Part shown: piece by piece, positions 1-64,000 of the stretch
Layout of the letters: every line of letters starts with the position of its first letter
Numbering within the stretch: the stretch's first letter is position 1
Source: Deuterostichococcus epilithicus
Taxonomy: Eukaryota > Chlorophyta > Trebouxiophyceae > Prasiolales > Stichococcaceae
DNA: 64,000 nucleotides
Assembly: GCA_033439295.1 (NCBI GenBank)
Contig: JAVTLE010000004.1
Span: forward strand, 620,012-684,011
Direction: 5' to 3'
The notes under the pieces: generated by a model
What the model was told of the DNA's origin: nothing
What the model saw: only the letters and a program-made list of their open reading frames with translations
The model's database searches: none
Translations under genes and position numbers: made by a program

Positions 1-1028
1 GCCTACCGCCAGTGCTGCGCCACCCAGTAAAGTGGCGCCATTTGTGTACACATGCGCACCACGAGAGATTCTGGGTGACTGTTCACTCTCTTGGTTCCCC
101 ACAATGCAGAATCCGTTCAATGCTCTGCAATCTGCAGCTTCAATATTTGAAAGCTTTGTTTCGAGTGTCAACCCTGCTTCACCTCTGTTGGCAAATGCTG
201 CCTTTCATTGAAAGCTGGGCTCGTTAAGGATCGACAGAGGACGATTGAAAGGCGCAAAGGCCATCACCCATCACAGGGAACTGCAAATTTGCGCAGATGG
301 CAGTCTCAACAATCTTTATTGGAAATTCACAGCCAATCTGCAAATTTCCCACAGCACGTTTGCAGCCGGTAAGTATCACGTTCTTGCAGCGGTAAATCCC
401 TCTAGGACCAGCGCCGTCACACCATGCGACCCTCATCCGCAACCAGCGCGGGTATTGGGCTACGCCCTCAGCTCCGAAACAGGTGTCGTGCCTCGCACAC
501 AGCGTCGCTGCGCCCACCTGCTTCGGCGGCATTCCGGAGGCCTGCTCCCAGCTTGTGGGCCGTGCAACACCAGACGCTCGTCGATCAGCTGGGCTCTCCA
601 ATCAGGTTCCGGAAGCGGGTGAAATTGCGTTTCGGAGAGCCTTACACGATGTGTATCACACAGCATTGAAGCTCAGAGCTTGGTCCTGCAATTTGGTCCT
701 GCAACTACTCAGATCCACCTCGTGATCGAGATGTGCCTTGACTGCGCCGCACGATAACTGGCTTGCAGCTTATCTGCCCAGCTGCACAAAACCTCAGAGC
801 AATTGCATCTGAGGACAATCAATCCATCAACCGAAGCCCGCATGGATCACACTTATCAACAGACTGACGCCGGCCTCTGCTACCGAGAGCAGCATGTCTG
901 GCGTACATCCTGACGTGCGGATGTGCACAAGCTCCTCATCAGCAGGTCTCGCGGTCTCCAGCCTTCGCTGGCGAACCCGTCACTCCCGACGACGGTTTCA
1001 TCTGCCAGCTGGATGCACAGGTTGTTTC
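1..1028. other. No gene recognised at left end
   Basis: Open frames here are short, overlap on both strands and show no family motif. The stretch is less GC-rich than the exons to its right. It may be the 5' flank or a large first intron of the plus-strand gene that begins to show coding character near 1029. Confidence 0.4.
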
Positions 1029-3893
1029 GGCTGCTGCGGCGGGGAGCGACGCTGGCGGCGAGCATGGCGGCGGCGAGCATGGCGGCCATGAAGGCCCCGG
1101 CGGCGCTGGGTCGGCCGCGCAGCAGGCGTTCAAACCAAACTCCGTCGAACGCCCCCTTGGTAGCCGCAGCTCGGGTACCTCTGCCGGCACCACCCTGAGC
1201 AAGCCATCCGGCAACCCGCTGGGAGGGCGCTGGGAGGCGAGCTCCCAGGAGTCCGGCGGCCGCGGCGGCTCGTCTGGCAGCCCTTACGCCAGCGCCCTGG
1301 GTGGCCGCCGCAGCGCCGGCAGCAGCGTCCGCCTGGACGATCCGTTCGACAATCCGCTGGGCGGTCGCCTGCAGTACGAGGTGTGTGAAGTCTGCATTTT
1401 GGGTCTGCGGACGATGTGTTGGGAGCTTGTCGGGGTTCGCAGGGCCCATGCTGCACGGCTCATGCAAATATCGATGCTGTGTTCACGCCCCAGCAGCATG
1501 CCTTCTCGTGGACTTGAGTCCTTGGTGAAATCCTTGGTTGTTTCTTGCGCAATCTTTGAATGCCGCCTCAGCAAACCCTGCGAACGCGTCCGCATAGTTA
1601 GCAGACTGGCTGCCGGGGGCGGTGACGGCTGGAATGATAATCTTCTGCGCGCAGGGTAGCGAGGGCGATGCCGATGAGACGCAGGTCACGCCGCGCAATG
1701 TGCGCCTGGCCGCCGCCTTCATGACGGGCATGCTGCTCATCTCCGGTGCGCAAGGCAGGAGTCGTCGTGTGCAAATGAACGTTTGTGTCGTTCATCAGGA
1801 GCCGCTTGTGCAGACGGCATGCGCAGCCTGGCATGCTGCCTCTGCAGCCTGTAGCGGCCGCACTGCAGGGCATGCAGGTCTTCGGCACGGAGCAGGCCTG
1901 CTGGCCTTGGCAGTGGTCTGTCCTGACATGGCTTGACATACCCGGGAGTGCGGACATGAGAGAACGGCTGCTCTGTCCCCGCCCGCAGGCATTGCCGCGG
2001 CGATCAACCTGCGCGCCGCCTGGGCTGCCGCCATGTCCTTCGTCGACAGCACCGAGTTTGCAGTCTTCAAGGTGTGTCTGGCGCTTTGACGACCTGCCAG
2101 TGCATGGCCGGCGGCGACGGCTGCGGAGTGCTGCATGGCAGCAGCGCTGTCGCCTGCCACGCAGCCGCAGGCTAAATTGGGAAGGCCAAGTGCACAGAGG
2201 CGCTGCGATGGTGTCTGCCGGTACTGTCCCGCCGCTGTGGCGCTCGCCGTCCGTAGACCTTTATCAGACAGTTGAACACCTGCTGCGCGCTGCATGCAGG
2301 GGCCGCTGAGCATGCCGCTGCCGCGCGCCTGGCTTTTCAGCCTGGTGGCGGGCTCTGCGACGCCTTCTACGCCGCCATCGCCCGGTGCGCCCTGTCGTTC
2401 GCTTCGACAGGGTGGCTTCACCCCAAGCAGCTGTGGCTGTGCGGCATCTGGCCGGCAGCCTGCTTGACGGCGATGCCGCCCCGCCCTGGCGCATGCCATG
2501 CCCATCCCCAAGCCGCACACGGATGAGGAGGCTGCTCAGGCTCTACACATCTGGATGGAAGAAGCCTTCTATCTGGGCTCGCCAGATCCACAAGAGGATC
2601 AGGCGCTGACTTTGTGGTGCTGTGCAAGTGGCAAGCATGCAGCGGCCGCCGGCCATCAAATGCTGTGTGGACGCAGCTGCACCATGATCCTGCAGCCTGA
2701 GCGAGGCTGGCGCACAGGCAGTTGCCCCCCTTGCTTTTGGGAGTCAGTGCTCTCGCGCTCCCTGCGCAGGGGTTGCCTGCCGTTCGTGCGTCAGCGGACG
2801 CGTGCACCAGCCGCTGCGGCGCGGCCTCGGTCATTCACAACTTTTAGACCCAGCGGCGAGGGTCAGCCACTAACGCTACACAAATCACCTCCTTGCGCAC
2901 TGGCCGCCCGCTGCGTTCCGCCGCTGTGGAGACGTTCCTTCAGCTGCAGCTCATCTCCTGCAACGGCATCTTCTATGCGCTGCTCGGCATTGCGGTGCGC
3001 CCTTGATGTCAAGAACACTTTCAAGGTTTCAAGAATAAAAATTTGTTTAGAAAGTGTCGTTCTGGCACGCCCTTGAGATCTCGTCTACTGGGCAGCTCCG
3101 CCAGCGTCACCTCGTGTGCACTGCGCGGCATGACCGTGAGGCATTGCCTGCAGAATCCAACGCCGGCTCCCGTTTGGGGCGTTGACAGTTGACCCAAGTT
3201 GACAGTCAGCTGCTGCATTGAGGCATCAGATGGTGTCAGGTAGTGCTGCTGCTGAGCCGTTTGGGGCTTCTCTAGGCAGCCTGCTGCGCGGCGCCTGCTG
3301 CTAGCCTGTGTGGGTCGCCGCGTGTGCAGCCGGCTATAGCACAGTGCTCTGCAGATCCCCACAGCCATCCCGATATCCATGATGGAGCGCGGTGCGAAGA
3401 TCTGTCAGGGTACCTGTCGAAGATGCAGCAGATACTTTGTACTGTACCATGTACTGCAGGCACACTGCAGTGACGCATGACCAACACAGATGGTACCACA
3501 CTCAATGTTGCGCCTGTCTTGTGCCGCAGCGCATGCCGCCTACAAAGCTGCTGCCCAGCCCCGTCCTCGTCCTTGCAAACCCTAATTCCTAAGTAGTTGC
3601 AAGACCACTGCCGTGCTTGGCACCGAACACTTATTCTGCGCTTGTGTTCCCGCTACGTCAGGGCATGCTGATTTCCTGGCCGTCAAAGGGTGCCTCTTGA
3701 TATCCTCCATATCCAGGTTGAAGCAACTTAGGGCGCGATCAGCAAATCGGAAACCACTTCTTGCTACACCAGTTTGCAATGGGCTAAGTCCACGCATGGG
3801 TCTTGCCATGCAGGCGCATCTGTGCTGCGCGCTGGCGATGCTGTCGTCCAGCATGTTTGCGTGCCTCGCGCTACAGGTGTGGGGTGCTGAGCC
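1029..3893 (+). CDS. Unidentified multi-exon protein with membrane segments (fragments of a gene)
   Basis: Not recognised. Several plus-strand blocks look like exons because they are flanked by AG and GT and have coherent composition. About 1029-1380 is Gly/Ser/Ala-rich and contains three related NPLGGR / SALGGR / NPLGGR motifs. About 1651-1750 encodes an Asp/Glu-rich start followed by VRLAAAFMTGMLLIS. About 1989-2071 is hydrophobic (GIAAAINLRAAWAAAMSF). About 2499-2607 is acidic (HTDEEAAQALHIWMEEAFYL). About 2899-3001 contains LQLQLISCNGIFYALLGIAV, and about 3811-3889 contains CCALAMLSSSMFACLAL. The hydrophobic blocks suggest a polytopic membrane protein behind a soluble N-terminal region. 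No start or stop codon could be fixed and reading phase was not verified across introns, so these blocks might belong to more than one gene. Confidence 0.35.
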
Positions 3894-5330
3894 CCGCGCC
3901 TGAGCTGGCACCCGGCACCGCGGTGGCGGCGCAGATCCATGCTGAGGCTGGCTTGTGCACTGCAATGCCTGCTGCCTGCCGCTTGACGATGCACGAGCTG
4001 CCGAGGCGCCAGACTTTTCAGGAGGGGATGTGCCGTTGCGGGCAGCCGCAGCAGCGTCACTCCCGCCGGCCGGCGGGTCCACGCGGCATTCAGGCGCCCG
4101 CGAGGCTTACAAGGACAGAGGACAGAGGCTGTCGACGTTCCGGGCTGCACAAAAGGGCCACAGTCAGCGGAGCAATAGGTTGGCAGCCGCATCATGCAGG
4201 TTCTCCTGCTCAGGTGGTGCAGCCGCGGCGCCCAGCCCGCAGCATAGCCAGACATAAGGGCGTGTGCTTTCTAATGGCCATGCAGAGTGGAGTGGAGGCG
4301 CAGATTCAGATGAGAGTTTTGGGCAGCAGGTGCAGGGTGTGGCAGCCGCACAGGGGCGAGGCACGGTCCGTCGGTGGCGCTTCTGAAACCTGCCCCATTA
4401 GAGGGTTCGGCAGTGAGAGGTGCAGGGCTGTGGCGATGTATCAGAATTCCAGAGGTGCTGCAGCTTGCGGGCGCTCATGCCCCTCCGTTGTTGGTGCCAA
4501 GACATGCAGATCTTGACGGCAAACAGAGCGATATTCGTTCCTGTTTGCAAGGGCGGAGTTGCAGTGAGTTTGGTGGTGCTTGTGCAGGTCGTCAACTTGG
4601 TGGTTTGCTGAGTGCAGGTCTCTGTGCTTCAGGGTAACTATTGCATGAGTTGATGCCAACTGCAATGTTGCAGCTCATGAGAGCGGTAGACAATGAAGAG
4701 AGGAAGCAACCCTCGCACCTCTAGCCCTCACTGACCACGTAGAACTATCACAAACACAACAGCGTTAATGCAACATGTGTTAAATGCGCCACAGGATGAA
4801 CCAGTAGTTATTACAGCTCTGGACCCATCGAGCCCCACAGGCCCCTTTGGAAAGCTATCTGCAAACACAACCAAATAGCACATGCAATGCGGCGGACAAC
4901 ACGAGCCAATGCAACCCGACCTGCTGAGCTGAATGAGACCTACAGCAACTGACTGATAAAACCTTGCCGCCTGTCTGCTGGCGACCAAGCAGCTGCACAC
5001 TGGCAGGAGCTTGCAGCAAAGAATGGGAAGGTCCGGCAGAGGCGGTGGGGCATGTGGCGGTTCTGCATGCCAGCTGCGCATGACTGCTCGGCTACGTTCG
5101 TGGCACCCAGGTAACATTTTTCCTGCCGCGGCGGCAGGCAGCCCGACTGCGAACATGTCCCACGCGTCAGGACCGTGCGCCTGTATGCGCATGAGTCACC
5201 TGCCCTGCTGCCGGGCGCAATAGTTGATCAGAAACACGGTTGCAGGGCCGGTTGCCGCATGCCACCGCCGCCGCGGTGTCGCCACTGCCTCGGGGCGGCG
5301 CCGGCTCTGCTGCCGCTGCCGGCTTCCGCC
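3894..5330. other. Gap between the first gene and the SNF2 gene 3' end; nothing assignable
   Basis: This is the convergent 3' side of the unidentified plus gene and the minus-strand SNF2 gene. The longest frame is a minus-strand reading at 4728-5192, which has no family motif and lies immediately downstream of the SNF2 stop. It is most simply 3' untranslated or intergenic sequence. Confidence 0.4.
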
Positions 5331-8300
5331 TCAGGACGCGCCCGCCGCTGCAGGTTTCTGCTGCTTGGGGCCCTGGATGGCCGTCTTCTGGTGGCTGCGC
5401 CAGGATAGGGCGCCGGCGGCCGCGAGGCGGCTAATGGCTGCCGGCAGCTGCAGTCGCCCCTCCTCGTCCTGCAGGGAGCAAACAGAGTTGCCAAAACATA
5501 AAAGAAATCGGCTCCGTCAGCCGCTGGCAAGAGCCCGTGTCAGCACGTGGCTGTTGCGGAGCAGAGGCTTCAACGCGTTTTCATGCCCCAGGGCCTCCAG
5601 GCCCGGTCCCCGAGGTTTGAGGACAGGGACTGGAGAGATGCCGTGGAGGCGGCGTGCTCCAGCAGCGCCGGGTGCAGCAGCGCCGTCCAGACCTGTGCTT
5701 CCCCCAGCTATGCGTGGATGTGCGTCTAGAGACAACATAACATCATTCTTGAAAGGCGAACCTTGGAGGTGGCATATGAGGACAGCGCCGGGTCCGGCAG
5801 CGCCGCCAGCTGCGCCCGCAGCTTGAACAGGCTGATGATGGGGCGCCCGGCTGCCGGGTCGGGCGGCGCAGCGTCCAGAGCGGCCAGCACAGCCGCCTCC
5901 AGCCGCCCTGGCAGCCCGCCTGCGGTGCAGAACGCACCGTGTTGCTGGCTCGTCCGAGCTGCAGGAGCTGTTGAGCAATGGGGGTCCAGCTGCAGGCCAG
6001 GCTGGCGTGGCAGCGGATGCAGCCCAGCTGCTGAAGGCCCCGGCTCTCCCGGGGTGCAGCCCCGGGTTGGCCCGCGGGTGCGGGTAAGGCACCGCTGCAT
6101 GTGGGGGGCCGGAGGACGCCTCACACGGTGATCGGTGATTGAGCGCCTGCCGCTTGAGCGACTCGCAAGGGAGGCAGTGTGCTGCACACCGCACCACACG
6201 CTCGACACCGTCTATCAACTGGGCCGTCTGGTCGCAGCAACTGGTGCCGTCACAGACACAGCAGGGGGTGAAGGAACATGCGGACGCGCACCCTCGGTGG
6301 GACGCCGGGCGTCGTCCGGCAGGGGCGCCGCGGCACAGGCCGCCACCGCGGCGGCCATCGCGGCGCTGGCCGCCGCGCAGGTGATGGGAGGTGCCGCCCC
6401 CGGGCCGTCGGCAGGCAGCGGCGCCTGCAGATCGGGGTCAGTCCGGATCGGCTGCCAGACCGTTGAGCCTCCGGGCGATATGTCAGCAGCGTCGGGCGGG
6501 GGCCTGCCGCATCGGGGTGCCGCAGCAGGATGCAGGATGCGCACAGGGTTGCCGCCATCTGTGGAGCGCCAGCTAGGAGCTGCAGCTAGGGCATGCGGGA
6601 TTCGGCGGTGCGGGCTTTCGACAAACCGCACCTCCAGCAATGCCCGCGCGCGCGCCGCCAGGCTGCCGGGCTGCCCCGCCGGCAGGACGCCATTTGCAGC
6701 CTCGGAGGCGCCGTTGGGCTGCGCTGAGTCATTGCCGGCTGCCTCCTCCTGAAGCAATGAAACCAGCCATTGTTCAAGTCGACAATATTCCGCAAGCAAA
6801 GTCAAGGTATCCGTAGCTTTCTGCGGTGCGCCTTGCTGTCGATTGCAGCCAGCTGCGGGCGTGCAGGCCCAGCTCAGCTGTGAGAGTAGGCAAGGCTTTC
6901 TGCACAAGGCAAGGCCCTTGACAATCATGAGGCAGAGTGCTGTGCATGGCCAATACAGCCGGTGAGGTCGGGGCGCACAAGGTTCCGGGTTGTGAGCGGC
7001 AGGGCTGCGGCATACCTTGCTGGCGGCATCCGACGTGGGCGCCGGCGGCAGCGGCGGCGGCGGCGGCGGCGCCTTGCGGCCCCCGCCGGCGCGCAGGCCC
7101 TTGCCCACGCTGCCGCCGCCGCCGCCGCCGCCACCGCCTTCGGACTTGGCGCCGCTGCTGCTGTTGCGCCGCTTTTTCGACACTGGGGCCGTCAGCGGCA
7201 GGTCAGCATTCGCCGCCGGGCGCTTGCCGCCTTTGCCACGGCCGTTCTGCTGCGTCGGCGCCGCGGCCTGCGCCGGCGGCGNCGNCTCCAGCTCTGGCGC
7301 CATCAGCGCGGCCGGGGTGCGGGCTGCCAGCTCGCGGCACTGCGGGCTGCACAGCACGAAGCACGCCTGCAGGCACAGCAAGCCAAGCCGACATCAGGAG
7401 ACATATGGTGAGTGCGAGGGACGTGAACGGATGTCAATTGCGCGGATGCATGCTGCACCCCTCCGTTGCCAGTCGAAATGCCGGCCACAAGTGTCCACAG
7501 GCACAGGCTGGCACTCCAACCCGCACAGGATCCGACTAAAACCACGCACAAAGATCTGACACAGCCTGCGCTCCACGCCGCAGCCGATCCCGCGACATCC
7601 TGCAAGCCCCCACCTGCTTCGGCTGCGCCTGGCCGAGCGCTTGGAAGCGCGCGCAGTGCACCGTGAGCTGCGCCGCCGATGGCAGGTGGTCCTCGCAAAA
7701 GGCGCTGGCGCACACCTGAACACATTCAAAAGCACGCCTTCAGCAGGTTTCATGGCTGAGTCAACGACATGAGATAGCAACCCTGTTGATGGACAACGCA
7801 CAATGAAATGCAGTCTCAACCGCCCGTGTTGCACCTTCACCGGTGGCCCCGCTCTCAGCTGATGGAACCGTCAGATGTGGTGACACTTTGGAATGTCTGG
7901 AATCGCATGACGCACACCTCGCAGCGGAACAGCAGGCCGCCGGCGGCCGCGGTCTTGCGGTGGCACACGCCGCAGGAGTGGTGCGGGCAGCCCCACCGCT
8001 TGACGCCCTCCAGGTCCTGAAGCAGCGACCGAGTTTTTTTGTGGTGGTGGTGGCTGCGGGGGGNATCTGGTGTCGAAACAACGGGCAGAAACAAGTTCTG
8101 AATTGAGACACGCCGACGGGGATTCAGGGGTGCACTGCAGTCAGGCGGCGGGCTCAAGCTGTTCCTGCGGCAACCAGGCCGCATACATCTGCGACAGCGC
8201 TGCGCTCAGCAGGCCAGCGCTGGCGCATGCTGCAGGGTGGGGAGCCGCTGCGCGCCTGGAGGCTGACGCCCAGGCAGGCCGCGTGGTAGGCCGCGGGGCA

Positions 8301-11300
8301 CTCGGAGCAGCACACCAGCTCGCCGCCGTCCCAGCAGATCTGCGCGTCAGTCCAAGGGTACCAGTAGGAGCTCGGAAGGGGCCACGCAGAACACACGCAG
8401 CGTGGCGTCGGCGCTTGAGCACGCCAGAAGGGTCTGATTTCACTGACCAGTCTGTGAAATTGCTTCCAACAAACCGGTTCGAATTTGTTCTAGGCCAGGT
8501 TTGCAGTAGGAATGTTTACCGGCGGTGCGGTGCAAGTGACGCAGTGCAAGCCCAGTGCCATCGCCGCACATCAGGCTCAGCAAGGGGGCACGTTTCTTTC
8601 AAGGAGCAGTTCATTGGGACTGGCACCACGAGGGTTGCACGAGCTCCTGCTGTAGGATAATTGTAGACACACCTGGCAGGTTTCCGCGTGCTGGTAGTCG
8701 GTGCCCGCAATCTGGCGGCTGGTGCGGCGCCCGGTCGGCTCCTCCAAGCCGGCGCGCTGTGTCTCCGAATCGAACACGCTGGGCTCGCCCTATAGTCAAC
8801 GATGGAAACCGCTTTTGAGAGCAGNAGNCCTATGATACCAGGGANGGGGGTTGGACAGGTGTCTCCGGTTCGCACTCGGGCTCGCCCCGTATCATATCTC
8901 AGCCCTTCTTCTTGAACAGGCAAGGCCATCTGGAGGCTGGAGTGAAAACTGGTCAAGCGGCTCATCTGCCACGAGGTTGCATGGAACGCACCGTGGCGAG
9001 GTCGTAGTTGTTCTCGCGCAGCACCTGGTGCTTGCCCACGGTGATGAGGCGCTGCTTGCGTGACCGCTGTGCGCCCACCCAGAACTCTGCCGCTATGTCC
9101 TGCAGAGGATCGGGCTGAGAGTCAGCGAATGCAAAAGGGTGACTGCGTGTGAACAGGGTACTGTCAAAGTGAGGAGGCGCTGCTCTGTGGGCGCTGAATG
9201 CCTACCCATGACACTGCAGCAACGTCTGAGGGGGTGACATGAAGGCTCAGAACATGCAGGCGCCTGTGGAGGAGGGGCATCTCGAGCAGCCGACAAATGT
9301 GCGGCGCAACATGCACGAGTTCTCGGTGTGCTACATGTCACTGAGCCTCCTTCCTGTAGAGCAGCTGAGTCTGCGCAAAGTCGGCGTCTGGCTGCCAGAG
9401 CGAGGAGCACACCAGGCTCAGGTAGGCAGAGTGTCATAGTTCCGTCTGCTACTCACTGTGCGTTAACGTGCATCAATGCAGCGTCCGACCTGGGCCGAGG
9501 CTCGATACAGCCATCAGTTCTTCACTCCAGCCTCCAGATGGCCTTGCCTGCCCTCGCATCTGCAATTGAGAAGTGAAGAACAGCGCAAATAAGAAAACAA
9601 ATCAAAAGCTCCTACCCGCAGCGACCGTTCCTTAGAGTAGTCCTGGCCGTGCAGCATGAAGGACGACAGCGGCGCCGCCTCCGCGTCGAAATCCGCCGCG
9701 CTGTGCTTCACCTCCGCCGCCGCCGCCGAGAACGCGCCGCCAGCCGGCGCGCCGTTCGACGCCGCGCCGTTGGCCGCCGATCCGTTGGCTGCCGCGCCGT
9801 TCGGAGCGGCGCCCGCCGCGGCCTTGCCGNCTGCTGCTGCGCCGTCGCCGCCCGCCGCCACGTCAGCGGGCTCTGCGACCATGTGACGTGTGCAGCGGTG
9901 GATGAGGCCATCCGGCTCGGCGGCGAACGGCACGATGTGTTGGGACAACAGCACGTGGACGCTGCTCGACCAGCGGATCAGCTTCACACCTGCAGCGGCG
10001 GCGCGGTTGTGGGAGCGGTCGATGATGTCGTCCAGCTCGGCATCCGACGGCGGCCGGCCCTCCGCGGCGGCAAAGATGCGGTCCGCGCCAAAGCGCAGCA
10101 TGCTCAGCAGCTCCTTCTTGCTGAGCGACGACATCTCCTCGATGCCTGCGGCGACAAAATGGGGGACATTTTCAGGGGTGTGGGCTGCAGACTACTGCCA
10201 GTCTGCACCGCACTGCAACAGCTCAGCAGCGCCTCCCTGTTCAATGACCTCGTAATCTTAGTCCTGCAGCAACATCAGTTGTTGCACGCATTGATGAGAC
10301 GGCAGCGAGATCCCGCATGCTTCGTGCTTTATCGAGATCAAAGCCCTGAGACGAGCCTCCCTCATATGTTGCCTTTGCTTTGGCCTCGACGCATCCACGC
10401 AGCATGCTGAGAGTCACGACGTCTCATCAACGCGTGCTACAACAGGCATATTCGTCATGTGATGTGGCGCATCATCTCAAGTGCCTGATGCTGCGGCGGC
10501 CGCGCCTACTGGCGCCTGCTCGAGCATCGTTTGACACTCGAGCATGGCCACATGCAGCAACGCAGCAGCAGTGATTCCGCAGATCCGCAAGCTTCCAGTT
10601 GCTGGTGCTGCCCCTCGAAAACCTGGCATCGCATACTCGTAGCCAAAGTGCGCTCTACATTCCTCAAAAAAGCAGGGGGTTGATGATGCTTAGTCAGGGG
10701 CCTTAAAACCCTGATATTTCACGCACCGCGCACGGCGCCGCGGTTGACCATCTGGTCCAGGTACAGCTTCTTTTCGGCGCGTGCCTGGACCCGCTCCTCC
10801 ACGGTGCCGGTCGTACAGAAGCGGTACACATGCACCGGGCGTGTCTGCCCGATGCGATGCACGCGCGCCATCGCCTGCAGGTCCCACTGCGCCACGGAGC
10901 GAAAGCAGGATGTCGGATTATGGGTTTTGAAAGCGCAAAGATATTGCTGGGGTGCGTCTGGCTGATGCGGTGCACGCGCCATCACCTGCAGGTCCCTCCG
11001 CGCGATAGGGAACAAGGTGGGTTGCTAGTTGCGTGCTGGAATAAGGAAGAAAGCAGGGTGAAGTGGTACGCCCAGCGCCCTGCAACATGATCGTGGTCCA
11101 TTGCCCTCTTGTCATCGCCACTTGACCGACTCCAGAACAGGCTGCGGCTTGCGCACTGTTGCCTTGACGCCTGCATTGTGCGGGCACCCGTCTGCAGGTT
11201 GGCCAGCACGCGAGGGGCTTGGGGGGGGCGAGCGGCGTTCGAACGCAGCCCAGAGGCTGCAGCCAAAGGAAGCAGAAAGCACACACTTGCGGGTTCCAGT

Positions 11301-14300
11301 CGCTGTCGTACAGGATGCAGGTGTCGGCAGTCTGCAGGTTGACGCCCAGGCCACCAGCGCGCGTGTTGAGGATGTAGATGAAGACGGCCGAGCCCGGCGC
11401 CTGGAACTGCGCGATGTCGATCATGCGCTGCACGCGGTTGGTGCTGCCATCCAAACGCAGGTACCTGCGGCGCCAGAAGATGTGAAGAGTCACGATGTAT
11501 CATGTCAGAATGCGTCATGTCCGACCGCAGTACCGTCAGTCGGCCACCGTTCATCGCAAGGCCCCTCCGGTTGTTGCAGTGGTGACAGTGCAAAGGTTTG
11601 CCCCTTGACATGCACGCATGAGTACGGGCAAGACGCTGCACGGGAGAGCATGAGGTGCCGCACGAGGAGAATGGCATGCTGCACGAGAGGCAGGAGTAGC
11701 ATACACATGCAGTAGAGTAGCAGAGGCCTGGCGTCCGGGTGTCCGTGTTTGGGATGCGGCCAGAGTGCAGATGAAAATATAGTAGCATCGTTGTCCGGAC
11801 TCTCTGGGAGGCAGCTAGAGTGCCCCAGCACACACACACACACAATATGTTGCACAACATGTCGCGCACTTGTAGCCGCGCAGGAGGAGGTAGTCCTCGA
11901 TGATGTCCAGCATGCGGTTGGACTGGCTGAACAGTGTGACGCGGTGCCCGCGCTCCTTCAGCCGCCCCAGCAGCCGGTCCAGCACCCCCATCTTGCCGGC
12001 CGCCTCCACTACATCTTCGCCTGGGATGTGTCAAAAGACAACGGAGTGAGATTCAAATGTATGTTGAATGACGTCAGGACTCCGGTCCAGCAACCCCCAT
12101 CTTGCCGGCGGCCTCCACCACATCCTCGCCTGGGGTGTCCAAACGCACGAGGAACGAGTATCTCGATTTCACTGTGAGGGGATGCTTGTGGCGGACAGCA
12201 GCCCAGCAGCAGGTGTAGCACCCCAGCCTGGCCCACCGCCTCCAAGGCGACCAAAGGGGATTCACACAAGAAAGCTGATTCTGGAGTTTTGCTCTGCTGC
12301 CTCCACTGCGTCGTCGATGCTGCAGGCCAGATTTCTCTGACCTCAGCTCGCTTACAACTGTCAAACCGACCGGCAGCAGTCACAACAACGGCCTTCACAC
12401 CGCCGTCCGAAACATCTCCGCAGCACCAGTCTGTGACACGCAAACTTCTTGGTTTCTGAGAACGATCAGAGGTGCGGCTCCGCGCCTCCGGGAACAGGCA
12501 CGACTGGTTGCAGCAGCAACGGTTCTGCAGCAGCAGATGTTGGCCAGAATGTGCCGCTTCCTCACCGGTGGTGGTGCCATCGAAGAAGGGTTCTGCTCCT
12601 GGGAACAGGTACGGGTGGTTGCAGCACTTGCGCAGCTGCATGATGAGCATCTGCAGCTTCTTCCACGCATTGTTGTCCTTCTCGTACTGCGGCCGTAACA
12701 GATTTGCCGTCAGTAAAGGAGGTTTCTTAAAGGGTGATTTTCCGAATAGTATTGCTAAGTCAGCAGATGCAGCGACACGCCGGTTTGCCCGGGCCGGCGC
12801 TGGCCGTCAGGAGATCAGAACGTGCAGAGTGTGCTGGGACACAAAGCGCAGTCCGCGCACCAGCTCGTGTTAGTCCCCCTCAACAGCTGTTGAAGGCTCG
12901 ACAGGCATTCCATGGCTTGGACAACACCAAGTGGTCTGTCATGTTGTAAGAAGATTGAGAGCTGCGGGGTGCCGCACCTCCACGGTCTGGTGTTCCGCCT
13001 CGATGGCGGCCAGCATGCGGGAGTCCTTGAGCAGCAGGCGGCGGTACCAGAACGTCTGCATCGCGCTCAACGGGCAGGTGATGCGCGTCTCCACCTGCAG
13101 TTGGCAGGGGCACCTCGAAAGGATTCCAATTTGTCATGCTCTAGGTTCTGGTGCGGGGCGCAGCAGGCAGCCGACCCAGTGGCGGGCTGTGGGCACAGCC
13201 TAGCATAAGTTAGCCTGGCTCGACTTGGGCTCCCAGGCCTGCTTGAGACAGGAGGCTTACCATTCCTGTGAACCATGCTCACCAAGGAATGGCGAGCCTC
13301 CCGTCTCAAGCAGGCCTTGCACAGCCCAGGCCGGCACGCTCGACTCTCCGCATTCACTCTTGGCGGACTGGTGGGCCCTAAACCCTCTCTCGGTGCCGCA
13401 CCCGGGGCGGCAGCGTGGTCTCCACCTCCTCCTTCAGGCGGCGCAGGCACAGCGGCCGCAGCAGCAGGTGCGCCGCCTCCAGCACCGCGTTGTCCACCTG
13501 GGGTACCAAAAATGGTGTTCAGGCTCGATCTGCGGTGGCGTGAGAAGTCGCAAGAAACACTCGAAAATATTGAAAATTGTGGGGTACCGCGGCAGGTGGG
13601 CCGCCTCCGGCACCTCGTCGGCCACCTGGAGGTTGGTAGAGTTTAAAGTTCAGGGTTTTGATCTGATGTTCGAGCTCAAGCTGCGACGGCATGAGACAGG
13701 ACCTGGCATGCGCGGGGTGCTGCAGCGCAGCCGCGCCGCCTCCGGCACCTCGTCGTCAGCCCCCGGGGGTTGTGACGGGAGCGGCTGGCAGGCACTCGTG
13801 ACCGAGCCGCGGCGGGTATGCATCTTTGCTCAGTCTTGGCATGCAGCACGGCGGCCGCAGCAGGGGGCCTGCCGCATGCAGCACGTCGATGTCCGGCTGT
13901 GCCCCTGAAGGGCGGCGGCAGCTCAGCCCCCGACGGCAGCCAGGCGTCGCTGCAGCGGACTGCAGGGCGAGCCAGCGGCAGCGGAGCGAAACGCGGCCAG
14001 CGGGAGCCGCCCCCCCACGACCAGGCCGCGCAGTGCGCTGGCTGCAAGTCTCCTTTATACCATCACACCAGTGCCATCACGACAAGGCAAGATATGGCTT
14101 TTTATTCTATTTCTCACCTTGTGCCGGACGAGGTCGAAGGCATCGTCAAAGGGCGCCGCGTCGGTGAACACGTCAGGGTGTAGATACGACAGCAGCGCGT
14201 ACAGCTCGTGCAGGTTGTTCTGCATCGGCGTCCCCGTCAGCAGCACGATGTGCTGGTGCCTGCGGCGGGGAGGCAGGGAGGCGTGATTCGCTGGGTGTGT

Positions 14301-17300
14301 CTGCGGGAGCGCTCAGCTCGAGCGGGCGTTTTGCAGCGGCGGGCCGTCAGCAGCACGATGTGCGCCAGCCATCAGCAAGAATGCTTCGATTGCCGCGCAG
14401 ATCAACCGAAGGCGCCTTCGGGTTGCCGCGCAGATTTCAGGTGTTTCGTGGGACCAAGTGCAGTCTCGGTTGTGGCGGCAGGACAGGCGGCACCGAGGCG
14501 TGGCGGCGACTCAGTGCCAGCCGCGCCCAAGAGGGCGGCCGCGCCCGCCGACAGCACTGACTCAGCCCTGAATCCTTGCCATTGGACTCAAGCTGCTGCC
14601 TGCAGCAATGGCGGCGGGGACTGTGGCAGGCGAGGGGGCGCACGCGACATGACGCATGGCGTGCGCGATGGCTGTGTTCTCGTTCTTTATCTTGTGCCCC
14701 TCGTCCAGCACCAGCACCCTGCAAGACGCAGGAGCCACGTGACTCGACGGATTTCCAGCTGGAGAGCGGTGTGCCTCGGGAAGCCAGCCCTGCAGCGCAC
14801 AGGCAGGCGCAACAATGTGCGCCATCCTGACTGACCGCTGTATACTTAGTCACCGTTTCTGGACACACGCACGCCATAGGCCTGCAAGCCACGACAGCAG
14901 GGGCAGCTGCGCAGAGAGATGCCATGGGCCGCCACAGGCTGCAGTCACCGGAGGACACCGTTTCAGCGTGGCCTGAGAAGGCTGGCACGCTCAAGTGGCG
15001 GCAACGGGCTGACGGCAGCCCTGGGGCAGGTGCATCGCATGACGCAATACTGCAGTGACGGTTGCACACCATGTAGGACACCCTACACATGGGTCTGCAA
15101 GCAGCAGCGCATCCAGCAACAGCAGTAAGTTGGAGCAGCGGGACGTCAAGCAGCACGCACGCGTGCATGGCGGCGGCCCACACCGCCATGGTTGATGCAA
15201 GCCAGTGTCATCGGTCAAAGCAGGGCGCATGCTGGCAGCATTCCGCTTTGGCTTGGTTTTCGGACATGTCGACGTATGTTCCTGGCACTGCCAGAAGATG
15301 GCGCGAGCCAGGCGCGATGCCGGTAATTGTTGTATTGCAGGAAGGCGGACAGCCGGCAATGCCCCATTCGGCTCGGTGTCAGATCTCGCTCGGTGTCGAT
15401 TCTCGGTGTCACAACAGGAAGCGCACCGCCACGTGATGGTGCGTGCGAGGGCGGAGCCGAGGCGCGCGCTCATCATCATGTCGTACGTCGTGATGGCCAC
15501 GTCGAACTTGCCCGGGTCGCTCAGCACCTGTCCAGCGACCGTGCAAAGGCGTTCAGCCTCGAGGCAGCGTCCCCTGGATGCGGCTCGTCTCCTGCTGTGC
15601 CGCTCACGCTGCCCAGCACAAGACTCCCCCGGGTTGAGCGGTGGCAGGGCCCAGCCAGCCACCGGGTTTTCACCTTGAACTGCCTTGGGCACATCGCAGA
15701 CCACCCATCCGCCCCCATCTGCCGCAGCCGCTTGCACTTCCGCCGTCATCAACTGATGTGGAAGCACAACTCATGCATACCTTCCAACACTCGCTTTATT
15801 GCACAGTCGCAGATGTTCCAAAGCTCACATTGCCACAACACCCCCTTCAAGTCCATCAGCTCGAGCAGGACCAACCTCGCAGCTGCAGTGTGGCTGTAAA
15901 CCCTGACATGTAAACCCACCTCCTGCCGCAGCCGCTTGCGCTCGCCGACGTCGTTTGTGTGGAAGCGCACGACCCGCAGGTCGGGCGCCCAGCGCGCCAG
16001 CTCGGCCGCCCAGCTGGAGACGACGGAGAGCGGCACCACCACCAGGGAGGGGCCGGCGATGCCGCGCTCGCGCTTCAGGTACGACAGGAAGGAGATGGTC
16101 TGCAGCGTCTTGCCCAGGCCCTGCAGCTCATACACCACATCTCTCACGGCAATGCCATTTGCGTGCGCCCCTCGCCAGGAAGGAGGCAGTCTGCGGCGTG
16201 TCCTCTGTCCTTCTGGAAGATTGCTGGCTGATGGATTGAGCCGACCGCCACCTCATTGCCCATAGGGATGTCAGCGCCGTTGTACAATCGGTCCAGCAGC
16301 TGGCGCAGGCCCACCAGCTGAGGGGAGTACTCACGCATGCTCAAACTTTCTTTTGAGAAGAGGTTCAGCAGGTTGTGTATGTGTGGCCCCCTGTGCACAG
16401 CCCTACATGCCATCAGAGGCCTGGGGTCTGCGCCACGCCGGCGGAGACTGCCCATCAGGATTCTCAGCCAGGATGGTGATCACGCCGTTGACGATGCGCT
16501 CCACCCGTCAGCTGGTGCTATGCGCAATCTCACCTTTTCATCCGACGAAAATTCCAGCACGTGCGTGTGCTGCCCAGCAGGTCAATGTCCACCTTGGCTC
16601 TCGCACGCCAGAAAGCAATCCCACAGAAAGGCCCACCATCTCGTCAGCCAGGATGGCATTGACGCCGTCGTCGAATCGGTCCACCAGCCAGCGCAGCCCC
16701 GCCAGCTGGTACTCGCGCATCTCGCCGCCCGTCACACCCTCCGGTTGGAACTCCACAGCGGCCGGCCGCGCCTCGTCCTCTGCCGCCTGCGCCGCCGCCG
16801 CACTGCAGGAAAGGCCAACAACAAGTCTTGTAACTGAACCGTTCTGTTTGAATGCACATTTACAAAAGGTTTATAAGATCCGCCGCCGGTGGCCCCCTTC
16901 GGCTGATATTCCAGTGATCACGGGCACGCCTCGGCCTCCGCCGGCTGCGCTGCTGCCGCGCTGCAAGGGAAGCATAAGAGGGGGTTTGTCCCGCCGCCGG
17001 GTGACGCCCCTCGGCTTGCATCTGACGGCTGCCACCCGCGCCTCGTCTTCTGCCGCCCTGCGCCGCTGCAGCGCTTGCGGAGAAGACACAGATGAACAGC
17101 TCGTTTGCTGTTTGAGGTGCAAGGACTGCTGGATCTCCACCGCCTATGACGCTCTTTGCCTAGAGCTCCCCGCGGCAGAGGCCACCACCTCCGCCGTTGC
17201 CTGTGCTGTCGCGGCGCTACGAGCGAGGAAGAGGGACCTGGCGCCAGGATCAGGATTCGGCCTGCTGGCAGCAAATTGCCGCCAAGCACCTATTTGCAGC

Positions 17301-20157
17301 CGCGTCACAGCCAACATGGCCGTTGCCGGCGCAGAGGCCAAGGACGGCTTTTCCTTCCGGACCGCTGGGAATCAGCCAGCAGGCACCAAACAGCGCTCGC
17401 CGCTGAACCTGAACAAAAGGCCGAAGTCAAGGGCTGAAGTACAAGACTGCAAACCCAACAAAAGTATGGCGGGAACGGCGGGCAGTGCGGCTCGGCACCT
17501 GATGCGGGCGGCGACGGCGGGCGTGATGAAGGGCTGCAGGGCCGGCAGGTGACCCAGGAAGTAGCGCGCCCGCCGAAACTCGGCGGCCTGCATGACAAGC
17601 GGCCAGTGTGACGCCGATCGCTGGCTTTCATACAACAGTCAGATCTCCATCGGCTGTAGACGCCGACAAATCCGGCTGACCATCATTGCGGCTGCCTTGT
17701 CTGGACCGCACCAGCCATTCGTCCGCATGTCTGCAAGCCACTGTCGGCAGCCCTGCGGGGGTGTGCCAAGCCCAGGAGCGTCACGCAGTGACCCGGATGT
17801 CGCCTGTCTGACAAAACAATCTTTCTATCAAACGGATTCCCACCTTGGCGTCGGCACGTACAGCCTCATTGTGCGCCTTGCGCGCCTGTTCCTGCGCATT
17901 GGGCGGCGCCACCGCCCGCCCGCCGCCCGCCGACCGCGCCGCCTTTGGCGGCGCTGCAGCCAGCCGCCGCCGCCGCCGGTTGGGGCGCCTAGCACCCCCG
18001 TAGCGCCGCCGGCGCCTGCGCGCGTGTCGGGCAAGTTTCGGGGTTTGGGCGAGCTGGTGCAGCTTGCTTTTGCACCCTGCCCTGTTGCTGCTGGTGGACG
18101 GCGCCATTCCGCTGACCGAAAGCAACGGCACCTCCCAGCTGTGTCTTGACCCTCATGTCAGGCCTTGGTCACGGTGTGCTGCCAGGAGGGCACCGCTGGT
18201 CTGGGTGGCGTGACCGTCAGGAGCAATGTGAGTGGTTGCCCAAAGACTCACGGTCGAGCTCCTGGTCGAAGACTGAGCGCTCGCCCTGCTGCAGGTCGTA
18301 GTTGTTGATGCGCAGCACGGGGACGCCATCCACATGCATCAGCCGCGGCTTGGCCGCGCGCCCCGAGCGCCGCACAAGGCCGCCATTCGCATCGTCACCC
18401 CCCGCCGACCCAGTGGCAGCTGATGCCTCTGTGGCAGCAGCGCCGGTGGCAACAATGTCGCCCGCCTCATCGGCGCTCTCATCGTCGGATTCCTCCTTGA
18501 CAGCAGCGGTGCCCTCGCCGCCAGGCAGGCCGCTGTGAAGCTGCGGCTGCGCCGGGAGCACGATGCCATTGGCCGCCGCTGCCGCCGCCGCGGCGTAGCT
18601 GGTTGCGAGGCCGCCGCCCAGGGGGTCTGGCTGGGCATCGCTGGCGCGGCCCGGCAGCACAACGCCGGGGCTGTGATTGGCAGCGGCGTCCGCGCCGCTG
18701 GGCCGCGCCTGCGCCGCAGAGCGTGCCCGCCGTGCGCCTGGCGGCGCGACGAGCGGCAGCGGCGGCGGCTGCGCCGGGCCGGCCGCCGCCAAGGCGGTGC
18801 CAGGGCCCTTTGGCGGCCGCCCGGCGCCGCGCTTGGCCGCGGCCAGCGCCGCGGGCGCCGACGGCGGCGGGGGCTTTTTGACCTTTGCGGGCGGAGGGCG
18901 CGGCACCCAGGCGCCCGCCTCGAACTCCATGCTGAGCCGTACCTGCTCTGGCCGCGCAGCCGCCTTGATGCTGCGGTCCACCTCTGCGCAGCTTGCAGAA
19001 CCTGTCTTGAGGTGTTTCCGTCTTGATTCCTCGTGTATAAAAACGCTCCAGCAATGACACAGCCGGACACAGCCGCCCGCCACTTGGTGCTGGCAAGCAA
19101 CTCACGCATCTGCGCATGGTGGGGGTGCAGGCAGGAGGTATGGCGCACAATGCATGACGGCAATGTGCGGCGGCACCGGCTCACCAGGGAGGAAGACGCG
19201 CAGGACGCCGGGCGACTGGCTCCAGGCGACGCCGTGCCACCAGATGTCGTGCTCCCGCAGGTCTACCGCCTGGCCGATTTCATAATCGTCCAGGCTCGGC
19301 AGCTGCACGCCTGCTGGCGGCGCCGGCCGCAGGCGGCGCGACCGCACCGGAAACGTCTCCTGCAGCTGCTTGCCGTCCGTGTCCACGAACTGCGGAGCAC
19401 GAAATTTTTAAGGGAATCAGATGCTGCCCGGCATGTTGGCTGGGGTGTTGCCGCTGATAGGTGTGGCGAGCAGGTTCCCATGCCGCAAACGCTGCTGCGT
19501 GCAAACGCCTCCCCCTAGTAGCTCCACGCGATACCAGTCGCAGAGGAACACGGCGTACTGCAGAAAACCTAATGTCTTTGCCTTGCTACTGTTCAAACTT
19601 TGCACAGGATGCATGTGATCTGTTGGTCGGTCAGGGCCCGCCAGCCATTGCCGATTATTGCTTGTCGTTTCCAGCACAGCGTTGCCGCAAGGATAACAGT
19701 GGGTATGCAACCGACCACAAGGCGTGTCTACACGACCGCACAAGACAACATGGACGCTTCAATGCCTTCCTGTGACACGAGAGCAACTGCTGCACACCTC
19801 GAACGATCGGCTTCGTGGCTTTTCCAGAATGCAACACCTTGCAATCTACATCTGACTGGCAGCCGGAGAACTGGCAGATCGCCTGGCAGGGACGTGCTCG
19901 GGAGAGCGCCGAGGAACCCTACACGAAAGCCTTTGCGACCACGAAAATTGTTTGCATATAGACATTTCAGACGTATGACAATCTGGAATCAGGGAGCGCA
20001 CGTCTTCATAAGTGACTGTGCACCGCTCCACAGCCACCCCGGCGTCGGAGAAGACGTCGGTGACCTTGCCGGTCGAATAGGAGGCAGGGAAGCCGTCCTG
20101 GCTGAGGCCCTTGACCTCCACCGCTGCATGCAGCTCCACACCTCGTTCCGCAGCCAT
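5331..20157 (-). CDS. SNF2-family chromatin-remodelling ATPase with agenet and PHD-finger domains
   Basis: Predicted nuclear DNA translocase that uses ATP to move nucleosomes. The start ATG is 20157 ([19 protein letters not shown]). Two agenet/Tudor-like blocks follow (20157-20004, about 19390-19110), then a long Ala-rich basic linker (about 18995-18240). The helicase is split over many short exons. Block Q/I is at about 16810-16643 ([16 protein letters not shown], ending ADEM), Walker A GLGKT at 16120-16106 and DEGH at 14705-14694. [18 protein letters not shown] is near 14246, [18 protein letters not shown] near 12640, the DGST...[10 protein letters not shown] block about 11490-11290, and [17 protein letters not shown] about 10865-10810. 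After the helicase come two zinc-binding PHD-type blocks ([22 protein letters not shown] spliced between about 8690 and 8340; [12 protein letters not shown] near 8005), a basic Gly/Pro tract and a stop at 5331-5333. The helicase most resembles ISWI. Exon limits are approximate, and the 3' PHD part could be a separate gene. Confidence 0.8.
12082..12138 (-). repeat. Intronic copy of a SNF2 exon start including its splice acceptor
   Basis: This segment repeats 11974-12030 with a handful of substitutions and one inserted base. On the minus strand both copies read through a CCCAG acceptor into GCGA(A/G)GATGT(A/G)GTGGAGGC. The 11974-12030 copy continues into the long open exon encoding [20 protein letters not shown] and is taken as the real exon. 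Confidence 0.7.
16255..16515 (-). repeat. Two degenerate intronic copies of the helicase motif-I exon
   Basis: The intron that follows the ADEM exon (16643-16810) holds two decayed direct copies of that exon. One at about 16455-16515 mirrors the part encoding [15 protein letters not shown]. The other at about 16255-16340 mirrors [15 protein letters not shown], and read in frame gives [20 protein letters not shown]. Neither copy continues into the GLGKT exon at 16120 in a usable way, so they are taken as non-coding echoes. Confidence 0.65.
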
Positions 20158-21000
20158 GCTGCCCAGCGCGCGCGCCTGTGGTCCGGATATCTGTACTGAA
20201 TTTGAGCTGAACGACAACGCAACTGGACACCGGTCTCGAGCCGTAGTGTGTGTACGGAACTGCCTGCACACGGCACTATCAGCTGCAACCGTCCTCTGCA
20301 GATGTTGCAGGGTGCCTGGACGGCTGCCAACTGAAGGTGCAGCAATCTGTTCAGGTTTCCTGTGTGTTGTTTACTGCACGTGCATACCAGGGTGGAAAAC
20401 ATGACTCATTGCGTTGGTGGAGACTGCGACGGCGACTTTATATTCCTGAAACACTTCCGAGAAGGCTCGACCGCCATGCCGCGGCTAGGCACAAGAGTAG
20501 ACAGAAATTTCCGACTGTTTCAAGCGAGGTTGCAACAGCTGTCGGACCAAAAGATCAGTGCGGCAGCTTGTTGTGACTGACCGCGCGCGCCGCTGTCAAC
20601 ACACATGCAGAAGCTCGCTCAACCGCGTTAGCCGCTATGGGTTGTCAGGCCTGGTACCTGACATCCCGTTCCCTCCTTCTTCAATCATCTTCCGTCATGC
20701 AAGCAGCGCTTGTGCTCAGCGTCGTTTCCATCCCGCACACTTGCTCAGCGGGGTGGCGGCGCGGCACCATACTTGGGACCGCGCGCTGCATGAGAGATAA
20801 CAGCCGTCAGATATCAGTTTTCCTGGTTTCTGGCGTGTCGACCCAGCCTCTGCCGCCGCTGTATGACAGGAACCGCGCGAGATAATGGGAGATGAGCGCT
20901 AAGTCTGCAGCAGTTGTGCGACCAAACGGAGCTGACAGTGCGCCCATGATTCTGTTGTATCAAAACATTTCTTGGCTGCGCCTCAGCGCTGCACTAGATT
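20158..21000. other. Intergenic: SNF2 5' flank
   Basis: This is the upstream region of the minus-strand SNF2 gene and the downstream side of the small minus-strand gene at 21001-21322. I see no conserved coding motif on either strand and no confident promoter element. Confidence 0.4.
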
Positions 21001-21322
21001 TCAGCTGCGGCAAGTTTGGCATTGCGGTGGCGCACCCGCGGCGGTGTCGCGGTGGTGCTGCTCCTGTTTCTTCTGGTAGTAGTAGTAGCCCAGCCCGACG
21101 GCCGCGAGCGTTCCGAACGCTGCGTTCGACTGAGATTATGAATGTTCACGCTGCTAGCAGCGGCTGCCTGCCTTCTGCATGCACTATGCATACTTGAAGA
21201 CATTCCGACAGCCTCGCGGAGATGTGAAGATACCGCGCTTGCTGTCGTTGCCACTCACCCAGCATCCTGTTCTGGCGCTGATGCGGGTTTCTGCCGAGGA
21301 TGCTGTCCATAAAGTCTGACAT
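21001..21322 (-). CDS. Small single-pass membrane protein, unidentified
   Basis: Not recognised as a named family. An ATG at 21322-21320 starts MSDFMDSILGRNPHQRQNRM. A second block at about 21129-21001 reads SNAAFGTLAAVGLGYYYYQK, then a charged Gln/Lys/His tail and a TGA at 21001-21003. The second block has a short membrane helix followed by a basic tail, as in small organelle inner-membrane proteins. The intron is uncertain. A canonical GTGAGT donor after NRMLG puts the second exon out of frame, while a GTATGC donor near 21195 gives a 64-base intron in phase. The first choice would need an error or a different acceptor. The gene is compact and lies between SNF2 and CNX1. Confidence 0.5.
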
Positions 21323-21741
21323 GCTGTGTTCTGCCCTGCTTCTATATATGTGGGGCGCGCGTTGCCCGAAGAAGCGCGCTGCGCGGCGCCTTTTCAAGCG
21401 TTTTCCGGCACTGTTAATCACCAAGCTCCCCACTAGATACGGCAGAGCACGAGGACAAGGTGTTTAGTGTAAAGACAGAGTGAAGCTGTCTTTTGTATCG
21501 GAAGTGGGGCGTCCGAGGATTTGATGTGGGGCATGCAGATTCCCAACGAGGTCGCCTGATTGAACTGGCGCTGCGCCGCTGCACAAGAGGCAGTTGCAGC
21601 TTTGTTCAGTGAAGACCGCATCTTCGCTCGTGTGCGCATCCGTGGTGCCATCCTGGGCCTGTGCATTCTACACCAGAGTTGTTCAACCTAGGTTGCAATC
21701 AATTTTGCAATCCATTTGCGCAGCCAGGTATCGTGATCAGG
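21323..21741. other. Divergent promoter region between the small minus gene and CNX1
   Basis: About 420 bases separate the ATG of the minus-strand small gene from the ATG of the plus-strand CNX1 gene. The only long open reading is the upstream extension of the small gene's frame. No regulatory motif could be named with confidence. Confidence 0.45.
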
Positions 21742-24700
21742 ATGAGTTCCGCAGCTCCAAACGCGCCGGCAACGCCCGCCGCCTTCTACAAGATGATCAG
21801 CATCCCGGAGGCGCAGCAGACGGTGCTGGCACACACGCGTGTGCTGGCGCCGCAGGCGCTGCCCCTGGCCAGCATCCTGGGCCGCGTGCTGGCGGAGGAC
21901 GTCAGGGCGTCGGAGCCGCTGCCGCCCTTCCCGGCGTCCATCAAGGTGGGACCGCTGCGGTGGCGGCACACCGTACAGTGCTGCAGGCCACTCGGCGGCA
22001 TGTTTCTGATGTCCAAGGGATGTGTCATCCAGCGAACCGCAACATACTGCTCGCCACTCCTCTCTTTGCGAGCCGTGCTGCACCATCACACTGCTGGCAC
22101 TTGCATCTGGTTATGCCCGATATCCCTGCATCATGGCAGGACGGCTATGCAGTGGTGTCGTCCGACGGGCCCAAGGAGTATGAGGTCGTCTTTGAGGCGC
22201 TGGCGGGCACGGAGCAGCAGACCCTGCAGCCGGGCACCATCGCCTACATCGGCACAGGCGAGCCCGGCTGCCGATTTCACAGTTGCAGTCCTGAATCCTT
22301 TGTGGGCGGATTGTGGCCGTTTATGCTGCACTCCCGCCGCACTGCGCCGCGCTACGTGCCACGCTGCTGCTGGTGAGTGGGGAGCTGCGCGGCGGGCAAA
22401 GACCAATTGGCAATCGCCTGCCCAGTCTGCTTCATTTGCCTAAAACCTGCGCTGACATCACTTCTCTCCTCTATGGCGTTCCGCCAGGCGGCCCGGTCCC
22501 GCACGGTGCGGATGCGGTGGTGCAGATCGAGGACACCGAAGTGGTGGGCCGCACCGCGCTGGGCGCTCCCGTCGTCGACATCAAGAAGGTGGGCAAGATG
22601 TTTTTCAACAATCTCAATTGCCATCAAGAAAGTGGGCCAAGGCCCGGCATGATGGACCAAAGGACCGTTGTAGCTGATGCAGCAGCGCCAGCCTCGAGGG
22701 TGGGAAGCGTCGCCGACGTCGCCGGCCGGACGCAGGCGGGCAAGCCGGCGGCGTACCTGCTGGTCGCCGACCCAGAGTCACGATCACATCAGCTTCGCCT
22801 GCAGGCCGCAATTCGCAACACACATCTCAATCATGCCACATGCATGACGACGCAGGCGGCGCGGCAGGACATCCAAGTGAGCCGACTCGAACACCTGTAC
22901 CCGCCATGCCTAAATCAGCAGCTGTCAACAGAGCTGCCGGTATGCGCGTGATGCAGGCGGCGCAACCGGGGCAGGACATCCGCGCGGTGGGCTCGGACAT
23001 CCGTGGCGGCGAGACGGTGCTGGCGGCCGGCGAGCGCATCGGGCCCGCCGAGATTGGGCTGCTGGCCACCGTCGGTGCCGCCACTGTGCAGGTGCCCACG
23101 ACTGCCGCGACTGATGCCCGCGCTGTCTCGCAGTATTGACATAGACATCGATTGGGCCGCCAGTCTCCGCTGCTGGGTGCAGGTGTGCCTGCCGCAGGCT
23201 TCCAAGTGGGTTCATTAGCTTCTCACGCATCTCAAAGGTTGCGTGGACTCACTCGTGCAGCTTCTGTGCGTTGCGGCTGTGGCCTCGACAGTCTGGAGGC
23301 AGGCCAGGCTGGTGACGGCTGAGCCCGGCGCGTTCACACCCTCGCTGGCCATGACAAGGATCCACCTTGTAATTCCGCAACCAGCAATACCTGTAATAGT
23401 CGTGACCCCTTCCCAACCCTCATCGGAGCCGCACATGCTGTTGGACAATGAGGGTCCAGGATACCGCGAGGCTTGCAACTTCCAACCATGATCCTGCCGC
23501 AGGATGATGCTGCGCTGACTCGCAGGTGCACGCGGCGCCGCTCGTGGCGGTGCTGTCCACAGGCGATGAGGTAGCAGAGCCCGCCACGCCGCACCTGCGG
23601 CCGGGCGCGATCCGCGACGCCAACCGCCCAATGCTGCTGGCGGCCGCGGCCGACGCCGGCGCCAGCACCCTGGACCTGGGCATCGTGCCGGACTCCGCGA
23701 GGCTGGAGGGTTTAGAGGCGGCGCTGCACACGGCGCTGGAGAATGGAGCCGACGTCCTCATCACCTCGGGTGCGCCGCTGTCGCATTCCGGCCCACCCAC
23801 ATGCGCCACCGACCCTGCTCGTTGGTGGTGCACCTTTCGGTCCTCTTGGTGGATCACTCGAAACACCTGCCTGGCCGTGCCGCGCGCGGTCTGTGGCTGC
23901 TGGAGCGCCGCCGCACCGCTGCACGACTGGCGCTCGCGCTGTTGGAAACAGGCAATGTGGAGACGACCTGCCGCAGGAGCTGTGCAATGGCCTTCTCGTC
24001 AATGGGCCACCGTAGTGGGTTTCCAGGGGGAACACGGACTGTGTCCAAGCCGCTGCTAAAGCGGTGGCTGCGCATCAATGTGTATGGAACGGCTATCAAG
24101 TTCGACAGCTGGTCCAAGTCTTCTTTGAAACAAGTCAACATGCCGCCGCAGGCGGGGTGTCCATGGGAGACAAGGACTTTGTCAAGCCGCTGCTGGAGCA
24201 GCACGCAACCGTCCACTTTGGCCGCGTGCGCATGAAGCCTGGCAAGCCGCTCACATTTGCGACGCTGGACCGGCCAGGCGAGCCTCTCACACACAGCGCT
24301 GGTGACGAGCAGCATGTTGCGACATGTTCTGTAAAAACACATTCCACGCCAGCTCTTGCCACTGCCTGCTTGCTGTGCTTTAGTTGCAGAGGGCAATACA
24401 TCACGCGTGTTCGTTCGGTAGCATCCTGCTGCCAAGCGGAAGCACTGACTGTCCAGCTGCTTGCCTATGGCCAGACTCAAAAGCTTAGCATCCAGTGAGC
24501 CGAATACCGTGTTGAGGGTCCCGGCGACTGCGTGACTGCGCAGGCGGGGGCAAGCGGCTGCTTGTGTTCGGGCTGCCGGGCAACCCCGTCAGCAGCCTGG
24601 TCACCTTCAACCTGATTGTGCTGCCGGCGCTCCGCCGCCTTGCGGGCTGGAAGGTGTGCATTTTGACACCACAATGTTGCACCTGATGGACCTTGCCATA

Positions 24701-25898
24701 TCATGCCCTTCTGACCAGACTGCAGCCTGGTCAACTTCAGCCTGATGATGCTGCCGGCGCTCATTCGCCTTGCGGGCTGGAAATTATACAGCCGCCGCAG
24801 AGTTGCTCGGACGTTCCTGAAGTCTTGAAATGAGCAACAGGATGTTGCCTGCTCCAAATCTAGGACCCATGCAGGGCGAAAGGCGACATGCACACACACA
24901 CAGCCCCGCCCCCTCATGCCAGCTTCTAGGCAGTTGGTATCCAGGCGGGACTTCACAAAATTTCGCCCACACGAGCACTCATAACAACTGCGATGTTTGC
25001 AGGAGCCGATGCTGCGGCGGCTGCAGGCAACGCTGTCGGCGCCGCTGCGGCTAGACCCTGTGCGGCCGGAGTACCACCGTGCAGCACTGCGGTGGGCGCC
25101 GCCATCGCCCGAGAAAGGCGTCCCGGTGCCGGCCGCCGATGACGCAGCGGCAGCCGGCACGGCAGCAGACGGCAGGACAGAGTTTGATGTGCCGGTGCTG
25201 GGCACGCCGGCGGTCGGCTGGTCGGCGGCAGAGTTGCGGGCGAGCGATGCTGCCAGCAGTCTCAGCGAGCTTGACCTGGCCAGCGAGCCCGGCAGTGGCA
25301 GCCCCCCCGGCGGCAGCAGCCCGGGCAGCAGCCTGCGCGGCGGCGGCGGCGGCGGCTTCGTGGCGCTTTCGACCGGCGGCCAGATCAGCAGCCGGCTGCT
25401 GTCCATGCGCTCGGCGGCGGCGCTGCTGGAGCTGCCGCAGGTGGGTTGCAGGCCGCCGCAATGCTGTGCCGCTGCCGTGGAGGTGCCCAGCGTGCCCCGC
25501 GAGGCGTCGCTGATGGGGCGCCTGATGTGTGGCCTGCTGTTTCTGGGCCATGGCCTCGCGTCGCTTCCGTGACGGCGGCTGGAACCATCTGCGTGACTCT
25601 GTAGATGTGTGCAGCTCTGTAAAGCTGTACCATTGGGACCTGTATGATTCTGTATCTTGTGGCGCTAGCCCAGCACCCATGAGCCCATCGGCCCAGATGT
25701 GCTCTCCGCCAGGCCTGCTGAAGTGTAGTTGTCTGTAGGAGGGCGCCTTCGAAGCAGCAGGGTTTCGAGCTTGCTGGGACACAAGACATCTGCTCAGCAT
25801 CTGTGGTGACGCGCCCCTTTCCGCTGCGCTTACAGGCAGAGGGGGTGCTTCAGGCTGGCTCGACGGTGACTGCACTTCTGATTTCGGACCTGCGCTGA
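21742..25898 (+). CDS. CNX1: Molybdopterin molybdenumtransferase, CNX1/gephyrin E domain (MoeA family)
   Basis: Inserts molybdate into adenylated molybdopterin, the last step of molybdenum cofactor synthesis in the cytosol. Nine exons keep phase throughout: 21742-21945, 22140-22257, 22488-22588, 22957-23091, 23526-23769, 24152-24277, 24544-24653, 25003-25440 and 25836-25898, giving 512 residues. Family motifs are in order: DGYAV (69-73), [12 protein letters not shown] (from 108), LSTGDEV (about 196-202), [13 protein letters not shown] (from 268), [10 protein letters not shown] (about 319), [17 protein letters not shown] and a C-terminal [14 protein letters not shown]. The protein stops after the E domain, whereas plant CNX1 carries a G (MogA-like) domain after it. 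An insert of about 87 Gly/Ser/Ala-rich residues (378-464) interrupts the C-terminal domain. Introns 2 and 6 start with GC rather than GT (both CAG|GCGAGC). Confidence 0.95.
24008..24062 (+). repeat. Intronic copy of CNX1 exon 6 start
   Basis: This intron segment resembles 24148-24202, the start of the exon encoding [15 protein letters not shown]. The shared core is TGTCAAGCCGCTGCT in the exon and TGTCCAAGCCGCTGCT in the copy. The copy has an extra base that breaks the frame. Confidence 0.65.
24722..24782 (+). repeat. Intronic copy of CNX1 exon 7 end
   Basis: Sixty-one bases match the exon 7 end (24592-24652) at about 89% by eye (7 differences). The donor that follows the exon (AAG|GTGTGC) has become AAATTATAC in the copy. 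The copy lies 69 bases downstream of the true donor. Confidence 0.8.
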
Positions 25899-26214
25899 GG
25901 CTACGTATAAAATTCGGGCCAGCTCTGCAACATCCCCAGCCTGTTCACACGCACCTAATGGAGCCCACCAGGCTGGCGACTGCATAACCTGCTCAAGATG
26001 ATGGCACCATGTAACATGAACCCAGCTCATACACCATGTGGCTTCCGACTGAACTCAACGAGACATTTGTCGTATCGAGCATTGATCCTCACTTCTCGCT
26101 CAGGAGAACTCTCCCCTCCCTTGTACTGTCCATCGGGTTCAGTCACCGTAAATCGAGCAGCTCTCACAGACCGCTAAACCATTATTTGGCGTCTGTCAAG
26201 CCCAGCGGAACGGG
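25899..26214. other. Spacer between CNX1 stop and GDSL lipase start
   Basis: About 316 bases lie between two same-strand genes. They would hold the CNX1 3' untranslated region and the lipase promoter. No coding block and no named regulatory site is visible. Confidence 0.5.
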
Positions 26215-29028
26215 ATGGCGGGAGCCACGAAGCTCGCATGCACTATATTTGCGGCCCTGCTCCTGGGGCTGTTGATGTGCATGTCTCCCTCTGAAGCGCA
26301 GCGCATCGTCGTTTTCGGCGACTCCTAATAGACAATGGTGTGTTATATGCGAGACACCATAATGAAGCTCGAAAGTGTCGGCCAGCCGCCATGCGCTTTG
26401 GGACAGTGCACCTGTGTTGCCGATATGTAGCTTCAGATACATCGTCCCGACGATGCAAATGTCCCATCAGCGTATTTTCAAAGTCTGAACGCGGCGCTAG
26501 TTGCGTTGCTGGTATATAGATTGAGCTCATGCATCATTGCACTCTGCGGTCTGCAAGAGCAAGCTGCAGCAGATGGCAGTTGCGATGCAATGCTGGTGTA
26601 TACATCGAATGACGTTTTCATTGCACTCTGCGGATTGCAAATTAAGCAGCAGATATTGAATCAGAAAGCAAGCTGGATCATCTGTTGTGCAGGTAGCGGC
26701 GTATCGCTTCTGGTCAAGACGTCCCTGCAGACAAACCAGGTCGGCATCAGGCTTCACCAGTCCTCAAGAAGGACTCGTTGTTGATGAAGACGTATTGCTG
26801 GCGGAGGCGCGCAGCTAGCGCCGTGGCCGCTGAGCCGCTGTGAGTCCCACCGCCACACTGCAGGTCAGCGGATCATAGTCGCAGACTCGTTGATTCGTAT
26901 ATTGTAGAGTAGTAATCTCCACATTGTCCTTGTGCAGGTGTTCCCACAGCCTTCCTACTTCCAGGGGCGCTTCAGCAATGGCCCCACCTACATCGAACGG
27001 CTTGCCAGCGTGCTCAACCTGCCGCTGGTCGACTACTCTGCCGCTGGCTCGACGAGTGGGTTCACTCCCTGCCAGGCGAGGCTGATTTGTGCCACTGGGT
27101 GTTTTGTATTGCTGTGGTCGCAGGGCTGGTACTGTATGTGCCAGTATTCAACATTGACGTGTGCAATCGTGAGTAGTATCAGTGCGGGGCATGCAGGAGC
27201 CAGTGCTGAACCCGCCGTTTGCCGGCATTATCAAGCCATTCAGCCTTAAGACGCCAAACCTCCTGCAGATGGTGCGGCCATGCTTTCGAATGCGATCCTC
27301 GCAGCCATCAGCCGACGTACGCTCTTTTCTTGCCTGCTGCTTCAAACGTGGTTGTCAGCGCCTGTGTGAGCGAGTAAGTAGGAGCCACCACGGGAACCGA
27401 CGGTAGCGCTCTCCTGTCATGCAGGTCAACTCGCACGTAGGCTTCGACCCTGTCCAGAACAACACCATCCCAAGCAATGCCCTCAATGCCAGCGACTTCT
27501 ATGTCATTGCCATGGGCGACAATGAGTGAGATCAGAGGCGCTGCAAACAATACCATCATCGTGGGGTACTACAACCCATTGCGTCACTTTGGCGCAGTAG
27601 CCTTGTCGGTTTCGTATCTAAAGATGCAAGATGGGAGCTCTCGCACGCAGCTATCTGGCGATCCCGCAGCAGGGATACCCTGTAGTCGCGGATGGCGTCA
27701 TTGGCAACATCACCGCCGGCATGCAGCGGCTGTACGGCTTTGGTGCGCGCAAGTGCGTGATCCAACCCCTCCATCGCTCGATGCTTCCTGGCGAGCTGCC
27801 TCGCAGTACCATCTCGCAGGGAACGGCTGATCTGATCATACTTTTGCCAGCCAGACGTGTCGATCCGACTTCGAGCAGGCGGGCGGGATGCACTTGGCTA
27901 TGGTTTGTCAATGTCGTGGGTTCCATTCTTCGATGCAGCGGATCTTTTCAGGTATGCCGGCCCCACCTTCATATAGGCTGCCTTGCGCAGGTTCCTGCTC
28001 ATCAATGTCTCGGACCTGACAAAGACGCCAGAGCTCACGCAGGCCTTCTACTTTCCCGGCAACACCTCGCTCTCGGCGAGTTTTGAGCTGCATGTGCTTC
28101 AGCGCATGTTTGCCATCCATGCTGTTTGAGCACAGCGGCAAAGCAAAGAGTCAAATGTGACCTCGCATGCACGCCACAGCCGGACTTTGGGAACCTGCGG
28201 TGCATGAAACCGGCTTCCTCATGTCGATCTGAATTCAAGCTTGGTTGCGGCTTGAGAGGGGTCTCGGATGAAGGGACTTCTGCCAACCAAGTGCAGGCGT
28301 CGACCAAGCAGGAGGTGGCGCAACAGGTCGCGCGCCACAACATGCTGCGCAACATGACGGCTGCCGCGTTCCCCGTCACCCACTCAGGCGTGATGTCAAT
28401 CTGCAGATACTATGACTCGTCCCAGCAGCATCCTCGGCCTTTTGAAGCTGGATCAAGGAGCAGATCATGGACGATCATGGACCTACTTGCTGACTGTCCT
28501 GCTTGAGATTTTTTCTCCTATGCTGCGGCAGGCTCGACCGTGCAGCTGATTGACCTGTCCGGCGCATTCAACGGTTTCCTTGCCGAAGCAGACGGCCTCA
28601 ACCTCACAAACACCGAGGCAAGTGCCGCCGTTGTGAGCGCTTCGCCATGCATTTCCCGATGCATTGGCGGTGTGAATCTCAACTACATATCTGGGCATCA
28701 CACTCCACTGCAGACTGCATGTCATGTGGCGCCGCGAGTGGGGACTGGATTCACCAGCACCTGCCCCAATCCGCAGAACTTTGTCTTCTGGGACCTGGTG
28801 AGCATGTCGTGCATGCTCCGCTTTTCGACTTATTGTGCAGGGTGTGTGCAACATGACTGTGTGTATGATAGTCCGCATGAATGCTGACATGATGAGCTGC
28901 ATTTTCTCATTGAAGGCATCGCAAGGTTCCATGATGTGCACAGTGTGCAGGTGCGTCCTACTGCGGTCATGCACGAGTTCCTTGGCAACGCGCTGGTGGC
29001 AGCGACACAAGGCTCCTTTTTCCCATAA
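26215..29028 (+). CDS. Secreted GDSL-type lipase/esterase (SGNH hydrolase), with probable frameshift
   Basis: Predicted serine ester hydrolase. The ATG at 26215 starts a signal peptide (KLACTIFAALLLGLLMCM), followed by RIVVFGDS. The frame then meets TAA TAG at once. One extra base would give GDSLIDNG, the expected block I with the nucleophilic Ser. Later exons are clear. From 26938: PQPSYFQGRFSNGP. From about 27424: VNSHVGFDPVQNN up to GDN. A phase-correct junction from 27525 to 27651 rebuilds GDNDYLAIPQQGYP (block III, GxND). From 27752 to 27991: GARK/FLLINVSDLTKTPELT. From about 28297: VARHNMLRNM. From about 28534: QLIDLSGAFNGFL. From about 28757: CPNPQNFVFWDL. The last exon reads RPTAVMHEFLGNALVAATQ with stop 29026-29028. 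The Asp/His pair is in that last part (FWD...H). One or two short exons between 26330 and 26938, and between 27060 and 27424, were not resolved. It may be a pseudogene, or the frameshift may be a base-call error. Confidence 0.8.
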
Positions 29029-29709
29029 GCCTGCCAATTAGATATGCTATGGCAGTGCATCCGCGCACGGGCGAGGGCTGCAGCGGTAGGATTCAACTTC
29101 CTTATCACTGCCCAGCCCAGCAGCGGCAAAGACTGCGGCTGGCTTCTGGGCACACACCACACGAGTGGCAGATCAGGTTTGGAAGGAACATTGCCTGGTT
29201 AGCTTCCAGCACAGGAACCGTTTGGCTCAGATGGCACGCATACTCGACGGTGTGTAAACAGTATGTTCCCGCTGGGCTCGGTGCAGCCGATAGCCTGCTG
29301 CCTTTCACTCGAATTCGCTGCGTGCGCACAAGTGGGACTAGCGCTGCGTCTGCTCCGTCCGCCGCATTCCACCTACTAACCTATCCACCGCTGCTGAACA
29401 CGTCGTTTCAGACCCTTGAATAATGCTGATACTGTGTTAAAGCTTCTGCATCAAAGGCCGTACGAGTGTGGACGTCGGCGCATTGGGCAGTGGCGGCGGA
29501 GGCGGGGGAAAGCACTACTTGAGGGAGTTTTGGCGGGCTGATGAAAGGATTGTTGCTCGGAACATATTCACTGAATTAATTCTGCTCGTGTGAAACATTG
29601 AGTCGACGGTTTGGTGGCAATAAGCATAGCGTTCAATTATAAACATGATCTCATCTGACAGATGAAAATTCATTTCTCAGCAAAAATTCATAGCAACACA
29701 TGACACAAA
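29029..29709. other. 3' flank of the lipase; no gene seen
   Basis: The region becomes AT-richer towards 29540-29700. The plus-strand reading at 29049-29423 has no family signature and starts just after the lipase stop, so it is best read as 3' untranslated sequence. Confidence 0.45.
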
Positions 29710-31059
29710 TCAGCACGGGTGTCGTATACATGATGATTCCTGTACACCCCCCAACGACGAGAGCAGGTGCTGGTATGAGCGCCAGCAGCGGCACCTTGAA
29801 CACAACACTGCAACGAAAATCAGCCCTCCTGCGATCCTGTGTGCGTAATTGTAGCGCATGCAAAAAAACAATGAGGCGCAAGCGGCGTTTGCAGCAGGAA
29901 TGCACTGATATTGTAGTGGGGAGCAGCATTGAAGGCGCATGCAAAACCGTCTGGGGAAGGGCGTGACTGCGCAGTCTTGATCAGTACAACCGGAGTTTGG
30001 TATGCAGTTTCCTGCAGAACCGCCTGGACTCTGGGTTTGGAAACAGAGGCGATTAGGTCCGCCTGTCGGGCCGCATGGCAATGGACCGCACGAACCGCTG
30101 CCGCTAAAGATGCAACCTGCATGCATTCTTTTGGAAACGTAAACGATCCTGGCGTGACCAGCCTGCCCGATTGCTGCAAAAGCATTCCATTCGAAGACTC
30201 ATCCAAGGCCCAAGACCAAGAGCGCAATGCGATGACTACTATCAAAGTAGCGGACTAGGAAGACACCGCACTGTTGGAGGTCGGCGCAGTGGTTGGGGAG
30301 CCAGTCGGCATGGCGGTGGGCGCAGCAGTGGGTGCGGCGATTGGCTCAGCAGACGGCGCGGCGGTTGGCGCAGCAGTCGGCGCGGCGGATGGTGCAACAG
30401 CGGGCGCCACAGTGAGGAAGATACCGGTTGAAGGCGCTACGGTCGTAGGCACAGTAGTGCCGGCAGGTGCGGCAGAGGGGCGGGCACTGGGGGCAAATGT
30501 GGCAGTGCTCGAGGGCGCTGCAATGCGGCCGCCCTCAGCGAATGCACTTGCAGTTGCATCGCCCATATCTGTCGTCATCACAGACCCTTGGAATGACATC
30601 ACTGTAAGCTAGCGGCGCATGTGAGCACACTGCTAGCATGCTGTCTTCTGCAATCGGGCTATAAAAGTATCTGCCGATGATCTTTTCAGGCATATGGGGC
30701 GCTGCAGGCATCAAGCCGCATAGTGTCCACCATTCACGACACGGCGTGCCCCAGTGGAAGCAATATATAAAGATGCGCATCGACTGCTGACAAGACGAAG
30801 GCAGTCCATCACCGGCTGCGGCAGCGGCTGCGACATCGTTGGCGGCACCCGTGGTGCTGCCGCCAAAACCTCCTACCGCCGCGCTCGCTTTTGCCCCAGT
30901 GGTGCTGCCGTCAATGGCTGCTGCGGCGGCAGCAGTGGCGCCGGAATCACCGTGAGGCTTGCCGAAGTCCCGGCCCCAATGCCGGTTATCCCGCTCAGGC
31001 TGCGGCCAGTGCCTGCAGAACAAGCATCGGCAAGATGCACGTAAGTGAGCATCAATCAC
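29710..31059 (-). CDS. Tentative Ala/Pro/Thr-repeat surface protein with a C-terminal membrane helix
   Basis: On the minus strand 30960-30800 encodes a Gly/Ala/Thr-rich run. Then 30602-30255 encodes about ten units of the type PTAAP, PSAAP or PTTAP, a composition common in algal wall or GPI-like proteins. A block at about 29860-29710 reads AGGLIFVAVLCSRCRCWRS, a plausible membrane helix followed by basic residues, ending at a stop. Intron borders, start codon and phase are not fixed. The same 30.3-30.6 kb stretch is also open on the plus strand as GAAVGAAVG repeats, so strand choice rests on composition only. Confidence 0.3.
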
Positions 31060-32649
31060 TCAGGGTTGGAGAGTCCTGCCGGCCTCGTTCTGCTGGCCCA
31101 CATACTCACATACAGCACGCAGGCTTGCACAACCGATGACTGGTCTGACTTGCCGCTGGCGCAAATATGGCTTCAGCGGCAATAGGTTTGATAACTTCCG
31201 CAGCAGTTCCGCTCGGATGCTGCATATCTGATGTACAGCGGCATAACATCTGACTTGCAAGTTACAACGAACGTTCAGGCGGGAGCCAGTCGTCGTTCAG
31301 GTCACCAAGGCAGATTTCGTTGTCTCGGAAATTTGGCCCGGATACCTGAGGTCGATGAGTCGGCTGCAACCTCCGCCGAAAGTGGCGTGGCGAGGAAGCA
31401 GATGCAACACGCCGCCAGCAGAGGCCTGTGGAGCGACATGGCCTTGGCGGTGCGAAATTGATGCTGTGGGGGTCCAGTGTTAAGGCTGCAAGCCTGCATC
31501 GACTTCGCCTCGTCGGGACGCTCACGAAAATATCATGGGTACATGTCCAGCAGGTCGGATTTGTCAGCCTCGGACGGATTAAAGGGTGGCTTTCAGAACA
31601 GTACGGCATCGGTGTGGGGCGATTGGCAACTCCTGACGCACAAGCGATCCACAAGCTTGAACTCGTCCGCCAAATGACTTTTCGGCGTCTGATGTCTGAC
31701 ACATCAAGCAGCCCGCAGCCTTCTCACTCCCCGCCGGGCGGCACGCAAGCGAATTGCCTGCACGTCAATTGCCGTTTTGCAGGTGTGATTGCTGTGCCAT
31801 AGGTGGGAGTGTGCTGGTATGAAATATGTGATTGCAGACAACGGCAACACCCAAAATTACTGCAGCATCTCAATACCCTCAACGAACAAGTGCCCTCAAG
31901 GTAACACCGTGCGACCCGCATTGCAACACCTCCAGCGCTCGGCACATCAAAAGCAAAAGAAGCACCTGCCGGCCGCAAGACAGTCGGCCTGACGGACAAG
32001 TACTGTAGAGGTTTGCCATGCGCGCATCTGATGGCACCCTCTCTCATGTGTACGAATCACCAGTGACGGCGCAGGCCCAGCCGCTGACGGCGCCACTAGT
32101 GCTGCCAAAGCTCCGCTAGCTGCTCTATGCACGCACAGCAGCAGGCCTGCTGCAGCAGCTGTTTCCAGCGGGTGGCGCGTGGGGCAGGGGCGCTGCCCAG
32201 GCCGCAGTCTGGCCGAGGGTTCGCGTCGTGTGTCTACACAGCAAATCAGCCATCATGCAAAATTGGGCGCCGCTGCCCTAAGGGCGCCGCTGTTCGTACG
32301 CCCTCCAGAGATGGTGCTGCCGTCACTGCTGGGCAGCCCCCCCTGTCGACCATGCGGCTTTTGCCGCAACAAGTCTGCCTCAGCCTCATCTCTGTTGCCC
32401 ACTGCCGCAGGAACAGCATGTGTTCCGGCCTCAACTGCCGTCCCATGCCCTGTCCGCCTAGCCTGGCCCAGCCGAGTTCTGGATAACACGGTTCCGGCGG
32501 ACTGCCGGCGGCCAGGCTGCCGCAATCGAGCCACACTGCCGCCGCGAGCCCGCGGTCCAAGCCTGGGACTTTACTCAAGCTGCCCCAAACGAGCCGCCAC
32601 GGCCCATCGCGCTGCCGCTGCCGCAACTGCCGCACACTGCAGTCCGCGT
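31060..32649. other. Unresolved region with possible plus-strand exons
   Basis: A GTAAGT donor at about 31033 and plus-strand blocks such as FRSDAAYLMYSGITSDLQ (about 31204-31258) and NTQNYCSISIPSTNKCPQG (about 31844-31900, before a GTAACA) hint at a cysteine-bearing gene. No chain of exons in phase and no family could be established. The right end is the 3' flank of the minus-strand ubiquitin-hydrolase gene. Confidence 0.3.
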
Positions 32650-35600
32650 TCACTCCACGCGCTCGTAGAACAGCAGGCTGGGCTGGTGGCGGCCGCCAAT
32701 CATGGAGGCCGCAACATCAGGCCAGGCGCCGATGTGCTTGATGTTCGCATCGTCAAACAACAGCCAGCAGCCCAGCTCCTCCGACAGCGCGTACGCCTGG
32801 TAGTGGTGCCCGCAGTAGGCCACCAGGCACCTGCATTGGATGAAGAAATGGGGCCAATCAGACAACGGTTTTTGAAGATGCCAATCGAAAAGCCTAGTAG
32901 CGGTGCCCGCAATGGGCCACAAGGCACTTACGATGGACAGATCATGAAGCAGGAACTACTCCTGCGGAGTGCAGGTGTGGCGCATGCGTCTGCCGCGAGT
33001 CGACCGGCAAGTACCAGGAGGGACGGGAGGCGCGCGGGGGAGGGCTGCACATCCGAGGCGGCGGCGCGGGAAGGCAGCACGAGGGAGGGGGGGCCTGTCA
33101 CGCACCGCAGGCGGTGGCGGGGGCCGGGGCCAACGCCCTTGTAGACGCCTCCGACGTCCACATCTGTGCGCAGCGCCGCCACCGTCGTCCTGATGGCGTC
33201 CGAGGGCGCCTGCACACACGGCGAGCAGGCAGGGCCTAGGACACGCCGAGCCTGAGAAGGGGCCATCATTGTGCCGAGCTTGGTTGCTGAACATGTTGCA
33301 AGACCCGGGCTGAACCACCCGGCTCTGCAGCCACAAGCGGTGCCTTCGGCGCGGCTCGCAGCACGTGGCACAACGCGGGCCATGCACTGTTCCCACCGCA
33401 CACGGGTGATGAACGTTGGTGATGAACTCTAGTATGACGAGGCCAGCGCACTGTTCTCAATGCAAACGGGAGCTGAGGGGTGACAAGCCAGTCCGCTGTG
33501 TGCGCGGGAAGCACAGCCCGCACCTGCGGCGACTCCCAGTTTATGCCCAGGGTGAAGACGCGCGGGCGGCGCAGCAGCAGCAGGTTGCCTCCCTCTGCGC
33601 CGCCGGCGTCGCCAGGCGTGCCAAGTCCCGCGGCGCGAGACGTCACTAGCTCCTCCGACTCCGCCTCCCGCAGCATGTCCTCGAAACTGCATTACCGGCA
33701 CATCTGAAACTGTGAACACACACCAGATGCCACCACCAGGACCCCGTAAAGAAAACCCTGACAAGCCGGCAACTCCTGCAGGCTTCGCCTGCCGCAGCTC
33801 GCGGGTGCAGCGAGACCAATGAATGGGAGGACTGAGCACTCGACGCCGCACCTGCCGTCGATGAGGTTGTCATAGGCGACGCGCAGCCCCTTGGCGGGGA
33901 TATTGTGGCAGTACTTCCAATACTGCAGCACATCGCTGGTGGTCGCTGGCGGCGCGGCAGCGCCGCCGCCCTTGCCGCCCTGCAGACACACTTGTGTTGC
34001 GTCATCGCACAGCAGGCGACTAGCGGGAGGGCAAGCTTGTGGCCTCTGACACCGGCGGCCATGCCACTTGCGCACCCATGCACTCCCGGCAGCAAACTGC
34101 AGTTCGCTGGATCACCAGAAGCTGCGCCGCTTGCTGCTTGATGCTGGGACACATAGCAACAGCGCCTTGTGGCGCACCTGGGGCGACTGGCGGCTGGGCG
34201 CCGGCCGCTGCTTCCCGCTTCCGCCGCTGCTGCCACGGTCCTCGGCCGGCGGCGCGGCGCCTGCCTCCTGGAAGTCCGGCGGGCAGGGCGCCTGCACCTC
34301 AAGCCCGAACAGCCGCTGCACCAGGCTCACGCCCGGCGGCCCAGTCCTATTGTTATGAGAACAACCGGTCTCACAGACGTGTTGGTCGGATCAGTGGCTG
34401 GATTGAACGTGAATGAAAGTCTCAAAACCCCAGCACAAGGCCCCTGGTGGGTCGGTCAGACCCTTGCAGAAATGCTATCGTGGAGGGAAAGGGCTGAGGC
34501 TCTGGCTGAGGCTCTGGCTAAGGCTGCAGCCCGCGTGCACAATGTTGTATATGCAGTCAGGCCGCTCAGCTGCGGGGCGGCGCGCGCCTGTCGGGGGCGG
34601 CGCGGCCGTTGGCCATGGCGGGCCCGCAGCCAGGGCGGCCGGCGCCGGTCGCCGCTGGGCCGCGCACACGCCGCGGCAGCTGCGGGTCGTTGCTCTGGTC
34701 TGTCGCCCCCACCTCCGCTCTGCAGGAAGAGGTAGACGATGGCTGACACATGCACTGCAGGAGCAGATGCAAACACAGGCAATGCTGGCAGTGCGACATG
34801 GGAACACGCCCTAACGCCGCACAGTGGCTGTGTTCCCTTACTAACAGTGAAACCATTGCAAGTACTGCGACCGCATGGGCTATTTTGGTCTGGATGCTTC
34901 AATGGCAGCCTCCTTGGCCAGGTGCCGACCAGGGACAGGTCGCGGAACATTCTGGAGATCCAAAGCATGGTCACAGCAAGGCGCACCGGTGGAGGCAGGC
35001 GAAGATCTCGCCCAGCACCTCGGCGGCGTCGTGCATCTCCGACAGCCGGAAACCGCCGGAACCGAGGGCGCCCAGCGCCTCCCGGAGCTCGGCGGGACTG
35101 AAAGCCCAGCCACCCTGCAGCGGATCGCAGCAGAGATCAGGCTCCGTCGTCTGGTGCTCTGCCATAACTGCGTGGCGGTGTGAGGGCGAAGCGAACCAGT
35201 GCAAGCTGATGGAGATGGAGGGTCGAGTCATTGCTGTGTTTCGGAACTGCACCTCCTCCTGCAGAGAACAGCGGCTTTGACGAGCGCACACATGCTGAAG
35301 CACCGACCTGGGAGCTGCCTGTGCTGGATGGCGAGTCTGCGTCCGCCGCGTCAGGCGCGTCCAGCTCAGCAGGAGCCTGCACGACATACCCCACCAACCG
35401 TGTTGCAGCAGAAGAATCACAAAAACCCTGCACGTGCCTGTTGTTGCTGTCATAACAAGACCAAGTGTAAGCCAGACGGCGTGAACCATGCCGCTCAGCA
35501 GCGTTTCTGCGCCCGGGAGCCAACTTGGCGTCAAAGGTGCGCCGCATGAACCAGCCCCCAGCAAAGAAGAGCACGCCGCCCGCCATTCGGCTGGCAGTCG

Positions 35601-37218
35601 AGACGCAGCACACACCGCTGCAAAGGCGGTGAAGATGTTGACGAGGGCGTCCATTACGCGGCGGTCGGCTGCCGGGCCGCGCGGCGCCGGCCGCCCGGGC
35701 GCCAGCAGCGCCCCGCGGAAGCAGGCCAGGTGCCACAGCGACTGGACGACGACGTTCAGGAAGCAGTTGTTCTGGCCGCTCTCGCTCGTCAGGCCCCTGC
35801 GCCGCGGGCAAGGAAGTGCATGAGCAGCATGCTCGACCACCAGCGGCACCAAGACAGTGGTGATGTGCACCTCCACGAGTGCTGCGGTGCATTGTGCAGC
35901 ACAATGAACAAAAGCGAGTGGAGACCGGACCTGCTGCAGGTGTGGGACGAGGCGTGAACGTGAATGAGTGGGTTGTGACAAGGTGAGTACCAACCTGACA
36001 AGCTTCAGGCGCAACGCATCGGTGCGGAGGCCCTCCCACAGGACGCCGCCGGCACGGAACACGGCGCCGCCACCGTGCCGCGTCGGCGAGCCGCCCCCGC
36101 CGCCACCGGCGCTGCTGAGCGAGTCTGTGCGCAGGCGCTCGGGGANACGGCCGGCCGACGGCGCCCGCCGCGTCGCCGCCAGGGCCCCCGCGGAAGCGCT
36201 GCGCTCGGGGGTCCGCTCTGGGCCGGCGCCTGCAAGCGGCGGTGGCGGCGCCGCCGCCGCCCGCGCGGGCCGGTTGCAGCGCCGCCGCGCCACCGGGGGC
36301 CGCCGCGAGCGCCGGGCCACCGCCTACCGCGTTGGCGGGGCCGCCGCGGGCTGCAATGGAGGACCAGCGGGNAGCTGGTGCGCTGCCGCCGCCGCTGCCG
36401 CCGCCGCTGCCGCCGAGGGCCGGCTGTGAGGAAGAGGGGCGGAGGCGGTCCGCATCTGCCGCAGACTCCATGTCTCGCAGGTCCACCGCCGAGCCGGCAT
36501 GCGAAGGCGGCTGCGGCACACGCGGCGACTGCGAGTGCGACTGCTGCAGCGACGCCTGCTGCTGAGGCTGCTGCTGCTGCTGGGCGGGCGGCGCCTGCTG
36601 AGGCTGCTGGTGCGGCGCCTGCATGCGGGGCGCCCCGCCGAAAGCAAGCGCCGGCGCCGCCGTCAGGCTGGAGGCCTCGCTGCCGGACCACTGCCGCTCG
36701 ATGGAGTCGCCGGTAGAGGCTGCCGAGCTCCCTGCGCCGCCACCCAGCTGCTGCTGCTGCTGCTGCTGCTGCGACTGAGCCGTGCCCGGCTGCTGGCCGT
36801 GCTGCGGTAGGCCCGGCGGGTGGGGCTGCACACCGGCGCCCTGCACGGCACTCGCCGGCAGTGCGGCCGGCCCAGACGACAGCTTCTGCTGAAGTGGCTG
36901 CGGCGCGGGCACCGCAGCCGAGCTGACTGAGCCCTCGCTGCTGAGCGGCGAGCCGGGCGCTGCTGCGCCGCGCCACNGCTGGCGGCGCCGCCGCCGCCAG
37001 GCACAAAGGGCGGAGCCGTTGCGCGCGGCACGAAAGGCTGCGCCGCCGCCCGCAGCATGGGTCTGCGAGTCGGTGTGGTCGGTGCCGGCGGCGCGGCAGA
37101 GCCGCCGCCGCCGCTGGGCCCGTCCCAGCGCTGCTGCCCGCCGCCGGCCTTGGGCGTGCCGCCNTCGGGCAGCGGCGGCGTCCCCGGCTGCGGCGGCGGC
37201 GCGTGCGGGTCGTGGAAG

Positions 37219-37260
<42 letters not shown>

Positions 37261-38319
37261 GGGTGCGGCGGCGGGCCATGGTGGTGCGGGCCCGGCCCGT
37301 GCTGGCCGCTGTGGTGGTGCTGCATTGGCCCCGGGGCGCCGTGCGGGTTCCCGGGGTCCTGCTGCAGCGGCATGGGGTATGCCACCGAGCCCGGCGGCGG
37401 GCCATCGTGCTGCAGGAACCCGCCGGGCTGCTGCATGTGATGCGGCGGCGGGCCGCCCATGTGCGGCAGTGGCATGCCGCCAAGGCCGGGCGCAGGGTAG
37501 CCGCCGTGCATCGGCGAACCGCTCTGCATGTGGCCGGGGTAGCCCTGCGGCGGGGGCCCAGCCATGCCGCCGGGGCCGCCATTCATGCCGGGCATGCCCA
37601 TCATGTAGGGCGGCGGCGGCCCGCCCGGGTGCTGCGGCGGTGCCTGCATCATGGGCGGGCCGCCAGGACCCGTGGGGAACGGCAGCTGCTGCATCATCAT
37701 GTGCGGCGGCGGCGGCGGGCCCATGAGCTGCGGCTGCGGCGGTGGCGGGCCACCGGCCTGCAGGCTGGGTCCATGCCGCTGCGGAGACAGCGGCGCGGGC
37801 ATGCCCGGCTGCTGGAAGTAGCCGGCTGGCGGGGGGCCGTGGGGCGGCGGCCCGTGCGGAGGGCCGCTGCCGCGCTGCTGGTGCTGGTGCTGCGGCTGCG
37901 GGGCCATCTGCAGACTGCCTGAGGGCCCCATGTGCGGCGCGGCCTGCGGCACCGCTGAGGGGCTGCCGCCATCGGGCGCCGGGCCACTCGCCTGCGACTG
38001 CGGACGCAGCGGCTGCTGCTGCTGCTGCTGCTGCTGTGCAGCGTGCGGCGCAGGCGGTGATGCGCCCGATGGCTGTTCCCCCCCAGGCGGCGGAATCACC
38101 ACCACTGACGGCGGCCGCGCAAGCGGGCGCTGTGGCACCTGCTGCTGCTGTTGCTGCTCCTGCTGTGACTGCTGCTGCTGCGCAGCGGGCGGCGCGGGCT
38201 GAGGCGGGCGCGCACCAGCCGCTGGCGGGGTGACCACGACCGGGCGCGGCGGCGGCGCCCGGCCGCCGGTGCTGCCGCCGCTAGGGGGCTTTGCAGGCCG
38301 CCGCCACCGGCGGGCGGCA

Positions 38320-38350
<31 letters not shown>

Positions 38351-41300
38351 AACGCTTGACGGCGGCGGCTGCTGCGGCAGCCTGGGCGCGGCGGCCCCAA
38401 CGTCCGCGCCGAGGTTGCCGGGCGGCGCCTCCGCGGGACCGCTGCCGGACGCGGTGCGCTGCTGGGCGGCGACGCTAGTCGCGCGGCCGTTGGGCAGCTG
38501 CTGCTGAGCCAGCTGCGGCTCGGACGACGAGCGGTGCACGGCAGGGCGGTCTGCCGGCGGGCGTGCGTCAACCGCGCGCCGTAGCGGGGCGGCGCCCTTG
38601 GGCGGGCCCTCCCGGGGAGGCCCGGCGCCACCGTTGGTGGAGGCGTGCGGCCGCAGTAGCGGCGGCGAGGTCCGGCTCCCGCTGCCGACGCGCCGCGGGG
38701 GGCGCTCCGGCGCCAGCCGCGGTTCCCGCTGCTCGCCGGGCGCGGGACTGCCGCGCCCCCTTGGCCCCGCCAGATGCTGCTGCTGCTGCTGTTGCTTCGG
38801 GGGCGGCATCGGCCCGCCATCAGCCTGCGCAGCGTCTGTGCCGCCATCGCCGCCACCATCGGCAGCGGCATCTGGCGGGACCTCGCCACCGGGCTGTGGC
38901 GCCTCGCGGGAGTCTGACTCGGCCAGCTCCACCAGCTGCGCCTGCTCCAGCTGGCCACCCTGTGTTCAAACATATTGAGTGAGCAACCTTGACTGCAGCA
39001 GCTGGCAGCCGAAACAGCAACAGCACAGACACAACGGTTATGACAGCCGCGCTGGCACTGTCAACGACAACCCAGGCTGCAAGACGAATGCACGCCTGAA
39101 CAGCAAGCCCTTGGACACCGCTCAGTCCCACCAAGCCGATGCTGCTCATGTGGAGTGACCATGAGCGCGCAGCGACTGGCTGCGCAGCCGGAGCGTGCAG
39201 CGCCAGTAACAGCCAGACATGCAGGGGAACGAATGACGCACCTCGGCGAGGGCACGCTGCGCGGCAGCCAGCTGCGCGGCGGCGGCGGCCTCGGCGGCCA
39301 TGCGGCGGGACCAGTAGCCACCCTCCTCCGACAGCAGCTCGCGCCGGCGCGCCTCCATCACCGCCTCCTCCGCCGCACGGGCAGCCTCCAGCTCCTCCGC
39401 GCGCCGCCGCCTGGGGGGTGGAATATGTGTTGTTTTTACAAAGCCAAAAACATCTGGAAGGCGCTCTGAAAGGCGACCTTGACAACGCTTCGGCTGTGGC
39501 ATCTGAGGTCGCTGTGCCAGGGCTGGACAGAGGAGGCCCGGAACAATCAGCAGGACGAATCGGTGCTGCACGATGTTGGGGTCTCCATCGTTTGCTGCTG
39601 TAGGCTGCTTCCGGGGTACTGATTCTAGCGCGTAGGGAGCTAGACGAGTGGGGCTTTACTTTGGTGCGGCAGGCGATGAGAGGCTGCATGCAGCAACTGG
39701 GCAAAGAACCCTGTGTAAGCGAGGGCAACTGGTCGAAGACTCAGCTATCCCATGAGACCGCATGTGTCTGCATCATTGCGACCATCACATGCCGTGCCCA
39801 TCTGCCACACATGACATGAGTGGAATTGAATCAGCAGGCACATGCGATCCAGGCAGACGCGAAGGACCATCGGCTGATTGTGCCCAGATATTATGACCGG
39901 CACAGGCTGGAAGCTGCGCTGCCGGCCATCTTCATCCGGGCTGGGTTGTGCTGTGTGCACTATGCGGCAGACGGACCCCACTGGCAGAGGGTGAACGATT
40001 GCTTGACGAAGCGCACAAAAGAATCAGGCGCAGCTCCAGCCATGACGGCTGAAGCATTCAGAAGCGGCTTTCCGGGCGGGCGGGCGGGGGGGAAGCAGCC
40101 TCACAGCAGCCTCGCAGCAGCTGCAAGCGGCACATCAGATATTCGGCATCAGACGAAGCGACGCGTCCGGGAAGGGCCCCACCGTTCCTCCTCGGCAAAC
40201 GCCTTCTGCGCGGCTGTGGCCTGCTCCGAGGCGGCGCGCTCAGCGGCGGCGGCGGCCTGCTTCTCGGCGGCCAGCCGCTCCTTCTCGGAGCGCGCCTTGC
40301 CCTTGACCTTGGCTTTTGCCTGCGTCTTGCGCTCCTTGGCCGCCTGCTCCCGCTGGTGCCGCTCCTCCTGTTGCGGAAACAGTATCACAGGGGGAATCAA
40401 TTGCTGCTGCGGTTTTTCAGACAGGCGCAGGGTGCAGAAGTGTGCAGCTTGCAGCATTGCAGCTTGAGACTGGACCAGGATGGAGGCCACGCGAGGACGC
40501 GTCCATGAAGCAGCTTGAAGCACAGCATACCCAAAGGCGTCGGCAACATGCAGGTGGCTCGCGGGATGACGAATATGCATCTGCAGACAGGCTGCGCTAG
40601 GCCAGAGAGATGCCCTGGGGCGCACATCCATCTTGACGATGGCGGCTTCAGCCTCGGCAGCGCGATTGGTCGCAAAGCCCAGCGCCAGCAGGTCCAGCCG
40701 CTCCTGCAGGCAGCAGGAAGCAGCTCGTGAGCCGCTGCGCTGAAGACGACATTGAGGCAACACGACGGTGCAGAAGGGCAGGACACGCCCTGCTTTGACA
40801 GATGAGCTGAGGCAGCCCACATGCCGCAGCCGATCAGGCTTGCAGGCGCTGAGACGCTGACAGGCTCCTGGTGCATGCGTGGCACTTTCTGCCGGCAGGC
40901 TTTCGAAAAGCGCTGCCCAAACATGTCCAGTCTGCAAGGCTACCACAGGGGGGCCCGAGGCCATAAGCAGGGGCAGAGCCCTTCATGGTTCAACCGGGTT
41001 TAGGGATCAACCCTCTCGCCTGCAGCAGCGGCAGCGCCAGCTGCGCGCCGACGGCGGCGCCGGGGTCGTCGCAGGCGGTGTTGACGAGCGCCATCTCCAG
41101 GTGCTGCAGCGCCGCGGCGCCGTCTGCCAGGCGCTCCTCCACCGCGCGCCGCTCCCGCTGGATCCAGGCGAAGAAGGTGCAGTCGTCCTCGTCCGTGTAC
41201 AGCTGCTTGCGCACGTCCTGCGGGGTGGGTCCAGGACGCCACGCCGTAAGTTCTGCAGCATTCCAGGGCCTTCCACACGGCTGCGGGCTTCGATCAGGTC

Positions 41301-44300
41301 GACTGCAGCCTTCATGGAGGGGGGTAGTGGCAAACGTAGGTAGCGATTCTACCACTCCCCGACAATGCGCCGGGGGATCGGCGGGTTGTGGGAAAGGTGA
41401 AACAGACAGCGCGGCGGCAGCGGAGAAACTCATCCAGCGTTTGTGGAGGCGCATTGCGGGCGGAGCCAGGAGCCGCACCCGCTGGAAGTGCTGGCGCAGC
41501 TTCTGCAGCGTGGACTCCTGCTGCGTGGCCTGCGCCGCGGCGACGATGAGGGCGCGCGCCTCACTGCCAGACACCTTGCCGCTGCCGTTGACGACGCCGG
41601 AGCCGCCACCCTCCTCCACATCGCCCGCAGGCGTCGTCGAGTCCTCTGTGTGGCACAGATATGCGAAGGAGATTGAGTGGGAAAGGGTGACTGCTTCAAA
41701 TGCAGAAGATCAGATGGAGAAGAAAGGGCGGCGAACCAACATGAGGATCAAGGTAGGCCGCGACATGCGCGGCTCGCTCGCACGCGGCACGCCCAGCATT
41801 GCTTCTGACTGCAGGCCATTCCCCTGTGCCGCAGTCCGAGACCGCTACAGGACAGGAGGCGCATGGCGCCGAGCGGGAAGGCGGCGCGCACCAGGCGTCG
41901 CGGCGCCGGCCTCCGCGGCGGCGGCGCTCGCGGCGGCGGAGGCGCTGGTGAGCTCCTGGAACCGCTCCAGCAGCGACTGCACCGTGGAGCGCCACCCCTG
42001 CAGCTGCTTCAGCTCCTGGTCCCGCTTCGCCATCTCCACCTCCGTGCGCTGCCGCTTGTCGTAGATGCCCTGCGACGGGAGCGATGTGTTCCACTTTGTA
42101 CTGGTACGTTTGTTCACAGGTCTGATAGCAGCAGGTGCGGGTGGCCGTGCAGCATGCCGCCCCAGTGCTGAACAGCAGGCAGGCAGCGCAGGTGAGGCAG
42201 GGTGCAGAGGTGGCCAGGAGCTTCCAACCCGCACGCCTGCGCTGTGGCTTGAGATGTGTGGGGAGGGAACCGTGTCAGTGTCCTCTGCACGCCCCATGAT
42301 GACGCCCCCTGCCGTGATATCTGACCTGACATACCTCAGGAACACACTTTACTGTGCAGCAAGGCTGTGTCCAAGCCCGTGTACACCACACCTGCAGCCT
42401 GCCTCCCCCACACAGCAGCCACCTTAGGCGAAAAGTCGGTCCCCAGACGGCCCGGCGTGTTGCGCACCCGCAGCTGAGCGCCCTCTGCTGCCTCCCTTCA
42501 TGAGGGTTCAGGGTCATGGGAGCACCATCGAGGCAGCCAGACACGCGCCTGCAGCCGGGCGCCGTGCTGCCGGAAGGACGTCTGCACCTCCAGCTGCTCC
42601 TCGATGGCGGCGTCCGCGGCGGCTGCGCGGTGCCGCTCCATCTCCGCGGCGCTGCGGAAGGTGCCCTCCAGCCCCCGGGGCGCGTTCTTCACCTCCTCCA
42701 GCTCCCGCTTGAGGCGGTCAAACTCCGGCTCGCCCTGGCAGGTGCATTGCAGCTTGCTTTGCGAGTCACCACATCCAGTTCTCCACATTCAGTTTCCAGA
42801 GAGGCCTGTGCTGTGCATGCTTAACCTCTGCAACTCCCGCGTCCGGCGGTCTCCGGCTCCTGCACAATATCGTAGTGGAAGGCCGAGTTCTGAATGAGCT
42901 ACATTGGGTTCGCAAGGGTCGGTGAGCTTCCTCATAAATGACAAAGCCCGACGACAAGCTGCCACCCAACAGCGCAAGCACTTGGCAGCAACTCGCGCGA
43001 CTGCTGCGAGGGGCAGCCCTATTCAGGCCTTGTCATCATGTGGGAGCTGGCAACGCTTGCAATCAGACCGTCAGCACTTCGGTTACTGGACGCTGAATAA
43101 AGAGAAGATGCAGATAATGTACCTAGATATTATGACCGGCGCAGGCTGGAAGCTGCGCTGCCGGCCATCTTCATCCGGGCTGGGCTGTGATGTGTGCACT
43201 ATGCGGCAGACGGACCCCACTGGCAGAGGGTGAACGATTGCTTGACGAAGCGCACATAGCTCTATAACGTCCAGGTCGATTGGCTGTGCAGGACGCTATC
43301 ACGTGCTGGCAGCGGAGCGCACGGAGCTCCATCTTCCAGAGCAAACCGGCTGCCGTGGAAACAGCAGTTCGAGACACACGCAGCGGCCCCCCAGCCCGCA
43401 AGGCAGCACGCACCAATGAACTCCCAGAAACCCTGAACCCAAGCCCTGAGCCCACCTGGCGCAGCTGGGTCTTGAGGGAGCGCAGGCGGCGCTCGCCCAT
43501 GATCTGGTCGTAGCACAGGCCGTGCAGCTTGGCGCGCGTCAGCAGCACCTCCCGCCGCAGCATGGCCATGATGACCTGGTCCGGCAGCTCGCGTGACTCC
43601 TCGTCCGGCTTTTCCGCCGCCGGCGGCTGCGGCCTAAAGTGAAATATTACAATTGTCAAATTTGCATGTTCTTCAGCAACACCATTTGAACACTCACTCG
43701 GCAGCTCCTGCAACTCCTCATCGGGCTTCTCCGCCGCCGGCGCCTGCGGCCTGCGGTTCAAGGGGGTTTGAATATCTGGATTGGAAGATTTTAGCAACCT
43801 TGATAGCATTGATGACCTCATCCGGCAGCTCCCATGACTATTTCCGGAAACACCAGCGGGCGAGAGTGCACGGTGGCAGTGGTTCACAAAGCGGGAACCA
43901 TCTTGCCCACTGGTGGTGCCGCCTCCTGCACAGCCGTGCTAAGGGTTTTGTTAAAATTGTCACAGATTGTGTCTGGCTGTTTTGTCGTAACCCCCTTGCA
44001 GTAAATGCCCGCGAGCTGACTGATAACTCCCACACTACTTCGGTTGTGTCATACTGCGCCTCAGTGGCCAACAGCAACACGTGAGCATGCCCGCATGTTG
44101 CAGGGGACCGTGCGGCGCAGTGTGACACGCTTTGCACAGCAGCATTGCTGCGGCACGGCCCGCACTCCCAGCAGATGCGTGTGCAAGCATGNACCCCCCC
44201 CTTTCGCATCCAAATAATCCCGCACACCTCATGTCGTGCTGCTTGGCGAGCTCGGCGGCGGCGCGGCGGGAGGCTAGCATCGCAGCCAGCAGCTCCTTGG

Positions 44301-47300
44301 CAGAGGCCGCCCGTGCTGCCCAGGAGGCCTGGTCCGCCAGCGCCGTGACCAGCGCCTCGTGCGCGCCGCGCGCTGTCGGTACCCGGCCGCCTGCGGCATG
44401 ATAGGGGCCACGGCATTCGAGAGCAAGTCGACATCTCCGAAAAGATGAAAGGGAGGCCAGGTTCGTCAGCGCAGTCACGACGCCTCGATAGCGCCGCGCC
44501 GTCCGCAGCCCCACCTGCCTGCGATCCACAGCAGCGCTGACTGTGAGCAGCTTTTATGTGGAAGGTTGGTGTGGGCAGAATGGCCAGCGAGCTGTTGCAT
44601 CAAGCATCGTCGCCAGCAACTCTTGCGCGCAGCGCGCTGACTCACGGCCCGCCCGCGGGGCCAGGGCAGGGTTGGGGGTTGCATTCAAGCAAACGGAGGA
44701 GGTTGCCAGACAGCAGGATAACAGGTTGGACGTACAGGCTTTCCAGCAAAGCACGTGTTCGGGATGGCCGGCAGTGCTCCCATGAGGCGTAGCATCCACT
44801 AGAATACATCACGGGGCATTCAGGAAACCCAGAAAAGCTCAGGAAGCTGCCCAACGTGTGTCATTTCATGAGCATGGGCTGGCAGGACACCCCAAGTAGC
44901 CAGCGAACATGCGCGCAAACCCACAATGACGTAGCGGCTGCCGTGGGGTCAAAGCGCGCACCAAGGCAGCGCTTTGCGCCGTCTCGCGCCTTTTCCGCGG
45001 TTGACACAATGGTGCCGTACACCCACTCCAGCACCAGCCCCATCTTGTGCGGGTCCTCCTCTGGGCCCACCTGTTGCGGAGTTGGTGAGGAATGCTTGAT
45101 GTCGGGACGTGATTGCTATCATAAATGCTGAAGTGATTGCGAAGCAGGTCCTGAGCTCGCCAAGCAGGCAGGGGGTGACCCCGCCAGCGCCTCTGTCCCA
45201 AGCCAGCACTTCACCTACCTAAGGGCAGGTGCGACAGGCACGGCAATTGCTAATGGCTGGAGTGCATGACAAGCATGCTTCTTGTGTTCAAAGCTGCGGC
45301 TGGCATGCCCTGCCACGCAGGTTGTCACGCAGGCTACAGGGCTGCGTGACAGGCATGCCACCTGCAGTTGAGAACAAGGAGCAAGCACCTTGCGTGGGTG
45401 GCCGTCTTCGCTGCTAGCACATGCACACGCTGTCGCATGCATGCGACAATAATAGGCTGCCGAATCCTGCTGAGTGGACCAAGGGGATTGAAACTCCTTC
45501 AATTCCCTTGGTGTGGACAGCGCGCACCTTGCGCGGGTGGCCGTCCTCACCCAGCTGGCGCTCGGCCAGGTGGCCCAGCCACTTGGCGTTGACCGCCAGC
45601 CGCGTGCCGCCGTCGAGCAGCGTGAAAAGGTCCACGTCCCCAATGCCCTCCTCCTCCTCCTGCATCGGCGAAATGTGCATGCGTCGGCGGAATGCGGATG
45701 GGTGGTCCGATACAACAGAGCCCGGTGAGTGAGGTGTTGCGCCGCATGCAGGACATCTGTGTGACCTGTCGTGGTTCTGCATATCGGGGTTCTGCGTCCA
45801 CAATTAGCTGCGAGAGAGATGCGCTCCTTCGACTTTCACTGGGAGAGGATCCGTCAGGGGCAGGCCGCCATGTGCATGAACGATGCTGGGTGGGCTGCAG
45901 CCTCGCCTGTGCATCCCCAGTCTCAATGCCCCTTCCCCTCTTCTCCTCAAGAACAAAGCCTCCCGCAGCACAGCCAGCAGCGCATTGACCACATCCTCGC
46001 TGGCTGCCTCAACCTGCATCGATCCGGTTTCCCGCTCATCAATCTGGCGCCCCCCGCACACATTGAATGTCTCCTTTTTCAGCGCACCTCCACGTCTGCG
46101 TCCTTAGCCTCGGGCTTGAGCTTGGCGGAGAAGCCGTCGATCTTCTCCGTGATCCACTCGCAGATGCGGGCGACCTCGTCCGGCGGCAGCCGGTCCAGGT
46201 CCTCGTAAAAGAGCTCCGTGCGGCTGGACTCGCGCTGCCCCTCCGGCAGCACCTCGCACACGAAGCTGGTCACCGGGAACAGCACCGCATGGTACCTGCG
46301 TGCGGCACCAGAGGCATGCGAGCATGAGAAGAGGGGGAGAAGGCCCGGGGGGGGGAGAGCTCATAATGCAGGTTTGAAAAGTTTAAAACTCAAGGCTGTC
46401 GCCACTACATTTGCAGAACACTTGCATGCGTTGCCTGCTTGTAAACTTCCTGTTCAGCACGCCTCCTGCAAGGCAAGCTCAGAACAGGAGCCACACACCA
46501 GCGAAGCAGCCATGCACATGCCGCGACCCAGCCTGGGACGGACTGCAGCGCGCTGCGGGGGAGCTGAAGCAGATCTCAAGGATGTGCGCAGGCTCCGGGC
46601 TCCGGGGGACTCTAAGTGGGCTCCGGGGGGGACTCACAGGAACTCGTGCTCCTTCTCCAGCGCCGCCAGCATGGTGGTGATGAGCTCCACGTTGGCGTCG
46701 CGCATGGGCAGCGCCTCACCGCCGCCGCTGCCGCCGCGGGGCCGCAGCGCCGGCCGCCGCTGCTGCGCCGCCTCCTCCTGCAGCTGCCGGTTGTGCGCGT
46801 GCACCTGGGACAGCAGGTCCGACCTGCGCACGACAGAATTGACGCAGAGTCGCATCAGAATCGCATTGACTGCTTGATGTGCGTGTTTGATTGATGGGCT
46901 TGGAGGTCCGACCTCTGGGTCCCTGCAGCTGGAGTTGCACGCGTACACCTGGGGCAGCAGGATGCAGGAGGAGCTTGCTTGAAGTAAGGCCAGTGGGATT
47001 CGTTTTGCACAGACATGAGGCCACGAAGCCACTGGCATGGGCTGCCGCAGCACAGGCCCGATGGCCTTGTCAACGGGCCGCGTGCCAGGCGGGTCTTCCA
47101 GCAGCAGCCACCTGAAAGTCACTGTCTCCGGAAGGAATGCGGTGCAGCGGTGCGATGTTGCTCTCACATGCGTTGCCGCAGCGCGGCCTCGGCAGGCTTC
47201 TCGATGGGGCGAGTCCCCGGTGGATCCTTCGGCAGCAGCGCCCTGAGCTCCGGGTCCAAATGGTCCGTCTCCACGCAGCCACGGAAGGACTCTGCGTCAT

Positions 47301-49003
47301 AGAAGCTCGCTTCGCCGGCGCCATCGTCGTCCGCCGGCCACTGCCAGATCTGCGGAAGGTATGGCGCAACGCGCAACTTCAGGCCTGCATTTCAGTCGTG
47401 GCTCAGGCAACCGAGGCCAGCGTTGCGCGCCAGCACAGCTCAGCAGGAGTTTGATCCTTTAAGGAAAGACATCCAGTCGTGCAAACCAGGAAATGCAGAG
47501 CTGTAACGCTGGGCAAAGCCAGGCGGAGACCGCCGCAGACGGCCAACACCCTGGTCCGACTGCGAATTCCGCATGGCAGACCCACCTTCCAGGTCTTCTT
47601 GTCGGTCTGCAGGCGGGAGAGGCCCTCCTCCAGGACCTCCGTCAGCGTGGGCTCCGGCGGCAGCGGCAGCAGCTCCTCGCCCGCCGCCTCTGCCTCCGCA
47701 ATTTCCGCCGCTGCAGGAACGATCCGACATTCTTTGTGCGCAGTGACTTCATCGGTGGAGGAAATTTGCAGTCAGAGCCTGGGCGTCAGGAAGTGCAGGC
47801 GGCATCCGTCCGCTGCGCCTCGCATTCAAGGCATCGCATGTGCAGCCCAATCGCACCAAAGAGCGATGCTCTTCCTGCAGGCGAGACAAGCTCCCTTGAC
47901 ATGCACCAGTACTCCCAAACGGCACGCACCGGCCTGTTTCTGGTAGCGCTCAGTGAGCGCCGCAGCGCGCTCACGCAGAGCTGCCACATCCAGCGTCAGC
48001 AGCTCGGTGCGCTCCTCCGGGTTCACCGTCTCCCAGAAGGGGCGCACTGCGGCGACCCGCTCCTGCGGCAGCGCCTGCACCTCATCCTGTGGGCGGGCAG
48101 GCGAGTGAGCTGTCAATTCACGCGTCAAGCACAGCGTTGTGGGCTTCCACAAGGGATGCATGCCGCCACCCGCTCCTGCGGCGATGACTGCACTCTGGCT
48201 GCCCAGCCACAGGGATCTCAAGGCATGATCGACTCCAAAATATTTGCTTCCATGAACCCCTGACGCACATGTGCATGAACCTCGGGATGCAGGGAGCCGC
48301 TTGCACGCTAGATTGCGGTTCCAAGTCCACTTGCAGATTCCCAGCTGTGCCTCACCTCTTTTGGAAGGGCGGGGCGCTTGGCCTCCTTGACCGGCTTGGA
48401 GCCTTTGCCATCCTTGCCCTTGCCCTTGCTGGACGCCTTCTTCTTGTTCACGCCCGGCATGCCGCCGCTCTGGGGTTTCCTGGGGGCCTGCGGGCGGCAG
48501 CGTTTCCGGCCGCCTGCTGCGCCGGCGCCTTGCTGCTGTATCCGCTGGGCTGGCCGCGGTGCAGGGGGCGCCACCTGCTGTGGCTGCCTCCCTCCGGCCT
48601 GGCTGCCGTTGGTTGTTGCGGTGTGCTGCTCAGCCACTCGAGCCGTTGGCTGCTGGCAGGCGCCGAGGGCTGTGGTTCGACTGCTTCGGCTCCCTTGTAT
48701 GATCTGCGGAGCTGCTCACTGGGTCGAGGCGGCAACTCCGCTAGTCTGCGGTCCCCATGGTAAAAGGCCGCCCTCACATCGTGAGGGTGGCCGTAATGAG
48801 CGCCATGCTCGAGCGCCTGCTGCGGTGTCCACAGCACGGCGCCTGTGCAGACGCACCTGCAGCAGGTTGGAGTCAAACATTCAGTGTGGCACCCTGTCAA
48901 GACCAGCCCGCTAAGCAGGTGCGCGCGGAAACCTCAACCCCGCATTCTGGACCAGCCACAAGCATGGGAACGTCAGGCTCCTCCAGGGACAGGCAGGACG
49001 TGC
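32650..49003 (-). CDS. Giant ubiquitin carboxyl-terminal hydrolase-related protein (plant DUF629/UCH type)
   Basis: Resembles the plant UCH-related proteins that join a helical DUF629-type region to a USP-like catalytic domain. N-terminal exons include about 49003-48933 (CLSLEEPDVPML, tentative), 48842 onwards (AVLWTPQQALEHGAHYGHP) and a Lys-rich KKKASSKGKGK block. Helical and coiled-coil exons follow, for example RVAAVRPFWETVNPEERTEL (near 48050), RICEWITEKIDGFSAKL (near 46150), TFFAWIQRERRAVEERL (near 41160) and an Arg/Glu-rich coil near 40300 and 39370. A Pro/Gln-rich segment of roughly 900 residues spans about 38960-36130. The catalytic box GQNNCFLNVVVQSLWH has its Cys codon at 35763-35765, and the His box GHHYQAYAL has His at 32803-32805, followed by FDD. 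The stop is 32650-32652. The true start and any DUF627-like N-terminus were not found. Four single Ns (near 36146, 36372, 36977 and 37164) coincide with frame changes. Exon limits are approximate, and activity is inferred from the Cys and His boxes. Confidence 0.75.
37221..37259 (-). repeat. (CTG)13 tract encoding polyglutamine
   Basis: Thirteen uninterrupted CTG units on the plus strand give 13 consecutive Gln codons in the Pro/Gln-rich segment of the minus-strand ubiquitin-hydrolase-like gene. Shorter Gln runs of the same kind occur nearby (about 36741-36770, 38011-38036, 38320-38350). Confidence 0.85.
39886..40017 (+). repeat. 132-base dispersed repeat, copy A
   Basis: This 132-base segment begins AGATATTATGACCGGCACAG and ends GCTTGACGAAGCGCACA. 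It recurs at 43125-43256 with 3 visible substitutions and no gap. Both copies lie between recognised exons of the minus-strand ubiquitin-hydrolase-like gene. No terminal inverted repeat or target-site duplication is evident. Confidence 0.9.
43125..43256 (+). repeat. 132-base dispersed repeat, copy B
   Basis: Same orientation and length as 39886-40017. Flanking bases differ outside the 132-base unit, which shows that the unit boundaries are sharp. The copy is in an intron, so it is presumably spliced out. Confidence 0.9.
43696..43850 (-). repeat. Intronic copies of an ubiquitin-hydrolase-gene exon
   Basis: The exon encoding AAEKPDEESRELPDQVIMAM (about 43632-43560) has a copy at about 43696-43760 encoding AAEKPDEELQELP. 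A shorter third copy lies at about 43808-43845. The three are direct repeats of decreasing similarity. Confidence 0.7.
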
Positions 49004-50358
49004 CTGCAGTTTGCGAGGTTTCACGGCGATAGAGTCAAGCAGGGAGGCGAGCGGGGCGGCAAGGACTCGTAGGCTTGGGTGCAAACGTAAGTAGAGGTTC
49101 GTAGCTTACAGCATCCAAGATGACCCCAGCAGCGGGTTAGCTCAGAGGAGCTCATGCAATCATGCGCTGGGGTGAGACTCCTCCTCGAGAACGATGCTCG
49201 GTGCCAGAAGTGCCTCCTCGGAACAAGGGACAGCGGATGGCATCGTGACCGGGCGACTGCTCAGCAGTTGCGAGCCGCCAATCAAGGGCATTGCCACTGC
49301 GGACGTCAAGCTTCTTCATGAAATCCAGGCAACCAGGCAAGGGGTTCGCAGCGCCGTTTGACATTTTCATTCGGGGTGCCAGCCCGCTGTCCATGTGAAC
49401 AAATTTGCTGCGCTGTTCAGAAGGGCGGTCCATCGCGGTGTGCAACCACGGGAACTTTGCATCTGTGAAGCACATCCTCGCATGCACCCCGGTGTGCAAG
49501 GCCGTGGTGCCTACCCCAGGTCGTGAGCTGGCGCGACTTTCGGCGATAACCGTGCAGGTGAGCTCGTCAACAAGCAGCCGGGGTGATCCGCTCACCCTGT
49601 TACTCCAGCACACAGCACTGGTTGACGCTCTTGACAGCGATTGATGGCGGACAGCTGGCACAGCGGGCGGCCACGTCCCCACTCGACTGGCGACAGCAAT
49701 GCCTTCCTGAACCTCAGAAAGCTTGGCGGCCTGCACGGTCCCACACTCTTGGCCGTCCTCGCACAGTTGACGATCGAGAAGAATGTTCGACTTGCAGATA
49801 GCTCCCTGAGGATCGGTGTGAGGCGCTCCCTGTAGCGACTGCGCACTAGTGCCCATCGCCTGGTGGATAAAACCCGCGGAGCGCAGCCGTAAAGTTCACG
49901 GACGTGCGATCTGAGATCCGAGTCACACACCTCTCCGTAATGTACTGGCGAGCACAGGGCGCTGGTGCGCATGCCACAGTATGCCACTGCTTCACTTTCG
50001 ACTCCGGAATCAAGAAGCATTATACCTCGCGCAATGGTTTGGAGCTCGTGTGGCATGTACCCGCCATTGTTCTGAAGGGAAGAAGGTTTCGATCGTTCAC
50101 CCTTCTACACAACTGGTCAGCAGCCGCGATCGCCAAGTCCAAAGTTGGGGGAGTCCGGCTCAGAACCTGGATGCGCACACTCTGAGTTCCATGAGTGCAA
50201 GCAGCCGGGTGTGACGACCCCAAAACCCTCGCAGAAGTCTCTGGTAGGGTTGCTGGCGCCGGGCGCATGCATCTTAGTGCACTCGGCGCTTGCCGTTTTG
50301 TCAAACGTACTGCTGATGTTGCACTCTCCTGAACGCAGGCAGATACATAGCGTGCGGT
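49004..50358. other. Unassigned stretch with long open frames on both strands
   Basis: The minus strand is open from 49856 to 49152 and in another frame from 50056 to 49592. The plus strand has frames at 49405-49644 and 49641-49835. None shows a family motif I can name. The region is upstream of the ubiquitin-hydrolase gene, so missing 5' exons of that gene could lie here, as could a decayed mobile element. Confidence 0.3.
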
Positions 50359-50556
50359 ATGGGTGTCGTGCCGGAGTGGCTGATCGTAAAATTCCAGGAG
50401 AACCCCTTCCTGCAGGCGCTGTGGTTGGCGCCGCTCATCCTCGTTGTATTTTATTACATTGGCCTTGGATTCGGCTGGGTGGAACAGCGGCATACAGTAT
50501 GGGTCGCCGAACAAAACGCTCGGAATGCCGCGGCGGAGGAGAGCAAGCGGCAATAA
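50359..50556 (+). CDS. 65-residue single-pass membrane protein, unidentified
   Basis: A complete intronless frame runs from ATG 50359 to TAA 50554-50556. It reads MGVVPEWLIVKFQENPF, then a clear membrane helix (LQALWLAPLILVVFYYIGLG), an aromatic segment (FGWVEQRHTVWVAEQ) and an Ala/Glu/Lys tail. Codon use and the ordered hydrophobic-then-polar layout argue that it is real. I do not recognise the family. The size and shape suit a small accessory subunit of a respiratory or ER membrane complex, which is inference only. It converges on EMC8/9, whose stop is 213 bases further right. Confidence 0.6.
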   Translation: MGVVPEWLIVKFQENPFLQALWLAPLILVVFYYIGLGFGWVEQRHTVWVAEQNARNAAAEESKRQ

Positions 50557-50768
50557 AGTGCAGATGGTAGACTCATTTGCCAGGATGACGGACAGTGCCG
50601 CAGATGTTCACCCTAGAGAGCAACCCGAAGCTGTTCCTTTTTGCCATGAGAATGCTTGAGACCTGCAGAAACCATGCCGGCACGCAAAGACGTGTGCTCC
50701 TCCCTACCGGATGATTGCACCTCCCTCGGCCGCAAGGTGACGCCCCACTTCACGGTACCCCAGCCGAC

Positions 50769-51941
50769 TCACGATGTGAGGCTCGGATTCGTCCAGTCCC
50801 TGGCGGAGAGACAGACGCGACAATAAGTGCCACGACCAGTTGGAGCAGTTGACACAAAGCAGGCCATGCCTGGCTCAAGAGGCTGCTGTGCCCAGGGCGC
50901 AACATGATGCACACACATGATGCTCATGAACATGGCCACCGTGACAGGTCGTCGAGGTGTTCATCAAAGTCCGCCAGGCGTCGATGCCGCCCCTCCGCAA
51001 CAAAGTCGCTGTACAGTTGCGGCACGTTGCCGGCCGCGTGCCGAACCGCGCCTCCGCCCGCCACCGCCGACCAGCCGCTGCGGCCGCCGTCCGGCCGCGT
51101 GTACAGCTGCAGGCGTGTTGAGACATTCCCATTCAACTATGAATCCTGCCACGCTTAAGCAGCATTCGAGTGAGTGGTTTGTCTCTAGCAGGTGGCACAC
51201 GCAGGTGCAGCGATATGTGCCCCGCGACTTGCATTGGTGGTGAATCAACACTCCCGCCGCCACACGCCTCACCTCTAGGAAGCTGGTGTCCTCGCCCCGC
51301 AAGAATTTGCCCATGCGCGCATTGTTCACCTGCGGTCAGTTTCGGGTGATCAGAACGGCACCAGATAGTGCAATAACAGCTCAGCGACGGCAGCTCGAGT
51401 AACATTTTCTGAACGCGAGTGGCCGAGGCAGCACAGCATGGCGCACCAGCAGGCCGCAGGCGAGCGGGCTGCACTGCTGCTGCAGCTTGTCCGCGATCTT
51501 TCTGGCGCCAGGCCCAAACTCAGCGTCCTCAAGCCGCTCATTCGCATGGTACAGCCCCACCACCTGCAGGCTCCTGCTCTGCGCCCAGGAGCTGATCTGC
51601 GGGCAGCGGGTCAGCGGCGTCGATGCGCATGACGGGATCGTGGGTGTTCTCATGCAGAAATTTTGGGCGTAAGACCAGGTACAGGCGGGTGCATCGTGCA
51701 GTTTTACCTGCAGCAGCGCCGTCTCCAGGGGCATGGCCAGGTGGAGGTAGGTGTGGAAGAGCGGCACAGCGTCGACGATCTGCAGACTTGAGGCACCTCC
51801 TCCTGCAGATGCTGCCTGGTCGCCTGAGCCAGCGGTGGCTGTGCCAATGAGGGCGCCGTTGATGGGCGACGCAGGGTACTTTGTGGCGTGCAGCAAGATC
51901 TTCAGCAGGGCAGCACTGTGCACATTACAGTTCAGCGGCAT
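50769..51941 (-). CDS. EMC8: ER membrane protein complex subunit 8/9 (UPF0172 family)
   Basis: Cytosolic-face subunit of the ER membrane complex that inserts tail-anchored and multi-pass proteins. Five exons agree in phase: 51941-51708, 51596-51447, 51329-51273, 51106-50940 and 50799-50769, giving 212 residues, the usual family length. The MPN-like fold is recognisable from HSAALLKILLHATKYP, INGALIGTA, VDAVPLFHTYLHLAMPLE, VVGLYHANERLED, GPGARKIADKLQ, VNNARMGKFLRG and the C-terminal ADFDEHLDDLSR/DWTNP. As in EMC8/9 generally, no metal-binding JAMM signature is seen, so a protease role is not expected. The last exon codes only the final ten residues. All four introns use GT donors. The gene is divergent from SLP2. 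Confidence 0.93.
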
Positions 51942-52258
51942 ATCTGTGCGCGCGCGGCCGTCGCCGTCAGCCGGCGTACGGAGATGTCACTAGAAGTCCT
52001 AGGGGCACCGAGATATCAGAAATTCCGCAGCGAGGCGCTCGTCACTCTTGCAAATTTGGTGGTTACGTGATGAGTCTCGAAGAGCCAGCGCGCGCGGCAC
52101 CTCGGTCTGCCAAATCGTGTTTTGCTCAAGCCTGCATACTCTGTTTCCAAGATTCCCACTTTATCGGATAGCTGCAGGCCTCCGCAAAAGGCTAACCTGC
52201 GCTCGTTTGAGTCGGGCTCGACCCATTCGGACCTGGTGCAGCTGGGCACGTCATCAGC
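51942..52258. promoter_or_regulatory. Shared 317-base divergent upstream region of EMC8/9 and SLP2
   Basis: The two ATGs face away from each other with 317 bases between them, so both promoters and both 5' untranslated regions must fit here unless one uses a distal first exon. No TATA box or other element could be assigned. Confidence 0.55.
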
Positions 52259-55200
52259 ATGGCCGCGCTCAGAGGGCTCCTCCGGACCACGGCTTTGGTT
52301 CTCAGACATGAGGGCCCTGGCAGCGCACTAGCCCAGGCGACGTGGCTCCAAGGTAGTAATGCCACAACTGCGCTCGCTGCGGCCGGCCTGACAGGCCGGC
52401 GCTACATCAGCACGTCGCCCGCGCACGGCATCTCCAACTCCACGCTGGACCCTTCCCTGGCCAGGAGCATGACTCCCACGAACTTTGGCATCAGGTGCTA
52501 CCCCATAGCTTAGGCATTTTGCGCGCCTTGAACAATGATGCTGCCGCAATGCATGGTGTGGGCGCTGCGTGCCTTGCCCTAGTGCAAACCATGTGAGTAC
52601 TCGTGTGCAGCTGCAGGTGCTCTGGTCAGAGCACCAAGATGCTGTCATTGCTCATTTCTGGTGCCCTGCCAACCCCCAGGATCGTGCCGGAGCGGACGGC
52701 CTTTGTCATTGAGCGCTTTGGCAAGTATGCCAAGACCCTGACGCCAGGGCTGCACTTGCTCATCCCCTTCGTAAGTCACATTCGCAGGCTTTGCGTATCG
52801 CTGCATCGGTGCTCATCTGGAGGGGCCTGGCTGCTGGTCGCGTTGCACGTCCTGCATATGCCTGTCCAACAACCCCTGTAATGACGAGCTGCGGTCTCGG
52901 GGGTGTGCAGGTTGACAAGATCGCCTATGTGCACAGGTAAGTTTTTGCATCTTGTTTGCACGGAAAGCGCAGCTGAGCAGCATCGTCCTGCAGCCATGGT
53001 CGGCCCAGCAGTGCAGCAGAGCGCCACAGTGAAATTGCTCACTCTGTTCTGCCAATCTGCAGCCTGAAGGAGGTGGCCATCCCCATCCCGCACCAGGCAA
53101 GCGGTCTGCAGCTCTTCCGAATCTGCTGCGCAAGTTCATGCAGACTAGAAGTGCACGCAATGAGCTTGCCACCAATATGAGGACTTGCACCCCTGTCCGG
53201 CAGACTGAGAGGTTCCAGCAAACCGGTCAACTCTGTCGGCCTGCTGAATCGTTGTTGTACTTCGTGCAGAGCGCCATCACAAAGGACAATGTTTCCATCA
53301 ACATCGACGGCATCCTGTATGTCAAGGTCAGGCATCTCGGTGCTGCCCACGCAGTGCGCTGCGGGTTGCGCCTGCCACAGCCGCTGCATGTGTGCCCGTA
53401 CTCGTCGGGACCTACATCGTTATGCCCTGCTCGCTGCAGCCACTGAAGTGGGGCCACAGTGCTCCAGAATGCAGTGCAGCAGGCGTACTTTATTGGCCTG
53501 CAAATTGGGGATGCGTGCAACGCATCCTGTGGGGCAGAGCCCCCTGGTTCGAAACATGTGTTTTGGCCGATGATGAACAACAAACAACAAGAAAATCAGC
53601 AGGTTGTGGCAGGAACAAGCACATCGTATGCGTGGTCGAGGATAAGCATGTATGCTGAAAATCATCAACAATCTGGCTGAGGTTTTCCGCAGAAGCATGC
53701 GCGCAAAGCGTCCTACGGTGTGGATCTGCTGTTCGCAGCAACCCAGCTGGCCATAACTGGATCCCCTGAACCAGCAGACCACCGGCCCCCGCAGATCGTG
53801 GATGCCCGCAAGGCGTCATACGGGGTGGAGAACCCGCTATTCGCGGTCACACAGCTGGCGCAGACAACGATGCGGTCCGACATCGGCAAGATTTCGCTGG
53901 ACAAGACCTTTGCCGAGCGCGACACGCTCAACCAGAACATCGTCAAGGCCATCAGGCGCGCCCCCCCTGTGCCCCTGTGCAGCGTCCGAGCCAGGAACCG
54001 CTTTTCTGGCTGGGACCTTCGGGGGTCCTGTGTCTGGCGCGGCGGCGCGACGGCGTAGCGGCGGGCACGACTGAACCCTGTTGCTGCACAGGACACATGC
54101 ACTTTCCATGTTCGGCGACGTTGGGACCACACCCACAGGCCTCACGCACATCAGGGAGCTTTGTCGAATGCAAAGGCTGAACGTTTCTCGCATTGCAGGG
54201 AGGCGACGCAGGAGTGGGGTATCGACTGCATGCGATACGAGGTGCGGCCTGCGCGAGCGGGGCGCCTTGCCACATGCTCACATCTGCAGCACTGTGACGA
54301 ATTGACTTTCTCGACAACCGGGCGCACAGCACTGCTGCTCGCACTCTGCGCTCCGCCACCGCAAGCCTTGTCGTCAAGAGGGGACCCTGCCGAGGCTTCA
54401 TCCATGCCATCGTAGATCCGGGACATTGCGCCGCCTGCTGGCGTGCGTGCCGCCATGGAGCTGCAGGTCCGCCCTCGCCTGAAGCACCGCCGAGCTCGCA
54501 TGCACTGAGCGTCCGTGAGTTGCGCACCGGCGGCGACATGCATCAGCGACGCCAGAACAGGCCGACAACCTGTGAAGTGTGCACACCCGCACTGCAACAC
54601 CTCATAGGGACATCAACGGGTTTGCTGAGCTGTGCAATCGGAGGCAGAATGGCGCTGCCAGGCGCGGACTCTGGAGCTGCAGGCGCCCGCCAGTCCAGGA
54701 TCGACGTGCAGGATGGCAACAGACAGAAGTGCCTTCCTGATGGCGCCTCACGCCTGTTCAGCAGGCCGAGGCGGAGCGGCGCAAGCAGGCGCAGCGCCTG
54801 GAGTCGGAGGGCGCCCGGCAGTCCAAGATCAACCTGCGAAACGGCAACGGCAGCACCTGCGGGAATGGTCGTCACATCCTGAACGATCTCACATGCACAC
54901 TCAGGCCGAGGCGGAGCGGCGCAAGCGGGCGCAGATCCTGGAGTCGGAGGGCGCCCGCCAGTCCAAGATCAACGTGGAGGAGGGTAACAAGGCAGGCATC
55001 ATCCTGGCCTCCGAGGCCGCGCAGCAGGACTCCGTGAACCGCGCCATCGGTGCGCGCCCCTCTCAGGGTTTAGGGTCCAGGGGTGTCCTTCCCTCTGTCT
55101 CCGCGCGGCAGGACCCGTGAACCGCGCCATCGGTGCGCGCCGTTCAAAGGGTTCAGGGTTCAGGGGTGTTTTCCCTCTTTCTCCGTGCAGTAGGACTCCG

Positions 55201-56401
55201 CCGTCGCCGCGCCATTGGTGCGTGCCTCTTGCGCTCAATGCTACATGGCTCCTGCTACACACAATGTGACAGTAGCAGGGCGGGCAGCGTCTTGGCCTCT
55301 GTGGCCGCATGCGGGAGTCTTCGAACCGCGCCATCAGTGAGCGCGCTCTGGTTCCGCCAGTGCCGCTGTTGCAAATGTGTTTCGGCACGACTGTTGCTGG
55401 GTGTCCTGCACGCAGTGTCCCGACTGCGTTGTGTGCAGAGCCCTAACAGAAGAGCACGGCGTGTAGTCGCATTGCAAGGCTCAGGGCGGAGGCCCTTCAA
55501 TCGGCGTCTCCCCTGTTGCCGCAGGTGATGCGGAGGCGATCTTCCGAAGAGCGGAGGCGACGGCCAAGGGGCTGGGCCAGATCTCAACAGCCATCAGGGC
55601 GGACGGCGGCACCGCCGCAGCCTCCATGCGCATTGCAGAACAGGTGAAGGCAGCATGTCATCCAGGAAACGCGCACAGCATTTCAAGCCTGCGTGTTGCT
55701 GCCCCGGCGACTTGCCCGGCACCCGCCTGCGGTGGGCGTGTCCCTGCGGCGTCTGCATGCTCCCAGGCCTTGTGGCAGCAGCCATTGGGGGTAACGACAC
55801 ATTCGCGCACATGATCCAGGGTCATAACTGACTCCCGATGCCCACACAAATGGGCGGCTGTCAAACTCTAGCGCGACTCAGCGCCTCTTTGAAGCCCACC
55901 GCGTCATCCCCAAACTCTGAACCTCACAAACCCTGAACGGCTGTCTGCCGTCGCCGCAGTATCTGGCGGCCTTCGGCAACATCGCCAAGGCGGGCAACAC
56001 GATGCTGCTTCCTGCTTCCGCCAGCGACCCCGCCACCATGGTGGCCCAGGCGCTGTCCATCTACGGCAACGTCAGCAAGTCGCAGCTACAGGTCCCCAGC
56101 GGGTGCGCACTGCGCCAAGCAGGAACTGCCAGCCACAGGCCTGGGTCAGGCCGGGCAGCGGCCCTACTGACGCGTCGGCGGCTATTCAGTTGGAGTGTGC
56201 CAAGTCCTGACCCCACTGGTCGGCCCCCGAGTGGCTGATATGCGCTGCCCAAGACGGGGTTCACGCGCATAGCCTCGTGTCTCTGCCTCCAAAGTGCTCC
56301 TCCATTGCCTGCAGGGACGGTGCAGGCACCCCAAGCGGCGCTGGCGGCAGCGCGCAGTCGGCGCAGCAGCCGCAGCAGCAGCCGCAGCCGCAGCAGTCGA
56401 C

Positions 56402-56454
<53 letters not shown>

Positions 56455-56597
56455 CCTCAGCCAGGCAGGGCGGCTCCAGGGCGGCGCACGACAGCCAGCG
56501 CGGCTTGGGCGCAGGCCTCAACAGCGACGCGCGGGCGTCTGCTGTAGAGTTTGCAGAGTCCATCACTCCCTCATTCAGCCTGCAGCAGCGGCATTGA
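52259..56597 (+). CDS. SLP2: Mitochondrial stomatin-like protein 2 (SPFH/band 7)
   Basis: SPFH scaffold protein of the mitochondrial inner membrane. Eleven exons are in phase: 52259-52494, 52680-52770, 52911-52936, 53063-53096, 53270-53326, 53795-53955, 54199-54241, 54416-54466, 54905-55049, 55525-55643 and 55960-56091 (365 codons). The N-terminus is Arg-bearing with RRYISTS, like a cleaved mitochondrial presequence. Band-7 motifs follow: VPERTAFVIERFGKY, TPGLHLLIPFVDKIAYVHSL, SAITKDNVSINIDGILYVK, ASYGVENPLFAVTQLAQTTM, EATQEWGIDCMRYEIRDI, then the Glu/Arg-rich coil and LASEAAQQDSVNRAIGDAEA. Introns 4 and 6 have GC donors (CAG|GCAAGC, CAG|GCGCGC). The last exon carries a (CAG)17 run. Its frame is unsettled: the usual acceptors give Ala (stop 56665) or Ser (stop 56547) runs, while a Gln run (stop 56597) needs an AAG acceptor at 56294. 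Confidence 0.92.
53701..53752 (+). repeat. Intronic copy of SLP2 exon 6 start
   Basis: This intron segment reads AAAGCGTCCTACGGTGTGGA and on to a CCCAGCTGGCC. It parallels exon bases about 53806-53860 (AAGGCGTCATACGGGGTGGA ... CACAGCTGGCG). It lies about 100 bases upstream of the original in the preceding intron. Confidence 0.75.
54762..54833 (+). repeat. Intronic copy of SLP2 exon 9 start
   Basis: Seventy-two bases match 54902-54973 with few differences, 140 bases apart, and both begin with a CAG acceptor followed by GCCGAGGCGGAGCGGCGCAA. A shorter third copy lies at about 54682-54718. The downstream copy is the real exon because it alone continues in frame through INVEEGNKAGIILASE. Confidence 0.8.
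55107..55345 (+). repeat. Repeated copies of SLP2 exon 9 end including its donor
   Basis: The exon end and donor (AACCGCGCCATCG|GTGCGCGCC at 55037-55058) recur at about 55107-55141. Weaker copies lie at about 55190-55228 and 55296-55345. The first copy keeps the GTGCGCGCC donor intact, so an alternative 5' splice site is possible. Confidence 0.7.
56403..56453 (+). repeat. (CAG)17 trinucleotide run in the SLP2 last exon
   Basis: Seventeen uninterrupted CAG units follow a CAG/CCG-rich lead-in. All three frames stay open through it (Gln, Ala or Ser runs), so the run itself does not reveal the coding frame. Confidence 0.9.
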
Positions 56598-57424
56598 GGT
56601 TTGTACAGCAGCGCGTCCTGATTGCAGATGTCCAGCCTCCAACGTCCAGAGATCAAATCCAGTGACCCTCATGACGATGGAGCCTTGAACCACCACTCAC
56701 ACATTTTAGACACAAGCGTGTGTCGGCGCTGCCGGCGGCAGCCGCCACAGATGTGCTATGCAATTACTAGGGCCCAACGATGCTTCCCGCTTGCTGCCAA
56801 TTGTGTACCGGTCCCTCGCCCTATGTCCCCAAGGTGGGACTGCTGGATCAAGCCTCACAGCACGGCAATTGACACAAACAGCGTTATCGGAATCCGTGCG
56901 CCTTTGATTCCCACATTTCCGGGACTCCGGATCGGGTCGGTGACGAACGCAACTGACACGCGCTGGGTGCTGCAGAGAAAGCAATGGACAGGTATGCAGA
57001 CTCCTTGCAATCCCCCGGTGGCGACACTGTGTAAATTCGCTGGTCACACGGTAGCTGATACTAAGAACTGGAATTTGTCACCACAGCAGTGCCAGCCCCT
57101 GTTGTGCCACCTCTGATCAGGAGCCTGCTGACAGCAAAGAAGCACCATTGCCGTACAAAATTCCAGTATGTCACTGTTGCCAGCCCTTGGTTGTTGCTAC
57201 CCTGCTGACGCCTGATGTTTCGATGCTGCGCAGGGGATCGTCTCTGACCTCGTGTGTCACTTCACGCTGCAAGTCCGCAAGTGTGCCTTCCTTATCTGCG
57301 TGCCAGATAACTGGCTTATTCGGGCTTGCTGACGTCATCAGATGCGCAGCCTGCCTTCCGCTGCAGCACCTGGGGCTTGCGTGCACACAGACAGGGTGTC
57401 AGGCATTGCTGCTTGATTTCGCAG
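56598..57424. other. SLP2 3' flank and kinase 5' side
   Basis: The plus-strand frame 57148-57666 is open but changes neither composition nor motif content at the kinase exon borders, and no family was recognised. One or more 5' exons of the kinase gene probably lie in this stretch. Confidence 0.4.
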
Positions 57425-59111
57425 GACTCTGTCGTCAAGACTTCGGTCTTCCACGCCTCACGTCTTTTTTCGTTCGTCGCGTCTTCGCCGTCAGTCGACG
57501 AGGCACTCTGCAGGCTGACGGTGCAGGTCATGCGATCAGCGGATGCCTGTCCTGCAATCCTGCTCTTCCTTCTGCACGAGGAACAGCAGGTGCAGAATTT
57601 TTGCGTGAGGTGTTTCACTTCTCGGGTGGCCTGTTGATGCACAGGTCGAGATGCGGCAGCACTTAGGGGATTCGGAGTCCCTGCCGGGGCCGCGGGATGT
57701 CATGCACTGCCGGCAGCTGGCCGCCGCCCCAGCAGCCATGCCCGCTGCCTCTACAGGCGCTCGCACCCACTCGGCAGACGAGCCGGTCGGCGAAACACAC
57801 CGCTACAACCTGCGCAGCCGGTCTCGCAGCAGCGCCGGCGGCACCCACAGCTCTAGTGGCGGAGCCGACGACATGGGGGGCGGCGGCGGCGGCGGCGGCG
57901 GTAGCAGCCACGGCGGCTCTGGCGGCAGGCACAGCAGGAGCGGTCGTCCAACATCCAGCTGGGACGATGTCTACACCGCTGTGGAGCTCAGCCTGGATGG
58001 TGTGCTGCATGCTGCTCAGATGTGTTTGTCTCTTCGCATCCAGCTCGTCTTGATGAACCAGTGAAGCCAGAGCAAGGGAAACGCGAGGACGCCGCCGGCA
58101 TGTGATGCGCGCAGGCGGTGCACTGGGCAGGGGCTGGTGCAGTGTGGTGCAAGCAGGGCGTTTCCGCGGCTGCGAGGCGGCCATCAAGATTCTCCTCGTG
58201 GAGGACGTTAAGGACCCTGAGGACGCGGCCACCGCACTCAAGGAGCTGCGCAACGAAGCTGAGATTTACGAGCTGCTGGCACCGCTGCAGGGTGAGATAA
58301 CGATCGCCCTTCCACCCATCGACATGACCCGATCTAGGCACATCATCGCATGGACGACCAGGCAATGGCGCTTTCTGTTCGAGAGAGCTGGGCAAAGCGC
58401 AATCACCGGTGCATGACAGCCAGGATTGCGGCGTGGCTGAATGCGCAGGCACAGTTGTGCCGCAGCTGCTCGGCGTCGGCAAGGTGACGGACCCGCTCGG
58501 GCCGCCGTGCGACTTCATCGCGCTGGAGCTGTGCGATCTAGCTCACACTAGAGTGTTTGCTGCTGTCGAAAGCTCCTGCGGCGTTGCTGCCGTGCACTCT
58601 GCGTGGTCAATCGTACAGGGCACTTTGTCTTCTCAAACCGCCTGTGCGTCGCAGCGTCAAATTTCATCCTCGAACAGCGCTGTGCTGCAGATCATACTGC
58701 TTTCCCAACCACATCGGACGATTGATGTGCTCTCCTCGTCTGTTGTTGAGCCATAAACGGGCATACCGGTGCAGGGTGGATGAAGCTCTGCTTGGCCCTG
58801 CTTAGCCCTGCTTTTTTTTCATATCCATTCAGATGAAGGGTGAGTACGCTTCCCTCATCAGCTGCTGAGCTATTTGGGCATGCCTAGGACTGGGGTGCAA
58901 TGAGCTGCAGGGTGGACGGCGTCACGCTCGAGCTCGCCAAGCAGCCCACAGTGGCCGACGGCGAGGCCGCCTGGGAGGCGCTGCAGAAGCTCCATCGGCT
59001 GGGCGTCTGGCACGGCGATCTAGAGCCCTGGAATCTACTGCTGTCGCACAATGCGCAGGGAGCCGCGAGGGCCGTGGTGCTGGACTTTGGCCGCTCTGCT
59101 GTGGGCGTTCC
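57425..59111 (+). CDS. Atypical Ser/Thr-type protein kinase
   Basis: Exons in phase are 57425-57591 (DSVVKTSVFHASRLFSF ... LLFLLHEEQQ), 57645-57999 (a low-complexity Ser/Gly/Arg region), 58115-58291, from 58449 and from 58911. The glycine-loop equivalent is LGRGWCSVVQAGRFRG, the ATP-binding Lys is in EAAIKILL and the helix-C Glu is in LRNEAEIYEL. An N-lobe strand reads GPPCDFIALELCD. The catalytic loop is HGDLEPWN (HxD with Asn) and the metal-binding DFG is in VVLDFGRS. All key kinase residues are therefore present and activity is plausible. The loop sequence WHGDLEPWNLLL is of the short algal/plant lipopolysaccharide-kinase-like style rather than classic HRDLK. The exon before 57425 and the 3' end after DFGRSAVGVP were not resolved, and a 19-base tandem duplication sits there. 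Confidence 0.7.
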
Positions 59112-59118
59112 TGCGGAG

Positions 59119-59156
59119 AGTCTGTGCATCCGAGCAGAGTCTGTGCATCCGAGCAG
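59119..59156 (+). repeat. Perfect 19-base tandem duplication just after the kinase DFG exon
   Basis: AGTCTGTGCATCCGAGCAG occurs twice without a spacer. Nineteen is not a multiple of three, so the duplication shifts any frame read through it. Each copy begins after an A with GTCTGTGC and ends in GCAG, so the pair also looks like a miniature GT...AG unit. Confidence 0.9.
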
Positions 59157-60078
59157 CGGCTGCTGGCCTACATGTTCAAGCAGCGGGTGGGTATCAGTAT
59201 TGCGATCACAGAGGGCTGCTGCAAAGTGCCGTCTTCGCGTTCAAGTTGTCTCAGGAAATTTACTGCGCTGAAGATGGGGTTGAACCGAGCAGGGCGTCCT
59301 TCTGGACCTCGTTCTGGACCCGTGCTGACTCCGCGACAGAAGGAGGGATTCGTTTCTTACGGTGCCGCAGCAATGAAGGAGCGGAGACCCTGGTCGCTAT
59401 GCACCTCCTGCTTCGCTGCAGGGTCTCACGTGCCATTCATGAGAGCGGTGGCACATGTGGTGCCGCTGCTTGGCAGACGTTGGCAGACTTGGTCGCAAGA
59501 TTGTGGCAACTGAGCCTTTGCGCCTTTGACTGAGTCTGGTCTGCAAGCATTGTGCTGGAGGATGTGAGGATGGGGCATACAGATTTCAGCAATTGTCGTG
59601 CATGTCAGTCAGTGCACAATTGCACATCGAATGTCGAGCACAGACAGCGTTCGCGAGTCCAGCTTCACGATCTCGACGGTTTGTACCCGTTTTGCAAACT
59701 TTGGCTTTGCTTTCAAGCCGCGCTGCCAGGTCCGTGACTCAACTATTCTCAAGCATCGTATTGGCACAGATTGGCGCAGTGCTGAGGAAAGGTGGACCAG
59801 GCAATTCGCGCAGCCCTTTTTGCAAAGAGCGCACACACAGCGTTTTTCAAAGCGCGTGATAGAAATTTGGATCCATTTGGTCAAAAGGTAGCATCGACGC
59901 CGCTCAGTGCGTGCGCGCCGCTGGGATTGTGCTCTCCTCCACTGTTGCCATCGCCCGCTCCACATGCGTGAGATTTTAGCATCCACCATATGTAAGATTA
60001 GCTAGACTCCACCATTCTTGAGCGGCGCCACATGCGCTGCATGGTTCAGAGCCGGCAGTGGTGAATTCGATTTGCCCG
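59157..60078. other. Kinase 3' side and TMEM222 upstream region
   Basis: A frame encoding EQRLLAYMFKQRV starts just after the duplication but is out of phase with the kinase exon. The rest shows overlapping short frames on both strands with no motif. The TMEM222 promoter should lie at the right end. Confidence 0.4.
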
Positions 60079-61400
60079 ATGCCGGCGCCGCCGCCAAATG
60101 ATGTGCGGCCGCCCAAGATCTTCCCGCACTGCATCGTGTGGACGCCGATACCAGTCATCACATGGCTCCTGCCGTTCGTGGGACACATGGGCATCTGCGA
60201 CAGCGTTGGCAACATCCATGACTTTGCAGGTGCTGCCGCCACCAAGTGCCGTGTCAGAGCACTGCATTCAGTGTCCTCTGAGCCTTGCTGCTTGCGGCTG
60301 ATTGATGTCGCCAGCCGATTGTGTTCTGCACCTTTTCTGACTTGCATCAACACTGACGCAGGGCCCTACTTCGTCAATCGCGGTGATCTGTCATTCGGGT
60401 CCCCTACCAGGTGCGCAGCGCATTGAGTCTGCCCAGCGCTCAAACGGCGCAGATGTCATTTCATGAATCCGCACCACCACACCTGTGACCCGCACCAACA
60501 CGAGACCTGCTGCGTGTGGTGCGCCTGGCGGACGCGGCACCGCTGCGCCCCGGCAGCTTCAGTAGACGCGAATGCCGTCATGCCAGGCGCCTGCAGCCAT
60601 GCCTGCCTGCCAGCGGGCGCACATGCTGTTGCGTTGGGCGCCTGTCAGGCTCCTGCAGAAGAATAGCCGCTTTCACAGGTACCCATCGGCTAAACCCACT
60701 GGCGGAATCCGAAGCACGCATGGGCAGCCCTCAGTGGCGTACCACACTATCCTGGATGGGAAACACCCGTGCTGCCTGTTCAGGTACCTTCAGCTGGACC
60801 CGGGGCGCGCTGCTGCCGAGCAGTGGGACGCATGCCTTGGCGGCGCGACGCGGGATTACGAGCAGCGAATGTACAACTTTTGCGGCGACAACTGCCACTG
60901 CTATGTGGCGCGCTTCCTGAACGATGCTGGCTACGACGGCCGCAGGTGTGCAGTTTATTCCTTTGATGCGGGTTGGCTACGATGGCCGCAGAAACACACT
61001 ACATATTCATAATGCGGGAATACTGAGCCTCTGTAAGAGCTGACGGCAAGACTTGGGGGCCCCTGTAGCGGTTCAGGAATTGGCGCCTCTGCGAGGCCAG
61101 GCCGGGTGCAGCAGGCGGGAGTGTGGAGCAGGCAGTGGGCTTGTCAGCTGCTATTACAGCTAGTGGGCCAAAGCCGGCACATCCAGCAATCTGGGGAGCA
61201 TCCGGGCTTAAGGCTGTTGACATGCAAAATATCATGTCATGATCCTGAACTGCAGGCCATGGACCATGGTGCGCCTAGCAGCGCTCATGTTTTTCCGCGG
61301 CAAGCACGTCGGCGTGCGCGGCTTCCTGCGCACCTGGTTGCCCTTCTGGCTGCTGCTCGGCGGTGTCGTGGCGCTTGCGGGCGCGCTCAGCGGCAAGTGA
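60079..61400 (+). CDS. TMEM222: TMEM222 / RTE1 family membrane protein (DUF778)
   Basis: Endomembrane protein family; the plant member RTE1 acts on the ethylene receptor ETR1 at Golgi/ER. Four exons agree in phase: 60079-60229, 60362-60410, 60784-60945 and 61256-61400, giving 168 residues. Family landmarks are complete: [80 protein letters not shown], and a last exon with [23 protein letters not shown] 60079 is the only in-frame ATG close upstream. Because animal members are about 40 residues longer at the N-terminus, an additional upstream exon is possible. All three introns have GT donors. There is no reason to assume ethylene signalling here. Confidence 0.93.
60967..60990 (+). repeat. Intronic copy of TMEM222 exon 3 end
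   Basis: GGCTACGATGGCCGCAGAAA lies 22 bases downstream of the exon end GGCTACGACGGCCGCAG|GTGTGC. The donor dinucleotide is replaced in the copy. Confidence 0.7.
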
Positions 61401-62146
61401 TGGCCACCGGGGTCAGGAGCGCAGCGTCAGCGCTGTCACAACTGGTTTACATTAGACACAGGCTCCACGCGTCAGCAGGCTCACAGCCAGCGGCAGGTCT
61501 GCATATGTCCAATGGCGCAGATAGCAGACCGCGCCTGCTCAGTTTGTGTTGCAAGCTATATTTAGCTAAATTTTCTACGAAGGTGCAGGTAGATGGTATT
61601 ATGTCGTCGAGGGTAGTTGCTGAAGCGGTCGGATGTCTGTTAGAACTTCAAAGCATGCCACTGCCACAAAACTGCACATCACTGCCACCGTCACAGATGG
61701 CAGGGTGCCTGGGTTCCGGTTTCAGATCATGCACTTTTCGGCATTACGTATACGACCTTTCCCAGCAGACCGCGTGTTGGGCAGCAGTGGCGACACTGTC
61801 GCAGGTTATGGGCATTTTGAGTGTGCTGGAGTGTTTACAGACGAGTTGGTTTCCAACAGCAGGCAGACGAGCGCCGCCGCATGAGATTGCTTTTGCTGCT
61901 GGCCATGCAACGTGCTGTGTCTGCCCCTCTAACTCCAAAGCCGACAGCGGACGCCCTCCCTCCGCCGCCGGGAGCGGCGCTGCTGCCGCCGGGGCCGCGG
62001 CCGGCGCAGCCGCTCGCGCTGCCAGGGGCTGTCGCAGCAAGCCACTGGGCTGAGAAGGCCGCAAGCTGCCCGACAGTGCGGCCGAAGTGTGCGGCTCAGA
62101 AAAGCTGCTGCTGCCTCAGTGCCGCGGCCCCCCAAAGGCTTCCGCC
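61401..62146. other. Convergent spacer between TMEM222 and RPS28
   Basis: This holds both 3' flanks. A Pro/Ala-rich frame is open on each strand around 61880-62060, but it has no motif and the composition is that of GC-rich shadow frames. Confidence 0.4.
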
Positions 62147-62828
62147 TCACCGGAGGCGGCGCGCCTCACGCTCGGACTCCATGAGCGTCAGGATGTCACC
62201 TGCGCCCCAGCAGGAGGGTTCGACAAGCCTCCATACTCATTCCCAGGAAGCTGCCGACGAGAAACGAGTTTGCGAGCGTGCAATTTGAAAAGATGCATGC
62301 TCGGGATGAGCCGGCGGAGATGCAGTCGTGAGTGCAGGCTCCAGGACAGGGCAGCCGCCTTCCAAAGAGACCCAAGGACGCACCCTCGCGGACGGGGCCC
62401 TTGACGTTGCGCATGATGAGCCGGTTCTGGTCGTCCAGGAACTTGACGCGCACCTGCGTGACCTGCATATCGAAGAGCGGCGCTCGTCAGACAAGGGATA
62501 TCACAGCTGTGGACTGTGTTGCGATTTTGCGCCGGTGCAGCATGATGATGTGGCAAAGCATGACGTACGGCGTCGAGAACCAGTACAGCCATGAACACAT
62601 GGGCGCAGAGTCATGGGGCCCTAGAATGCCATGAATGCAATGCCGGCAGCTCTAAAGCTGTCACGAAGAGTCTGCCGCCAGGGAAGCAGTCGGAGTCAAT
62701 GCCGTCATAATCGAGAGGTAGCCAGCTCTGCCCACCTGGCCACGAGAGCCAGTGCGGCCGATGACCTTCATGACGATGGCAAGCTTCACGGGGGTATCCT
62801 GCACATTTGCACAGTACCACCATGTCAT
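62147..62828 (-). CDS. RPS28: 40S ribosomal protein S28 (eS28)
   Basis: Small-subunit ribosomal protein. Three exons agree in phase: 62798-62736 ([20 protein letters not shown]), 62462-62384 ([20 protein letters not shown] then KGPVREG) and 62199-62147 ([16 protein letters not shown], stop 62147-62149). These cover the whole family length of about 64 residues except the initiator Met. Two explanations fit. The frame runs on upstream without a stop to ATG 62828, giving a ten-residue extension [10 protein letters not shown]. Alternatively the CAG at 62799-62801 is an acceptor and the ATG comes from a separate first exon, so that the protein begins MDTPVKLA as in plants. The second is more likely from family conservation. 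Both internal introns use GTG donors. Confidence 0.92.
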
Positions 62829-64000
62829 TCGCAGCGGTGACACGTCGGCGTGTTGGCGCCGGCTTGCTGACTGCTAGCTCGATGAATTACAGCTCGAGCT
62901 GGGTATGGTACTCCGAGGGCGTTCTCAGGCTCTCGTAGCCGCAACTGGAACCTCAGCTCCAAGCAAGCTGCCCTCAAGATGCTGGTGCACCATGCTGCCC
63001 CAAACGCGTATATGTGCCGCTATTGTCAAGTTGCTGCAGCGCGACGCCAGTTTGTTCATGATGCAGGCGACTGCACTGCTGCTGCAGCATGCCGTGCCGC
63101 TGAACCTCCAGCCAGCCAGACATCTACTGTTGACACTCGACCCCAACTGCCGCGCGAGCACAGCTTGGCTGCTCTTGCAGCTGGTGCGCTCTTTCCAAAG
63201 GCACGTGTCTCGAGCAGCTCGCTGCCCGTCGGTTCCTTAAAGCCCACTTCCCGAGACCGTGCTGCTTCTCGCCCATCCTAACAAACCACAGGCGCCGCTG
63301 CCAGCTGCAGGGGCCAGCAAAGCAGCAACAACTCACCATGATGGCTCGACACCTGAGGACGTCGGCAACAGGCGTCCCTGCGCAAGCTGCAAAGGGCCAG
63401 GCGCTGGGCGGGCACAGTGGCAAAATGCCGTCGGCGCTGCTAAACCCGCCTCGGGTCAAGGCCTTCAGCACTTAGCCGATTTCGCGTTACGGTGCAGCGG
63501 TGCAGGCAATTTGCAGCAGCCGTGCTCACTCTGCAGAAAGGCTGCGCAGCCTCGTCATCTCAGAGTCTGATCGTGTTGCAGAATCGCAGGAAAGTGGCCG
63601 GTCGAGCCTGTCGCACCCCTGGTCTCGCCCACTCGGTTGCATTCGGTGCTGCTTTCGGAACTTTCGGCGCTGCGACAAGGAGTTGCTGGCGGCATAAGAA
63701 ACTGTTGGATTGAACGTCACCTTGCAGAAGGCTCCAGGCGCCATGGCCCGACAGGTGCACGATCTCGACGTTTGCCTACTGCACATGACTTGCATGCCGC
63801 CTCGAGAGCCGGTGCTACGATCATCGCTGACATGCCGCTTTCTGTTATTCATGTCGTCAACATCTACAGCTCAGACGTCTGACAACCTGCAGGGTGCTGA
63901 GGCTAAGCGATACAAGGCAGCCGGCGCGGCCGCTGCCTGCGGCAGCCCGGCAGGCCGTGCTGCAGCACAAGCCATATTTTCTGCCGGCGCGCCAGCGAGT
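62829..64000. other. RPS28 upstream region and right edge; possible exon at the very end
   Basis: The first non-coding exon and promoter of RPS28 should lie here. At 63892-64000, after a CTGCAG, both strands stay open to the window edge (plus: GAEAKRYKAAGAAAACG), so an exon of a neighbouring gene may be cut by the border. Nothing else is assignable. Confidence 0.35.

Follow-up and report, generated by a model that had tools for sequence, protein, structure and literature searches.

Copies of exon ends lie inside neighbouring introns in the green alga Deuterostichococcus epilithicus, and this is now confirmed as a real pattern. The copies stand at a regular distance from their source, in introns that exceed others by about one such distance, and they decay without coding constraint. 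Both the spacing rule and the one-unit excess in intron length fit stepwise intron growth by boundary duplications. It is postulated, with a probability of roughly 40%, that introns grew in steps of ~120 nt through local, same-strand, tandem-type duplications across exon-intron boundaries. In this model, each event would insert one unit, consisting of an exon end plus a piece of intron (95-160 nt), between the exon and the old intron. The splice site used is predicted to be the one adjoining the intact exon, so that the protein would be unchanged, while the second exon end would stay inside the intron and decay free of coding constraint. The unit would have been duplicated as a whole, and its intron half would have been lost to recognition faster than plain decay allows. 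Conceivably, only those units survive in which the outer splice region (branch point and pyrimidine tract) is destroyed or replaced, and the exon half may be renewed now and then from the live exon. Not all of the pattern is accounted for by ordinary tandem duplication with subsequent decay.

The stretch in which the copies were noticed, termed here the window, comprises 64,000 nucleotides (contig JAVTLE010000004.1, positions 620,012 to 684,011 of the forward strand). The original prediction had listed 17 intervals in it as local, same-strand copies of exon borders, and this part has stood up well: all 17 outscore each of ~200 distant 800-nt windows of the same stretch (p 0.005 each) and also score higher than their own reverse complements and than any of their 200 shuffles. 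For 16 of the 17, the best same-strand partner is a predicted exon. The margins are narrow at 42822-42870 (score 27; shuffled maximum 25), 60967-60990 (29; 17 matched bases), and 22848-22880 (30). The claimed identity (85-95%) needs widening, the best blocks in these intervals being 70-100% identical over 17-83 nt.

Comparison of introns with their flanking exons was extended to 254 kb, using our own gene models, in which splice sites are predictions throughout; it comprised 798 comparisons, 190 within the window and 608 outside. As had been anticipated, similarity lies above the controls: a score of at least 32 is reached in 34/798 comparisons (two low-complexity), versus 0 when reverse-complemented and 0.3 expected with the exons of other genes. 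Copies also occur beyond the window (17/608 outside comparisons at this score); two proline-rich comparisons at locus L018 are counted in both 34/798 and 17/608 and excluded from the later pair tests. Chance or compositional similarity is thus ruled out by the reverse-complement, other-gene, and shuffled controls. Self-BLAST of the window, which uses no annotation, finds 29 direct repeats within 2 kb and one two-arm inverted repeat (E<=0.01). A survey of 19 further 10-kb stretches and of the window's first 60 kb gave 56 direct local repeats at offsets of 40-600 (30 + 26); its 13 inverted matches consist of 11 single palindromes and two two-arm repeats. The same strand and a constant offset are as expected for tandem duplication of an intron-exon boundary. 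The copies in the window are as follows.

10950..11003, minus strand: copy of SNF2 exon edge 10837-10892 in the upstream intron (offset 113; 82% over 56 nt)
12082..12143, minus strand: copy of SNF2 exon edge 11974-12036, including 16 nt of the acceptor (offset 108; 89% over 64 nt)
13589..13894, minus strand: array of three copies (13589-13635, 13727-13772, 13846-13894) of SNF2 exon edge 13447-13501 (spacing ~128-136)
14314..14363, minus strand: copy of SNF2 exon edge 14202-14253, with the LLTGTP motif (offset 112; 83% over 52 nt)
15719..15768, minus strand: copy of an SNF2 exon 3' edge (15923-15969) in the downstream intron (offset 204; 80% over 50 nt)
16275..16512, minus strand: two copies (16275-16338, 16464-16512) of SNF2 exon segment 16644-16720 (offsets 388, 180; 77-78%)
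16881..17075, minus strand: two copies (16881-16965, 17008-17075) of SNF2 exon edge 16723-16807 (offsets 158, 271; 73-78%)
22849..22874, plus strand: weak copy of CNX1/MoeA-like exon segment 22950-22981 (offset 101; 78% over 32 nt)
24017..24057, plus strand: copy of CNX1-like exon edge 24155-24194 (offset 138; 83% over 41 nt)
24722..24782, plus strand: copy of a CNX1-like exon 3' edge (24592-24652) (offset 130; 89% over 61 nt, ungapped)
32892..32927, minus strand: copy of UCH-gene exon edge 32795-32830, ending exactly at the predicted junction (offset 97; 86% over 36 nt)
42824..42859, minus strand: weak copy of exon edge 42691-42731 (offset ~130; 76%, score 27-30)
43699..43752, minus strand: copy of exon edge 43582-43635; the gene finder also predicts this copy as an in-frame exon (offset 117; 85% over 54 nt)
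44452..44499, minus strand: copy of exon edge 44323-44371 (offset 129; 80% over 49 nt)
45385..45409, minus strand: copy of an exon 3' edge (45524-45548) plus the first donor bases (offset 139; 92% over 25 nt)
46922..46961, minus strand: copy of exon edge 46777-46817 (offset 145; 83% over 41 nt)
48144..48193, minus strand: copy of exon edge 48030-48080 (offset 114; 78% over 51 nt)
53702..53751, plus strand: copy of SLP2-like exon edge 53807-53859 (offset 105; 75% over 53 nt)
54641..54836, plus strand: two copies (54641-54721, 54762-54836) of the 5' edge of SLP2-like exon 54902-54989 (spacings 127, 140; 77%, 93%)
55017..55344, plus strand: true 84-bp tandem repeat (55017-55226) from the 3' edge of the same exon, including intron, plus a further copy (55272-55344)
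60974..60990, plus strand: short copy of an RTE1/TMEM222-like exon 3' edge (60928-60944) (offset 46; 94% over 17 nt)

Five of these entries were missing from the earlier list: 32892-32927, the three copies at 13589-13894, 44452-44499, 46922-46961, and 16881-17075. What had been taken as one ubiquitin-hydrolase-like gene splits into two gene predictions: 32650-45665 carries a UCH domain, and the tested part of 46079-48880 has no Pfam match. The similarity reported at 47035-47110 is present, but its status as an intronic copy is doubtful, since both members are predicted exon and the pair may be a coding repeat.

The copies look dead, in agreement with the decay that had been proposed. Frameshifts are present in 21/37, stops in 3 of the remaining 16, and the divergence at the three codon positions (0.156, 0.146, and 0.241) indicates no coding constraint on the copy. 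These results bear on the idea that the copies are functional, either as alternative or mutually exclusive exon parts or as selected decoys. The gene finder does call several of them as exons with plausible splice sites (43694-43750, 54762-54812, and L009 near 9889-9922). Given the frameshifts and stops, the lack of protection at codon positions 1 and 2, and the fact that the copies are only partial exons, a function is very improbable. As to age, 9/37 pairs have an identity of at least 0.88, versus 40% in a simulation with uniform ages; steady production consequently fits poorly.

The distance from source to copy is mostly 95-160 nt, regardless of the length of the copy, with a second peak at 250-300. 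Among the 33 pairs spaced at less than 170 nt, spacing is 119.5 +- 20 nt and does not depend on the length of exon copied (rho 0.10); the exon part and the spacer trade off in length (r -0.57, p 0.0005). Exon-intron 10-mer echoes number 72 direct versus 3 inverted at 95-160 nt and 34 direct versus 4 inverted at 250-300 nt, the latter contributed by only a handful of pairs. Arrays of 3-4 copies are roughly evenly spaced. Introns with one copy are ~130 nt longer than the other introns of the sample (95% 66-227; n 28 vs 440), a test from which pairs 12021, 13498, and 54813, whose copy is called as exon, were excluded. Subtracting one spacing gives ordinary lengths (median 215 vs 212, KS p 0.48). 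Thus, relative to other introns of the same sample, the locus is longer by one unit, as boundary duplication predicts. Furthermore, the part of the intron past the copy is at least 61 nt in 28/28 introns, when 6 would be expected to be shorter, or 3 (P 0.036) counting only introns of at least 100 nt. Together with the ordinary remaining length, this points to the lengthening of pre-existing introns. The suggestion that introns were lengthened by repeated exon-edge duplication agrees with the length excess, the spacing rule, and the 250-300 peak.

The extent of the homology is another matter. What can be recognised as duplicated is the end of the exon together with no more than ~16 nt of the splice site, and the spacers as a group have no further homology. 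A pile-up at the junction in a first alignment was partly an artefact of exon-only targets; with annotation-free BLAST blocks, 18/22 have their ends in the zone from 6 nt before the exon edge to 16 nt beyond it. The copy at 24722..24782, for example, ends 1 nt short of the predicted donor and its spacer is dissimilar. Spacer tests used 31, 28, or 33 of the listed pairs, the 33 including five with hand-set coordinates, among them the three pairs left out of the length test. Own pairs lie slightly above mismatched ones, with 7-9/33 exceeding the 95% point of the null (t 0.2-1.0), and the signal is confined to the first 16 nt, where 6-8/33 pairs have splice-flank similarity (~1.7 expected). At 16-70 nt, z is 0.3-1.1, and 3-4/31 lie over the 95% point. 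Intron-intron 10-mer echoes are essentially absent at 95-140 nt, where 2.2 million position pairs contain 2 matches; at 140-160 nt, there are 7 in 0.9 million. Branch-point-like motifs peak at 20-35 nt, and the homology stops before that zone.

These observations weigh on the simplest explanation, in which a junction is duplicated in tandem and both halves decay neutrally, the exon half owing its continued visibility solely to constraint on one of its copies. This is the form in which the original prediction was cast, and spacing, arrays, orientation, and intron lengthening all agree with it. A few pairs even have spacer similarity (13461/13589; L012 141-368). Equal neutral rates, however, predict obvious spacer homology. 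Simulated duplications of that age keep a positive spacer signal in 96% (mean log-likelihood ratio +25), contradicting plain decay, since the observed mean is -3.4 with 4/28 positive. Likewise, mean z is 15 in simulation, or 9.9 with a doubled rate for the live spacer, compared with 0.29 in 31 pairs. The failure is worst in the pairs with the most similar exon halves, and exon blocks that are 89-95% identical are no exception. Consequently, the plain form is unlikely: spacing and lengthening stand, but the intron half is unrecognisable beyond ~16 nt. In the group as a whole, duplication of both halves of the unit is not recognisable, the exceptions being the 84-bp SLP2 repeat and the 13461/13589 array. 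In that array, the spacers flanking copy 1 on both sides are also similar (p 0.003), and the SLP2 repeat, which includes intron sequence and belongs to the interval 55107-55345, has a spacer z of 7.4. True tandem duplications including intron measure 83-84 bp (SLP2, L015). On each side, 5/32 spacers reach p<0.05, one of them a glutamine-repeat coding stretch (38012/38153). Duplication of the exon alone, with the spacer drawn from the following exon, was rejected because no group signal was found beyond the distal end; exceptions are 3/35 spacers with z >2.5 and L020 2127/2247 (p 0.010 on that side).

If the spacers are not decayed intron, they might be filler. In a staggered-break insertion, ~65 nt of unrelated sequence would be inserted close to the border of an exon, and the exon end would recur beyond the insert as a long direct repeat. 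Past 16 nt, the spacers are indeed unrelated to the adjoining intron, and the intron-length data indicate that the added length is copy plus spacer. In addition, the three spacer-bearing stretches tested (L009 9790-9893, window 24592-24860, and window 54600-55400) each have one place in the genome, so that no dispersed intron element was found among them. This process does not predict the fixed 95-160 nt total, the trade-off between exon and spacer, or the 250-300 peak; the repeats are far longer than those of Daphnia, and sourceless filler of such length would be unusual. It is accordingly unlikely.

Alternatively, exon sequence may be written into introns. In RNA- or cDNA-templated repair, or template switching coupled to splicing, exon ends would be copied into the intron or would refresh older copies. 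This would suit homology limited to exon plus at most 16 nt and ending short of the 20-35 nt branch-point-like zone, nearly perfect exon blocks beside dissimilar spacers, and the near lack of an intron-intron class (4/56 local repeats). However, the sequence of the spliced partner exon is not found beside the copies, which makes mature mRNA an unlikely template and led to its rejection as the source; up to 16 nt of intron is included; and the fixed spacing and full-unit lengthening go unexplained. Nor is patchiness seen, mismatches being evenly spread (Fisher p 0.45; 3/37 pairs at p<0.05), which also argues against patchy gene conversion. By our reasoning, conversion should preserve intron-intron repeats equally well. 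Exon-templated copying of this kind is therefore improbable. A related reading, also rather unlikely, is that some exon-aware process in this lineage keeps copying exon ends back into the adjacent intron at a constant distance of ~120 nt. At most ~16 nt of splice site would be carried along, without reaching the branch-point zone, and introns would grow by modules templated on exons.

Something similar may already be mentioned in the genome paper on Chlorella variabilis NC64A. The open literature searched yielded no report of this pattern in Chlorella-type algae, nor did passages of PMC3488318 and PMC12636532. Tandem duplication is already known as a source of introns; the prevalence, the ~120-nt module, and the exon-only homology look like a new variant. 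The closest known systems are the following. Tandem duplication of an exonic AGGT segment creates a new intron made of exon sequence (reviewed in PMC3443670). The likeness lies in a local, in-gene tandem duplication that is spliced out and leaves the protein unchanged, whereas here an existing intron is extended and the added sequence is only partly exon-like. The Rogers model of exonic tandem duplication expects the downstream exon to be copied at the start of the intron and the upstream exon at its end; this is not what is found, as the intron extends at least 61 nt past the copy and no partner-exon similarity lies beside it. In the potato RdRp gene, an intron-exon structure was duplicated in tandem (Ma et al. 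2016, PMC4974935). There, too, the duplication spans the boundary and splice signals are inherited from the parental junction, but it is a single recent case with the intron duplicated as well, compared with tens of cases in 254 kb and an unrecognisable intron half. New introns of Daphnia, proposed to arise from staggered breaks, carry direct repeats of 4-12 bp (PMC4202315). They share the direct repeat of the adjacent exon end at the other end of the insert and a proposed trend to longer introns, but they are wholly new, whereas here the repeats are 18-98 nt and a ~120-nt module is added to old introns. Introner elements, which are copies of one element in many genes (PMC9860276), also enlarge intron content modularly; in contrast to the many similar genome-wide copies expected of them, the three queries used here gave one place each.

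Intron lengthening is usually inferred from rare single cases. Here, 3-4% of intron/exon comparisons retain a datable fossil of the lengthening step with a preferred module size, which makes the mutational mechanism testable, and the mismatch between exon half and intron half poses a specific problem not foreseen by the standard duplication model. The window itself is enriched relative to the remaining sample, with 17/190 versus 17/608 comparisons at a score of at least 32.

The original prediction held that decaying same-strand copies of exon ends lie in the adjoining introns throughout the window, and this is borne out. All 17 of the intervals listed for it pass a local test, and the echo is also present in a 19-stretch sample from 16 contigs; direct local repeats are absent from 7 of these ten-kb stretches. 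The window itself occupies 620012-684011 of contig C4, in a 46.8-Mb genome of 21 contigs with a G+C content of about 62%, whose general style suggests a green alga. Gene models came from a small gene finder trained on the sequence itself, and all splice sites are predicted. The finder settled on GTG(A/C)G-type donors and on acceptors with a YGCAG end, and it predicts long, intron-rich genes; 6 of 8 proteins tested have a Pfam match (SNF2 helicase; MoeA/MoCF, CNX1-like; band-7, SLP2-like; UCH; UPF0172; RTE1-like/TMEM222).

Across the whole 254 kb (window plus the 19 stretches), 34 of 798 comparisons of an intron with a flanking exon reach score 32, versus none for the reverse complement and 0.3 expected with the exons of other genes. 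The downstream exon is involved in 22 and the upstream exon in 12. The window contributes 17 of 190 and the remaining sample 17 of 608, the latter including 2 low-complexity comparisons. When the window is compared with itself, 29 local repeats are direct and one is a two-arm inverted repeat. Fifty-six direct local repeats are classed as exon-intron (31), exon-exon (19, several of which arise because the gene finder called the copy an exon), intron-intron (4), and exon-intergenic (2). In the SNF2-like gene, a 36-nt inverted repeat (97%) has its arms, 8917-8951 and 9515-9550, about 600 nt apart in two adjacent predicted introns.

Copy and source are separated by 119.5 ± 20 nt in the 33 pairs spaced less than 170 nt apart. 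Among these pairs, copied exon length is unrelated to the spacing, and a longer exon part is accompanied by a shorter spacer, the intron piece between the live exon edge and the copy. Exact 10-mer exon-intron echoes rise sharply at 95 nt and drop past 160, and a second peak at 250-300 comes from a handful of pairs; intron-intron 10-mer counts show no counterpart at 95-140. The 28 introns with a single copy exceed the 440 others by 130 nt. Once one spacing is subtracted, they follow the ordinary length distribution, and the part left is never shorter than 61 nt. It seems, then, that one entire unit of about 120 nt was added per event, beside a complete intron. Longer introns give copies more room, a bias that could explain part of the excess; that it explains all of it is less likely, since the remainder fits ordinary introns.

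If a whole junction unit is duplicated, its intron half should remain visible; as a group, the pairs show none. In local tests of 31 pairs, spacer similarity has a mean z of 0.29, with 4 pairs at p<0.05; for simulated duplications, z is about 15, or 9.9 with the live spacer evolving twice as fast. Under a pair-HMM, the log ratio averages -3.4 and is positive in 4 of 28 pairs, versus +25 and 96% positive in simulations. Rejection is strongest where the exon halves are most alike. Three pairs (starts of the two members) have closely similar exon blocks and no significant spacer similarity:

9767/9894, sampled stretch L009: exon block 95% identical over 41 nt
54762/54902, window, SLP2: exon block 93% identical over 75 nt
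24592/24722, window, CNX1-like: exon block 89% identical over 61 nt, ungapped

By comparison, two genuine 83-84-bp tandem repeats give z of 7-12 when tested likewise. Some weak similarity remains: 7-9 of 33 pairs exceed the 95% point of the mismatched-pair distribution (t 0.2-1.0), and the signal lies mainly within the first 16 nt of the intron (6-8 of 33; farther in, 3-4 of 31). Branch-point-like motifs peak at 20-35 nt. Beyond the distal end, the group gives no similarity signal.

The spacers of the array 13461/13589/13727 are similar, and the most permissive spacer test gives p<0.05 in 5 of 32 pairs on each side; therefore, boundary duplication does occur. That part of the prediction stands, whereas plain decay of the duplicated junction, which would leave a visible intron half, is a doubtful account of the group. 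Near the array, a self-complementary 83-nt stretch (13235-13317, 82%) lies in a predicted SNF2-like intron.

Taken together, these results have led to a tentative model (probability roughly 0.4) in which introns grew stepwise by tandem-type duplications of about 120 nt at exon edges and the intron half was lost. It may be conjectured that only units with an altered outer splice region survive, because splicing at an exact second one would harm the mRNA. Insertion of filler at staggered breaks, accompanied by a long repeat, is unlikely, and plain decay is about as unlikely, ranking marginally lower. Exon-templated copying is the least probable of these; spliced partner exon sequence was looked for beside the copies, and none was detected. 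Conversion of copies from the live exon was also considered. It would account for each SLP2 copy being closest to the exon, but by our reasoning it should keep intron-intron repeats equally well; furthermore, a search for patchy mismatches found none, and mismatches are evenly spread along the copies.

Mismatches are equally common at codon positions 1 and 2 (0.156 and 0.146) and more common at position 3 (0.241), the pattern expected when an unconstrained copy diverges from an exon that is under selection. A frameshift is found in 21 of 37 copies, and stops in 3 of the remaining 16. One exon-end copy (L009, 9767-9934) has acceptor-like and donor-like edges and could splice as a 34-nt duplicated exon.

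Intron gain by tandem duplication is an accepted route (PMC3443670), a boundary-spanning duplication is known in potato (PMC4974935), and new Daphnia introns are known with exon-end repeats (PMC4202315). The available portions of these papers do not describe a widespread exon-end echo at about 120 nt with unrelated spacers. Searches of an open-access library found no report of the pattern in Chlorella-type algae, a result that does not settle priority.

Other repeats were also seen. In the SLP2-like gene, an 84-bp tandem repeat (55017-55226) spans an exon-intron boundary, its intron part carrying telomere-style TTTAGGG/TTCAGGG-like repeats. An 83-bp tandem duplication (89% identity) lies within a predicted intron of another sampled stretch (L015, 4019-4181); its unit is close in size to that of the SLP2 repeat, and both fall below the exon-echo range of 95-160. 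A perfect 19-bp tandem repeat of 2.1 copies (59117-59156) lies between the SLP2-like and RTE1-like regions. Finally, predicted exons of the UCH-domain gene (36200-38400) abound in runs of glutamine, seen as GCT/TGC repeats, and in segments rich in proline.
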